This document shows positions 1-64,000 of a DNA stretch of 64,000 bases, piece by piece. A program made the translations under genes and the position numbers. Position 1 is the first letter of the stretch. Every line of letters begins with the position of its first letter. The DNA lies in the NCBI GenBank assembly GCA_033065855.1, contig JAVXUO010000922.1, positions 620,001 through 684,000 on the forward strand, given 5' to 3'. A model generated the notes under the pieces. The model searched no databases, was not told where the DNA came from, and saw only the letters and a list, made by a program, of their open reading frames with translations. The stretch is from Escallonia rubra (taxonomy: Eukaryota; Streptophyta; Magnoliopsida; Escalloniales; Escalloniaceae).

Positions 1-2253
<2,253 letters not shown>

Positions 2254-3244
2254 GGTGCATTACTTTTTGCTGTTTATCGATTACTATATGACCTGTGGAC
2301 TTGTCATTCCTTTTTTTTGTGGCCGTTTATGTTGTTGGGTTTGTGGACCTCAGACATCCTCGCTGGAGGATTTCGTCCATTTCAAGTTTCGTTTGGGATT
2401 TTGAGTATCATATGTTACTATTATAGTGTTGCTAAGTGATCTTTTGGACGGCTGCATTAGGTTGAACTACTGTCTCTTCATCCTACAATCTGAGACTGAT
2501 TTCAGTTGGAGCAAAGCTTTACCTGTTAAGCGTACTAAGTTCGAAATTAGCCTAGGGGTGTTTTCCAGAAAAGCAAGCTAAGCACGTTAGGCAACATAAA
2601 TTGTCGAAATGGCCTGGGGTTTGTTGGGTAAGAGTGTCACTAAACGACCTGCCCTGGATTTGCTGTATGTACTTTCTACTTTAGCTGCGAAGAGGGTTCC
2701 AAATCCAGTTCAATTGATGGCACTGAAAGGTCTTAAATTAAAGCTTCACGTGTACTGAAAGACGCTACCAATTCTCGTACTCTCGGTCAACGGGTTATCA
2801 AACTTTCAGATTTGCTGTTTGAGCCAGCCCGAACTTTCACATTTGCTGTGTACCATGCATTCGGAGTGTCACCGTACAACATATATGGAAGTTAAACTCC
2901 TACGTGAGAAAGGATCTCGATGATCTGTTGGCCGGTAAGATCGGCATCTTTATCTGCTCCCTATTCTTATCGGGAAGGAAAGGGTATGTTGGGACTTCAT
3001 ATTTTATTGTGTTATAACTTTTTTTTTATAATATAAACGTCGCATCGAACTCAAATGGTTGTTATAGACTAAGCAAGTAGTGTTTAACTAGTAAATAATG
3101 GAACAAATTAATGACTAAACTTGGACTCACATTACAAATCTGTTGGTACAAGAGTTCACAGAAAGTGAAAAGTTCAATTAAATGGAATGATGATTTGCTT
3201 GTGTCGGGCACACGGAGGATAGTTCCAAGCATGTCTCTGTGACT
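2254..3244 (+). other. RPL8 3' UTR and unassigned spacer
   Basis: The first few hundred bases after the RPL8 stop are T-rich and fit a 3' UTR. The rest up to the LINE target duplication shows no convincing gene, long repeat or RNA. I see nothing else to call here. Confidence 0.5.
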
Positions 3245-3260
3245 GGCTTAATGCCTTATT
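3245..3260. repeat. LINE target-site duplication, left copy
   Basis: The 16-bp sequence GGCTTAATGCCTTATT occurs here and again at 7765-7780, exactly bracketing the LINE. On the plus strand it is followed by a T-run (3261-3268), which is the poly-A tail of the minus-strand element. The last two T's could belong to the tail. Confidence 0.93.
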
Positions 3261-3424
3261 TTTTTTTTGGTAATAAGAGAATCGCATTGATATGAAAAGA
3301 TCCATAGTTCAAGAGAGCAGGGGATACCGGCCTTAGGGCCATACAACATATAAGAAAAAAGAGTACGGAAAAACTAATACAGTAAACACCATAAGTATCT
3401 ATGCCATTCCATCATGGCCAGGAC

Positions 3425-3649
3425 TCATCGCCGTAAGTAACCAATGACCCAGTCCTGGTAGACCGTCGATCGGGCCTGGCAAGCAAAAGAGCTAGAGATC
3501 GGGCTTCCTTCACTAGATGAGGAGCTGCCCCTGGCAATACTATAATGATGGAATTCCTTAACTATATGGCAAAAGTCATAGATAATAGGTGTCACCGTGT
3601 CAATGATATGCTCAGATCCCGACGTCTGGTTCAACATAAAAGAAGACAT
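3425..3649 (-). pseudogene. LINE ORF2 fragment: RNase H C-terminal part
   Basis: A 74-residue open segment following the zf-RVT/RNase H segment in element order. The stretch ending in YQDWVIGYLRR looks like the tail of the plant LINE RNase H region (RVT_3 type). It is separated from the upstream segment by a break and is not translatable as part of ORF2. Confidence 0.5.
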
Positions 3650-3676
3650 TGTTAGTACATGGATATGAACAAAACT

Positions 3677-4795
3677 CTATTTCAAAGCCCATGTAGACGT
3701 ATGAAGCATGCAATGTGCAAGAGCAGTATATAGGTCCGACGAGACAGCTGAGAAGGAAGCCGAGCCACACCGGATATTATTGGTGTAGCAAGAGAGACCG
3801 ATCCCAACCCTAAAGCAAGAGGGATCAAAAAAAGCATGGATGATCATGGTAATTTTGGGGAACAGGCTACAGGGGCACGGAGAAGGGTTAAAATAAATGT
3901 TAAAAGGACCTACATGTGTGTTAGTGAGGGTGGATATATGTTGAGGTGAACAGTTGGGTTGTGGTAAATTCCTAGGTGATGTGGGTAATTTATGCATGTG
4001 AGTGTAAATTAGATTAGACAGGGATATAATTTTCTGTAATATAGGGAGTGGGGTGAAGGGGATTTGCCGGAATACTAGGTGATTTCTACTGGTCCACACA
4101 ACCCAGATAGTAACGAAGAAATATACGACAGCTAGCCAATTTCTTGGCGCACTTGGCTTCTTCATTAGCCAAGCAATTAGCCATTCCTTGAACGAGACCC
4201 CAATAGTATATGTTATGATACCAAGCGGTATGCCAAACCATATCTGCCGCACCAAAGGACAAGACATAAAGGCATGCCCAATATCCTCCGGATGAAGATT
4301 GCATAGCGGGCAAAGATTGCTAGTAGTAATGTTGAATCGCTGTAGGTTTGTATAAAGCGGTAAGCGATCCCATAAGATTTGCCAGATTAGGAAATTAATC
4401 TTCAATGGCATTGGTAGCTGCCATAACTTCCTCCAGACGTCAGGTTGGAGTAGAGGCGGCCGTGAAGGAGGCTGAGGAAGTAAATTCAGAGCTATATTTT
4501 TCTTTGCAAATAACATGTTGTAAGCCGAGGCTACCGTAAAGTTACCATCCTTGGTATGTCCCCATACTTGTTGATCCTCAAAATCATGTTTCAGAAAATG
4601 TATGGCCATGATTTTCTGGCCAAGCTCGGACGGGAAAAGTGCATTAATTTTAGTACAATCCCAACCGCCATTCCTGATGAGATCACAAACAAGTTGACAT
4701 TGACTAGCAACATGTGTGGCTAGAGGTTGCAGGAGTTGGTTGAATTGAGGAATCCAACAGTCATGCCATAACTTTATCATCTTACTGTTGCCCAC
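3677..4795 (-). pseudogene. LINE ORF2 fragment: zf-RVT and start of RNase H
   Basis: A 372-residue segment. The middle holds the RVT zinc-binding domain, visible as WRKLWQLPMPLKINFLIWQ followed by a CPLC pair and the GHAFMSCPLVRQIWF block that includes H and C ligands. The end (around FFDPSCFRVGIGL) resembles the start of the RNase H domain, but the usual D-G-S/A motif is altered. It belongs to the same LINE as its neighbours and is out of frame with them. Confidence 0.85.
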
Positions 4796-4921
4796 TTGCC
4801 ATCTGAGGCCATCTTTAAGAACATTCCTGCCAATTAAAATACCACGCCATGCTCGGGAGAAATTACCCGTCGAAGGGGATCCAAGAAAATCATGACGCGT
4901 ACAGTATTTCCCGCAGAAGAC

Positions 4922-6184
4922 TTATGCCAGAAGGCTATTATTGTCAACCCAAATTCTCCAGGCCACTTTGGCAAGTAACACCATATTGAACATTCTCATA
5001 TCCTTGAAATTTAGCCCTCTATCGTTGAGTGGGCCACATAGAGCATTCCAGTTGATCCAATGGATACCACGAGCACTGTCTTGGCCCGTCCACCAGAAAT
5101 TTCCTAACAGAGAGTCAATTGTATGGCAGATATGGACATGAAAGAGGCATACCTGCATATGGTATATAAGGAGGGAATTCAAAACAGATTTGATCAGCGT
5201 TGCGCGCCCAGCTTTATTTAAAAGAAGTCCTTTCCAAGAAGCACATCGATCTTGAATTTTGTCCACTAGATTCCGAAAAAATTCTTTCTTCTTGGTTATA
5301 ATGTCAAGGGTGCCCCCGAGATATGTTCCAAACTCTTCGCTCAAGGTAATCCCCATTTGGCGTCTGATATAAATATGCATGGCTAGGCAGGTATTTGGAC
5401 TGAGGGTGATAGTCGATTTACCGCGATTGATTTGCTGGTTCGACTCCTTACAATAGCGATCCAAAATATCCTTGATAGGTACTATAGCTTGTTTTGTGAT
5501 CTTAGTAAAGATCAAAGCATCATCAGCAAAGAAAAGGTGGTTAACCATAGGGCTGTGTATTCCTGCGCGGATGCCTAGTACTAAGCCGGATTCCTGAGCT
5601 GAGATCAAGGCGGTAGAGAGAGCTTCGGCACACATGATGAAGAGGTAGGGTGATAGGGGGTCGCGTTGTCTGAGGCCACAGAGCGGTTGAAACCTTGGTG
5701 AGCGCAAGCTATTGATTAAAATTTCATAGGAGACCGTGGAAACACAACTCATGATAAGCTTGGTGCGGTGTGGGGGAAAGTTCATTTTAATAAGAACTGC
5801 TTCAAGAAATTTCCAACATACCCGATCATATGCTTTGCTCATGTCCATCTTAATGACACCAAGATCCCCTTTTGTGTTCTTAGTGACACGAATCTTGTTC
5901 GTCAATTCTTGTGCTAGGAGGAGGTTGTCAACTATATGACGGTTCTGAACAAAGGCATTTTGGTATGGGGAAATAAGATCTTGTATGACACTTTTGATGC
6001 GGTTGGTTAAGGTCTTGGAGATAATCTTATAGATGGTATTACAAAGGCGAATCGGTCGAAAATCACTTGGTGTTCTCGGATTTGTGCATTTAGGAATGAG
6101 CACAATAAAAGTTTTATTTACTACCCTGAGCATGTGACCCGACCGTAAGAAGGATAGAGCTGCTGCAGTAATTGGGCGTTCCAT
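4922..6184 (-). pseudogene. LINE ORF2 fragment: reverse transcriptase
   Basis: A 420-residue open segment with the RVT_1 domain. Visible motifs are RPIRLCNTIYKIISKTL, KMDMSKAYDRVCW with the first catalytic Asp, the GLRQRDPLSPYLF block where plant L1 elements usually have GLRQGDPLSPYLF, and the catalytic HLFFADDALIF. The FADD pair is intact; the G-to-R change in the GLRQ block is unusual. The C-terminal end carries the SWKGLLLNKAGRATLIKSVL region typical of this family. Too broken as a whole to be active. Confidence 0.92.
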
Positions 6185-6240
6185 AAAGTCCCAACGTTGT
6201 TGATAGACAGTCGCTGGAATTCTATCCGGACCCGGGGCTT

Positions 6241-7071
6241 TTAGAGGCTTGATTTGAAAAATGCTAGCTTGACTTCCTTGGCTGTAAAAAGTCTATCAAG
6301 AAAATTCCTTTGGGTGGGAGATAGGCTACGAGTAAGTCCTTCAACCATGGACATGGGACCATTGGATGCCTGTACGAATTCTGGGGGACAAAAGATCCGT
6401 TTGAAGTGGGTGAGCATGCAATGCACAATGTCAGAATATGCGGAGTAGGTTACGTGGGTGTCATCAGTGACGACGGAGATACGTTTCCGATTTCTACGAA
6501 TAATAGTAGCAGCATGAAAGAATTTATTGTTGCTATCCCCAAGCTGCAACCATCTGATAGTAGATTTTTGGGCCCAAAAAGATTCCTCACAATCCATAAG
6601 CCAGTTTAATCTTTGTCTGGCATGTTGTTCCATAAGTTGTGCATCAAGGTTAGGTAGGTGAGATTGGAAATGATTAATTTGTGCCAAAGTATCCTTAATC
6701 TGGGTGTCCAAATTTCCAAATACTTCTTTATTCCAGAGAGCGAGATCTCTCATCATAAGAGTGCCCCACGTGGTGACGCAGAAGAGTGGGGATCCTTGAA
6801 CTGGGTTCTTCCAAGCTTGGAAAATGACCGTTTTCGCCATCGGATGTTTAAGCCACATTGCCTCAAATCTTTTAGGGTGGTACCCGGAGGATGCTTCGGG
6901 GTTGGTGTCAAGTAGCAAGGGTGCATGGTCAGAGGTTTGTATCCCCAGATTAGTAATGGTGGCCATATGGAACAACGATATCCAATCAATATCTGCAAAT
7001 CCCCGGTCGATACGCTCATAAGTGCAGGCCAACTGTTGTCGGTTGTTTGTCCATGTGAACGTAGGACCCAC
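6241..7071 (-). pseudogene. LINE ORF2 fragment: endonuclease C-terminus and linker
   Basis: A 276-residue segment. It begins with MGPTFTWTNNR, then ERIDRGFADIDW and SDHAPLLLD, the last conserved blocks of the APE-like endonuclease domain; the SDH block keeps its catalytic Asp and His. The remainder is the endonuclease-RT linker. An overlapping open frame up to 7124 holds the residues just upstream, so a frame change lies near 7070. Confidence 0.85.
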
Positions 7072-7140
7072 CCATGTAAGGTCAAGAAGATGATGCGATT
7101 GTATGAAGTTAGCAAGAAGATCATGCCCAGGTGTGGAAAA

Positions 7141-7605
7141 CTAGTTGGCTCCTGTCTTGTCCGTGGGCCGCAGAACTTGAGTAAAATCTCCCATAAGCAT
7201 TAAAGGGGAGTTAATCCCAGCGATTGCATCAGATATGCGGGCCCAAGTCACTACCCTTTTAGCAAGGTTTGGATGCCCATAAATGAATCCTGATACCCAG
7301 GATTCACCACTAACCATTTGGAAAAGTACCAAAATACAATGTTTATTACAATGTAGAACAGTGCCTGTTAGGTCCTCAGTCCATCCGACCCATAACCCAC
7401 CTTTTGATTGGGATTGTCCTCCAGGATCAACACCAGTAGATGTTGAATAACCTAATTTTAGGAATTTCGAAGAAACAAACGAAACTGTCGATTTTGTTTC
7501 TTGCAAAAAAATACAAGCCGGCTTATGAAGCCTAGCCATCTTTAATGCTGCACGAACTGAGAGGGTATGGCCGAGCCCCCAGTAGTTCCAGCATAGCTGT
7601 TTCAT
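7141..7605 (-). pseudogene. LINE ORF2 fragment: AP endonuclease N-terminus
   Basis: A 154-residue segment starting with KQLCWNYWGLG, then IFLQETK with the metal-binding Glu, and MLMGDFTQVL, where plant LINEs normally read GDFNQ. The Asn-to-Thr change would remove a catalytic residue. This is the N-terminal half of the endonuclease that nicks the target site. Confidence 0.87.
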
Positions 7606-7764
7606 TGCAGGTGAAGGGGTTGTTGTGGAACAACACCCGAAACCCGTCTCAAAGACTCAAAGTTTAGTGACAAGAAAGGGTTGTCACGAAAAGGTCGAGA
7701 TCGTTTAGGGGAAGGCCATGGCTGAACCCCAATGGTCATGTCCAGACTGTCAATCATTTCATGA

Positions 7765-7780
7765 GGCTTAATGCCTTATT
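7765..7780. repeat. LINE target-site duplication, right copy
   Basis: Exact 16-bp match to 3245-3260. It marks the 5' end of the minus-strand LINE. Confidence 0.93.
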
Positions 7781-9433
7781 GAAAAGGGAAAAATGAAGCT
7801 ATATGTTCAGGATCATATTGATGACGTGGAAAGCGAGGGTACCGCGTGTATGCCTACAGATGGCTGGCTCAGAACACGCAAGAATACATGGCCCTAGGGA
7901 GATGTAGCGAGGTTGAGGACTAAGTCTAAACTAAGACTAGAGGGAGTAGGAGGTAATTAGATCCTAAATTCTTCCGGTCCAGGTTGCTCTCTCCTTAGTG
8001 ATAGGATTAATGTGACTTCTTTGGCTATGTCCTTGGAAAAAAAGTTGTATGAGACTGTCTTAAGTGGCTCTCTCTCTCGTAACTCATATATTATTCCTCT
8101 CTTATCTTGTATGTCACTTTCTTCACTCTACATCTCTCTTTTCTTTTGTGATTTAAAGGAGGGTATTTATGCTAAGATTGGGCATAGGCCCTAGCGAGGG
8201 TTACTTGCGCCTTACCTAGCAATTAGTAATCGTAAAATGGGGATCACGCACCATTTTCAGCACAATGTCCGACAGTGATGAACAGTGATGAGAGGTAAGA
8301 AGACGATATACAATGACAGTTCGAACTACATCCCCTTAGGATGGTCAATAAGAGAGTGGGTGACCTTTTCCTCCCAAAAAGAGGAGACCAAGCATCATAA
8401 GGGGATGAAGAAACAAGGTGTTTGAAAAGCTATGTTCTTTAACAAAAAAAAAAAAGCTATGTTCTAGTCCTTAGTCTCAACGCGGTTTACATCTGCACAA
8501 CCACTGTGATACTCCTGGTCCTAACCACCTAGCCACTTATGTCCCTGGAACTTGAGGGACCTCATCATCTCATCATTGCAGAACCGAGTACGACCTTACA
8601 TCTTGCCAATATGAGGCCTCCTCCTTCAATTCTTCGGGGATGGCCTGATGATCGACATTTTGCGGTTAGTCATGAAACAGTAACCATGAGCGTGAGGAAT
8701 ATCAAGGTTGGGGAAAGGTAACCCCAGGGCTAATTCCCTAAAGGAATTACTTAATTATTAAAGTTAGGAATGTTATCCTCCATCTTGTCTCTCCTTTTGG
8801 TCATGGTTAAACCGTTAATCCTAGCCAATTTTGTGGCCTGGGCTCCTGACTTGGTCCACTTATGCCACGTCACTCTTCGCGGACGGCCCTCAACACTATC
8901 CAGGTAGGAAGTCAGGAAGCTAGGGCACCAAGACAAGAAAGAACGTGATGATATAAAGCTCTTTTCTTTCAATACCACGCCCATTTCACCATCCAAGCAA
9001 GAAAGGGTTATGCCTGATGTAAATTTGGACCATTAAGGTGCTCTGTGTTATTGTCTATATGGTGAGTGCTTAGATTTATAGGAAGTTTTGTTTCTTTTCA
9101 TTTGGAAGGTGAAGATGAAATTATTAGACCTTCGAAATTACCTACATAAAGGACATTACGCGTACATCAGAGATTGGATGTGTGACAAGGATTGGGACAT
9201 TGCACGTACGGGTCTACATAAGCATTAGCTTACTTTTCAGCTTTCTAATTACACCCATGTATTTGAGGTTAGGGTGAAACTATGATTAAGGACATGGAGC
9301 TTGAAAATGTAACAGTATGTCACCAAAGACATGAAATTTGTGTTAGCCGTATCTATCTATCATTAATCCATTAAAATTTATACTTTCTTGTTGATGTCAT
9401 CAATACCTACTTTTACCAATATGAGACTAAATA
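7781..9433. other. Unassigned spacer
   Basis: No gene or structured repeat recognised apart from the tiny insertion at 8427-8465. Short open frames on both strands show no conserved motif. It may be decayed transposon sequence. Confidence 0.4.
8427..8465. mobile_element. Micro-retroposon: A-tail insert with 12-bp duplication
   Basis: AAGCTATGTTCT occurs at 8427-8438 and 8454-8465, enclosing only TTAAC plus an A-run. This is what an extremely 5'-truncated LINE or SINE insertion looks like: target duplication around a poly-A tail. Slippage duplication is the alternative. Confidence 0.6.
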
Positions 9434-9482
9434 GTGTGTGTGTGTGTGTGTGTGTGTGTGAGTGTGTGTCTATATATATATA
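9434..9482. repeat. (TG)n/(TA)n microsatellite
   Basis: A TG-repeat tract followed by 12 bp of TA repeat (9471-9482) that directly borders element A. It is the left remnant of the TA tract into which elements A to D are inserted. Confidence 0.95.
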
Positions 9483-10938
9483 GGAGCCGATCCACATCTA
9501 CCGGTGGAGAAATGGCTATTTCTCCACCACCCATCTAGCCGTCCACTTGTGATCGTGGACGGCTCAAATCTCTTACTTTTTTTTAGCATTTCTCTTAACC
9601 GCCCAAAAAAGGGGCGATTAACAATTTTTTCCAAAAATGCCCTCCATTTCACTTATTTGATTCCCACACCGCCACCATCCCTACAACATCAAGATCCCTA
9701 CCATCACCATCCCCACCATAAACAAAAATCATAAAAACTACCACAAGAATCGGCATCAGCAGCCGTATCGCCACCATTGAGGTCCATTCCGAATCTGAGC
9801 CAAAACCACCATTTCAGTGGTTTTGGCTCAGATCTAGCATATATCTCGGTTATTCTAGCAAGTATCTACAAGAATCTCGATTATTTTGTTGCCCCAATCG
9901 TGGTGGGTTTACATGGTGGTGCTGTCTTTTCTATCTTATCTCTGTATTTCTTTTATAGAAGTGGGTGGTTGGTTGTGGGACGGTGGTGGTTGAGTTGTGT
10001 TGGTTGTGGCGTGTTGGGTAGGTTACGGTGGTCGATGCGTGTTGGCAGTGGCATTTTTTGACGATGGCGTTGGTGGGTGGCCGTGGGTACGGTGGGTTGT
10101 GGGTGTTTGGTATTTTGGTTTTGAGATTTTTTTCGGGATGAATGGCTAGATGGGTGTTAGGTTTTTGTAGTGGTGGAAGATGGATTTTGTGGCGGATGTG
10201 GTATTAGCGATGCCAAGGGATGACAGCCCCAGCAACGCCGACGCTGGCATAACTCGTAGATGGACGATGCAGCCAGTCTAATGAAGTCTCACATCCTTCG
10301 CCCAAGCCATTGTCACTACCTCAGTTGTCTGTCGCCGCTACTCATCTTCCCGTCCATATCTGCCACATTTATCCATGTTTTTTTTTTGAATTTGAAATTG
10401 AGATTGAGGGTTGAGATTTTTGGTGCACAAATATTTATTTTTGTCCAGATTCGCCATTCATTGTACATTGTTTTTTGGAAATCGAGAATTGAGATTAAAC
10501 CCCAGATTGTTGAAATTGGGTGATCGTGTGTTTAGGGCCAGTGGTGATTGGACACAGATACAGTGGTGGCCGGGTGTATGTTCGGTGGTGGCTGGGCGTT
10601 GATATGTCATGAAATAATGAAGCAGCAAATGAAATGGAATGGATGTAGGAGAACATGACTGAGAACCTAACTTCTGTCTAACCACTTATCTTTGAAGCAG
10701 TTAACCGCTACTAAGTGTAGCGGTTAACCGCTTCAATAAGCTGTAGTAAGACTGAATATACCTAATTTGGTGTATGTGAGGGGCAAACTTGGAAACATTG
10801 TTAACCGCCCCTCTTTTGGGCTGTTAGGCGAAATACTAAAAAAAATAAGAGATTTAAGCCGTCCACGATCACAAGTGGACAGCAAGATAGGTGGTGGAGA
10901 AATAGCGATTTCTCCACCGGTAGATATGGATCGGCTCC
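9483..10938. mobile_element. Element A: non-autonomous long-TIR MULE-like transposon
   Basis: A 1456-bp element with ~165-bp terminal inverted repeats that begin GGAGCCGATCC, flanked by TATATATA on both sides (9475-9482, 10939-10946). Inside the TIR is a perfect hairpin of GGTGGAGAAAT with ATTTCTCCACC, then a CCGTCCAC/GTGGACGG hairpin (9538-9563) and a TTAACCGCCC/GGGCGRTTAA pair. A larger palindrome lies at 10694-10735. The interior is GT-rich and codes for nothing I recognise. Termini resemble those of elements B and E, so it is probably mobilised by an E-type transposase. Confidence 0.85.
10694..10735. repeat. Element A palindrome
   Basis: An inverted repeat with half-sites AACCGCTAC and GTAGCGGTT around a 5-bp spacer, extended outward by GAAGC/GCTTC. 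It has the same design as the palindromes in elements B to E. Confidence 0.85.
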
Positions 10939-10947
10939 TATATATAT

Positions 10948-11836
10948 GGGGGCCGATCCCCACCCACTAGTGGATAATATCCACCCAACCGTAACAATTT
11001 GTTGCGGTTGGTTTTCCCACAAACAGTTGCGGCCTTCTTTTCCACGTGGCCCACCCCCCCCCCCCCCCCAAAATCGCAACTAAGTGTTGCGGCTTGCCCA
11101 AAAGCAAACCGCAACAGCTTGTTGCTGCCTCCTTTCCTGGCCCACCTTTCACATGGCCCACCCCCCTTCTCCTTTCCTGGCCCACCTTTCACATGGCCCA
11201 CCCCTCTTTCCTTTCCTTTTCGGCCCACCCCTAAAACCGCAACTGATTGTTGCAGCCTGCCCAAAAGCAAACCGCAATAATCAGTTGCGGTCCTTCCATT
11301 TTTTCACCTGCCACGTGGCCCCCACCCCCACGGCCCTTTCCTTTTTTCTTGTTTTTCTCTTCCAGCTTTTTTCGTGCCCCCCCCCCCCCTTTTTTCTTGT
11401 ATTTTATTTTTTTCCTGCTTGTATTTTATTTTTTTTCCCTTAAGTATTTATTTATTTTTCATTTGGATAACTTTTATTACCTTTCAAACTATATGATTTT
11501 TTATGAAAACTCTACACCTCTCCAAAGTAAAAATGGAAAGAGAAAAGTTTCATAAAAAACCATATAGTTTGAAAGATAATAAAAGTTATCCAAATGAAAA
11601 ATAAATAAATACTTAAGGGAAAAAAATAAAATACAAGCAGGAAAAAAAAAGGAGCCCTAAGTTTAAGCAATTTAAATGAAGAAAGGACATTAGGGGGGGG
11701 GGGGGGGGCACTTGAAAAGGCATGGTGGGGGGGGGGGGGAAGGACATCAGGGGGGGGGGGGGGAAGACAACACAACAACCGCAACAAATTGTTGCGGTTG
11801 GGTGGATATTATCCACTAGTGGGTGTGGATCGGCCC

Positions 11837-11838
<2 letters not shown>
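10948..11838. mobile_element. Element B: fold-back non-autonomous transposon
   Basis: An 891-bp element with ends GGGGGCCGATCC / GGATCGGCCCCC, flanked by ATATATAT. The first ~63 bp match the inverted right end at nearly all positions. It is mostly two inverted arms folding near 11520, the left arm being longer. CCGCAAC/GTTGCGG palindromes with short spacers occur about six times (near 10990, 11074, 11108, 11236, 11268, 11778). Long C and G homopolymers (11052-11069, 11691-11762) inflate it and may be poorly assembled. No coding capacity. Confidence 0.85.

Positions 11839-11872
<34 letters not shown>
11839..11872. repeat. (AT)n tract between elements B and C
   Basis: Pure AT dinucleotide repeat, a remnant of the target tract shared by the neighbouring insertions. 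Confidence 0.9.
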
Positions 11873-11874
<2 letters not shown>

Positions 11875-13270
11875 CTGATCTGTTGACCGCGCGAGTAACT
11901 TCAGCTAAGTTGCCCGCGTAATCTGACTGTCCACGCCCGAGTTGTCGATGGTCCAGATCTATTTTTTGTACTTTTTTTAAGTTTGTCGGCCACATTATGT
12001 AGCGGACGGTACTTTTGACAAAATTGCCTCTGACCCCGCAAAGAAGGAAAGAATAGTCTGCAATACAGTCGTCCACTACATAATGTAGCGGAAGACTAAA
12101 TTGCAGACCCTTTTTCTTCACTCATCTGGACTTTTCCCTCTTCCTCCTATGTGTTTCCCTCTCTTTTTCCTCTGTCCCCTCTTCCTTCCATGTCGTCTCT
12201 CTCTTTTCCCCGGGCTCTATCTCATCTCTATCTCCCTACCACCGCCCACTAGACCAAGCACAATCACAACCACCATAATTCCACCACACAATACTCACTA
12301 AGGAATTTGGAGAAGACTACATGGAGACCGATCTCAGATCTGATAAAAAACATATCACATAATTTAATAAAATTGCTTCTTCTTCTATTTTTTCCTTCTT
12401 GTTTCATTGTTCTTGTCTTTGTTGTTAAATGGAAAATAAGGTGGGTTGTAATGGGTTTGAGTGCGAAATTGGCAGTAACGGTTTGGATGATGGTGGTTGG
12501 GTGCGGCCGCTGTTTGGCTGGTGGCGGTTGGGAGCATGGGCGATTGGATCGTCGTGGTGGCGGGGTGACGGCAGTTTAATGGTGGGTGGGCAATATCAGT
12601 TTGATTGGTTGTAGTTTGGATTGTGGTGGTTGGTGACGGCGGCGACGATTAGATGGTGGTGGTCGGTGACAATGGTGTTGGGTATTGTATTACACAATCA
12701 CTTTCATCATTTTCAGTATCTAAACCCAAATTAATATTTGACTCATATCTTTTGATTCAATTTGCTTTGGTTTTGATAAGAATTGGAATGGTTTGGAGAT
12801 GCCAACCGACGAAACAATCTATTATCTCACAGGTAGGTATTGATTTTCTTAGAACATAGAGGATTACCTCCGTAGGGAACTCAGACTATAGCTAAATATG
12901 CCTTTGAATCCATAAGGTCTCTTTCCACTTTCTGTTCAAGTACTCGACTGGCAGGAGTTGGCGGGATAGATGCCAATTCTTGGAGTTGAGAAGGAAAGAG
13001 AGAAAGCGAAGGAGATTGAGAGGGCAAAGGCCAGACGAGTGAAGAAAAAGGGTCTGCAATACAGTCGTCCGGTACATATGTACCGGATGACTGTATTGCA
13101 AACTATTCCTTCCTTCTTTGCGGGGTAAGGGGCAATTGTGTCAAAAGTACCGTCCGCTACATGATATGGCAAACAGACTTCAAAAAAGCACAAAAAATAG
13201 ATTTGGGTCGTCCACAACTCGCGCGGGCAACTTGAGTTAAGTTGCCAGCACTAGTAATGGATCAACTCCC
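11873..13270. mobile_element. Element C: non-autonomous relative of element D
   Basis: A 1.4-kb element with ~250-280-bp TIRs. The right end inverted reads GGGAGTTGATCC and the left AGCTGATCTG, both close to the ends of element D. TA repeats flank it. The TIRs hold palindromes with a GTCC..GGAC frame: one with TACATAATGTA at its centre near 12070 and one with TACATATGTA near 13072. The interior has CACCAC and GGTGGT-rich sequence and no recognised gene. Probably moved by a D-type transposase. Confidence 0.82.
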
Positions 13271-13284
13271 TATATATATATATA
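13271..13284. repeat. (TA)n tract between elements C and D
   Basis: 14 bp of TA repeat shared by the right end of C and the left end of D. Confidence 0.9.
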
Positions 13285-13577
13285 GGGAGCTGATCCGTTG
13301 AGAGCGTTAGCAAAATAGGAGAAGTTGCAAGCGCGATCTGACCGTCCATCCTGAAAGATGGACGGCCCAGATCGCGCCTTTTTCGAAAACTGTCAGTCGT
13401 CCGCCATACAGTAACGCGGACGGTTTTTTTTTTACCTTTTTGCCCCTCAGCGCCTGTCCGCTACACTGTATGGCGGAGCACATTAAAGTCCTGATGGGAG
13501 ACAGTAAAAAGACGTCCGCGATAATGTGTAGCGGACGTCCCCTAGGCTGACACCTGTCAGGGCCAGTCCCGTCGGTC
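13285..13577. repeat. Element D left terminal inverted repeat
   Basis: It starts GGGAGCTGATCCGTTGAGAG and matches the inverted right end (24395-24687) at roughly 95% of positions by eye. It contains a CCGTCCATC/GATGGACGG hairpin (13341-13367) and three CCGC/GCGG palindromes (near 13398, 13457, 13514). Three more palindromes follow just inside (13626, 13657, 13689). Confidence 0.92.
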
Positions 13578-13739
13578 CTTTTCGGCAATGACGGTTATCT
13601 TGTCCTTATCTGTCACGTCAACAGTGTCCGCTACACAGTGTAGCGGACGTTATAGCCATCCGCGATACTGTATCGCGGACGTAATAGCCATCCGCGATAC
13701 TGTATTGCGGACGTTCAATATACGTTCAAAAAATAGTAA

Positions 13740-14143
13740 CTACGACACTCTTCTCCACTCTTTCTACTCACAAAATTTCCCAGCGGCGTTGGCAAGCAGA
13801 TCGGCGCAATTCCGTCTTAAGAACACCTTTAATACCCTAAATCGATCACGTAAGTTCACAAAATCTATACTTTTTTTTGTTTGTAATCGATAGTTGTGAT
13901 GAATATTGCGTTTTATATATCTATGTTTTTGTTCATGTGCTAGCGTTTGTAAAATCCGATTCCGTATATGTATATATATCTATTATACATATGAGTACAT
14001 ATGCTAACATTGTATGCATCATGCATGTGCTTGCGTTATATGTATTATGCATGTGCTAGCGTCGTATTTTTGCGAGCGATTATCAAAATCCAAAACGTAA
14101 AATCCAAACTGAGAAGGTTTTTCCATAATTTCAGTTGCAAAAA
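13740..14143 (+). promoter_or_regulatory. 5' leader of PMD-Ulp1 with probable UTR intron
   Basis: A CT-rich leader (about 13740-13849) ends in GTAAG at 13850, and an AG acceptor precedes the start codon at 14133-14134. This fits a 5'-UTR intron of ~285 bp. Promoter elements are not clear; palindromes lie immediately upstream. Confidence 0.45.
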
Positions 14144-17100
14144 ATGGAATTTAACCCTGGACCAGAAGACCCATCCGTGTTATACGACCAAGCCAACCAT
14201 ATCAGTACGCTCATATGGGATGGTGGAGTAAGATACATTATTTATCGACTTTCTTATTCTTACGAACGTTGTATATACCGTTTGTTTTGCTTAAATTGTA
14301 TTTATTAATTCGTAGGAAAGAGAACTTCTCAACACCGTAGAAGTATCTCGCGAGTTCACATCGTGGAAACTGAACACCGCCCAGAAGAGGATACTGCGTG
14401 GAATTGGGTTTGGGATTTTCACGCATGGGCAGATATTTCAACAGCTTGACCGGGCCTTGATAGGTGCCCTTGTTGAGAGGTGGAGAAGTGAAACGAATAC
14501 GTTTCACTTCCCGCTCGGAGAGATGACAATTACCCTAGAAGATGTAGGGTTCATCTTAGGGTTGCCGGTGACGGGGCGGCCGGTAATTGCTCCTCCGTCA
14601 GAAGCAACGAATAAGAGAACCGCTAGGGACTTCTTAACTTCGATACCCCAGGATCAATTTAGCAGTGGTGGTATCAAGTTGAAGTGGTTGGTAGATACCT
14701 ACGGGGTTTTGCCGGAAAACTATACGGGCCGTGACCTTGTGCTGTACACACAAGCCTTCCTCTGGTGGGTGGTGGGGGCAATATTATTCCCAACGACGTC
14801 GAAGAACACGGTCAGCGTGAGATATTTACCGTTGTTGGGTAACCTGGCGGAGGTTGGAGATTATGCATGGGGTGCAGCGGTTCTTTCGTATCTGTACCGA
14901 GCATTGCACAAGGCAACGAGGCCCGACTCCAAAGCCATATGTGCATGTCTCTCGCTATTGCAGGTATATCATATAAATCCTGTCTTCGTTATTGTTTTTT
15001 TTGTTTTTGCTTTTGTTGAATCGACGATATAAATATAATTTGCCCATGTTCTCAGGTGTGGTCTTATGAACACCTTGCTCCCGGTGCACCAACGCGTAGG
15101 GATGGAACCGATAGAGTGTGGCCTCGGTTGCGTGCTTGGGAGTACAGCCGGAAGAATAGCCACTACCGCAGGAGAGTCGATCCCCATCACAACATCACGT
15201 ACTATCGAGGGGAGTTCGACCGCCTATCTCCGGGCCAATTGCGTTGGGCACCGTACATACGTTTGGCGCGACGGGTAGAAGAGTCGTTCGTCTTCACGCT
15301 CTCCGGGTTGCAGCGCACACCCCTCATCCACTTCGAGGTCGCAGAGTGGCAGCTGCCAGACCGAGCAATGCGCCATTTTGAGTTGGAGCAGGGTTTGCCA
15401 GCCGGTGCCCCAGATATGAGGGTTAACAGGGACCCACCGGATGTCGGGCGGTTTGGCAAGGCCAATGCGCAAGAATTGTGCACGGCCGAACTAGAGCTCT
15501 GGTGGCAGGACACACTGGCGGCCATCGTCTCGGAGCCAGACCCCGTTATCAGCATCGAACAATACGATGAGTGGTACTACCGCATCACGCGGAGGAGAGT
15601 AGCCCCAGTGAACTTTGAACGCGGGGAGAGGTATGCGCCTAGGGGTCAGATCGACGAGCGTATGGCATACAATCTCGTAAGTTGCCCAACTAGTCTGACT
15701 TGTCTTGAATGTGTTGAATATAAATGTCTGATTAAAGTTACTTATTTGTTATCTCTTTGGATGTAGGTTAATGCCTCGCTTGCATTCTTCCAGAAGTTGA
15801 GTGAGCGGAAGGATCTGATGAGCGCAATGGGCGAGGATCTTCGCCAACAGGCTGCTGCACTGGCTTTAGGCTGCGGGAATTTTGTGCGACAAGCATCGGG
15901 ACAGTCTTCGGTCGACAGCCCGGGAATGGGTTATACGGGCGTCAGCCCGTATAACGTTGATCCCTCCGGGCAAGCTTCAGGGGTGAGCCAGGGAGTTGGT
16001 GGTCCCTCTGTACCGGGGATGGGACATGCTCAAGCGTCGTGGGCCGATTACAGCGGCCCGACCTTCAATTTGTTCCCGGAACCCCAACCCCTCTCTCAGA
16101 GTCAAGTCACGCAAGACTGGCCTTACGGTTTCAACGAGGCACTGCCCATTGTCCCGTGGGCGGGACCACTTGGCGGCCCCGAAGGGCAATATCAGCCGGC
16201 GGAAGAAATGGCCGGCGAGCAATATCAGCCGGCCGGGGCCCCCGAAGGCGATTATCAGCTGGTCGGGGCCCCCGAAGGGGGTTATCAGCCGGCCGATCCG
16301 TTGGTTGGAGGCCAATTTCTTCCGTTGCTCTTGCCCCCCGGCGGAGGGCAAGAGCAACCGGTCGACCCCCGAGGGCAATATCCGAAAGGGCATCCAGCCA
16401 GGCCCCTGAAGCCGCATAAACATGACCTAATCCGAGCCCGTTATTTTAGCGGGCCCCCCCAGACGGAGCGTCGTATGACGTGGATCACCCGCAGGGCTTG
16501 GATTACAATGCCTCGTGGAGAGAACTGTCCTCGCTGGCGCCGGGAATTTGGTTAGACAACTTTGTCATCTCGCACTACGTGCAAATTCTGAGGCAAAGGG
16601 GTCGGGAGCAGCCTAACTACGGTCCGCGCATTTTTATCCTCGATGCTTACTTTCATGGCATCCTAGTACAAGAGTGGGGTGACTGGGACAAGGCGAGGAA
16701 GCAGGCGAGAAAGGGGAAAGCCCAGCTCCAGTGGAGGCCGTCCGCTAACCTACAAGCATATCTTGCTCGGGATAGTCCAGTGAGCGCAAGTGTGGCGGAC
16801 GTGTTTCTAATCCCATTTATAGTGAATGCCCACTGGTACTTGGTTTGCTATGAACCGGTAGTGAAAACCGTATCAGTCCTCGACAGTCTCTACGATGATA
16901 CCCCCGTGATGGGTGTGATTGAAATGTACCGAGGCTTAGGCCAGTTGGATGCCATGGTAAGATCCTGTTTACTTCTTATTGTAACTTGCATATTGTAGAA
17001 CTGATTAATCTTATTATGTTTGCTATGTTTAATGTTTAATGCTTATTATGTTTCTCGCAGAATCTATTTGCTGCCATGGTCAATAGGAAGCGTCGAGAGA

Positions 17101-17372
17101 GGCCATCGGTCGATACGACGCTTGTTCTCCGATTGAAGAGAAGTAGGCCCAAGCAACTTAATTCCTCGGACTGCGGCGTCTTCGTCTGCATGTACATGGA
17201 TTACATCTGTCGGTCTGAGAGCCTCAAGAAGACCGTCTGGAGCCAAGAATGCATAGACTGCTTTAGGTATAGGATGGCTTGGCAAATTATCAATGGCCGG
17301 CCTAGAGCTATTAGATTTATTGTAAATCCGTGTAACGAGGGGGATCCCGCAGGGGCTGAGGGCCCCAATTGA
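14144..17372 (+). CDS. Plant mobile domain protein fused to Ulp1-type (C48) protease
   Basis: Exons read as 14144-14227, 14316-14963, 15056-15676, 15767-16956 and 17061-17372, all with GT/AG borders and phase-0 joins, giving ~950 residues. Exons 1-3 hold the plant mobile domain: ALVERWRSETNTFHF, then MTITLEDVGFILGLPVTGRP. Exon 4 begins with a Q/G/P-rich linker with repeated EGxYQxxG units. The rest is a cysteine protease of the SUMO-protease fold: VNAHWYLVCYEP (His), VSVLDSLYD (Asp) and KQLNSSDCGVFVC (Gln and Cys), so the catalytic set is complete. The frame shifts by one base at a run of seven C (16454-16460), so as written the protease is cut off from the linker; this may be a real mutation or an assembly error. 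It could act on SUMO or a SUMO-like tag; its role in transposition is not known. Confidence 0.85.
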
Positions 17373-17617
17373 CAATGTTTGCTTATAATAACATTATATT
17401 CACTTTTTTAATTGTCCTTATCGTTGAATCTTATCGTTGAATGCGATTGATGATTTCATTTGTGTTGACTGAGATGTGATCGGTGTTGAATGCGATTGAT
17501 TTGATTCACTGATATCGTTGTGTTGTTGATCTGAGTGTTTGATTTGTTCTGTGTGATTTGCTTTGACCAGGGGGAAACAAAGTGTAAAAACCAAGTGAGA
17601 CTGTGTTTCTGCTTGAC
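17373..17617. other. Spacer after PMD-Ulp1
   Basis: T-rich sequence with short repeated phrases around GAATGCGATTGAT. It probably includes the 3' UTR of PMD-Ulp1. Confidence 0.4.
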
Positions 17618-18354
17618 TGTCCGCTATATAGTATAGCGGACATAGATAGGGCCGAAAAAAAACTAAGTGTTGGGGACTCTTCCTTCTGCTTGACTGTCCG
17701 CTATATAGTATAGCGGACATAGATAGGGCCGAAAAAAACTAAATGTTGGGGACACGACATTCTGCTTGACTGTCCGCTATATAGTATAGCGGACATAGAT
17801 AGGGCAAAAAAAAACTAAGTGTCGCTATATAGTATAGCGGACATAGATAGGGCAAAAAAAAACTAAGTGTTGGGGACCCTTCCTTCTGCTTGAATGTCCG
17901 CTATATAGTATAGCGGACATAGATAGGACCAAAAAAAAACTAAGTGTTAGAGACTCTCCTTCTGCCTGACTGTCCGCTATATAGTATAGCGGACATAGAT
18001 AGGACCAAAAAAAAACTAAGTGTTAGAGACTCTTTCTTCTGCCTGAATGTCCGCTATATAGTATAGCGGACATAGATAGGACAAAAAAAACTAAGTGTTG
18101 GAGACTCTTCCTTCTGCTTGACTGGCCGCTATATAGTATAGCGGACATAGATAGGACCAAAAAAAACTAAGGGAGGCTCTTCCTTCTGCTTGACTGTCCG
18201 CTATATAGTATAGCGGACATAGATAGGGCCATAAACTAAGTGTAGGGGGACTCTTTCTTCTTTCTGTTGTGCTGTCCGCTTTACTATATAGCGGACATGC
18301 ATAGGACAAAAGAAAAACCAAGGTTTGGAAGGTCCGCTTTATAGTATGGCGGAT
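17618..18354. repeat. 11-copy palindrome array in element D
   Basis: Tandem units of ~76 bp, each with one near-perfect palindrome whose core is CCGCTATATAGTATAGCGG, followed by CATAGATAGG, an A-run and an ACTAAGTGTTGG stretch. Copies start near 17619, 17696, 17772, 17823 (shortened), 17896, 17972, 18049, 18124, 18196, 18274 and 18332; the last two are variants. The palindromes are better conserved than the spacers, as expected of binding sites. Confidence 0.95.
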
Positions 18355-18483
18355 GTAGTTAGAAACATAAATTCCCAACATTTTACATGCTTCAAAAGAC
18401 GGGATTCGCTAATTAGAATGACATGTGGATAAGTGCCAGTTGGAATGAAATCCTAACATGCAGTAGGAAGAGATATATATATA

Positions 18484-18918
18484 TCACTCTTCATTTGACA
18501 TATACTCATCAGATAAGTACTGATCATTGGTTAAAATATTGTTTCTCTCGTTTGATTTGAGGTGCCTCCCACTAGCCTCGGCCATTTCTTCCGCAAGTTG
18601 AAGCATGTAAAATCGTTTTCTACGCAGCAACATCCGGTTATTCTCCATACGAATTCGGCGCACAGCTTTCTTACACTGCTTAACATTACGCCTCGACATA
18701 CTAAGTGAACGACGTTGCGGCACAGGTGCCCTCAGCGTGGTGAGATCTTGGTGTAGTGCTTCTGATTCCTTAACTCGATATGCCCATTCTCTCCGTAAAC
18801 CGCAATAATACTCTCTCGGATCCGTGTACTTCACTTCTTTGTAGTCGTCGTTCCTTTCACACAACAACCACACAGTCTCACGTCCCCGCAGACTAGAACT
18901 CCCAGGAACTCCTGCCAT
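18484..18918 (-). CDS. Small ORF X1, basic protein of unknown function
   Basis: A 144-residue open frame starting MAGVPGSSSLRGRETVWLLC. I do not recognise the family. The middle is homologous to X2 at 19283-19714: REWAYRVKESEAL here aligns with AEWSYRMNEYEVL there, and RRIRMENNRMLLRRKRF with HRIREENNRMRVRQSRH. The shared part has Arg-rich segments and heptad-like Leu/Met spacing, suggesting a helical, possibly dimerising nucleic-acid-binding protein; the tail is acidic. That a pattern is kept between paralogues argues for a real coding region. It lies beside the palindrome array and is divergent to X2. Confidence 0.62.
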   Translation of the reverse strand: MAGVPGSSSLRGRETVWLLCERNDDYKEVKYTDPREYYCGLRREWAYRVKESEALHQDLTTLRAPVPQRRSLSMSRRNVKQCKKAVRRIRMENNRMLLRRKRFYMLQLAEEMAEASGRHLKSNERNNILTNDQYLSDEYMSNEE

Positions 18919-19282
18919 TTAACTTAGGCGGTTCTAATGCGATGAGCATGGCTAACATATATAAATAAGCCCACACACACATACACAATATATTGGTGTG
19001 ATAGCTACACAATAGTCTGCCCATCTCTGGTGACAAGACAAGTCTCTGGACATTGAAGATGACAATAGTTGGAGACAATAGCATGCCCGTGTCATAAAGT
19101 TGACAAGTCTTTGGTGACAAGACAAGTCTCTAGTCTATTGCAGAGGCTTGTCACATCTCATAAAGTTGAACCTGTAGCATCTCATAAAGTGGTCCCGTTT
19201 CAAAGTATATATAAGTACATGCATTGCACGAAGGGCAAAGGGCATAGAGTGATATACTCCCAATTTCATAACAACTCTGGAA
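18919..19282. promoter_or_regulatory. Divergent promoter region between X1 and X2
   Basis: 364 bp between two start codons facing away from each other. TATA-like sequences occur for X2 (TATATATAAG near 19206) and, on the minus strand, for X1 (TTTATATA near 18957). Short repeated phrases such as GACAAGTCTCT and CATCTCATAAAGT occur. Assignment is by position and motif only. Confidence 0.45.
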
Positions 19283-19714
19283 ATGTCATATACTCCACGA
19301 GATATTTTTGAAGCAATGGGTCGTTACTGGGCGGGCGAAGATGAATTTCACTATTCTTTGCGTCCAAGTTTGCGTTACTCATCAAGCTATGTTAATACAT
19401 TACGTGCAGAATGGTCTTATCGGATGAATGAATATGAGGTCTTAGTAGCTGATTCACGGCGCATGAATATACCCATACCTCGACAAAAGGCAATCAACAT
19501 GCCTCGAATTACGCACATGGAGCTTGAAAGGGCACTGCATCGAATACGTGAAGAAAATAATAGAATGAGAGTTCGTCAAAGTAGGCATAACTTACGTCGT
19601 ATGGCACGTGATGCACATGAAGATGGCAACAACAATGAAGCACAAGTATACTGGAACATGAGCTTCGAACTAGGATCTGTTTCCGATGCTCCAGTTTCAG
19701 ATGAAGATGACTGA
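19283..19714 (+). CDS. Small ORF X2, paralogue of X1
   Basis: A 143-residue open frame, MSYTPRDIFEAMGRYW to an acidic end VSDAPVSDEDD. The family is not recognised. About 85 central residues align with X1 at roughly one third identity, with the motif LRAEWSYRMNEYEVL, then IPIPRQKAINMPR and RIREENNRMRVRQSRHNLRR. The near-equal length, shared motif order and similar basic-centre, acidic-tail design suggest an old duplication inside the element. It could be a DNA-binding regulator of the element; this is inference. Its stop is followed within 25 bp by the 132-bp inverted repeat. Confidence 0.65.
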   Translation: MSYTPRDIFEAMGRYWAGEDEFHYSLRPSLRYSSSYVNTLRAEWSYRMNEYEVLVADSRRMNIPIPRQKAINMPRITHMELERALHRIREENNRMRVRQSRHNLRRMARDAHEDGNNNEAQVYWNMSFELGSVSDAPVSDEDD

Positions 19715-19736
19715 AGATCGAGTTCTTCTAAGGCTA

Positions 19737-20202
19737 TAAGGCCTCCGCTTAGGCCGGGGTTCGGGAAGGTCGGAACTAAGTGTCTGGTTCGTGCCAACCA
19801 TTTTCTGGTCCAAGTTGCAGACAATGATCTGCACCACTATGACGTGAGATCCTCAGTTGTGCACCTTTTGTTTGTGTGTGGGTTTCCGTGGTGCGTGGAA
19901 GTATTACGATAATACTTCCTCGCTAATCATGTACTGTGTTAGAGACTTTCTTTCTGCGATGCCGTCCGCTTTATAGTATGGCGGATCTGGATAGAAACAG
20001 AAAAAACTTTTTGCTGTGCCGTCCGCTAGATAGTATAGCGGACAGCCCCGCAAAATACATGACCAAGCAGAAAGGTGCACAACTGAGGATCTTACGTTAT
20101 AGTGGTGCAGATCATTGTCTGCAACTTGGACCAGAAAATGGTTGGCACGAACCAGACACTTAGTTCCGACCTTGCCGAACCCCGGCCAAAGCGGAGGCCT
20201 TA
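19737..20202. repeat. 132-bp inverted repeat with palindromes in the loop
   Basis: Arms 19737-19868 and 20071-20202 match at about 97% in inverted orientation, starting TAAGGCCTCCGCTT. The ~200-bp loop holds two CCGC/GCGG palindromes (near 19964 and 20021). It could be a small fold-back insertion or a structure able to yield hairpin RNA. Confidence 0.9.
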
Positions 20203-20216
20203 TGTCCGCTATATAG

Positions 20217-20460
20217 TAGAGCTAGACGTTGTAGCGTAATGCAGTTTTAATAAATTGGCGCCCGAAGACTTGTTTTAGCGACGTTGTAGCATAATGCTGT
20301 TTTAATAAATTGGCGCTCGAAGACTTATTTTGGCGACAGAATCAACAATCTCAATATCGATAAATAATAAATAACGTACGATTCACAATCAACGATCTCA
20401 ATATCAATAAATAACGTACGATTCACAATCAACGATCTCAATATATCGAGGGAATCTCAA
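20217..20460. repeat. Short tandem duplications in element D
   Basis: A ~57-bp unit containing TAATAAATTGGCGC is repeated twice (about 20224-20335). It is followed by ~42-bp units built on GATTCACAATCAACGATCTC. A shortened palindrome lies at 20203-20220. Confidence 0.75.
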
Positions 20461-20542
20461 ACGGCACAATTAAGCACAAGTAAGCGAGAAAACATTTGGA
20501 AACATAATGAACAAGAACATAATTTTTTTTATTAATAATAAA

Positions 20543-21013
20543 TTAGGGTTCACATTGGGGGAAAGAAATTTTTTCACAAGCGCTCCGATCAAAGATTACA
20601 ACTTGAAAATCCCACCACCCAAGGTGTTCAAACACTACAAAGTCCCCGAGTTCGAGGCCATGCTGGCGCACGAAGACGTTCCAACCCTCTGCGAATTGCT
20701 TTTTTTGGGGTCGGCCGGGCTTCAGCTTGATTTCAACCTGCCATGCCCCCTTGCGGCTATATAATCTTGCACTGTCATGAATTGTTGTAAATTGAATGGT
20801 CAAGGCTTCCGGTATGTCCTAACAAACACAATACAAAAAATAGGTTAGTTTTTTTAACCAAAAGATCAAACTTTTAACACACGAAAATACAGAGAAAGAG
20901 GGATGGCCTACAAGTTCATTATCAAATCCCGGCATCATGACTTTGAAAAAGTGTTAGCCTGCCAGGTGCAAGTTGCCAATAAAATTGTAGGTGGTCTCCG
21001 ATCCAGAAGCCAT
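20543..21013 (-). CDS. Small B3-domain DNA-binding protein of element D
   Basis: A two-exon minus-strand gene. Exon 2 (20818-20543) begins DIPEALTIQF after a TTAG acceptor and continues with GAWQVEIKLKPG, FAEGWNVFVRQHGLELGDF and VVFEHLGWWDFQVVIFD, the core of a plant B3 domain. Exon 1 ends HFFKVMMPGFDNEL before a GT donor (20911-20910), which supplies the first B3 strand. The frame runs back to an ATG at 21013 but contains one TAA at 20956-20954; otherwise translation would start at the ATG at 20938. The protein would be ~100-125 residues, essentially only a B3 domain. B3 proteins bind short DNA motifs, so the element's own palindromes are possible targets. Confidence 0.75.
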
Positions 21014-21189
21014 CGAGGTCGGCGTTGAGGGGAGGACGGTGGTGTCGCCGGAGTTGTGGGTCACCGGAGATGTGGGTCGCCGTAGATGGGGTGGTGGCTT
21101 GGGTTAGATGTTCGAGACAGAGAGAGTGCCCTCAGCGGACTGATAACAGCTGATTGCCCGATTTGATTAATATATATAATAGGATAGAG

Positions 21190-21442
21190 TTATCCGCTAC
21201 ATTGTATAGCGGACATAAAAGAAGACCAAAAGTTTTTCTGCGATGATGTCCGCTACATTGTATAGCAGACATAAAAGAAGAACAAAAGTTTTTCTGCGAT
21301 GACATCCGCTACATTGTATAGCGGACATAAATGAAGACCAAAAGTTTTTTGCCATAACGTCCGCTTCATTGTATAGGGGACTTAAAATAACCCCAAAAAA
21401 TTAGGGCTCTACATATCCGTCCGCTTCATTGTATAACGGACG
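21190..21442. repeat. Five-copy palindrome cluster downstream of the transposase
   Basis: Five palindromes with CCGCTACATT-type left halves and TATAGCGGAC-type right halves, spaced ~56 bp, start near 21192, 21248, 21304, 21359 and 21419. The last two are more diverged. They lie between the B3 gene and the 3' end of the transposase gene. Confidence 0.9.
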
Positions 21443-21574
21443 GGGCTGACAAAGATAAAAAAAAAACAACTTAAGACTTTAGATTTGATTTGATGGCCTC
21501 TCATAGGTCCATCAGATAAAAAATTCCAGTATTCGGTCGAAAAATTATTACAAATGTCAAACTTATACAAAAAA

Positions 21575-23869
21575 TTAAAGGTCCACTGCAGCTTGTTCGT
21601 CCTCATCTTCGGCGTCATCTTCTTCCCCGTCTTGCAAACCCCCTGAACTTATCCCCAGTGCCTTGTAATGGTTCCGCTTGTCGTGGTCGGTCATTTTGTT
21701 GCACAATGCACACCTTCGCAGCTTTTTAGGTTGAGTTGCCGTTTCAATAGAGCTTTTCATCCGCGTAGATCTCTTGCGGCCTTTCGTTTGCGATATAATT
21801 GGATCCAACGGCCGGATATCATTGTCGTCTTCCTCCCCCGGCTCGTCATCTTCTGACCCCGTCGTAGGCTCGGTGTCAACTAGATTGGTGACGGAAGCTG
21901 CTTCCAACTGGTCGACGATGGGCTCTTGCTGCTGAGCTACCTCGAGGAGATGTTTATAACCGACCATTGTAGCAGCAGCCTTTACGGACAAACGGGTGAA
22001 CATCGTCACCAGATGATTATACCGCAACGTCTCTGATTCTTCAAAGTCAGTATACGGGTGCTCCGGAAAGGCAATGGTACCGTGCAACCTGTTTGCACCT
22101 TTCGTCCACCGTGGCAAGACGTATTGATCGGGGATTGTCCTGATATTCTTCTGGGTGAAAAATCGCAGAATGTGTCTACACAGGATGCCATGGAACTCAA
22201 ACTTCTTGCAAACACATGTCACCGAGTCCGTCAATGTGTCGTGGCTCACCGTATACATTCTGCGCAGCTTCTCAGGAACGAGGTCATTCACGAGCGAATA
22301 AACCTTGTACTCACGCGTAGACTTTTCTGCCACCTTGTTTATACAGTATCGTCCCGATTTCTGCAGCTCTACTTGGTATAGCAAGAAGATCTCCTTCGTA
22401 TAGACTTTGGCACCGTTCAGCTCCAGCGGGGTCTCAAGCAACCTTCTCCTCTGTTTGTACGTGGTTGCAAAGTCTGCAGCCCTTTCTTTCACGAACAACG
22501 ACGCAACCGCTTTCTGTGCGGATGTGACGAAACTCTTCAAATTGGTAGCGGTACCCACGTAACTATCGAACGTGGCATTCATAGATTCACTCCTGCCCGT
22601 CGTTTTCATGCCCGCAGAAAAATGCCTCCTCGTGTAAACGCCAATCCATTGCTCTTTGAGCTCGTACAAGTGCTGGAGCCACCCGTTGTCTTGCAATGAG
22701 TAATCCTCAACAAGCTTTTCCCACCTCTCCTCAAATTCCTCAATCGTTAACGACTTGCTAACGCACGTGTCAAAATCCTGTTTAAAGTCTGGAAACTTTG
22801 CGTACACGTGATGCAAACGTTCGGGGTATTTGTTGCTTATGTGCCAAGTGCACAAGTTGTGTCGAGTATCTGGGAAGACGGTGGCAATAGCCTTCTTCAT
22901 TGCCAAATCTTGATCGGTGATGATTACGTTGGGTGCTTTGAAGTTCATGGCTTCCAGCCACGCCCTAAACAACCATTCAAAAGAACTCTCGCTCTCGTCC
23001 CTTAACAAGGCGAACCCGAACAGGATGGAGTGATAATGATGATTGACCCCCGTGAAAGGGGCAAACGGCATCGAGTACTTGTTGGTACGGTATGTGGTGT
23101 CGAAAGTCACGACATCCCCAAAATGCTTATAAGCAAGCCTCGAACGACCGTCGACCCAAAAAATTGTGCTAACTCGATGCTCGTCGTCAAGTTTATAATC
23201 GAAGGTAAACTGCGGGTCCTCCATCTGCATCCGCTTCAATAGGCTCATTGTGGCTTGAGCATCATTGAGGTCATACGCGGCTCGTCTATGGGTTCGGACC
23301 GCGTTACGAACGTCTGTCGTGTTAAAGTTTAAATTTTGAATTCCCCCGGCCTGTTCAGCAAGAACATTAATCATGTCGGTAGGTCCTAGCCGCGCATCGC
23401 TCATTGTGTGAATTAGGCTCCTCGCGACCTTACCCATCTTCTTGTGTTGATGCATCTGACTCACCTTAGAAGGGGTTACTAACGGGTGATTGTGTGCCAG
23501 TTCCAGGCTGCTAATAAGCCAATGATCTTGCTTGGCTTTATAGCTTACGAACATCTTGACCTGGCAATTCGTTCGCGCAAAGAAGTCCCGTCTTCTGCGC
23601 GAATATCCTATTTCGTCATCACTGTCATCGTTGCCTACGCGTGTCTCATTTTGCACTGGGTTTCTGCCCCTATGGCACTCGTATAAGCGAGAGCATATCT
23701 TTTTCGTTACGTTGCTCGTTCTTGAAGTCTTTATTCTAATGCCAAATCCAACCCTCAATGAATACGCTCGGAAACATTCTCCAGCTTCCTCCAATGTTTG
23801 AAAGGTTCGTCCTAGATACGGATCACTAGCATCTACGGGGGTGTTGGAGCTCGACACGAAATCAGACAT
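21575..23869 (-). CDS. FAR1-type MULE transposase, uninterrupted
   Basis: A 764-residue single-exon protein. The N-terminus has a FAR1-type DNA-binding region (about 20-135, with C59, C65, C102, and H126/H128). The MULE transposase domain spans about 245-345: D257 in VVTFDTTY, D319 in VIITDQDLAM, and E428 in GRSESMNATFD are the likely DDE residues; CTWHISNKYP follows the second Asp. A SWIM zinc finger lies at 552-566 (C552, C554, C564, H566). Near the end is a C-x2-C-x5-H-x4-H knuckle (720-734) and an acidic tail. It catalyses cut-and-paste transposition from the element ends. No frame break was seen, so it may be functional. The plain host FAR1/FHY3 alternative is unlikely given its position inside TIRs. 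Confidence 0.93.
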   Translation of the reverse strand: MSDFVSSSNTPVDASDPYLGRTFQTLEEAGECFRAYSLRVGFGIRIKTSRTSNVTKKICSRLYECHRGRNPVQNETRVGNDDSDDEIGYSRRRRDFFARTNCQVKMFVSYKAKQDHWLISSLELAHNHPLVTPSKVSQMHQHKKMGKVARSLIHTMSDARLGPTDMINVLAEQAGGIQNLNFNTTDVRNAVRTHRRAAYDLNDAQATMSLLKRMQMEDPQFTFDYKLDDEHRVSTIFWVDGRSRLAYKHFGDVVTFDTTYRTNKYSMPFAPFTGVNHHYHSILFGFALLRDESESSFEWLFRAWLEAMNFKAPNVIITDQDLAMKKAIATVFPDTRHNLCTWHISNKYPERLHHVYAKFPDFKQDFDTCVSKSLTIEEFEERWEKLVEDYSLQDNGWLQHLYELKEQWIGVYTRRHFSAGMKTTGRSESMNATFDSYVGTATNLKSFVTSAQKAVASLFVKERAADFATTYKQRRRLLETPLELNGAKVYTKEIFLLYQVELQKSGRYCINKVAEKSTREYKVYSLVNDLVPEKLRRMYTVSHDTLTDSVTCVCKKFEFHGILCRHILRFFTQKNIRTIPDQYVLPRWTKGANRLHGTIAFPEHPYTDFEESETLRYNHLVTMFTRLSVKAAATMVGYKHLLEVAQQQEPIVDQLEAASVTNLVDTEPTTGSEDDEPGEEDDNDIRPLDPIISQTKGRKRSTRMKSSIETATQPKKLRRCALCNKMTDHDKRNHYKALGISSGGLQDGEEDDAEDEDEQAAVDL

Positions 23870-24394
23870 TGTGAAACAAGACCTATGTAGAAATATAGAC
23901 TACGCTTAACAATCAAATGACATTTTCAACTGAAAATATTACCTAAAAATTATCTTGACGAATAGACCAATTTAAGATGACAAATATACCATATACATAA
24001 TCTCAAAAGTCTCCCATTTTCTAATTATAGATTTATTGAACATAGCAAATTAAAATTACTAAGATAAATAGACAAATTCATCATGCCAAAATACAACAAA
24101 CGTATCTAAAAAAATTCAAATTTAAATAAGATACTTCATCAGTCAATCTGCCCAGAAAATATTTGAGATCAGAAACCAACCTTGCTTGACTGAAGATTGA
24201 AGCAAGTGTTACTCGAAGCTTGAGGGCAGCCGAAAATGGAAGCAAGTGAATCCGAAGGAGAAGAAAATTTTGTCGAAAGAGCTGAGAATTAAGGAACCCT
24301 GGGGTATATGGGAAGTAATGTCCGCGATACTGTATAGCGGAAATTATTCTCGACACTGACACGTGCAGAAATAAAGACATGACATCCCTTTCGA
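23870..24394 (-). promoter_or_regulatory. Transposase 5' leader and promoter region
   Basis: AT-rich sequence between the transposase start and the right TIR, with a CT-rich stretch on the minus strand near 24240 that looks like a leader. One palindrome (near 24321) lies upstream of it. No clear TATA box was fixed. Confidence 0.4.
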
Positions 24395-24682
24395 CGGGAT
24401 AGGCCCTAACAAGTGTCAGCCCAGCCTAGGGGACGTCCGCTACACAGTATCGCGGACGTCTTTTTGCTGTCTCCCATCAGGACTTTAATGTCCTCCGCCA
24501 TACAGTGTAGCGGACAGGCGCGGAGGGGCAAAAAGATAAAAAAAAAATCCGTCTGCGTTACTGTATGGCGGACGACTGACAGTTTTCGAAAAAGGCGCGA
24601 TCTGGGCCGTCCATCTTTCAGGATGGACGGTCAGATCGCGCTTGCAACTTCTCCTATTTTGTTAACGCTCTCAACAGATCAG

Positions 24683-24687
<5 letters not shown>
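24395..24687. repeat. Element D right terminal inverted repeat
   Basis: Inverted match to 13285-13577. It ends GATCAGCTCTC just before TA repeats. It holds three palindromes (near 24436, 24492, 24551) and the CCGTCCATC hairpin. Confidence 0.92.

Positions 24688-24741
<54 letters not shown>
24688..24741. repeat. (TA)n tract right of element D
   Basis: About 54 bp of AT/TA repeat followed by GA repeats; the right remnant of the common insertion target. Confidence 0.95.
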
Positions 24742-24752
<11 letters not shown>

Positions 24753-27700
24753 AGGAGAAGAAGAAAAAAGAGAGGCTGCACGAAAGAGAGGGAGTTGACG
24801 GACGTTGACGGAATCTGGCGAAGTGGATCATTTTTTTGGTAAGCCTTTCTCTCGGTGTTACATATACAGTTTTATATGCGATTATAGAACTGTGAGGAAT
24901 ATGTGTGTACGAGAGTGTTTGAGGAGAAGGAGGGGCTGCCAAAATAGCCCAATGGACATTAAGTGTATAGTGGGTCTCTGAAATGGAAATGGGTACTTAT
25001 AGGTGTGTGTAGTTGTGGGTATTTTGTTTGAGGGAGGGGCTACCAAAATAGGACACGTACACCGTATGTTTGGGTTATTGTGAGATAGAAATGGAATTGC
25101 CATTGATGTGGGTAGCCATGACTGCCGAGGGTATGTGCTCTGGCGCAGCCATGGTTCTATCGAGGGGTTGCGGGGTAGTGTGTTGCAGGTGTGTTTGTGG
25201 GTGTTTATAGATGTGTGTAGTAAGAAGAAACAGCTGTGAGGGACTGCGATTGGCGTGTTGGTGTTGTGCGTGAAATGAAGGCAACCATGTTGTAGTGTGC
25301 GAATGTGTGTGGGTCTGAAGGAAAAATGGGCTTGTATGTATTTTTGTGAAAGTAGCCACGATAAGAGGAGTGCAGCCGTGAAAAATAGGTTTGTGCGTGA
25401 GGGTGTGTTTGTGTAACCAAAAAATGAGGGTGTGTTTGTGTGTGAGCCGTGAGGGCAGTGGCGGAACCAGGAATTCATTACAGGGGGTGCTAAAAATATA
25501 CAGTGCAACGCTATTCTCTGTAACTCAACTTAATCAAGGAAAGGCCAGTCAAGGAGTCAAAAAAAAGTTTGTTATTTACAAGGATTTGTTCCTCATAATT
25601 CCTGTCTAAAATGAATAAAACTTTCATCAAATGTTTATCAGTATAATCTGACGTGATATGCCAAAGTTGTAATGGCTTTTGCAAAGGCAAAAAATGTCAC
25701 ATTCCTTTCTTTGTCCCTTCATCTCTCTTAAGACATTCTCAAAAAATATGTAACTACTTGTCCAAGAACCTAACATGTAGAAAAAGATAGGTAAATAGCA
25801 TAGTAGATGTACAATGCTTTTTAGATTAATGCCAATCAATACCTTTCCTTCAAACTTCAGTTACATGTACATAAAAACAATTCCAAAAACAAAATTACTC
25901 AATAAAGAAAACAAATCCAAACTTCAGCTGGATGGTTCCAAAAAATGAAAAGCTTTTCTTCTCTTTTCCAGATCCAGAATTTATAATCACAACATCAAAG
26001 TTCTAATATTTACACAGAATCTGATATGTGTTGATGTAGAAGGAGATGCACAGAATCTGATATGTGTTGGTGTAGAAGGAGATGCACTGTAAAGACAGTC
26101 AAAGGCAATTAAACCCAATTACTTCAGCATGCAAACAAAAATAAAGGAACAAAAAAAACCAATTAGTCCATATCCAAATGGCAAAAAATGAGTTTCTTCT
26201 CTCAATATCCAAATTAAATTGAAAACAGTGCAATGTAGTTTTCCAGCTATTGCACAATCAGATTTGCATCAAATTGATAAAAATGGCATAAATTGGTTCG
26301 ATTACCCATCCAAATCACGGCCTTTGCCAAAAATTTCTCAGCTATTGCGTAATTAGTTAATTAATTAGTATTTAAGGCAAATCCTACTACTCAAACATAA
26401 AGATCCATAACCAAAAGGCCAAATATTGAAAAAATAACCGATCTTTAAATCTTCAAAATTGCAATAAACCTACACCTGAACACTTTGTGAGATAACGACG
26501 CGATCGAGGAGAGAAAAACACGTCAAGATCTCCAGGAATTCTGGATCGGAGACAGGAGAAATAGCCTAGGCAGCCGTTGTCGGTGTGTCGCCGTCGCCAG
26601 TGAGTGGCCGAGTGGGTGTCTGCCGTCTGCGGTCTGGGAGTGGGTGAGAGACTTGGAATAGGGCAAGTCGCGCGCACACACACAGTGAGAGAGAGAGAGT
26701 GTGGCAGATCAACATGTGAAATGAAAAAAAATTCTTCAGAAGTTGAGGGGGTACATTAGCCCCCCTCGTTCAAGCGTAGCTCCGCCCCTGCGTGAGGGTG
26801 AGGGTGTGTTATTTGAGTGAGAAAAGGGTGCTTGTATGTGCGTGTGGGCGCGCGTGAACGCGTGTGTTGGACAAGAGACAAGCTACTGCCTCACGGCAGC
26901 AGTTGTGATGAATTCATGTGCAATTGTGGGAATGTGGGTCTAATGGGACAGGGTAGGTGCAGTGAGTCAGCGAGTGTGTAATAAAGATGTATTGTGTGTG
27001 TTTATATGTGGAAGGGGCATGTGGGTACGTGTGTATGTATTAGGTTTCAGTAAATGTGCTCTGGTTTTGGACAGAAGTGGGAAAAAGGAGATGACGGGTT
27101 AAGAAGAAATGGGTTTATGCAGTGGAATGTTACACTGTGCTTGCACAATTGTACCACGTGATTGTTGGGTATCGTACAATTGTCAAAAAATATGAAAACT
27201 TTACAGGAAGGTTCTTAGGGCAATATTACAATTACTGTGAAATTTTCATATTTTTCTGATATTGTTTGGTATTTCTAATATATTCGCAAATGCAATTATT
27301 CTAAAATTTGTTTTGAGCCTAAAAGTTAATACTAAATTATGGAAAAATTACAGCAGTGTTTTTATAGTAAAAAGACAACTCAATTTGAGTTTCATAAATT
27401 TCTGAGTTGATTTAATACCTTAACATGTATCACATTTGATTTGATGAAACGAATGATTTTAAAATGGTTTCGGTGCTTTTTAAATTCCAATTTTGATTTC
27501 TTTATTTTTCTTATATAATATTAAGATATCATGAAAATTATGGGACTTTGATTGAGTTAGAAGAATTAATTTTTATTTTTGGGCTTTTTCTAGTATTTAA
27601 GAAAATTGTTTTTAATTCAAAAATATTCAAAACTTTAGAAAATTCATGCTGTAACTTTTATGCTGTTTTAAGGTATAAAAATATTTTATAAGTATTTATT

Positions 27701-28871
27701 ATGAATTTATGGATTTCTTAGTGCCTTATTGAGAGTGTAGGGTTGTCATTTAATAAGTTGACCGTTTAAGGGATCCGTTTCGTTTTAGTTTAGATTGAGA
27801 ATGTCGTAGTGAGTAATTAGCATAAGGATTTATGGTGTTATAAGACTGGAATTTGTTCTAATAATTAAATTTCCAATTTAGGTTAACTTGAGGATTTTGG
27901 AATAAGGTTGAACAGCGGCTTATAGCTTGGATTGAAGGGATTTCCATCCAAAACTCAATTCATCAAATTGTCCTCGTGTGTGTGTGTGTGTGTGTGTATA
28001 TAATTTGTTATCGAATATCTTTGAATTATGTATATTTTGTTATGAGAATGTATTATTTGCCTTTAAAACCTTGTTTTGAAACTTTAGCGTTCACTGGAAA
28101 TCCTTATCGTTGTTTATTATTTATTACTCATTGAGTATCGATTTACTCATTGAATTAACAATTATTGTAATCGGTATATTGACATGAGAAAGCGTATTGA
28201 GGCGTTATAAGGATGGTCTATATTGGGGGTGGTATAAGGATGGCCTGTTGTTATTGCGGGAGATGCTAGTAACTTAATGGTCTAACTAGTGTATATATGC
28301 ATTTGTAATTACTATTGTTATTGAGCACTGCATGTGTGGCTCTGCTAAGTGTTACCATGCACTGCCTATGTGGCTTGGCAAATTTACTCATGTTCAATAT
28401 ATCATCTGCATCGTTTACAGTATAATTGAAATTCTTTCTATTGATCTCTGATTTAAGAGATTGAATTGAATCTCTTCCTTTATTTCTTTTGAAGTAAATC
28501 TGTTAATCGTTTGTGCTCTACTGCAATTTGAACGACCTTACTGAGCTCTCAAAAGCTCACCCTTTTTTCTATTCCCTTCTGCACGTAATGATAGTCAGTA
28601 GAATTTCGGGATTAGTTGGCGCCTGATCATGGAGTTAGTTTAATTTTTTTTCATTCTTTGTTTATTTAAGCCCCTGCGAAGAAATTAGTGTGTAATTTAA
28701 TAAATTAAGTACTTTAATTTCATCTTTGTGTTTAAGGATGATTAGCTGGGAATTTGAGTTATATTGTGATATGGATATCATTGGGGTTTTCTTAGTGGAA
28801 ATGAGATGATTGAATAATTAAGAATTGATCGATTGATTGGCTAATGCTCCGAAAAATTTCGGGGTGTTACA
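24742..28871 (-). mobile_element. Old LTR-type fragment (copy 1), interrupted
   Basis: The right end reads GGGGTGTTACA (28861-28871), and the sequence inward from there matches, in inverted orientation, the region starting TGTAACACCC at 59003. Shared phrases include the AGCTCTCAAAAG block near 28545 and the GGCAGTGCA-type block near 28330. TGTAACACCC is a common start of plant Ty3/gypsy LTRs, so this is read as a fossil LTR or solo LTR. Its left limit is unclear. It carries a hAT insertion and a (GT)n tract at 27975-27999. No coding region seen; broken and old. Confidence 0.4.
25456..26790. mobile_element. Non-autonomous hAT-like element
   Basis: A 1335-bp insertion starting CAGTGGCGGAACC and ending TCCGCCCCTG, flanked by the exact 8-bp duplication CGTGAGGG (25448-25455 and 26791-26798). 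Eight-base duplications and short CAGNGGCGGA ends fit the hAT superfamily. There is no transposase inside. Confidence 0.88.
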
Positions 28872-29610
28872 ATCTGCCTAGTATGTGTGGTCAACTTATT
28901 TTTTATACTTACTTAAGGTGGGACTTAAGTAACTCCACGTGTGCACCTCATTAAAATCAATACATCTTTGAGCACATAATTGACATACGAATGTACAACT
29001 ATTAGGCAAATACCAATAAATGTTTTAATAATAAATTCCAATTAAAATAGTTGGACTCTAGATGAAAAAACCAACTAAGTTGGGAGACTATCACATACAA
29101 ATATGAAGATTACGTGGCGAAAGTAGAATGTTTTAAAAAATCCCATATGGCACAAAAATAAGAGGTCAAAAAATCCTTTGTGTCGCGATTATGAGAGACT
29201 TCTTTAGCTTTTTGTACGTATATAAAGACATAGATTATGGAACAAATTGACAATACCTAGAGGGTTGAGGTGAAAGCTTGAGAAAAGGCAAGGTTACTTA
29301 TCTGAATCTAAAACCCCCACCCCTAGACATATATTTTACTCTTGCTACATTAAAACTTGCAGAGACGGTCATTGTTAAGTAGTAAGTTCTCAACAATACC
29401 CTTTGGACTTGTAAGAGGGAGTCAAATCATCTATCATCAAGATAGTTGAGAGCCTAAGGCTGCGTTTGGCAACAAGGATAAGGATAAGGATAAGGACAGG
29501 ATAAGGCCGGACAAGCTATACCGTCGGATAAGACTGGATAAGCAAGAAATCATATCCAGCCTTTGGACCAAGTCCAGATTATAAGTTAGATATGCAATTT
29601 ACAAAGTAAT

Positions 29611-29629
29611 ACATATATATATATATATA

Positions 29630-29660
<31 letters not shown>

Positions 29661-29671
29661 GTGTGTGTATT

Positions 29672-29702
<31 letters not shown>

Positions 29703-29992
29703 ATATATATATACCTATATATATACATATATATGTATATATATAGGTATATATATATATATGTATATATATATATGTATGTACATATATATATATGTAT
29801 ATATATATACGTATGTATATATATACATACGTATATATATATATATATGTATACATATGTATGTATATATATATACCTGTATACATATGTATGTATATAT
29901 ATATACCTGTATACATATGTATGTATATATATATACATGTATACGTACATGTATATAAATATACATACACACATAATGTATATGTATATATA
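29611..29992. repeat. (TA)n/(TATG)n low-complexity tract
   Basis: About 380 bp of TA, TATG and related repeats; its other half is at 38566-38680. Open frames here are artefacts. Confidence 0.95.
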
Positions 29993-29997
29993 CAATG

Positions 29998-32115
29998 TGA
30001 TGCCAAGGAAAGTGGGTTCGTACCTACGTGGAGGTGCCACAAAGGCTGCAGTCCGAGTCAGCTCCTAAGTATGTTGATGTAGGACACAGCAAGGGTGGAA
30101 TAAGGGCAGAGACCAAGGGTTTCCCAGACAGAGCCTGAGGGTGGCAGTACTGCGAGGGCGATGGCGTAGGATGAATATACGACGACAGTCACAGTCCGAT
30201 GCTTAGGTCCAAAGTCAGGGTCCTGCATGTTTCTCTCTCTAGGATTCTAGAGTGAGAAAGTGAAAATGTGAGAGCGAAGAAAAAGTCCTCTAAATGAATT
30301 CTCAAGACCTCTATTTATAGAGATTGAGATAATGATGTCATAAACCAACACGTGGTGCTCCCCGGGAGTGACACGTCACCGGGGGGTCCACGGGTGCCGG
30401 TGCTTCATGGACTGTCAGATCGCATATTCACCCGACCTGCACCCCACAGCGTCGCTCTCTCTGTCAGGAAAGACTGGCTCCCACAGCGTCGATGTGGCCA
30501 GAGAACCCCTTGATCTAGCCTCCAATCCAAGCCCTTGCGGAGTCCCACAGGCCTGGCAGCGGTGGGGAAGACCCGACGCCCAACTGCCAGGTGAACTAGG
30601 CGCGATGCCCTCCGAAGACCTGCTCCCGTCTCGGAGTGACCCGGGGGTCATAGTCCCTAGGGGTGCCGACGCAAGCCCCCAGTGCCAGAGCACGTAGGCC
30701 AGTCACGCAGGCACCCTGACGAAGATAGTGTCCAGGAGGAGTCGCCTGTTCCGCAGGCCGAGGTAGCATCCCGGAGGAGCCGTCTACCTGGCAGAAAGGG
30801 AGTCTTCGTGTCGGAGCACTTAGAGCTCCCTGGCAGAGATAGTGTCCCGGAGGAGTCGCATATCCCTACGGGTGAGTCCTTATGCCGGAGCACTTGGAGC
30901 GAGTCAAGGTAGTATCCCGGAGGAGCCGTCTACCCGATTGGCCGAGGTAGCATCCCGGAGGAGCCGTCTACCTGGCGGAAGGGGAGTTGAAGAGCTCCCT
31001 GGCAGAAATAGTGTCCCGGAGGAGTCGCCTATCCCCGCGGGTGAGTCCTTGTGCCGGAGCACTCGGAGCGAGTCAAGGTAGCATCCCGGAGGATCCGTCT
31101 ACCCGACTGGCCGAGGTAGCATCCCGGAGGAGCCGTCTACCTGGCGGAAGGGGAGTTGAAGAGCTCCCTGGCAGAGATAGTGTCCCGGAGGAGTCGCCTA
31201 TCCCCGCAGGATGATGTACAATCCGGGCAGTGGGTTGAAGCATGTTCCATGACCAAGGCAAGGTGCGTATTGTGTGATGAATGAGTGTGGTGCCCGGGGG
31301 CATGATGATATGATTGTGGCGCATGGGCGCGATGAAGTGAGTAAGGTGCTGGGGGCACGTCTGTGTCAATGGTGCGGCGCATGGGCGCGACGAAGTACGT
31401 AAGGTGACGGGGGCACGTTTGTGTCAATGGTGGTGCATTGGTGCGACATAGTGCGTATGGTGCCGGGGGCACGGTAATGCGACAGAGAGCTTGGGGGCAC
31501 GGCTGTATCAGCGGCGCGGCGCACGGGCGTTGCGAAGTGTTGAAGTGGGACGCTCGGACGTCAGCGACGGGGTCGCAGAGTTGTCGCGGAGTTGTGTCCG
31601 GGCGACGGGGGTCGCGGAGTTGTGTCCGGGGGACGGGGTCGTGGAGTTGTGTCCAGGCGACGGGGTCGCGGAGTTATGTATGGTCCCTTGAAGAGAAGTG
31701 AATGTGCTAAGGATGGAGGCCAGAGGCCAACCCTTCGGGGAAGGCCAAGGCGAACCTCATGAGGAGGCCGAGGCCGACCCCAATGGCGAGGCCGAGGTCG
31801 ACCCCAATGGGGAGGCCGAGGCCGACCCCAAGGGGGAGGCCAAGGCCAACCTCCTTGGGCAAGTGGCATGGCGCATTAACGGGCGACGGGCGAAGTGCGA
31901 CGGTCGAAGCGCGACGGTCGAAGCGTGATAAGGCTTCGTGCGAAATGAGCTTCTTAGTGACGAAGTAACGTGACGAAAGTGAGAAGTGCACGTGACTTGA
32001 GCGTGCATGCTTTGACCGGTTGTGAGCGTTGAAAATGACTGTTGCTTGTGCGGACGTGTCATGCAAAATGGGACCACAGTGGGCCTTTGGGTACGACCAG
32101 AATAGGTTGGGAACA
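29998..32115 (-). repeat. 3' LTR of the LTR element
   Basis: 2118 bp, closely matching 36452-38560. It contains an internal minisatellite (about 30740-31200) with repeated GCATCCCGGAGGAGCCG, and GAGGCCGAGG-type repeats near 31770. Confidence 0.92.
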
Positions 32116-34640
32116 TAAGCCCCCTGCGTGTGGTGTGCGCGGAGGGGCAACCCGAGCGGGCACCGCACGCATAAACACTTAGCAAGATTTTGATGTTGTT
32201 TGGCCGGCGAGTTGTTGAGGTCGTCAATGCATGATGATGATGAAGAGTAGGTGGCTCGAGCCACCTCGTGCACCACCTACGAAAGCTTGGAATGCTTGGG
32301 GGTTGAGACAAAGGCACGATGATAGGGCGCAGGGGCGCGAGCATGTAAACGGCGTCCGGGCGACGGACGACGAGCGTCGAACAAAGAGTAGGAGTAAGTG
32401 GTTCGAGCTACCTCGCGCACCACCTACCAAGGATGTTGATGTCTGAGGACGTCGTCACACAGGACGTGATCAAATTTGCAAAAAAAATTCTAAGTGTAAA
32501 AACATATGAAATGTGTAGGGGCGCGATGTGTGCGATCGGGCGTCGTGATGCGGTGGCAGTCCACGACGGGCGCAGGGGCGCGGGCAATGCATGTCAGTCA
32601 ATGTTGCAATTTTTTTTAAGTTGCCGTCCTTGGCTGTCGACCATGATGTGAAGGTCGAAGGTGGCGGGGTGAACTTGGGTGTTATGACTGAAGTGAAGAA
32701 GTTGTGGAGGGGGAGCGCGTTGGTCGTCATGATGAGTTTTTTTTTTTTTTTTTGCATGCTTGTGAGGATGGTTGGTGATGGTTTTTGGCCGATGGGTGAA
32801 TGTGTGTAGGCCGAAGTTTGGAGGGTAAGCCTTGGTGTAGTATGAAGCCGAAGAGTAGCCTTTGTGATGGAGGCCGTAATAGGCATGGAGGATGGTTATG
32901 CATTAGAGTTGAAGGTTGGCCGCAGGTGATGGAAAGAAGGTGAAGGTTGAAGGTGGTGTTACCTTGGTTTTGGGAAGGCCAAAATGGGTGGCCATGATGG
33001 TGGCCGAAGGTGAAGGGAGGGGGAGGAGGATGAAGGTCGAAGGTTGAAGAGGCGGAAGGGTCGGCCTCGGCCTTGGGTGTGGCGTGAGGGTCGGCCTAGG
33101 GAAGGGGATGGGGAGGCCGAGGCCGAGGGGGGAGAAGGAGTGGTGGCCGAGGCCGAAGGGGAATAGGGGAAGAAGGGGGGAGGGAGGCGGGGCGGGGTGA
33201 TGGCGGCGGCCGCGGGCTTGCGGGGGAAGAAGAGAGGGAGAGAGGGAGGGGAAGGGGTCGGCCTAGGGAAGGGCGTGGGGAGGCCGAGGCCGATGTTGGG
33301 GAGATGGGCGAGAGGAAGAGGGAAGGAGGGGGGACGGGGTCAGCCTTGGGGAGGTCGACGCCGAAGGGGGGTGAGGGGGAAGATGAAGGGGAGAAAGGAA
33401 GGGGAAATGAGGGGAAGAAGGGGGCGGCAGCGGCGGCGAGGTGCCGCGGGTGGCCGAGGGGCGGGGGTGAGAAGAGAGGGAGGTGGGGGCGAGGCCGAGG
33501 GGTCGGCGCCGGCGAGGGAGGGCTGTCGGCGAGGCCGAAGGGGATGGCGGCGCATGGAAGGATGGGCGGCGGCTGCGCATGGAAGGATGGGCGGCGGCTG
33601 CGCATGGTGAAGAGAAAGAGAAAGAGATGATTAGGGTTTCTTTGCATTAGGGTTTGTGAGAGAAGAGAGGCGCGGGTCGGGTTCGGGTGCGTCGCGTTCA
33701 GGTGGGTCTGGCATATGGGCGTAGAAAGAGAGAAAGAGGGAGACACGGGTCGATTCGGGGCAGGTTCGAGCGCTCCGGTAATCTGGGTTCGCGGGTAGGG
33801 TTTGCCCAGTTTGATTTGAAATTTGAAATTGAATTTCAAATAAAATAATAATTTTTTTTTTTTGGACAGCCCTAGAGAGGGAGCCCCCAATGACATTTTG
33901 ACAATGTACATGAAGAGAAAGAGAGGAGTGGGATGGGAGAAAAAGGAAAACTTTTCCATAAGAAAGAGAGAAAAAATTGTTTATGAAGTGGGGAAAGGGT
34001 GATGGGGTGTTGGATGGTGAGAGGGAGAGTGAATGGAGGTCTAGAGAGAGTGATGAAAGCATGAATGTGAGGAGTAGTGGGGAAGATGAAAAACTTGAAA
34101 ATTTTTCCAAGTGTTGAATTTTTTTTTTTTTAGTTTGGGCAAGAATGCTAAGGGGAGGCCGTTGAGGGTGATCATCGATGACCGGTTGCGAAAAAAAAAT
34201 GAATTTTTTTTCTTAGTGTTGGGCTGAGACAAGGATGCCGAGGGAGACCACTGAGGATGATCATCGATGACCGGTTGCGAAAAAAATGAAATTTTTTCTA
34301 AGTGTCAAGAAAAGTAAATGAAGGATAATGATGCGACCGTAGTAGCGCGGCTCGAGCCACCCCGCGCACCACGTACCAAGTCGTTGCAATGTGAGGCCGA
34401 AGGGATTGGGAAGGGGTGAAGCCCCCAAGGGAGTGGGTGATGGCATGAAGGGTGATATCAAGAGACTTGTGCAAGACCAATATAACTTGAAAATTTTCGA
34501 AGTATGGAAAATGTAACTTCATTGATAACGAAGGATAGGCAGCATGCCTTGATACATGGGTATGACGTACATGGAAACTTGCAAAATGAACGAAAAAATT
34601 ACAAGTGTGGAAAATGCACTAAGGCATGCCCTTATGTCCT
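32116..34640 (-). other. Non-coding internal region of the LTR element
   Basis: GA- and GGCCGAGG-rich sequence between gag and the 3' LTR, where an autonomous element would have pol. Open frames here follow the base composition and show no domain. Confidence 0.7.
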
Positions 34641-34644
34641 GTAC

Positions 34645-36384
34645 TTAGAGTTTGAGCTCTCTGGGTGCAATATTGTCGGCGAAGACAAACTTGAGGCCCC
34701 TGCACCACTTGAGGCCGTGACCGACCTTCCGATGATAGGGGCAGTAGTTGTGATGGGCTAAGTCTTCCGGGGTAGGTTCATCGTCGACATTGGGCAGGGT
34801 TATGACATTGTCGTCGATCCATGTCTCGAGGAGAGTTCTAACAATCTTCAAGTCACACGGGTATTCCATGGCAGGCATCGGCTGCCTTCTCTTGTCAGGG
34901 CATCCGTCCCTTCCTTGGGACTGACGCTTGCGGTTGTTGTCGTCGTTACTGACTGCTTCCATCGTCGCGGCCAAGGCAATATGAGGTTGGGGCTTTGGGG
35001 TCTTTGACGAACCGACAGAGTCATAGGTGCGTCGTGCAGCTTCCTTGAGATGTCCCCAAGACCGAAGCTGGAAGTTTTCAAGGTAGACCCTGTAGGTGTC
35101 CTTCATGTTCTTGATGCAAATGGGTACAAGGGTTTCATCTTTGCTGAAGTCAGTGCACTCCAAGCACTTGTGATGAAATCGCGTAACATAGGTGTTGAGG
35201 TCTTCCCCGGGATTCTGGCGGATCCCGGTAATGTCAACGATGGTCACACGTTCCGTCTCATAGTGAAACTTGTCAAGGAAGAGCTGGACCATGTCGGACC
35301 ATGAGTGGATAGTACTGTCAGGAATCTGATGATACCAAGAGTAGGCGAGGCCAGTCAGGGACTTGTGAAATTCCCGAAGCTTCAAAGTGTCGTCTTCCCC
35401 GTAGTGCTCGAGGGAGCCAGCAAAACGGGTGAGATGCTCGCGGGCGTTGCCTTCTTTGCCGTTGAACAATGTGAAGGATGGTTGCTTGTACTTGACGGGG
35501 TAAGGCTTGGTAGCGAGGCTGCCAGAGTAGGGAGCATGGCCTGACAGCTTAGAGGGGGAGTGGGGTAAGGATGACTGCTTGAGACGGTGAAGGAGGGCAT
35601 CAAGGTCATGCTTGGTGACGTACGACGCATGTGAGGGTTTGTGCCCTGTCGTGATGATCCGAGCACCAGAGCCCCCAGACGGTACAACCTGAGGCATTGA
35701 GGGGATGGCGATGGTAGAGAGGGGTTGGTGGTGGTGAGCAACTTGTTGGGGCATGGTTTGCACATGGGTAGTGTCAGCTGCTGGAGGCCGGTCGTCAGGA
35801 AAGGTCGACTGGAGTAAGCCGGGGGAATGACTTGTGTTTAGGTTTCGACTAGTTATGTTCGGGTTAGGCTCCATCTCAATTGATTCGTGAGTCTTCGAAG
35901 TGCTTCGAGCAAGGGCAAGGCGTGGCGCCGGGGGCTGAGGTGCCGCGAGTCCTACTGTCGAGGGCCCGGAGGACCAAGGCAGCGGTGGTCGCGACACTGG
36001 GACCTGAGCAGTGTCCAAAACTAGCCCAGGCCTTGAAGGTTGGATTTGAGCAGGAGGGGCCAAACCTGGATCTTGGGATAACACGGGGTGAGTAATGGGC
36101 ACAGGGTGCAGAGCTCTAAGGCTTTGGGAAATCAGTGATTGTGAAGTCAAGACTTGGATTGATTTTTGCATTTCCACCATGGCTATCATAAGATTGGCTA
36201 TAGTGGGCGAAAACTGCTGGATGGCCGCATTGACTGCACCTTGTATGTCAGGTGTCGTAGTTTGTGGCTGGTCTTGGGGACGCACAGCACTGGTCCCCTC
36301 TTGTTCACCCGAGTGGTCATCTTCTTGCACGACATGGATAAGGCCCTGGCTGGCAGCCCTCGTAACTTTTCGTTGTCTAGGCAT
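34645..36384 (-). CDS. gag: gag-like polyprotein of the LTR element
   Basis: A 579-residue frame. The N-terminal half is P/Q/S-rich. Around residues 300-430 is a Retrotrans_gag domain: FTLFNGKEGNAREHLTRF, then LTGLAYSWYHQIPD and the FHHKCLECTDF region. A Cys/His cluster CPYHRKVGHGLKWC lies near the C-terminus, in the position of a nucleic-acid-binding knuckle. It forms the structural shell of the element. No pol frame follows. Treated as a fossil element part. Confidence 0.88.
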   Translation of the reverse strand: MPRQRKVTRAASQGLIHVVQEDDHSGEQEGTSAVRPQDQPQTTTPDIQGAVNAAIQQFSPTIANLMIAMVEMQKSIQVLTSQSLISQSLRALHPVPITHPVLSQDPGLAPPAQIQPSRPGLVLDTAQVPVSRPPLPWSSGPSTVGLAAPQPPAPRLALARSTSKTHESIEMEPNPNITSRNLNTSHSPGLLQSTFPDDRPPAADTTHVQTMPQQVAHHHQPLSTIAIPSMPQVVPSGGSGARIITTGHKPSHASYVTKHDLDALLHRLKQSSLPHSPSKLSGHAPYSGSLATKPYPVKYKQPSFTLFNGKEGNAREHLTRFAGSLEHYGEDDTLKLREFHKSLTGLAYSWYHQIPDSTIHSWSDMVQLFLDKFHYETERVTIVDITGIRQNPGEDLNTYVTRFHHKCLECTDFSKDETLVPICIKNMKDTYRVYLENFQLRSWGHLKEAARRTYDSVGSSKTPKPQPHIALAATMEAVSNDDNNRKRQSQGRDGCPDKRRQPMPAMEYPCDLKIVRTLLETWIDDNVITLPNVDDEPTPEDLAHHNYCPYHRKVGHGLKWCRGLKFVFADNIAPRELKL

Positions 36385-36451
36385 GGAGACTGAGTGTGGA
36401 AGATAGACAGACTACAGTACGATGCTCACCTCCCCAGCGGAGTCGCCAAAA

Positions 36452-38560
36452 TGATGCCAAGGAAAATGGGTTCGTACCTACGTGGAGGTGCCACAAAGGC
36501 TGCAGTCCGAGTCAGCTCCCAAGTATGTTGATGTAGGACACATCAAGGGTGGAACAAGGGCAGAGACCAAGGGCTTCCCAGACAGAGCCTGAGGGTGGCA
36601 GTGCTGCGAGGGCGATGGCGCAGGATGAATATACGACGACAGTCACAGTCCGATGCTTAGGTCCAAAGTCAGGGTCCTGTATGTTTCTCTCTCTAGGATT
36701 CTAGAGTGAGAAAGTGAAAATGTGAGAGTGAAGAAGAAGTCCTCTAAATGAATTCTAAAGACCTTTATTTATAGAGATTGAGATAATGATGTCATAAACC
36801 AACACGTGGCGCTCCCTGGGAGTGACACGTCACTAGGGGGTCCACGGGTACCGGTGCTCCATGGACCGTCAGATCGCATATTCGCCAGGCCTGCCCCCCA
36901 CAGCGTCGCTCTGTCTGTCAGGAAAGACTCGCTCCTACAGCGTCGGTGTGGCCAGAGAACCCCTTGATCTAGCCTCCAATCCAAGCCCTTGCGGAGTCCC
37001 ACAGGCCTGGCAGCGGTGGGGAAGACCCGACGCCCAACTGCCAGGTGAACTAGGCGCGATGCCCTCCGAAGACCTGCTCCCGTCTCGGAGTGACCCGGGG
37101 GTCATAGTCCCTAGGGGTGCCGACGCAAGCCCCCAGTGCCAGAGCACGTAGGCCAGTCACGCAGACACCCTAACGAAGACAGTGTCCCGGAGGAGTCGCC
37201 TGTTCCGTAGGCCGAGGTAGCATCTCGGAGGAGTCGCCTGTTCCGTAGGTCGAGGTAGCATCCCGGAGGAGCCGCTACCTGGCAGAAGGGGAGTCTTCGT
37301 GCCGGAGCACTTAGAGCTCCCTGGCAGAGATAGTGTCCCGGAGGAGTCGCATATCCCTACGGGTGAGTCCTTATGCCGGAGCACTTGGAGCGAGTCAAGG
37401 TAGCATCCCGGAGGAGCCGTCTACCCGACTGGCCGAGGTAGCATCCCGGAGGAGCCGTCTACCTGGCGAAAGGGGAGTTGAAGAGCTCCCTGGCAGAGAT
37501 GGTGTCCCGGAGGAGTCGCCTATCCCCGCGGGTGAGTCCTTGTGCCGGAGCACTCGGAGCGAGTCAAGGTAGCATCCCGGAGGAGCCGTCTACCTGGCGG
37601 AAGGGGAGTTGAAGAGCTCCCTGGCATAGATAGTGTCCCAGAGGATTCGTCTAGCCCCGCAGGATGATGTACACTTCGGGGAGTGGGTTGAACCATGTTC
37701 CATGACCAAGGCAAGGTGCGCATTGTGTGATGAATGAGTGTGGTGCCCGGGGGCATGATGATATGATTGTGGCGTATGGGCGCGATAAAGTGAGTAAGGT
37801 GCCGGGGGCACGTCTGGGTCAATGGCGCGGCGCATGGGCGCGACGAAGTACGTAAGGTGCTGGGGGCACGTTTGTGTCAATGGTGGCGCATGGGCGCGAC
37901 ATAGTGCGTATGGTGCCGGGGGCACGGTAGTGTGACAGAGAGCCTGGGGGCACGGCTGTATCAGCGGCGCGGCGCACGGGCGCGGCAAAGTGTTGAAGTG
38001 CGATGCCCGGACGCCGGTGACGGGGTCGCAGAGTTGTGTCCGGGCGACGGGGGTCGCGGAGTTGTGTTCGGGCGACGGGGGTCGCGGAGTTGTGTCCGGG
38101 CAACGGGGTCGCGGAGTTGTGTCCGAGCGACGGGGGTCGCGGAGTTATGTATGGTCCCTTGAAGAGAAGTGAATGTGCTAAGGATGGAGGCCAGAGGCCA
38201 ACCCTTCGGGGAAGGCCAAGGCCAACCTCATGGGGAGGCCGAGGCCGAGGCCGACCCCAAGGGGAAGGCAAAGGCCGAGGCCGACCCCAAGGGGGAGGCC
38301 AAGGCCAAGCTCCTTGGGCAAGTGCCATGGCGCATCGACGGGCGACGGGCAAAGTGCGACGGTCGAAGCGTGATAAGGCTTCGTGCGAAATGAGTTTCTT
38401 AGTGACGAAGTAACGTGACGAAAGTGAGAAGTGCACGTGACTTGAGCGTGCATGCTTTGACCGGTTGTGAGCGTTGAAAATGACTGTTGCTTGTGCGGAT
38501 GTGTCATGCAAAATGGGACCACAGTGGGCCTTTGGGTACGACCAGAATAGGTTGGGAACA
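36452..38560 (-). repeat. 5' LTR of the LTR element
   Basis: 2109 bp, the partner of 29998-32115. On the minus strand it starts TGTTCCCAACC and ends CTTGGCATCA. The putative primer-binding stretch lies directly beside it at about 36430-36451. Confidence 0.92.
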
Positions 38561-38593
38561 CAATGTATATGTATATATATATATATACACGCA

Positions 38594-38637
<44 letters not shown>

Positions 38638-40922
38638 GCGCAATGTATATGTATATATACAATGTATATGTATATATGGCGTTGAAGGGAAAGAGGAAGA
38701 AAAGTTGGGTGGGTCCCATTCATTTTAGGCCGAACTGATCTGGACTAATTTTATACCACCCCCCCCCCCCCCCATGTATTATTTTATCCCACTCAAGGGG
38801 GATAAAACAAGTCCAAAGGATACCTTATCCGGGGACTAAGTGCGTGTCCAAACGCCGAATATGATTATTTTTATCCTATCCGGGGTCTTATCCCGCGCAC
38901 CAAACACATCGTAAGTGTATAAGATGAGCCGAGATGAGCCTGACTATGCCTAATTTTGATAGCCTATGTATACAAGATGAGCCTAGGTTAGCCTAATTGC
39001 GCCTAACCACTTGTGTAGACAGAACTCGACACCTTGGAGAGAGAGCTGTTGTAAGTAGTAAGTACTCTATAATACCATTTGGATTTGTAAGAGGGAGTCA
39101 AGTCATCTAACAATATGAAAATTGAAAGCCTACGTATACAGTATGAGAAAAAATGAGCCGAACTACGTAAAACTAAGCCTACTTGTAGAGACATAACTCG
39201 ACACCATGGGCCATGACATGAACCTAACTGTGAGCCAAGTCTCTGCCATCATGATGGCTCGGATATACGGGGCTAACAGAACTTGACGTAAAAGTTTACG
39301 CCAATAAAACTTGGGTCATCCAAGTATGTGTAACTTAAGTAACTCCACACGTGCACCTCAATAAAATCAATACATCTTGGAGCATATAATTGACATACGA
39401 ATGTACAGATATTAGCAAATACCAATAAAAATTTTAATATATTAAATATCCAATTAAAAATTGTTGGATTCTAGGTGAAGAGACCAACTAAATTGCGCGA
39501 CTACCACGTACAAAATTAAAGACTAGGTGGCAAAAGAAGAATGTTTTAAAAAAATCCCACATGACATAAGATAAGAGTTCAAAAAATCCTTCGTGTCGCA
39601 ACTATGAGAGACTTCTTTAGCTTTTTATATGTATATATATAAATAGATTACGGAACAAATTGACAATACCTGCAAGGTCAAGGTGAAAGCTTGAGACAAG
39701 GTAAGGTTACTTATCTAAGTCTGAAACTCCCACCCCTAAACATATATTTTACTCTTACTACTTTAGAACATGCAGAGGCAACCGTTGTTAAGTTGTAAGT
39801 TCTCAACAATACCCTTTGGACTTGTAAGAGAAATTCAAATCGTCTATCATCAAGATAGTTGAGAGCCTACGCATAGGATGAGCCCGACTATGCCTAACGT
39901 TCGTAGCCGACGTATACAACATGAGCCTTGATGAGGCTAACTACACCTAACCACTTGTGTAGAAAGAACTCGACACCTTGCAGAGATAGCCGTGGTAAGT
40001 AGTAAGTACTCTGTAATACCATTTGGACTTGTAAGAGGGAGTCAAGTCATCTATCATTATGATATTTGAAAGCCTACGTATACAGTATGAGCAAAGATGA
40101 GCCCAACTATGCTTAACTACGCTAACTTGTAGAGACAGAACTCGACACCATGGGCGATGACGTGAACGTAATTGTGAGCCAGGTCTCTGCCATCAAGATG
40201 GCTTGGATATACGGGACGAGCAGTACTCGACGTAAAAGTTTATGCCAATAAAATTTGGGTCATCCAAATATGTATGGTCAGCTTATTTTTTTACTTACTT
40301 AATGTGGAACTTAACTAACTCCACACGTGCACCTCAATAAAATCACCTCAATAAAATCAATACATCTTGGAGCATATAATTGACATACAAATGTACAAAT
40401 ATTAGGCAAATTTACCAACAAAATTTTTAGTAATAAATATCAAATTTAAAATAGTTGGACTCTAGATGAAGAAACCAACTAAGTTGGAGGACAACCACAT
40501 ACAAAGTTGAAGATTAATTGGCGAGAGGTGAATGTTCTAAAACATCCCACATGGCACAAAGATCAGACCTGAAAAAATCCTTCCCGTGATCACGAGAGAT
40601 TTCTTTAGATTTTTACACGTATATATAACCATAGATTACCTAACAAATTGACAATACCAGCAGGGTCGAGGTGAAAGCTTGAGACATGGTAAGATTACTT
40701 ATCTGAGTCTGAAACTCCTAGCCTCTAAACTAATATTTTACTCTTCCTATGTTAGAACTTGCAGAGACAGTTGTTGTTAAGTATTAAGTTCTCAACAATA
40801 CCATTTGGACTTGTAAAAGGGAGTCAAGTCATCGATCATCAAGATAGTTTAGAGCCTACGCATATAAGATGAGCCCAGATTTCAATCAAAAAAATATAAG
40901 ATGAGCCCAGATGAGCCCGACT

Positions 40923-42209
40923 AGAGGTGTCAAACGGGCCGGGCGGCCCGCGGCCCAGCCCGAAAAAGCCCGGCCCGGCCCGCAGGTGAACAGTGCAGGC
41001 CCGCAGGCATAGGGCCTTGGGCCTGGGCTTGGACCAGGCCTGGATTTCCAAAAAAATGGCCCGGGCCAGGCCCGGCCCGGTTTTGGCCCGAAACAGGCCC
41101 GGCCCGGTTTTGGCCCGAAACAGGCCCGGCCCATTTTCGGCCCGGATTTGGCCCGTTTTCGGCCCGGATCTGGCCCGATTTTGGCCCAAAATCAGCCCTA
41201 TTTCGGCCTGCCCCACCTTTTTCAAAAAAAAAAACTTGCCCTCCCCTTTTCCCTCCCATTTCCACTCCCAATTGCCGTGACGCAATGATTTAAACCATGA
41301 ACCAAGCATACCCGACATGACTTGACTTGATGGTCTAATTTGCCAATAAAAGCAGTTCAAAGATCCCAGCAAGTTTAGCCTTATATAGCGTGTATTCTCT
41401 ATCAAACTTGATTTCAGTTGTTCCTATTTCCTGTTAACCCTGCTGACTGGAACAAATTTTCGCTTGGTTTAGGTACAAATTAGTACTGAAAAAAAAAACT
41501 AATTAAAACTAGAAACCTGCCTTAGCCTCCGTTCACCATGCGCATCTTTATCCAGGTCTTCCAGTAAGCTGGTTGGAGGTTTGTCAAGCATCCAAAGTTC
41601 GACAAGAATCAAAACACAAGCCTTCACTAATTTGTTTGCATATTGGTCTCTCGCAAATAGAAAATAAATTTCCTTTGTTGAATGCAATTTGTATCCAACA
41701 AGGAAAGATTGGCTTCAACTGTATGATTATTGTTATATCCGTCTACACTTATGCCAATTAAGTAACAACAAATTATTTATGGACCTACATGTCACTAACA
41801 ATAAACAAAATTTTCTTCTACTGCCGTAATTGGAGCAAAATGTTTCTTTTAGGTGTAATTAACGAAATGGTTTAAATTAGAATATTTGTTGTTACTTTAC
41901 TTGCTTATACACATTATTAAATTAGAATTTGTGTACATAATAACAAGAAAATATCGCAATTAAAGTTTTTATTTTGAATAACCGGAGAATTTAAAAAAAA
42001 AAAAAATTTGGCCCGGGCCCGGCCCAAGCCCGGCCCTAAAAATTGGGCCTAGGGCCTGGGCCTGGACTGGGCCCAAATATCCCAGGCCACCGGCCCTGCC
42101 CGACCCGGCCCGTTTTCTCTCTATGTGGCCCGGGCTAGGCCCGGTTCTCCCCGAGGCCCGCTAGGCCCGGGCTGGGCCGGCCCAAGCCCGGCCCATTGAC
42201 ATCTCTACA
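40923..42209. mobile_element. GC-rich hAT-like element with GGCCCG repeats
   Basis: A 1287-bp insertion with ends AGAGGTGTCAA and TTGACATCTCT, subterminal GGGCCGGGC-type repeats at both ends in opposite orientation, and an AT-rich core. It is flanked by GCCCGACT (40915-40922) and ACCCGACT (42210-42217), a 7/8 match to an 8-bp duplication. These ends are typical of small plant hAT elements. Confidence 0.78.
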
Positions 42210-43706
42210 ACCCGACTATGCTAACGTTGATAGTCGACATATAAAGGATGAGCCTAACTACGCCTACCACCACTTGTGTGGACAGAACTCGACACCTTGT
42301 AGAGATAGCCGTTGTAAGTGCTTTGTAATAATACCATTTGGACTTGTAAGAGAGTTAAATCTCCTATAATTATGATATTTGGAAGCCTGCGTATACAATA
42401 TGAGCAACGATGAGCCTAACTATGCCTATTTAGGCCTACTTGTAGAGACATAACTCGACACCTTGGGCCATGACAAGAACATAACTGTGAGCCAAGTCTC
42501 TGCCATCAAGATGGCTTGGATATACAGGGCTAGCAGAACTGGGCATATAAAGTTTATGCCAATAAAACTTGGGTCATCCAATTATGTATGGTCAAATTTT
42601 TTTTTATACTTACTTAATGTGGAACTTAAGTAACTCCACACGTACACCTCAATAAAATTAATACATCTTGGAGCATATATTTAACATATGAATGTACAAA
42701 TATTAGACAAATACCAACAATTTTTTTCTAATAATTAATATTCAATTAAAAATAGCTAGACTCTAGATGAAGCGACCAACTAAGTTGGGAGACTACCACA
42801 TACAAAGTTGAAGATTACGTGGCGAAAGGAGAATGTTTTGAAAAATCTCACATGTCACAAAGATAAGAGCTCAAAAATCCTTCATGTCGCGATTATGAGA
42901 GACTTCTTTAGCTTCATATACATATATATAGACGTAGATTACGGAACTAATTGTCAATACTTGCAAGGTCGAGGTGAAAGCTTGAGACAAGGTAATATTA
43001 CTTATTTGAGTATGAAACTCCCACCCCTAAACAAATATTTTACTGTTACTACGTTAGAACTTACAGAGACAATCGTTGTTAAGTAGTAAGTACTCAATAT
43101 TACCCTTTGGACTCGTAAGAGGGAGTCAAGTCGTCTATCATCAAGATAGTTGAGAGCTTACGTATATAGGATGAGAGCCCAGATGAGCCTAACTACGCCT
43201 AACGTTTGATAGCCTACATATACAGGATGAGCCCAAATGAGCCTAACTACACCTAACCACATTTGTTGACAGAACTTGACACCTTGCAAAGATAGCAGTT
43301 GTATGCAGTAAATACTATTTAATACCATTTGGAATTGTAAGAGGGAGTCAAGTCATCTATCATTATGATATTTGAAAGCCTATGTGTACAGGATGAGCCA
43401 AGATGAACCTAACTACGCGTACTAGGTGTTCTTCTAGAGATAGAACTAGACACCATCACCATGGGCTTGGACATGAACATAACTGTGAGCCAAGTGTCTG
43501 CCATCAAGAAAAAGTCCTTTTTGACAAGTTAAAAGCTCAATACTTTAAAAAAAGTACGTGGCCTAAGTTAAATAAACGAGACCTTTTGGGTCTAGCTGTA
43601 AACATGCACTCTTATAAGGGTTAATGTCAAAATTTAAAAAGAAACATGCACTTTTATGGGTAGTAGTCAGATTGAGAAGATTGTATTTACGTGAGAACAA
43701 ACTTTA

Positions 43707-43927
43707 GCTGCTACCCCGGTTGTAAGAATCTTCCTCCAACCACATAGATAGTGACAATTAATAGTCACTAAATGTCTCTAGTGGCTTTTCTGTTAACACT
43801 TTTAGCGACAACTCTTAACAGTATTTTTTTAGCGTCACTAAATAAAAGTCACTAGAAAGATTTAGCAACCATTAATTGTCGCTACATAGGGGGTAGGAGG
43901 AAGATTCCTTCAACCCGGGTATCAGCC
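43707..43927. mobile_element. MITE, copy 1
   Basis: A 221-bp element with inverted ends (GCTGCTACCCCGG against GGCTGATACCCGGG) and the shared GAATCTTCCTCC block. Internal TAGTGACAATTAATAG and TTAATTGTCGCTA pairs form a second inverted repeat. A related copy lies at 49581-49777 on the other side of the terpene synthase. Confidence 0.8.
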
Positions 43928-44429
43928 AATTTTTTTCCTTTACCTAACGTACATACCTTGCATGTCATCTTAAATGAATTTGCTAATGGCACTCTTAGTA
44001 CAGTTGCTCATGCACGTAGTCATCACCAATAATAAAAACATCGTAACACTCTCAACTAGATTTGATTAACAAAAGCAGGAATTGTCGAGATTGTTGTCGT
44101 ATCTTATTAGAAATTGTCAAATGTTTCGCTTTTGAAAAAGCATCCTGCCAATTTTTTTCAATTATAGCATTTAACATCTCATTTGTTAGAAAAACAACCA
44201 ATGCAATAAATCTTACCTTCTATTTTTGTTGCTAATAATACACTTTCTAACGACGGTTTTCAAAAGGTTGTATTTAGATATGAATTTTGCCTACCTTTAC
44301 TTTTCAAAAGGATGTATTCAGGTATGCATTTTGCCTGTCTTAATTTATCTCTAGCAATTCAAACAATAACACCTGTAACCTACCTATTAAATGCTTTCTA
44401 AACATAATTTTGAGAAAGTTAGAGAGAGT

Positions 44430-44458
44430 CCCGTGCATTGCATGGGTTTCTTAGCTAG
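44430..44458 (+). mobile_element. Helitron-like 3' end
   Basis: The hairpin CCCGTGCATTGCATGGG is followed eight bases later by CTAG and then T. A hairpin about 10-12 bp before a CTRR end, inserted before T, is the signature of Helitron 3' ends. The body would extend to the left; its 5' end was not found. Confidence 0.5.
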
Positions 44459-44874
44459 TCATATACACTAATATTAACCCCGTGCGTTGCACAATGGACC
44501 AACAACGACTAATTAAAAAATCATACTTATATGTCGAATAATAATGACAAATAATGTTATGTTCACCTTTTTTATGAGTTTTCTACCATTTGTAGTAACA
44601 ATATTAATAACCCGTGTATTGAGATTTTTATTAATAAAACCCACCTAGAACAGTACAAAGAGTTTTGCAACTTAAGAGAAAATACAATATGAGAGATAAT
44701 TATATGTATATACAGAGATAAATATACATATACGTATTATATGACTTATAATAAAGTAAAAGGAGGAAGATTAATTTTGTTAGATTGTGAAAATATATTA
44801 GACTTGTGTAAAATACAACAAAGTTTCAAGATTTAAATGAAATATAAATTAGAATGGGATATAAATTTAAAATT

Positions 44875-44896
44875 GAGAGAGAGAGAGAGAGAGAGA
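44875..44896. repeat. (GA)n microsatellite
   Basis: Eleven GA units. Confidence 0.95.
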
Positions 44897-45400
44897 TTTG
44901 TTTTTAAATGGAACATACTGAGGTGGAATATGGAGAAAGTGAAACTTATTTAATTGGTTGAATGCTAGATGTCATAAAAAGAGGCACGCTAAGTAGGAAA
45001 GAGAATGTTACATTCTCTCAGTTTCGACTTTCATATATATATATATATAATTAGATTTGTAAAACAGGAAAATCAATTTGATGGACACCAAATCAATCTG
45101 ACCGAGATTTTCTCCTGAATTTCCACTATAATTCTCAAAATCTAAGTTTTGTTTATCTCAATCATGTGTTTACAAATCAAAAGTCACTTCCCGTAACATC
45201 AACTTTTATAAAGCTCAATTTAGTTAGAACTCAATGCGCCGCTGCCTAGGCTTCGCCTTAGCTGAGTGCCCCACCGCTATGCTCGCCTTAGTTGAACGCC
45301 CACCACTTCTTTTGGTAATTTATGTTAGCTTGTCTTCTTCGATACATTTCCGAAGAAGCTGCTACACGCGTAAACAGTATGATAGTGTTGCCTCTGCTTC

Positions 45401-45408
45401 TATATATA
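45401..45408 (+). promoter_or_regulatory. TATA box of the terpene synthase
   Basis: TATATATA lies 41 bp before the start codon at 45449, so transcription would start around 45430 with a very short leader. The placement fits a plant core promoter. Confidence 0.65.
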
Positions 45409-45448
45409 GACAACATTCATTCGCAGCACATACACTTCAAAGAAAACC

Positions 45449-48400
45449 ATGGCTCTTCAAGCTGTCTTCTCACCCTTCTTAGTTTCTACACGCCGCCTTG
45501 CTTATCTTCCTTCATCGAAACACCCTAATTCCAACACTTACAGTGGTAGCTCCATCCGATGCGTCGCTGCTACCACAACGACCGATGACACTGCACAAAA
45601 CCGACGATCAGCAAACTACCTTCCAAGAGTCTGGGACTATGACTTAGTGCAGTCATTTGACAGTGACTACAATGTACAAACTGAAAACAGCTTGGTGTAT
45701 ATGTTTTTAGCAAAAACTACAAGTAGCCTTTTCGCTGTTACTTCATTTTTAGCGGCAAAACATCGTCGTGTGTATCCTCAGTAGCATATTAGTGACAGTT
45801 TTAACTGCCGCTAGATGTTTAAGGATGCTTTTTCCCTGTTCTTGTGCTCTTTGGCTTAATTTGTATGTGTTTGCTTGGATACCATTTTTGTTGTTCTGCA
45901 GGACCAAAAGTATGCAAGTCAGGTTGATAAGATTAAAGAAGATGTGAAGTGCTTGATTGAAGGAGTCATGGATTTTCCATTAGCTAAACTGGAGTTGATA
46001 GATACAATTCAAAGGCTGGGATTGAAGTACCAATTTGAAAAGGAGATTAAAAAAGCACTTGGCAGCGATAGCAATAACGCATGGTCTGATGAGAGTCTCT
46101 ATGCAACAGCCCTCCGTTTTAGGCTCCTTAGACAGCATGGGTACGATGTACCCCAAGGTACATCTCCTTTCTGAGGATATAAACTTAGGAAGTTTCTTTT
46201 CATGTTTAGAAGCAGGAGTTCAGGAGAACCAAAAATGGTACTATTTCATTTTGCTAGTAATATCAAAACTTTATTAACTGTTATTGTTAAAAATTATGTG
46301 AACAAGGGAACATTAGTTATAAAGAAAACATAAGTAACGCGTTTCTTATATCTATCTACTCTTTTGGGAGACAGATGTGTTCGAAAGGTTTATGGATGAC
46401 GAAGGTAGTTTCAAGGCAGGCCTATGTGGAGATGTGAAGGGGCTTCTTAGCTTGTACGAAGCTTCTTTCTTTGGTTTCGAAGGTGAGCGTATCATTGATG
46501 AAGCCAAGACATTTGCAACTACAGAGTTGAAGGATATTAAAGGAGATATTTCGCCAAGCTTGGCCAGAAAAGTGAGCCATGCCCTGGATATGCCTCTGCA
46601 TTGGAGGTTGACTAGGGTGGAGGCTCGATGGTTCATTGATACTTATGAACAAGAGGAAGATATGAACCCCACTTTGCTTCAGCTCGCTAAGTTGGACTAC
46701 AACATCGTGCAATCAGTTTATCGGTCCGAGGTCAGCAAGTTAGCGAGGTATGACGATTAGGTTGATATCCTTTACTTATGGTGCATTCGGGCAGTTTGAA
46801 ATGCACCAGAAATTTCGAGCAATTTCCTTTTTTACTCGTAAAGTACAAAATTTGGAACTGAATAAACAAAACCAAAGTTTAGATAAGAATGTTACTCTCC
46901 ACAGCCGAAGTTTAAATTTCGTGTCTTTTAAGTTTTGATACTTCCGAGTTATGTAGCGAATGATAATTAGCAAGGTCTAAATCATTTATCATGGTGTAAG
47001 ACTTGCTAAAAGCAGAGGTATATCCATCGTGAAGCACACTAAAACCGAGCGCAACTTCACTATATTTTTCAGGTGGTGGGTGGATTTGGGCTTAGACAAG
47101 ATGAGTTTTGCCAGGGACAGGCTGATGGAACACTACTTGTGGTGTAATGGAATTGTCTCTGAACCTGAATATGGCGCTTTTCGAGATATGGCAACCAAGA
47201 TAATCTGTTTGATAACAACTATAGATGACATCTACGATGTGTATGGCTCCATGGAAGAACTAGAGTTGTTTACAGATTGTGTTGACAGGTTAGTATCGAG
47301 ATTTTCTCTATGGTTAGGGCAGTAGAATTTTGTAAATAAAGCGACTTTTGAAGGGCATTTGCCTTGTCGTCATAGCGAAAACTCTCTATTTCCATGCAGA
47401 TGGGATATTAGTGAAATTGACAACCTTCCACTCAGTATAAGAACAGTTCTTCTTGCACTGTACAATACTAGCAACGAAATTGGGTATTGGACACTGAAAG
47501 AGAGAAGCTTTAACATCATTCCTTATCTAAGCAAAACGGTAGAACTTCATCCCAATTTATCATGTTCTCGATCTACATTTGTTCGTTTTTTGGAATGGCT
47601 ATTAGGATTTTCTTAGAAACTGTGTTAAATTGCCGAGGGTTATTTCTATTGTTGTAGTGGGCAGATCTGTGCAAGGCATACTTCAAAGAGGCAGGCTGGT
47701 TTCATGGTGGATATAAGCCAACATTAGATGAGTATCTTGACAATGCGGTTGTTTCCATAGCAGCACCCCTCATGCTTTTCTGTAGTTATTTTCTAACTAC
47801 AAACAACATAACCGAGGAGGCATTGAACTACATAGACAAGCTTCCAAGTATCATGCGGTGTTCCTGCTTGCTTATTCGTCTCACCAATGATCTTGGAACA
47901 TCATCGGTATGTCCAAATAAATCGAATCACTTGTCAAATACTAAAAAACATTGAATCCAATTGGTGGTTTTAAACAAGAAGTTTTGTTGACGTAAATTAG
48001 ATTTTTGTTTGGTAGGATATTTCAGAGTCTTTCTCTAAAAGCCCCAAAGTTTGATCATTAAATTTCTTTCTGGAATGCAAATACACTTCAAATGCTTCGG
48101 ATGATCTAATAAGTTTTCCTTTTTCTAACTCTTTTTTTCAAGGCCTGCTTCTTATTTCGGTACAAACTGCAAGATTTCAGATGGTTGTACATTTCAATAC
48201 GACTCTCAAAAAGAACTAAATCACCAAATGGGAAGCATTTCAAGAAAACAAAAACCATATGGAGCAAAAAATAAAGTTTAATCATGTCTAACTTTTGTGT
48301 AGGATGAGTTGGAACGAGGGGATAATCTCAAGGCAGTCCAGTGCTATATGTACGAAACGGGTGCAACTGAAGAAGAAGCTCGTGCATACATAAACGGCTT

Positions 48401-48599
48401 AGTCCACAAGACATGGAAGATTATGAACAAAGACTTGCTTGGAAGCTACCCCTTCTCGGAACCATTTTTAAGTGCCAACCCTAATCTAGGGCGAACGGCC
48501 CAGTGCTTCTACCAGTATGGAGATGGGCATGGAGTTCCAGACCGCTGGACGAAGGATCACTTGACTGCCTTATTGGTCCATCCAATTCATTTCAACTAG
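45449..48599 (+). CDS. Monoterpene synthase, TPS-b type, apparently intact
   Basis: Seven exons: 45449-45673, 45902-46157, 46375-46747, 47073-47288, 47400-47538, 47658-47906 and 48303-48599. All introns are GT/AG and the frame is unbroken, giving 584 residues, normal for a plastid monoterpene synthase. The first ~50 residues (Ser/Thr-rich) look like a transit peptide. RR52-53 to W62 is the RRX8W motif used in ionisation-isomerisation of geranyl diphosphate. R299-D300-R301 is the RxR motif, D336-D337-I-Y-D340 the DDxxD metal site, and N480-D481, T484, E488 the NSE/DTE metal site. It should convert geranyl diphosphate to a monoterpene in plastids. The exact product (for example linalool, ocimene, limonene) cannot be told from sequence. 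Intron 1 holds a MITE-like piece. Confidence 0.94.
45706..45822. mobile_element. MITE-like fragment in terpene synthase intron 1
   Basis: TAGCGGCAAAAC and the inverted GTTTTAACTGCCGCTAG, with TTAGTGACAG between, resemble the TAGTGAC/GTCGCTA design of the two neighbouring MITEs. It lies wholly inside the intron. Confidence 0.4.
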
Positions 48600-48795
48600 T
48601 GGCCATTGAATGCCTCACAAGTGGTTCAGTGTGGTTTGTGATTCATGTTAAACATGGCAAGGTGTTCATTGGACCTGTTATAATTATATAATAATAATAA
48701 TAATAATAAGTAGTGCATGGTCTCTCTATCATTCTAGACGGTGATTTGTACTTGTAAACACGAATATAGCTTCTGATGAACCTTTAAATATCCTA

Positions 48796-48823
48796 CTAAT
48801 CCAGTAACCCGAGTGAAGCTCGG
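48796..48823 (-). mobile_element. Degenerate Helitron-like 3' end
   Basis: On the minus strand a CCGAGCTTCACTCGG hairpin is followed by GTTACTGGATTAG. It is nearly the same as the end at 58737-58765, with TTAG in place of CTAG. The body would extend to the right. Confidence 0.45.
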
Positions 48824-49580
48824 ATCGGTTTATAAAATACAGTATAATATAAGGTCTCAAAGAGTGTATCAATATGTATCATATATCGTGAGATAAAAAA
48901 GACAATAATATTATTAAAAAGGTATCTTATTTGGCTATAAAGAATAGATAGCGACACAATGAAGCCGCTAGATACTTGCCTTCTTTAAACTTTTTCTTTA
49001 AGTCGTCAATTAATATTTTAAATGAATATTAGCTTAGCACTTATAGTAGTAGAATAGTCATGCTGGTGCCATATAAAGTTAAATAACGAATAGGATTGTG
49101 GTTGAAATTAAAAAGTGGTGAAGTTATGAAGTGTAGTGTTATATATGAGTGTAATTCCTTAACTTCCAAATTTTTTTGAGGTGTTACATGTTTTTCGAAG
49201 ATTATTATAATGATTAAGTAGAATTCTATTTGGAATAAAGTTGCATTTTAAATTTAACAGGACTTATGTATACACCTTATTACTTTCAAATAAGTTATTA
49301 TTGTCTGCCAAAGTAAATTTGACAAATGGACCACGTAATATTCAACGTGTGTGTGTGTGTTACTTTAATTATTGTAAGACGCTAGTAATGATTAAATTAA
49401 ATTGATGAATATGATGTGTCATTGTATTGAAGTGTTGGAATTATTGTATGCATCTTCAATGACTTGCCGCCAAGTTATAATTTTTATGTCTACTAAGTTT
49501 TTTTTCATGAAAATATAATTAAGTATAAACAAAAAGTACTTTCATTGATCGTAAGGCCCTGTGCAAAAAGAACAAACTTT

Positions 49581-49777
49581 GGCTTATATCCGAGTTGTAA
49601 GAATCTTCTTCCAACCCTGTGTATAGTGACAATTAATAGTCGCAAAATATTTCTAGTGACAATTATTATCAGCATTTTTTTAGCATCATTAAATAAAAGT
49701 CACTAAAAACATTTAGAGACGATTGATTGTCGCTATAAAGGGGTTGGAGGAAGATTCCTCCAATCAAGGTAACAGCC
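49581..49777. mobile_element. MITE, copy 2
   Basis: A 197-bp relative of 43707-43927, with the GAATCTTCTTCC/GGAAGATTCCTCC inverted block and internal TAGTGACAATTAATAG. It is flanked by AAACTTT and AAATTTT, a near-match that may be the target duplication. Confidence 0.75.
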
Positions 49778-50218
49778 AAATTTTTTCCATGCAAAATTGA
49801 ACTAGTTAGTTGTATGTTTTGTATAATTACATAGATATATTTTTACATTCTAAAGGTTTTAAATGTTCTTAAATATAGTAATTAAGAATTATTTGATTTA
49901 ATTATACTTTTCTTTTCTAATACATACCTGATTTCTTTTCAAAATCTCATATATGCGATGTAGCTACTTTGATTATTGTGCGGTATTATCAAAGTAAAAA
50001 AACGGCCCTATAATTGTACTATTGATATTATACATTACATTGATATTTGCAATGATTATGTTTTGTGTATGTGTGTGTGCGCGCGCTCTAGATACATGAT
50101 TTTCTATCATCGTAGGAGAGAATTAGTTTTAAGGACACAATAGTCAAAATAAAATCCTAATAAATTAGTATATATTTTTTTACAATTAGTTCTCAAATTA
50201 TATAAGGCTTTCTAATAT

Positions 50219-52430
50219 GGGGGCCGATCCCTGTCTACCGGTGGGAAAAATTTTAATTATCCACCGAACCGCAGCTAGGAGCAGCGGTTGGGAAAAAAGT
50301 GGAATAATGATGGAATAATGACGAAAAGTGGACGAGAAAATGAAAATATCACGAGAAAATGGAGGGAAAATGGAGAGAAAATGCAAAAAGCCCAACCGCA
50401 CCTCCTAGTTGCGGTTGGCATTAATGGTGGTACGGCTGCCCAACCGCAACTAGGAGGTGCGGTTGGCATTATTATTCAAAAAGTTGTCCTCAAGACTTTT
50501 CCATGTTGCAACAACCAAACTACATTATTTTTAATATATATTGCAGACCATGCAGTTCAACATTATTATTCAAAAAGTCATGGCGTGGTTTGAATTTTGT
50601 GACTTGAGGACCACGTACGCCTTGACATAAGCAAGTTTGGTTCACATTCGTCATTAAAGTAGGTAAGATATGATTCATATATTTCCCTCACAAAGTAATT
50701 AGACATAAATCAAAAGTGATTCCCCAGTCATTTTCAAACTCTTGAGGAAAAAATTTCAGATTTTTCCAAATACTGGAAATGGGTTAACTGATACGGGGAA
50801 TCTTGTAACTCTGCAGTGTATTTTAAAATATCAAGCTAGCGCGATTTTGCGCGAAAATTTTATGAGAACCCTAGGATGTTGGGAAGTTCCATTCCCCAGG
50901 AATTCGGGCCATTCCGAAGCCGTTACCTATTTTTTTGGCCGAACGGCCCTTTAAGCGCTCGATCCGGACACCGGTTCGGGAGTTTTGGGCGAAACCTCCG
51001 TGAAATACTTTTTAGATCAAGAATGAATTCAGAAAGCCTAAAATAGCATTTCGAAGCACTTTTGAGATTTTTCGATGCCAGGGGGCATTTCAGTAATTCG
51101 CCGCCCCGAGAGGGGTATTTCGGTAATTTTACAGTGCTAAGTTTTTCAACGGACTTTTTAGTCTAGAAATGTAAGCAAAGCACCTGAAAGGTTGTTTTGA
51201 AGCTGATTTGGCGCGCGTAATTGTCGTTAAAAGTGAAAACTTAATTAGACAGTTTTTCACGAATTTATAAAAAATAGCTAGAGCTAAATTTTGCCAAAGT
51301 GCAAAAAAGAGACCCTAGTTATTCTTAAAGGATCTGTATCAAGTAAAACTTTCAGATTTTTCCAAAGATTGGAAAGGGGTTAACTGATACGGGGAACCTT
51401 GTAACTCTGCAGTGTATTTTAAAATATCAAGCTAGCGCGATTTCGCGCGAAAATTTTATGAGAACCCTAGGATGTTGGGAAGTTCCATTCCCCAGGAATT
51501 CGGGCCATTCCGAAGCCGTTACCTATTTTTTTGGCCGAACGGCCCTTTAAGCGCTCGATCCGGACACCGGTTCGGGATTTTTGGGCGAAACCTCCGTAAA
51601 ATACTTTTTAGATCAAGAATGAATTCAGGAAGCCTAAAATAGCATTTCGAAGCACTTTTGAGATTTTCCGATGCCAGGGGCATTTCGATAATTCGCCGCC
51701 CCGAGAGGGGTATTTCGGTAATTTTACAATGCTAAGTTTTTCAACGGACTTTTTAGTCTAGAAATGTAAGCAAAGCACCTGAAAGGTTGTTTTGAAGCTG
51801 ATTTGGGGCGCGTAATTGTCGTTAAAGGTGAAAACTTAATTAGACAGTTTTTCAGGAATTTATAAAAAATAGCTAGAGCTAGATTTTGCCAAAGTACAAA
51901 AAATAGACCCTAGTTATTGTTAAAGGATCTGTGTGAGGAAAAAATTTCAGATTTTTCCAAAGACTGGAAAGGGGTTAACTGATACGGGGTACCTTGTAAC
52001 TCTGCAGTGTATTTTAAAATATCAAGCTAGCGCGATTTCACGCGAAAATTTTATGAGAACCCTAGGATGTTGGGAAGTTCCATTCCCCAGGAATTAGGGA
52101 CATTCCGAAGCCGTTACCTATTTTTTTGGCCGAACGGCCCTTTAAGCGCTCGATCCGGACACCGGTTCGGGATTTTTGGGCGAAACCTCCGTAAAATACT
52201 TTTTAGATCAAGAATGAATTCAGGAAGCCTAAAATAGCATTTCGAAGCACTTTTGAGATTTTTCGATGCCATGGGGCATTTCAGTAATTCGCCGCCCCGA
52301 GAGGGGTATTTCGGTAATTTTACAGTGCTAAGTTTTTCAACGGACTTTTTAGTCCAAAAATGTAAGCAAATCACCTGAAAGGTTGTTTTGAAGCTGATTT
52401 GGGGCGCGTAGGGGTAATAATGAATCTCCA
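50219..52430. repeat. Element E left arm: TIR with three ~600-bp tandem units
   Basis: The outer ~520 bp carries palindromes such as AACCGCACCTCCTAGTTGCG (near 50396) and its inverse near 50440. Tandem units start near 50747, 51349 and 51941, each with TTCAGATTTTTCCAAA, CTGATACGGGG, CTAGCGCGATT and a repeated GGGGCATTTC phrase. Units are highly similar. Confidence 0.92.
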
Positions 52431-52691
52431 GGGGCATTTCGGTAATTTATCGCTCAGCGGGCATCGGGGGTATATTGGTAAATTGCCACATTGGCTCTAA
52501 ATTTTAGGGAAGTAGAATAATAAAGCGTTCGGAGTGGTGGGAAGTGAGGAATTGTTTTAATACATTGAAATAATGAGATAATGACTATTGCTAACGCGTT
52601 GGTAAGCTAGGTTTAAGATCCAGTTATATTTTTGAAATGTAAATATTATGGACGCTAAGTTAGTTTACAATTATATTTAGTTCTTACAGAT

Positions 52692-53243
52692 ATGTATTTC
52701 AACCCCGGACCTCATGATACATCAATCCTATACGATGACGATGACCACGTCGCGAGGTACGTATTTGACGGTGTCGAGAGGGGTGTTTTGGAAACACTTT
52801 AAAGCACAAGTCACCTCGAAGAGTGGGTACTGAACGAGAAACAAATACAACTACTATACCGTCAAAATTTAGCTATGTTCACCAATTCCATGATTTTGTC
52901 TCGACACGACGATTGCCTTATATCCGCTCTAGTTGAACGATGGAGGAGCGAGACGAACTCATTTCACTTCCGGTTTGGTGAAATGACAATTACATTAGAG
53001 GACGTCGGATTTATACTTGGAATCCCATGTCACGGCAAACCCATTACTTTGAGCAAAACGTCTGCATTCATAAAGAATATGGCTAGGCAGTATTTTTCGG
53101 AAATTCCGAAGGAAACTCTCACAACAAACGGCATCAAACTTAAATGGCTGAGAGAGCAGTACGGCGAGCTACCGAATGAATACACTCGTCATGAATGTTG
53201 GATCTTAAGATTTCAAATTGAATTAGCCTTATTATTACTTTAG
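52692..53243 (+). pseudogene. Plant mobile domain gene of element E, broken
   Basis: It starts MYFNPGPHDTSILYD, matching MEFNPGPEDPSVLYD of the element D protein. One in-frame TAA lies at 52800-52802; beyond it the frame continues through SALVERWRSETNSFHF and MTITLEDVGFILGIPCHGKP to LKWLREQYGELPNEYTRHE, where homology to D ends. The Ulp1 part is absent. The first intron of the D gene is not present here. Not functional. Confidence 0.88.
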
Positions 53244-53261
53244 AATGATTTTGGACAATGT

Positions 53262-54020
53262 GCTAACTAGCGTGCCTAAGGTGTAATGAGCAAAAAAAAA
53301 ACGTGAAAAAAATAATGGGCGCTAAAGTGTGCGCGAATAGGGGCCTCGTAAGAAAATCCAAAAAATAATTTGGGCCGTTTTTCGCCGAAATTTATAGAAA
53401 TAGGCTAACTAGCGTGCCTGAGGTGCAATGAGTGAAAAAAAAGTGACAAAAAAAATTACAACTTTTTTCGCAAGCTAAGAATTGGGCCTTAAAGTGTGCG
53501 CGAATAGGGGCGTCGTAGGAAAACCCAAAAAATAATTTGTCTCGTTTTTCGTCGAAATTCATAGAAATGGACTAACTAGCGTGCCTGAGGTGCAATGAGC
53601 GAAAAAAAAGTGACAAAAAAAATTATAACTTTTTTCGCAAGCTAAAAATTGGGCCTTAAAGTGTGCGCGAATAGGAGCGTCGTAGGAAAATCCAAAAAAT
53701 AATGTGTCTCGTTTTTCGTCGAAATTCATAGAAATGGGCTAACTAGCGTGCCTGAGGTGCAATGAGCGAAAAAAAGTGACAAAAAAAATTACAACTTTTT
53801 TCGCAAGCTAAGAATTGGGCTTTAAAGTGTGCGCGAATAGGGGCGTCGTAGGAAAATCCAAAAAATAATTTGTCTTGTTTTTCGCCGAAATTCATAGAAA
53901 TGGGCTAACTAGCGTGCCTGAGGTACAATGAGCGGAAAAAAAGTGACAAAATATTTTTTGCGCTTTTTGCGCAAGCTAAGCATTGGGCCCTAAAGTGTGC
54001 CCGAATAGGCCCTTTAAAAA
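53262..54020. repeat. 166-bp tandem array in element E
   Basis: About five units start at GCTAACTAGCGTGCCTGAGG-like sequence near 53262 (shortened), 53404, 53571, 53738 and 53904. Each contains AAAGTGTGCGCGAATAGG and an A-rich stretch. It takes the place of the genes between PMD and transposase in element D. Confidence 0.92.
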
Positions 54021-54123
54021 ATATCAATAATCCACAAACCAAATCACAAATTAAAGATTTCACAAACCAAATCACAAATATAAACATTATAAAAGTTCAA
54101 TTTATACAACTGAAACATTAATC

Positions 54124-54905
54124 CTAACCCTCTTCCTCATCATCGTCCTCCTCGACCACACTTCCAGGTTCGATACCTAGCAATTTATAATGATTTCTCT
54201 TGTCATGGTCAGTCATCTTATTACACAACACACACTTTCGCAATTTTTTTGACCCGTTGCTTCTTCAATCGGATTCTTCATACGTATTGCTCGTTTTCGA
54301 CCTTTTGTTTGAGAAATAATTGGATAAAAAATGTTGTCCTCATCACCTTGCAGGCGAGTGCTGTCAATGACTGGCTGTGAAGCTCGATTAAATCTACCGG
54401 CTGGAGTCGTCCGAGGGTCCCTACTTTCTGGTAATGCCATCCTAAACTGTGCATGCTTAGCCTTATCCCGTGCAGCTGCTTCAACTTGATACCTGTACCC
54501 ATCAAATGTTGACGCTGCATCCATTGATAAACCGTGCATGATGTTACAAAGGTGATTATATCGCAGCGTCTCAGATTGCTCGAAATCGACTGAAACATTG
54601 GGCACGTAAGGAATGTGACCGTGGACTCTATTGGCTTCCTTCGTCCACCGAGTCAAGATATACTATGGAGGGATTTCACGAGCATTCTTAGCGCTAAAAA
54701 CCCTCAACGCGTGTCGACAAAGTATACCTTTATGCTCAAACAGTTGACAGTTGCAATTAACAAACCCGATGTCCATACAAACGGTTACGGTAAAATGTCT
54801 TCTGTTCCTCGGAGCCGACGAAGAGCACGGATTGGCAAAATTCGTCACATTTGTCAAAGCATAAACCTTGAGGTCCCTGGTGGAATACTCGTGCAACTTT
54901 GTCAT
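54124..54905 (-). pseudogene. FAR1-type transposase remnant of element E
   Basis: Homologous to residues ~510-745 of the element D transposase. It begins near KLHEYSTRDLKVYALTN, keeps the SWIM finger (NCNCQLFEHKGILCRHAL), then RWTKEANRVHGHIPYVPN, YPIISQTKGRKR and the CVLCNKMTDHDKRNHYK knuckle. One TAG interrupts it near 54664 and a frame change occurs near 54250. The FAR1 and DDE parts are missing, replaced by arm sequence. Confidence 0.9.
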
Positions 54906-54929
54906 GGTATATTGATTTGACTTTAAAAT

Positions 54930-56761
54930 TACCAAAATACCCCTCTCGGGGCGGCGAATTACCAAAATGCCCCCTGACATCAGAAAATCTCAAAAGTGCT
55001 TTGAAACGGGATTTTAGGCTTCTTGAATTCATTCTTTAAAATAACTTTCCGGGTGTCTTACACCCTGAAACCGAACTAAAAGTTAGTCGGAAAATTTTAC
55101 ACTGTTAAATTACCAAAATACCCTCGTTGAGCGACAAATTACTGAAATGCCCCCGGGGATTCATTATCACCCCTACGCGCCCCAAATCAGCTTCAAAACA
55201 ACCTTTCAGGTGCTTTGCTTACATTTCTGGACTAAAAAGTCCGTTGAAAAACTTAGCACTGTAAAATTACCGAAATACCCCTCTCGGGGCGGCGAATTAC
55301 CGAAATGCCCCCTGGCATCGAAAAATCTCAAAAGTGCTTTGAAATGCTATTTTAGGCTTCCTGAATTCATTCTTGATCTAAAAAGTATTTTACGGAGGTT
55401 TCGCCCAAAAATTTCGAACCGGTGTCCAGATCGAGCGCTTAAAGGGCCGTTCGGCCAAAAAAATAGGTAACAGCTTCGGAATGGCCCGAATTCCTGGGGA
55501 ATGGAACTTCCCAACATCCTAGGGTTCTCATAAAATTTTCGCGCGAAATCGCGCTAGCTTGATATTTTAAAATACACTGTAGAGTTACAAGGTTCCCCGT
55601 ATCAGTTAACCCCTTTCCAGTCTTTCGAAAAATCTGAAAGTTTTACCTGATACAGATCCTTTAAGAATAACTACGGTCTATTTTTTGTACTTTGGCAAAA
55701 TTTAGCTCTAGCTATTTTTTATAAATTCGTGAAAAACTGTCTAATTAAGTTTTCACCTTTAACGACAATTACGCGCGCCAAATCAGCTTCAAAACAACCT
55801 TTCAGGTGCTTTGCTTACATTTCTGGACTAAAAAGTCCGTTGAAAAACTTAACACTGTAAAATTACCGAAATACCCCTCTCGGGGCGGCGAATTACCGAA
55901 ATGCCCCCTGGCATCGGAAAATCTCAAAAGTGCTTCGAAATGCTATTTTAGGCTTCCTGAATTCATTCTTGATCTAAAAAGTATTTTACGGAGGTTTCGC
56001 CCAAAACTCCCGAACCGGTGTTCGGATCGAGCGCTTAAAGGGCCGTTCGGCCAAAAAAATAGGTAACGGCTTCGGAATGGCCCGAATTCCTGGGGAATGG
56101 AACTTCCCAACATCCTAGGGTTCTCATAAAAGTTTCGCGCAAAATCGCGCTAGCTTGATATTTTAAAATACACTGCAGAGTTACAAGATTCCCCGTATCA
56201 GTTAACCCCTTTCCAGTCTTTGGAAAAATCTGAAATTTTTTTCCTCAAGAGTTTGAAAATGACTGGGGAATCACTTTTGATTGATGTCTAATTAGTTTGT
56301 GAGGGAAATATATGAATCATATCTTACCTACATTAATGACGAATGTGAACCAAACTTGCTTATGTCAAGGCGTACGTGGTCCTCAAGTCACAAAATTCAA
56401 ACCACGCCATGACTTTTTGAATAATAATGTTGAACTGCATGGTCTGCAATATATAATAAAAATAATGTAGTTTGGTTGTTGCAACATGGAAAAGTCTTGA
56501 GGACAACTTTTTGAATAATAATGCCAACCGCACCTCCTAGTTGCGGTTGGGCAGCCGTACCACCATTAATGCCAACCGCAACTAGGAGGTGCGGTTGGGC
56601 TTTTTGCATTTTCTCTCCATTTTCTCGTGATATTTTCATTTTCTTGTCCACTTTTCGTCATTATTCCATCATTATTCCACTTTTTTCCCAACCGCTGCTC
56701 CTAGCTGCGGTTTGGTGGATAATTAATTTTTTTCCCACCGGTAGACAGGGATCGGCCCCCC
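54930..56761. repeat. Element E right arm: inverted TIR
   Basis: Inverted counterpart of 50219-52430 with one partial and two full ~600-bp units, then the outer segment with palindromes near 56525-56590 and 56690-56715. The similarity between arms is very high. Confidence 0.92.
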
Positions 56762-56766
56762 AATAT

Positions 56767-58640
56767 GATGGCCCTCGCATAGTTCCTCCAAAACTAAATA
56801 AACTTTAAAAATGGATCAAATCCAAAATAATATTTGCCTACCTTTAGATACACTAACATGTTTAGTATACAGTCTTAAATCCTATTCAACTATCAGATTT
56901 ATGAATAAGCTTTATCATTATTATAATTTTAATTAATAATAATTTGACAACCATTTGTTGGTCGTGTGGTCCCACCAAAAAAAAGATGGTCAATTTTTTA
57001 TTTTACCTAAAGCTTTTTAAAAGCTATATATTATATTTGATAAATTTTTACATTTATACAGTAGGCATATATTAAAATGAAATAAATATGAATCAATTGT
57101 TACATTATTTTTATTGCTACAATCTAAATTGTAACATCAAGAGAATATTTTTCATCATCATTGCAAAAAATAGAAAATGAATATGATAAACGTACGGGGC
57201 CGCAAGAGTTTTATAATTAGTTTTCACATTATATAAGGCTTCCTCATATAGCCCTTATACAGTTCTTGCAAAATTAAATAAAGTTAAAAATAGTGATCAC
57301 ATTCAAATTAATATTTAAATACCTTTAGATACCTTGACGTATTTAGTATGTAACTTTAAGTCATTTTCAACTATCAGATTTATGAATAAGTATTATCATT
57401 ATTATTACAATTTTAATGAATAATAATTATACAGTCATTTTTTGTTTGTGTGCTTCCATCCAAAAACTAATGTCAAAATTTTATTTTATCAAGAGGATAC
57501 TAAAAGCTATTATACTATATTAACAAATAATTACATCGATTATAGTAAGAAAATTTTTATAATTTTAAAAAATTAAACAATTTTAAAAAATTAAACAATT
57601 ATTACATAATTGTTATTGTTTCAATCTCAATTGTAGCATCATTTTTTTCTCTTCTAAATCTAGTATATGATTTTCGTTTTTAAAATATACGAATTTTTAT
57701 ATTTATATTAGAGAGTAGTTTTAAGGATACAATAGCCAGAATTAAGTCCTAAAAAGTTAGTTCACCAACCAGTTAGAGTTTTAGAATGTTTAGAATTAGT
57801 TTTTCAACTATATACGGCTTAGTAATATGGAAATTAACTTATCAAGACATAAGAACCCCATCCAAGATAATATTCTCAATAGTAGGATCATTTTTTTGTC
57901 TCTTCTAAATCTAGTATGTTATATTCGTTTTTAAGATATATGAATTTATATATTCATAATAGAGAGTGATTTTAAAGATACAATAGTCAAAATTAAGTCC
58001 TAATAAGTTACATCATCAACCACTTAGAGTTTTAGAACGTTTAGAATTATTTTTTCAATTATATAAGGCTTAGTAATATGGAATTAACTTATTAAGAAAT
58101 AAGAACCTATCTAAGATAATATTTTCAATTGAAGCATCAATTTTTTTTCTCTTCACAATCTAGCATCTTATTTTTGTTTTTAAGATATATAAATTTGTAT
58201 ATTCATAATAGAGAGTAGTTTTAAACATACAATAATCAAAATTAAGTCCCAATAAGTTAGTTCATCAGTCATTTAGAGTTTTATAATGTTTATTAATTAG
58301 TTTTTCAATTATATAAGGCTTAGTAATATGAAAATTAACTTATTAAGAAATAAGAACTCCATCTAAGATAATATTCTCAATTGTAACACCATTTTTCGTT
58401 TCTCTTCTAAATCTAGTATGTTATTTTTGTTTTTACGATATATGAATTTTTATATTCATATTAGAGAGTGATTTAAGGATACAATAGTCAAAATTAAGTC
58501 CTAATAAGTTAGTTCATCAATTAATTAGAGTTAGTTTTTCAATTATATAAGGCTTGGTAATATGGAAATTAACTTATCAAGAAATAAGAACCCCATCCAA
58601 GAAAATATTTTACTTATAATAGTTATAATTCTATTTCATA
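56767..58640. repeat. AT-rich tandem repeats (~250-bp units)
   Basis: The phrase TATATAAGGCTTAGTAATATGG recurs in part near 57231, 57811, 58061, 58311 and 58546; the last four are spaced about 250, 250 and 235 bp. The same phrase borders the left end of element E (50204-50218), so E inserted into a member of this repeat. No coding sequence. Confidence 0.8.
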
Positions 58641-58736
58641 TTGAAAACATAATACGATGACGTGTCAAGCAAAGAAGTCATATATCTGTGATGATGTGTC
58701 GCTCAAATAAACCCACGCTTCACTTATTATATATTA

Positions 58737-58765
58737 CTAGCCCAGTAACCCGAACCAAGCTCGGG
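58737..58765 (-). mobile_element. Helitron-like 3' end
   Basis: On the minus strand the hairpin CCCGAGCTTGGTTCGGG is followed by TTACTGGG and CTAG, then T. Spacing and CTRR end fit Helitrons. The body would extend to the right; the 5' end was not found. Confidence 0.55.
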
Positions 58766-59475
58766 TCGGTTTATGAAATATAGTATACCTGCAACATCTC
58801 GGGAGTAAAATAATACTCTTAGCATACCATCATAATTGAAACAACAAGACTATAAAAAAAATTATTCTAAATAACAATATTAACCCACGCAGGGGTTCTA
58901 CTGACCAAAACTAAAACTAAATTTCTCTTTCCTTTTCACTCGGCTCAGATCTAATCCACACCCAATGCGATCTATTGTTGGTTATCACCTGCGGAAAGGA
59001 AGTGTAACACCCTAGAATTTCCGGAGCGTTAATCGATCAATCGATCGATTCTCAATCATCCAATCATTTCAATACCACTAAGGAAAACCCAATAATATCC
59101 ATATCAGAGCTCTACATTAACTCAAATTTCTCGTCCAATCATTCTCAAATATAAAGACGAATTCAAAGTGCTTAATTTATTTAGTTACACAATAGTTCCC
59201 ACGCAGGGGCTTATATAAACAAATAAAGGAAACGCCAAGCTAACTCCGTTATCAAGCCGGCTCAAACTAATTTTCGGGATTCTACTGACAATTGTTACCT
59301 GCAGAAAGGAACAAAAAAGGGGTGAACTTTTGAGAGCTCAGTAAGGTCGCTCAAAATTCAAAAAAGAAATGGGAATACAATGATTATCGAAATTCACTTC
59401 AAAACGATAGGGAAGAGATTCAACTCAATCCCTTAAACCATATATAGATAGTAACAATCTCAATTACACTGAAAC

Positions 59476-59523
59476 GATACAGATGATATATATTATTTTT
59501 TTTGGTTATGATACAGATGATAT
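59476..59523 (-). mobile_element. Micro-retroposon with 14-bp duplication
   Basis: GATACAGATGATAT occurs at 59476-59489 and 59510-59523 around a 20-bp insert that on the minus strand is ATAACC plus an A-run. It looks like the bare 3' tail of a LINE; the LINE at 3261 has a comparable ACC-plus-A end. Confidence 0.65.
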
Positions 59524-61502
59524 TGAACATGAGTAAAATGCAAAGCCACACAGGCAGTGCAGGGAAACACTTAGCAAAACTACACAGGCAGTGCAGGGTA
59601 ATCACTTAGCAAAGCCACAAAAGGAGATGCTCACTAACACTGTGGTTACAAATGCATATGAACACTAGTTAGACCCTTAAGGTACTAGCATCTCCCGCAA
59701 TAACTGACCATCCTTATATCACCTCCGATTCTGACCATCTTATAACGCCTCAATACACTAACTCGTGTCAATATACAGAGTACAAGAATCGCTAATTCAA
59801 TGAATAAATTGATGCTCAGTGAGAATGAATAATGAGCATCGATAAGAATTTGTAACAAACGCTTAAGGCTTAAAGCAGGGGTTCAAAGGAAATAAAACAT
59901 TCTTGTATCAATATAACAAAGTTCAAAGAAATAACGGTAGCAAATCAGAATAACATACGAATCAATTAGAGGAGATAGGTTCGGATACACCTCGGTCCGA
60001 AGCTATGTTAAGCTAATCAACCTCAAACACAAATTCTTCAAATTAACCTAGATAGGGAAAATCATTTATTAGTATACGATTTATGCAATGATGTTATTAA
60101 CTCTGTATTAACTTTCTAAACAGTTCTGATCCTTACTCTCGAAATGAGCTAACTACAAGCTATTCACTTACGGCAAATAGAGATTTTTCAAAAATAAAAC
60201 ATATACGTTGCATATACACTAGGTGGATCGAAAAGGTCACTTACATAATGCTACGCATTTCCCCGATACCAGAATCATGTTCGATGATTGCTTGCTACAC
60301 TTGACCCAAAAGAACTGCCTAGTCCTTTCCAAGCTCCTCTTGAACGCGCCAATTGTATACGTGCCCGTCTCCACTTCTTCAAAAACTCACTTAGAGTAAA
60401 TCATGCCATTTTACCTCAATTTCTTTTATTCTCTTTCTATACGTATGCGTCCGACATGATCTGGCTTTTTTTTTTCTAACTCTTCCATTCACTCTCTTGA
60501 ACTCTACAAGATGACGACTAACACACCTCATTGTCTCTACAACCCGTTCTAATACAGCCTCCATTTCTTTCTTCATGTCTCTTTCTCTTACAAACATGCA
60601 CACAAACCCACAACATAACACACACATCACCCATAACACTCACACGATAATCCTCCAAAAAACAATATTACACAAAATACATGCATAGTGCATACCTATA
60701 CAAGCATGGGACACTCCCGAGCATGGTACCCTTGCATTCGCCACCGATAATGAGAAATTATCAAAATACTCTCCTGACGTATGTAAAACTACCAAATACC
60801 CTTAACGGTCAACATGACTAGAAATAATTTCAAAATACTTCAAACTCATCTATATATGTGTTAGGCTGAAATCAAGCCAAAAAGTCATTTGAAAAAAAAA
60901 TATTTTATTCCAAAAAACCCTCCGGTTCTTAACGGCGCACAAGACGATCAAAGTCTATACACATGATAACTGATGTTGAAAAGTCTTGAAACTTTAGACA
61001 CTCAAACAATTTAGTGGTAAAAGGTAACTATAAAATTTTCAGGCAAAGATAATCTAATTTGCTACTTTTAATAAATCAAGAATGATATTTTTAAATAAAA
61101 TTATTTCACACTGTTCGAGGACACTGAAAAATCCAAGAAAATTATATGTCATAGATATTGTAAAAATAACTAGGGTTACAGTTTTACACTTAACCAAAAT
61201 CATAGCGAAAATGGCTTTCCGAAATAGGAATTTGGACGGCAAGAAAATGATGGCCTTTTAGCGACACTTTTCATCTCCTACCTCAAGATTTCTTATCTCT
61301 AAATCACATGTACACATTTAAACCTATTTGCTGAAATAACCAAACACATGCCACTGCACTCACCCACACCCACACCCACACTTTCCACACACTGGCCATA
61401 AAATTTCCCCCCCCCCCACCCACACACAGAAATACTCACACATGCACACTTCACTAGAACACACACACACGCACCCTGATTTACCAATATACACATATGT
61501 GA

Positions 61503-61635
61503 CACACTGTAATATTTATTTATTTTTGGTTCGAAAAAAGGCTGGACCGCAAGGCTCTAATCCAACCGGCAGGGAGTATTCCGCCTCGGGGACCTACAAG
61601 GCCGCCACATACATCTGAGCCTCACACTATAATAT
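61503..61635 (-). mobile_element. Short LINE/SINE 3' fragment with 13-bp duplication
   Basis: CACACTGTAATAT (61503-61515) and CACACTATAATAT (61623-61635) enclose a 107-bp insert. On the minus strand it ends CGAACC plus A-rich sequence. The body is unlike the surrounding CA-rich sequence. Family not fixed. Confidence 0.65.
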
Positions 61636-62139
61636 ACACATACTGAAACACACATATTTACCCACACACAAACTCATGCACACACATTGGTTTTCACACA
61701 TTTTTTTTATAAACACACACACACCTATATATTTTACTCACACCCCCATACATTCATCAAACAAAATGCACACACACAAACCTCTCTTGCGGTTGTCAAA
61801 CCTGTGCAAACCCATTTGTTCACACACACCTGCACATACTCACCCAATCATCTCTCATTACATATACAAACACACACTTGATGTATCACTATAATCAGCC
61901 CCCTTCATCCCTCGTTATACATAACCAATTACACAGGCAGATTATCAACACCCATTTCACATAAATTCAGCCCCCAAGCTATTGTATCACGGCTGACATC
62001 CAGATTGGGCCGCAGGTCGTGACCTCGAAAGGGCAGACGGAGGAGAAAATTCCGATGTTGGTCTCGTCGGCGTCCATCACCACGATCGTCGCCGTGGTAG
62101 CCTGTAAATCCCTTCCCACTTCACTAGACCTCCCCCATG

Positions 62140-62677
62140 ACCGGGGGGGGGGGCGGGGGGGCACGGCACCCCTCTTTTTTTGGTAATCCCTTTTAGTTTT
62201 TTGAGTAATGAATAAATTTATTTAAAATATATAAAATATATATGAAAAAGCTACTATATTGTAGCATTAATTTGTTAAGATTTCGTTTCGTTTTGTTCTT
62301 TATTCTTTGTACCTTGTCATAGTCTTTGTCTTTATCTTTGTAATTGTCATTTTCTTACTCTATCATAAATTCTAAATCTCTGTATTACAAAAGGACAAGA
62401 ATAAAATAAGGTTAGTTATTTTTATTATTTTAAATTCTTATAATTTGTTAACTTATACGTGATTAACGTACTCATACAATTGATAATCACGTTAGTAATA
62501 TATCTATAAAGTAAGTTAAGTTTTTTTTTCATGCAAAATTAGTAATTTATTCTTGACTATCCATTAAATAAATCACTATGCAGTATTGTTTTTTTGCATT
62601 TAATGTATTCAATAGTGACGTTATTATAATGTGTTTTTGATTAGTCCCCCTATGATTAGATTTTCTGGATCCGCCCC
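62140..62677. mobile_element. Possible small hAT-like element
   Basis: The right end GGATCCGCCCCTG resembles hAT ends of the CAGGGGCGGA type. The left end is hidden in a G-run (62142-62160), and no clean duplication is seen. Weak call. Confidence 0.3.
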
Positions 62678-63335
62678 TGACCATACAAGTCCACCATCAA
62701 CCAACACTGTGAAAGTCGATGTGGCTGCACCACAATAGTGGTGCAGTGGTGGTCCACGACTGATCGGTCTATGTTATGAGTTATTGGAGGCATTGGGCAG
62801 TGCTTGAGGCAGAGGCACGGGCCGAAATTGATCACTGGTGACCTTAAGTGTGGCTGGCTATGGGGTTGATAGAAGAGGGCAGCGATGCCTCTCGCTTTAA
62901 GGCCGGTTGCCTTTTTTCTGTCTGTCTCTGCTTTTCTTCTCTTTTCTATTTACTCTGTATCTTTAGTTACATAATGACCCAGAAGTAATTGAAATTTTCA
63001 AGGTCATTCCCCTCAATTTCATTTATTTATCTATTGCACCCACTTTTTATCTATAACTATTGGTTATTATAAATCATCGCTAATAATATTACTCATGCCT
63101 ATCGTTGCTAAAGATTCTAATAACATCACTCATGGAAACTATTGCTAAAGAAATAACTTGTGCATTACCATACATCCAACTTCATTATTGCAACTTACGA
63201 TCGTTTCGAAAATGTTGCTAAAGTCCTAGATGATAATGCTCACAGTAATCGTCACTAAAGATCCTACAATGTCGAACAACTAGTACTAAAGTAAAAAGTT
63301 AATTCGTTAGAATAAACCTAACCTAGATTTGGGGT
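62678..63335. other. Unassigned spacer
   Basis: AT-rich sequence with repeated CGTTGCTAAAG-like phrases (63110-63260), which hint at another MITE. No gene seen. Confidence 0.4.
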
Positions 63336-64000
63336 ATTACAGGAAGTCAAACGATAGTGAGCTTTTGAGAGGTCAGTAAGGTCGCTCAAACGAAGAAATT
63401 TTAAGATAATTTACAAATGCAATACGATGATGGTTTAGTTCACAGATACAATTCGATGATGGTTTCCAGAGCTTTCACAAAGATTATAACTAGTTCGATC
63501 AGATATCAATATGGCTTTCGGACACGATGCAAACAATCACAAGTGCTGGTCAACATGAGCAATTGCAAAGCCACACAGGCAGTGCAGAAAAATCACTTAG
63601 CAAAGCCACAAAGGTGATGCTCGCTGACACTAATAACCACATATGCATATTTACACCGGCTAGTCCATCAAGGTACTAGCCCACACTAATAACCCGGCTA
63701 GTCCATCAAGTTACTTGCCCACACCATTACACACCAAATCCTCCAATAGACACCAACTCCCGCCAAAACACACCAATGCAGAATTTCATGTCAATATACA
63801 GAGTGAAAACAATTCGATAATACAACATGTTATTCAATGCTCGATGGGCAATAGATAATGAGCATTGATAAGAATTTCAATAAACGATTTAAGGCTCAAT
63901 GAAAGGTTTATAAGGCAAGCAATGCAACTTGTATCAACATAACAGAGTCCAAACGAATATCAATAACAAATCAGAGTAACATACGACATCAAATAAGAGG
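63336..64000 (+). mobile_element. Old LTR-type fragment (copy 3), cut by window end
   Basis: It matches copy 2 from about 59320 onward (CAGTAAGGTCGCTCAAA, then AAGCCACACAGGCAGTGCA). Same orientation as copy 2. The start of the repeat is degraded and the rest lies outside the window. Confidence 0.5.

Follow-up and report, generated by a model that had tools for sequence, protein, structure and literature searches.

Five transposons in the 64,000-nucleotide window (the whole stretch of Escallonia rubra DNA analysed) carry exact or near copies of one palindrome, CCGC-N11-GCGG, which is 19 bp long with fixed spacing and whose half-sites fall into three matched classes genome-wide. The palindromes probably serve each lineage as addresses for recognising its own DNA, and we favour, with moderate confidence, the reading that a symmetric dimer of the transposase encoded by the element recognises them through its FAR1 domain.

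The palindrome and its carriers

The sequence-only reading had described all long-repeat elements here as carrying CCGC..GCGG palindromes with a short spacer, and this observation is confirmed, with stronger support than had been claimed. All 33 exact sites, compared with 0.4 expected per window under a first-order Markov model, lie inside the elements (A 1, B 2, C 0, D 24, E 6), none occurs in the approximately 42 kb of window outside them, and the spacer is exactly 11 bases in all five. Among the inverted pairs of 256 four-mers at 41 spacings, CCGC-N11-GCGG is the most over-represented in the window. A relaxed search, which tolerated one or two frame mismatches and required good arm pairing, returned 38 window sites against 0.8 expected, every one inside elements (D 25, E 6, B 4, C 2, A 1); the close variants attributed to C are two one-mismatch sites. 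The count of about two dozen palindromes given for D holds as 24 exact sites, but the site at 21761-21779, which lies in the transposase reading frame with 4 of 9 arm positions paired, looks like a chance match, leaving 23 good exact sites and one near-match.

Table 1. Positions of elements, palindromes and genes in the window (forward-strand numbering within the window).
Feature	Position	Strand	Details
Element A	9483..10938		non-autonomous; AACCGC class; exact site 10705-10723
A near-sites	about 9599		+116 from left end; another +115 from right end
A second palindrome	+56
Element B	10948..11838		non-autonomous; AACCGC class; exact sites 11272-11290, 11779-11797
B near-sites	10989-11007, 11109-11127
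Element C	11862..13271		non-autonomous; left end approximate
C near-sites	11987-12005, 12073-12091		no exact site
Element D	13285..24688		11.4 kb, autonomous-type Mutator-like; (TA)n flanks; GTCCGC class
D second palindrome	13342..13365		CCGTCCA..TGGACGG; left terminal repeat +57; mirror at about 24607-24630
D left terminal sites	13401..13710		19 bp each; starts 13401, 13458, 13516, 13628, 13660, 13692
D PMD (plant mobile domain) exons	14316..15766	+	PF10536, E 7e-51 and 3e-16
D Ulp1-type C48 peptidase exons	16450..17372	+	PF02902, E 1.2e-4 and 5.1e-7
D internal tandem array	17621..18352		ten exact sites and near-site 17822, mostly 72-78 bp apart
D protein X2, optional	18484..18918	-	144 aa
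D protein X1, optional	19253..19714	+	153 aa
D internal sites	19966..20041		19966-19984, 20023-20041
D B3 DNA-binding domain gene, optional	20543..20818	-	PF02362, E 1.3e-8
D internal sites	21194..21324		21194-21212, 21306-21324; 56-bp-period array
D transposase	21575..23899	-	774 aa; FAR1, MULE and SWIM
FAR1 domain	23450..23827	-	predicted WRKY-GCM1 fold
Ile32 of FAR1 segment	23732-23734		codon; predicted strand beta1
D right terminal sites	24322..24513		starts 24322, 24437, 24495
Element E	50219..56761		decayed relative; PMD and transposase remnants; AACCGC class
E sites			starts 50269, 50396, 50444, 56528, 56576, 56692

Genome-wide, the frame occurs 33,531 times compared with 2,513 for the reversed control, and the eleven shorter spacings of CCGC/GCGG sum to 20,684. 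In autonomous and non-autonomous copies alike, the palindromes sit at similar offsets within the terminal repeats, and internal palindrome arrays are additionally present in one lineage. Loci L001-L008, which are single sites or overlap other stretches, were left out of the site statistics.

Paired long terminal inverted repeats were found for A, D and E. The D transposase matches the MULE transposase profile PF10551 (E 1.1e-32), the FAR1 profile PF03101 (E 2.1e-13) and PF04434 (E 3.7e-5). The C48 exons of D lie downstream of the PMD exons, with which they appear to form one gene that presumably occupies the place of mudrB; the larger tandem array sits past the 3′ end of this gene, and the 56-bp-period array immediately past the transposase stop. 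The internal 167-bp array of E contains no exact palindrome. Elements A to D are unlike elements stacked in (TA)n, in which a target duplication cannot be measured; the relative L027 has a 9-bp target site duplication (ATTAAACAA) at both ends, within the 8-11 bp typical of MULEs, and no clear 9-bp match was found at the ends of E. TA-rich flanks, as in microsatellite-targeting MULEs, border 42 of the 50 listed termini that have the end motif and a site within 620 bp; the other eight include three false matches inside PMD coding sequence, two termini of L027 and two of E.

Half-site classes and site conservation

Three matched half-site classes occur in the genome, namely GTCCGC..GCGGAC (19,579 sites, control 2), AACCGC..GCGGTT (3,980, control 7) and AATCGC..GCGATT (2,093, control 41), the last of which the sequence-only reading had missed; perfect sites over the three number about 25,650. 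Mixed-class sites are scarce (57 and 285, versus about 6,660 and 2,900 under random pairing). The counts rule out that AATCGC is AACCGC decayed through cytosine deamination. The proposal that the palindrome version follows the terminal type was borne out in the loci analysed: at TGATC-type ends, GT precedes the frame of 245 among 266 half-sites (AT 10, AA 6, CT 3, AC 1, TT 1), and at CCGATCC-type ends AA precedes it in 52 of 56 and GT in none. This tally covers sites at most 450 bp from an end with up to one frame mismatch; the ends included are those bordered by TA-rich sequence, together with the ends of L027 and of the window elements.

The palindromes are also better kept than their surroundings, as had been claimed. 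In 27 aligned C/D-type ends, taken from the first to the last palindrome only, identity amounts to 0.90 across the 76 palindrome columns and to 0.70 across the 133 other columns, with a p-value of 3e-14 that is indicative only, because columns are grouped and copies related. Over the same span, CpGs are kept in 197 of 216 cells within sites versus 79 of 189 outside, the latter comprising seven CpG columns away from sites and site flanks. CpGs further out in the terminal repeat are likewise well kept.

Comparison with known systems

The comparisons below draw on the available portions of the cited papers. MuDR/Mutator of maize shares with the present elements long terminal repeats, a MULE transposase, two convergent genes and transposase sites in the repeats (PMC3310237), as well as the 9-bp target duplication seen in L027. 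MURA is reported to bind a conserved motif of approximately 32 bp (PMC3310237), whereas here there are several palindromes of 19-23 bp with a fixed N11, matched classes and internal arrays. Several MULE clades are listed as having PMD next to the transposase, often in antisense orientation, as here, and the available portion of that paper mentions no repeated palindromic site or classes (PMC6446971).

The VANDAL elements of Arabidopsis, to which the sequence-only reading had drawn a parallel, resemble the D lineage in having element-specific, lineage-diverging short motifs in noncoding tandem arrays (PMC5735166). The parallel is incomplete: here, sites also recur in the terminal repeats, including those of gene-free copies, and the internal array of E is free of palindromes. 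The consensus differs from the short VANC21 (YAGTATTAY) and VANC6 (AGTTGTCC/AC) motifs, and 'palindrom' does not occur in the available text of that paper (PMC5735166). VANC has DUF1985/DUF287, which were not seen in the longer, unspliced frames of D and E, where PMD and C48 are found instead. VANDALs are marked by absent or short terminal repeats, unlike the long ones here, although terminal repeats are present in some members of the VANDAL clade (PMC6446971). MuTAnT of Medicago and the SaTar arrays of guayule and rice share the (TA)n insertion and the stacking of unlike elements (PMC4486113; PMC5907723), but no palindrome code is described for them in the available text of PMC5907723, where 'palindrom' is absent, or in the first quarter of PMC4486113. 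Muta1 of Aedes aegypti is likewise a MULE with multiple short repeats within its terminal repeats, with a subterminal set of nine 12-bp repeats and a palindromic motif of 10 bp at the terminus, but it differs in its FLYWCH-type domain and in short repeats 3-4 bp apart, and the available portion of that paper describes no matched half-site classes (PMC5225508). The literature covered on PMD, MULE, VANC and MURA sites, which includes few subscription papers, contains no account of the palindrome.

Candidate readers of the sites

The idea that an element-encoded protein binds the palindromes and has co-diverged with them is partly supported, namely by the spacing, matched halves, classes, lineage link and noncoding placement. 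The B3 and X proteins, which had been among the candidates, are unlikely to be general binders because complete site-bearing copies lack them, and we set them aside: of the 7 complete D-lineage copies that carry PMD, 4 have B3 and 1 has X1/X2, and L012, L015 and L016 have 18-21 sites without any of the three. X1 and X2 share about 36% identity over 78 residues.

The transposase is the likelier binder when compared with PMD-C48. The palindrome class follows the transposase tree, the comparison that had been proposed as a check, and L030 (AACCGC) and L031 (AATCGC), which are 88% identical, have open transposase frames on either side of the class switch. At the predicted beta1 residue of FAR1, 11 CCGC-class proteins have Ile and 3 TCGC-class proteins have Thr, with one decayed exception; the tally leaves out L040, with a broken frame, and L037 (Thr), whose class is unassignable with the element end off the contig. 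From about 100 of 437 places listed, the residues of C10 and C27 (Ile) and of C70 (Thr) match the class of the nearest listed site, but that site is 8-11 kb away and these three stand outside the tally; C25 has no site among those listed. The Ile to Thr difference is probably one switch. Four further residues also separate the classes. The FAR1 half-site may resemble a GCM site; GCM and FHY3 structures were absent among the fold matches listed, PDB sequence searches with both alignments gave no match, and prediction of the full transposase from an 8-row alignment reached a pLDDT of only 36.

From these patterns we infer binding, dimerisation and the identity of the binder. Each transposase monomer would read one half-site, about NNYCGC plus inner bases, via its N-terminal FAR1 zinc domain, and several sites per terminal repeat would assemble the transposition complex, whereby autonomous copies could mobilise same-class non-autonomous ones. 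A change in FAR1 specificity would cause the sites of a lineage to be replaced together, yielding the GTCCGC, AACCGC and AATCGC classes. Elements of the D lineage have in addition amplified the site as tandem arrays located between their two convergent genes, and these arrays may act in the control of expression, in titrating the transposase or against silencing. Only tentatively do we advance the wider scenario of at least three mutually exclusive MULE address classes, in which a few substitutions in the recognition strand of the WRKY-like domain (candidate Ile to Thr in beta1) switch the half-site, the new half-site replaces the old in both arms of the terminal sites, each transposase mobilises its own relatives and ignores other elements, and the address of one lineage has acquired a second, regulatory role in internal arrays. 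It is puzzling how a transposase can shift its specificity jointly with its many sites and keep its mobility, because the altered protein meets thousands of old sites. This one genome holds three address classes in bulk, open frames across a switch and few candidate residues, so that the switch becomes experimentally testable. The palindrome would also serve as a precise genome-wide marker for tracing non-autonomous copies to the autonomous element that moved them, and the classes as a possible set of orthogonal transposon ends.

We consider it unlikely that the PMD-C48 protein binds the sites in a VANC-like manner, coating repeats and arrays, lifting silencing and co-evolving with the motif. 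To our knowledge, no DNA-binding activity has been described for PMD or C48. Of the 8 complete D-lineage copies with a transposase, 7 have both PMD and C48; in the E lineage both occur in L030, L031 and L023/L035, and no PMD match was found in the stretches read of L032, L033 and L034, relatives without sites. However, the exception in the D lineage, L017, has the transposase alone yet 12 sites, with service in trans possible, and the E lineage combines PMD-C48 with a 167-bp array that is palindrome-free in L030 and L031. The D-lineage arrays, of about 3-18 units with mostly one palindrome each, do resemble those of VANDALs (PMC5735166), but the Arabidopsis PMD-linked 'DOWN' motif CATGCAGTTT is unlike CCGC-N11-GCGG and was rejected as the same site, and the available portion of PMC9899485 leaves its direct recognition unproven.

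A host transcription factor whose sites the elements gathered for expression is a distinctly improbable reader. A strict palindrome of constant spacing is what a dimeric factor of any kind typically binds, and terminal repeats are the location of MuDR promoters (available portion of PMC3310237), but three near-exclusive, lineage-shared half-site versions are hard to reconcile with one factor, and exact sites are confined to elements in the window. We give still less credence to palindromes that have no current function and reflect a founder repeat per lineage followed by amplification alone. The copies are related, with at least 97% identity for every one of the 58 transposases scored among 4,777 candidates, and the units of the arrays resemble one another outside the palindrome too; the differences in identity and CpG retention between sites and intervening bases nevertheless argue against it, as do the variation of alternate site positions around a nearly fixed GTCCGC and two inner A and the sharing of one class by the different sites of an element.

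That the palindromes act as DNA or RNA hairpins is scarcely credible: the arms of 7-9 base pairs are often perfect and some elements have long fold-back terminal repeats, but among 231 C/D-type sites, each kept once per 49-bp context, paired arm positions show no general covariation, with matches of 170 versus 172 expected from independent halves at position 4 and 97 versus 118 at position 8, the latter being paired in 6% of 17 distinct interiors of the AACCGC class. Arm positions 5 and 7 hardly vary and carry little information on covariation. Position 6 alone is above expectation, with 141 matches versus 108.

Abundance and spacing of the palindrome

The 19-bp palindrome CCGC-N11-GCGG occurs 33 times in the window compared with 0.4 expected by chance, and it is the top inverted pair among 256 four-mers at 41 spacings. 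All 33 sites lie within Mutator-like elements, confirming the palindromes that the sequence-only reading had noticed there. Over the 566-Mb assembly (3,222 contigs), the N11 form occupies 33,531 places (reversed control, 2,513), and spacings 0-10 summed occupy 20,684 (control, 30,446). When the gap was allowed to vary from 0 to 12, the D-specific pattern was found at 2,201 + 2,181 places (control, 0), and every one among the matches listed is 19 bases long. An N10 palindrome of the form CCGCTCCTA..GCGG recurs four times among the matches listed (C2:37722, C5:21717, C6:54944 and C9:192326), perhaps as a further class with different spacing.

Plant mobile domain (PMD), FAR1 and B3 domains in the window point to a plant genome. 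Elements A, B, C and D are arranged end to end with (TA)n between them, and E, a decayed relative with PMD and transposase remnants, lies apart. The stack has the layout described for the SaTar arrays of guayule and rice (PMC5907723). Because its PMD/C48 exons and transposase lie on opposite strands, D has two convergent genes, and the space between them holds a B3 gene and the coding regions of two small proteins that are related to each other. The D relative L027, located outside (TA)n, is flanked by a 9-bp duplication, ATTAAACAA, as expected for a Mutator-like element. Retrotransposon fragments occur elsewhere in the window.

Coordinates of features in the window and in related loci
Feature	Location	Strand	Description
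Stack A-D	window 9483-24688		four unlike elements stacked in (TA)n
Element D	window 13285-24688	plus/minus	PMD + C48 exons on plus, transposase on minus
D transposase		minus	774 aa, FAR1-MULE-SWIM
Second palindrome of D	window 13342-13365		CCGTCCA..TGGACGG
L034 element	L034:669-7164		long terminal repeats in (TA)n; FAR1-MULE transposase, 823 aa
Terminal repeat	L023:4170-4420		AATCGC sites
Sites either side of L031	C16:73247-73405; C16:86553-86702		AATCGC; among the matches listed
E-lineage tandem array	L030:3452-3812; L031:3101-3848; window ~53316-54009 (E)		period ~167
Retrotransposon fragments	window 4922-6292; 34645-36411		reverse transcriptase/gag

Half-site classes and conservation

Genome-wide, GTCCGC-N11-GCGGAC was counted at 19,579 places (control, 2), AACCGC-N11-GCGGTT at 3,980 (control, 7) and AATCGC-N11-GCGATT at 2,093 (control, 41), these counts representing related copies and hence non-independent events. 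The AATCGC class, which a CCGC-only census overlooks, was first met in an apparently empty terminal repeat of L023, whose sites emerged when the pattern was loosened from CCGC to TCGC. GT/AA hybrids number 57 (32 + 25; control, 12) and CC/TC hybrids 285 (147 + 138; control, 17), compared with ~6,656 and ~2,899 if halves paired randomly. Because hybrids are so far below random pairing, class belongs to the site as a whole; within one element, it belongs largely to all sites jointly. Decay of AACCGC in both arms was rejected as the origin of AATCGC, since it predicts only ~5 sites. The remaining N11 places represent other flanks and chance.

Across 27 aligned C/D-type ends, measured from first to last palindrome, mean identity was 0.90 in palindrome columns versus 0.70 elsewhere, so the palindromes are indeed better kept than their surroundings; it reached 0.97 in the two bases flanking each side. 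Within the site, the GTCCGC bases hardly vary, nor does the A found at each of inner positions 5 and 7, and positions 4, 6 and 8 vary.

Transposase lineages and candidate binders

The proposal that half-site variants track transposase phylogeny held in a tree of 11 transposases, in which the GT, E-lineage and three site-free carriers each group apart, the number of changes required being the minimum; L033 and L034 are close relatives, the site-free carriers come with a long-branch warning, and L031 was labelled AA before its AATCGC class came to light. The site-free carriers L032, L033 and L034 encode FAR1-MULE proteins with ~34% identity to D, and inverted repeats flank L032 and L034, those of L034 in (TA)n. 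The stretches read contained no N11 site in L032 or L033 and neither an own N11 palindrome nor a PMD match in the L034 element; three N11 sites near L034 fall beyond its element, apparently in a C/D-type neighbour. Of 4,777 candidate transposases, 58 were scored, one being D itself; each of the 58 shares at least 97% identity with D and 49 lack an internal stop, which suggests that D-like transposases were recently active.

In the E lineage, the AATCGC class includes L035, L041 and, through sites on either side that we infer to be part of its element, L031. L030, L036, L038, L039 and L042 are of the AACCGC class, some with divergent half-sites, L036 being assigned by one site and L039 by two imperfect sites. 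Five columns in the first 118 transposase residues split the three AATCGC from the five AACCGC proteins; column 56 is Thr in the former and Ile in the latter and in all six D-lineage proteins. The exception is L040, an otherwise AACCGC-type copy with a Thr codon and an in-frame stop. L031 and L035 are 93.6% identical, and L030 is 86-88% identical to both. The AATCGC proteins probably form a single clade, so the split would represent one switch and hence no proof of cause.

The palindromes are real; they are strictly spaced, constrained and of matched classes that follow element lineages. The earlier idea that an element protein binds them is plausible for the transposase and PMD-C48, which are common to both site-bearing lineages, and unlikely for B3 and X, which are not. 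The likeliest account is that the transposase FAR1 domain would recognise the palindromes as a dimer. The main rival is PMD-C48 as a VANC-like putative binder, which is shared by these lineages just as the transposase is. A base-paired stem is disfavoured: at 231 context-distinct sites, the arms agree at position 4 as independent draws and are mismatched at 8 (and matched at 6) beyond expectation, the pattern of two half-sites that would be read by protein.

Site layout within elements

The second palindrome, CCGTCCA..TGGACGG, possibly a site for another protein, lies at +57 in most C/D-type ends (D and loci L010-L028) and at +56 of A, and was not found in B or E. Most C/D-type ends have N11 sites beginning near +117, +172, +220-245 and +270-355; in B, E and L029 they begin at +41-50. 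Seven of nineteen tabulated elements (D, L010, L012, L015, L016, L020 and L027) contain transposase, PMD and C48, with B3 in four and X1/X2 in one; they carry 13-28 N11 sites apiece (148 in total, 143 outside coding matches). L017, with transposase alone, has 12 sites, and nine of the ten copies without detectable genes have exact sites, the exception being element C with none.

Internal tandem arrays of D-lineage copies have units of 53-81 bp, mostly with one palindrome each, and because the unit flanks are also alike these arrays are probably homologous. The E-lineage array lies between convergent genes in L030, L031 and E; the palindrome is missing from it (for E, in its exact form), and the words GGGCTAACTAGCGTGC and GGGCC(T/C)TAAAGTGTGC recur in its place.
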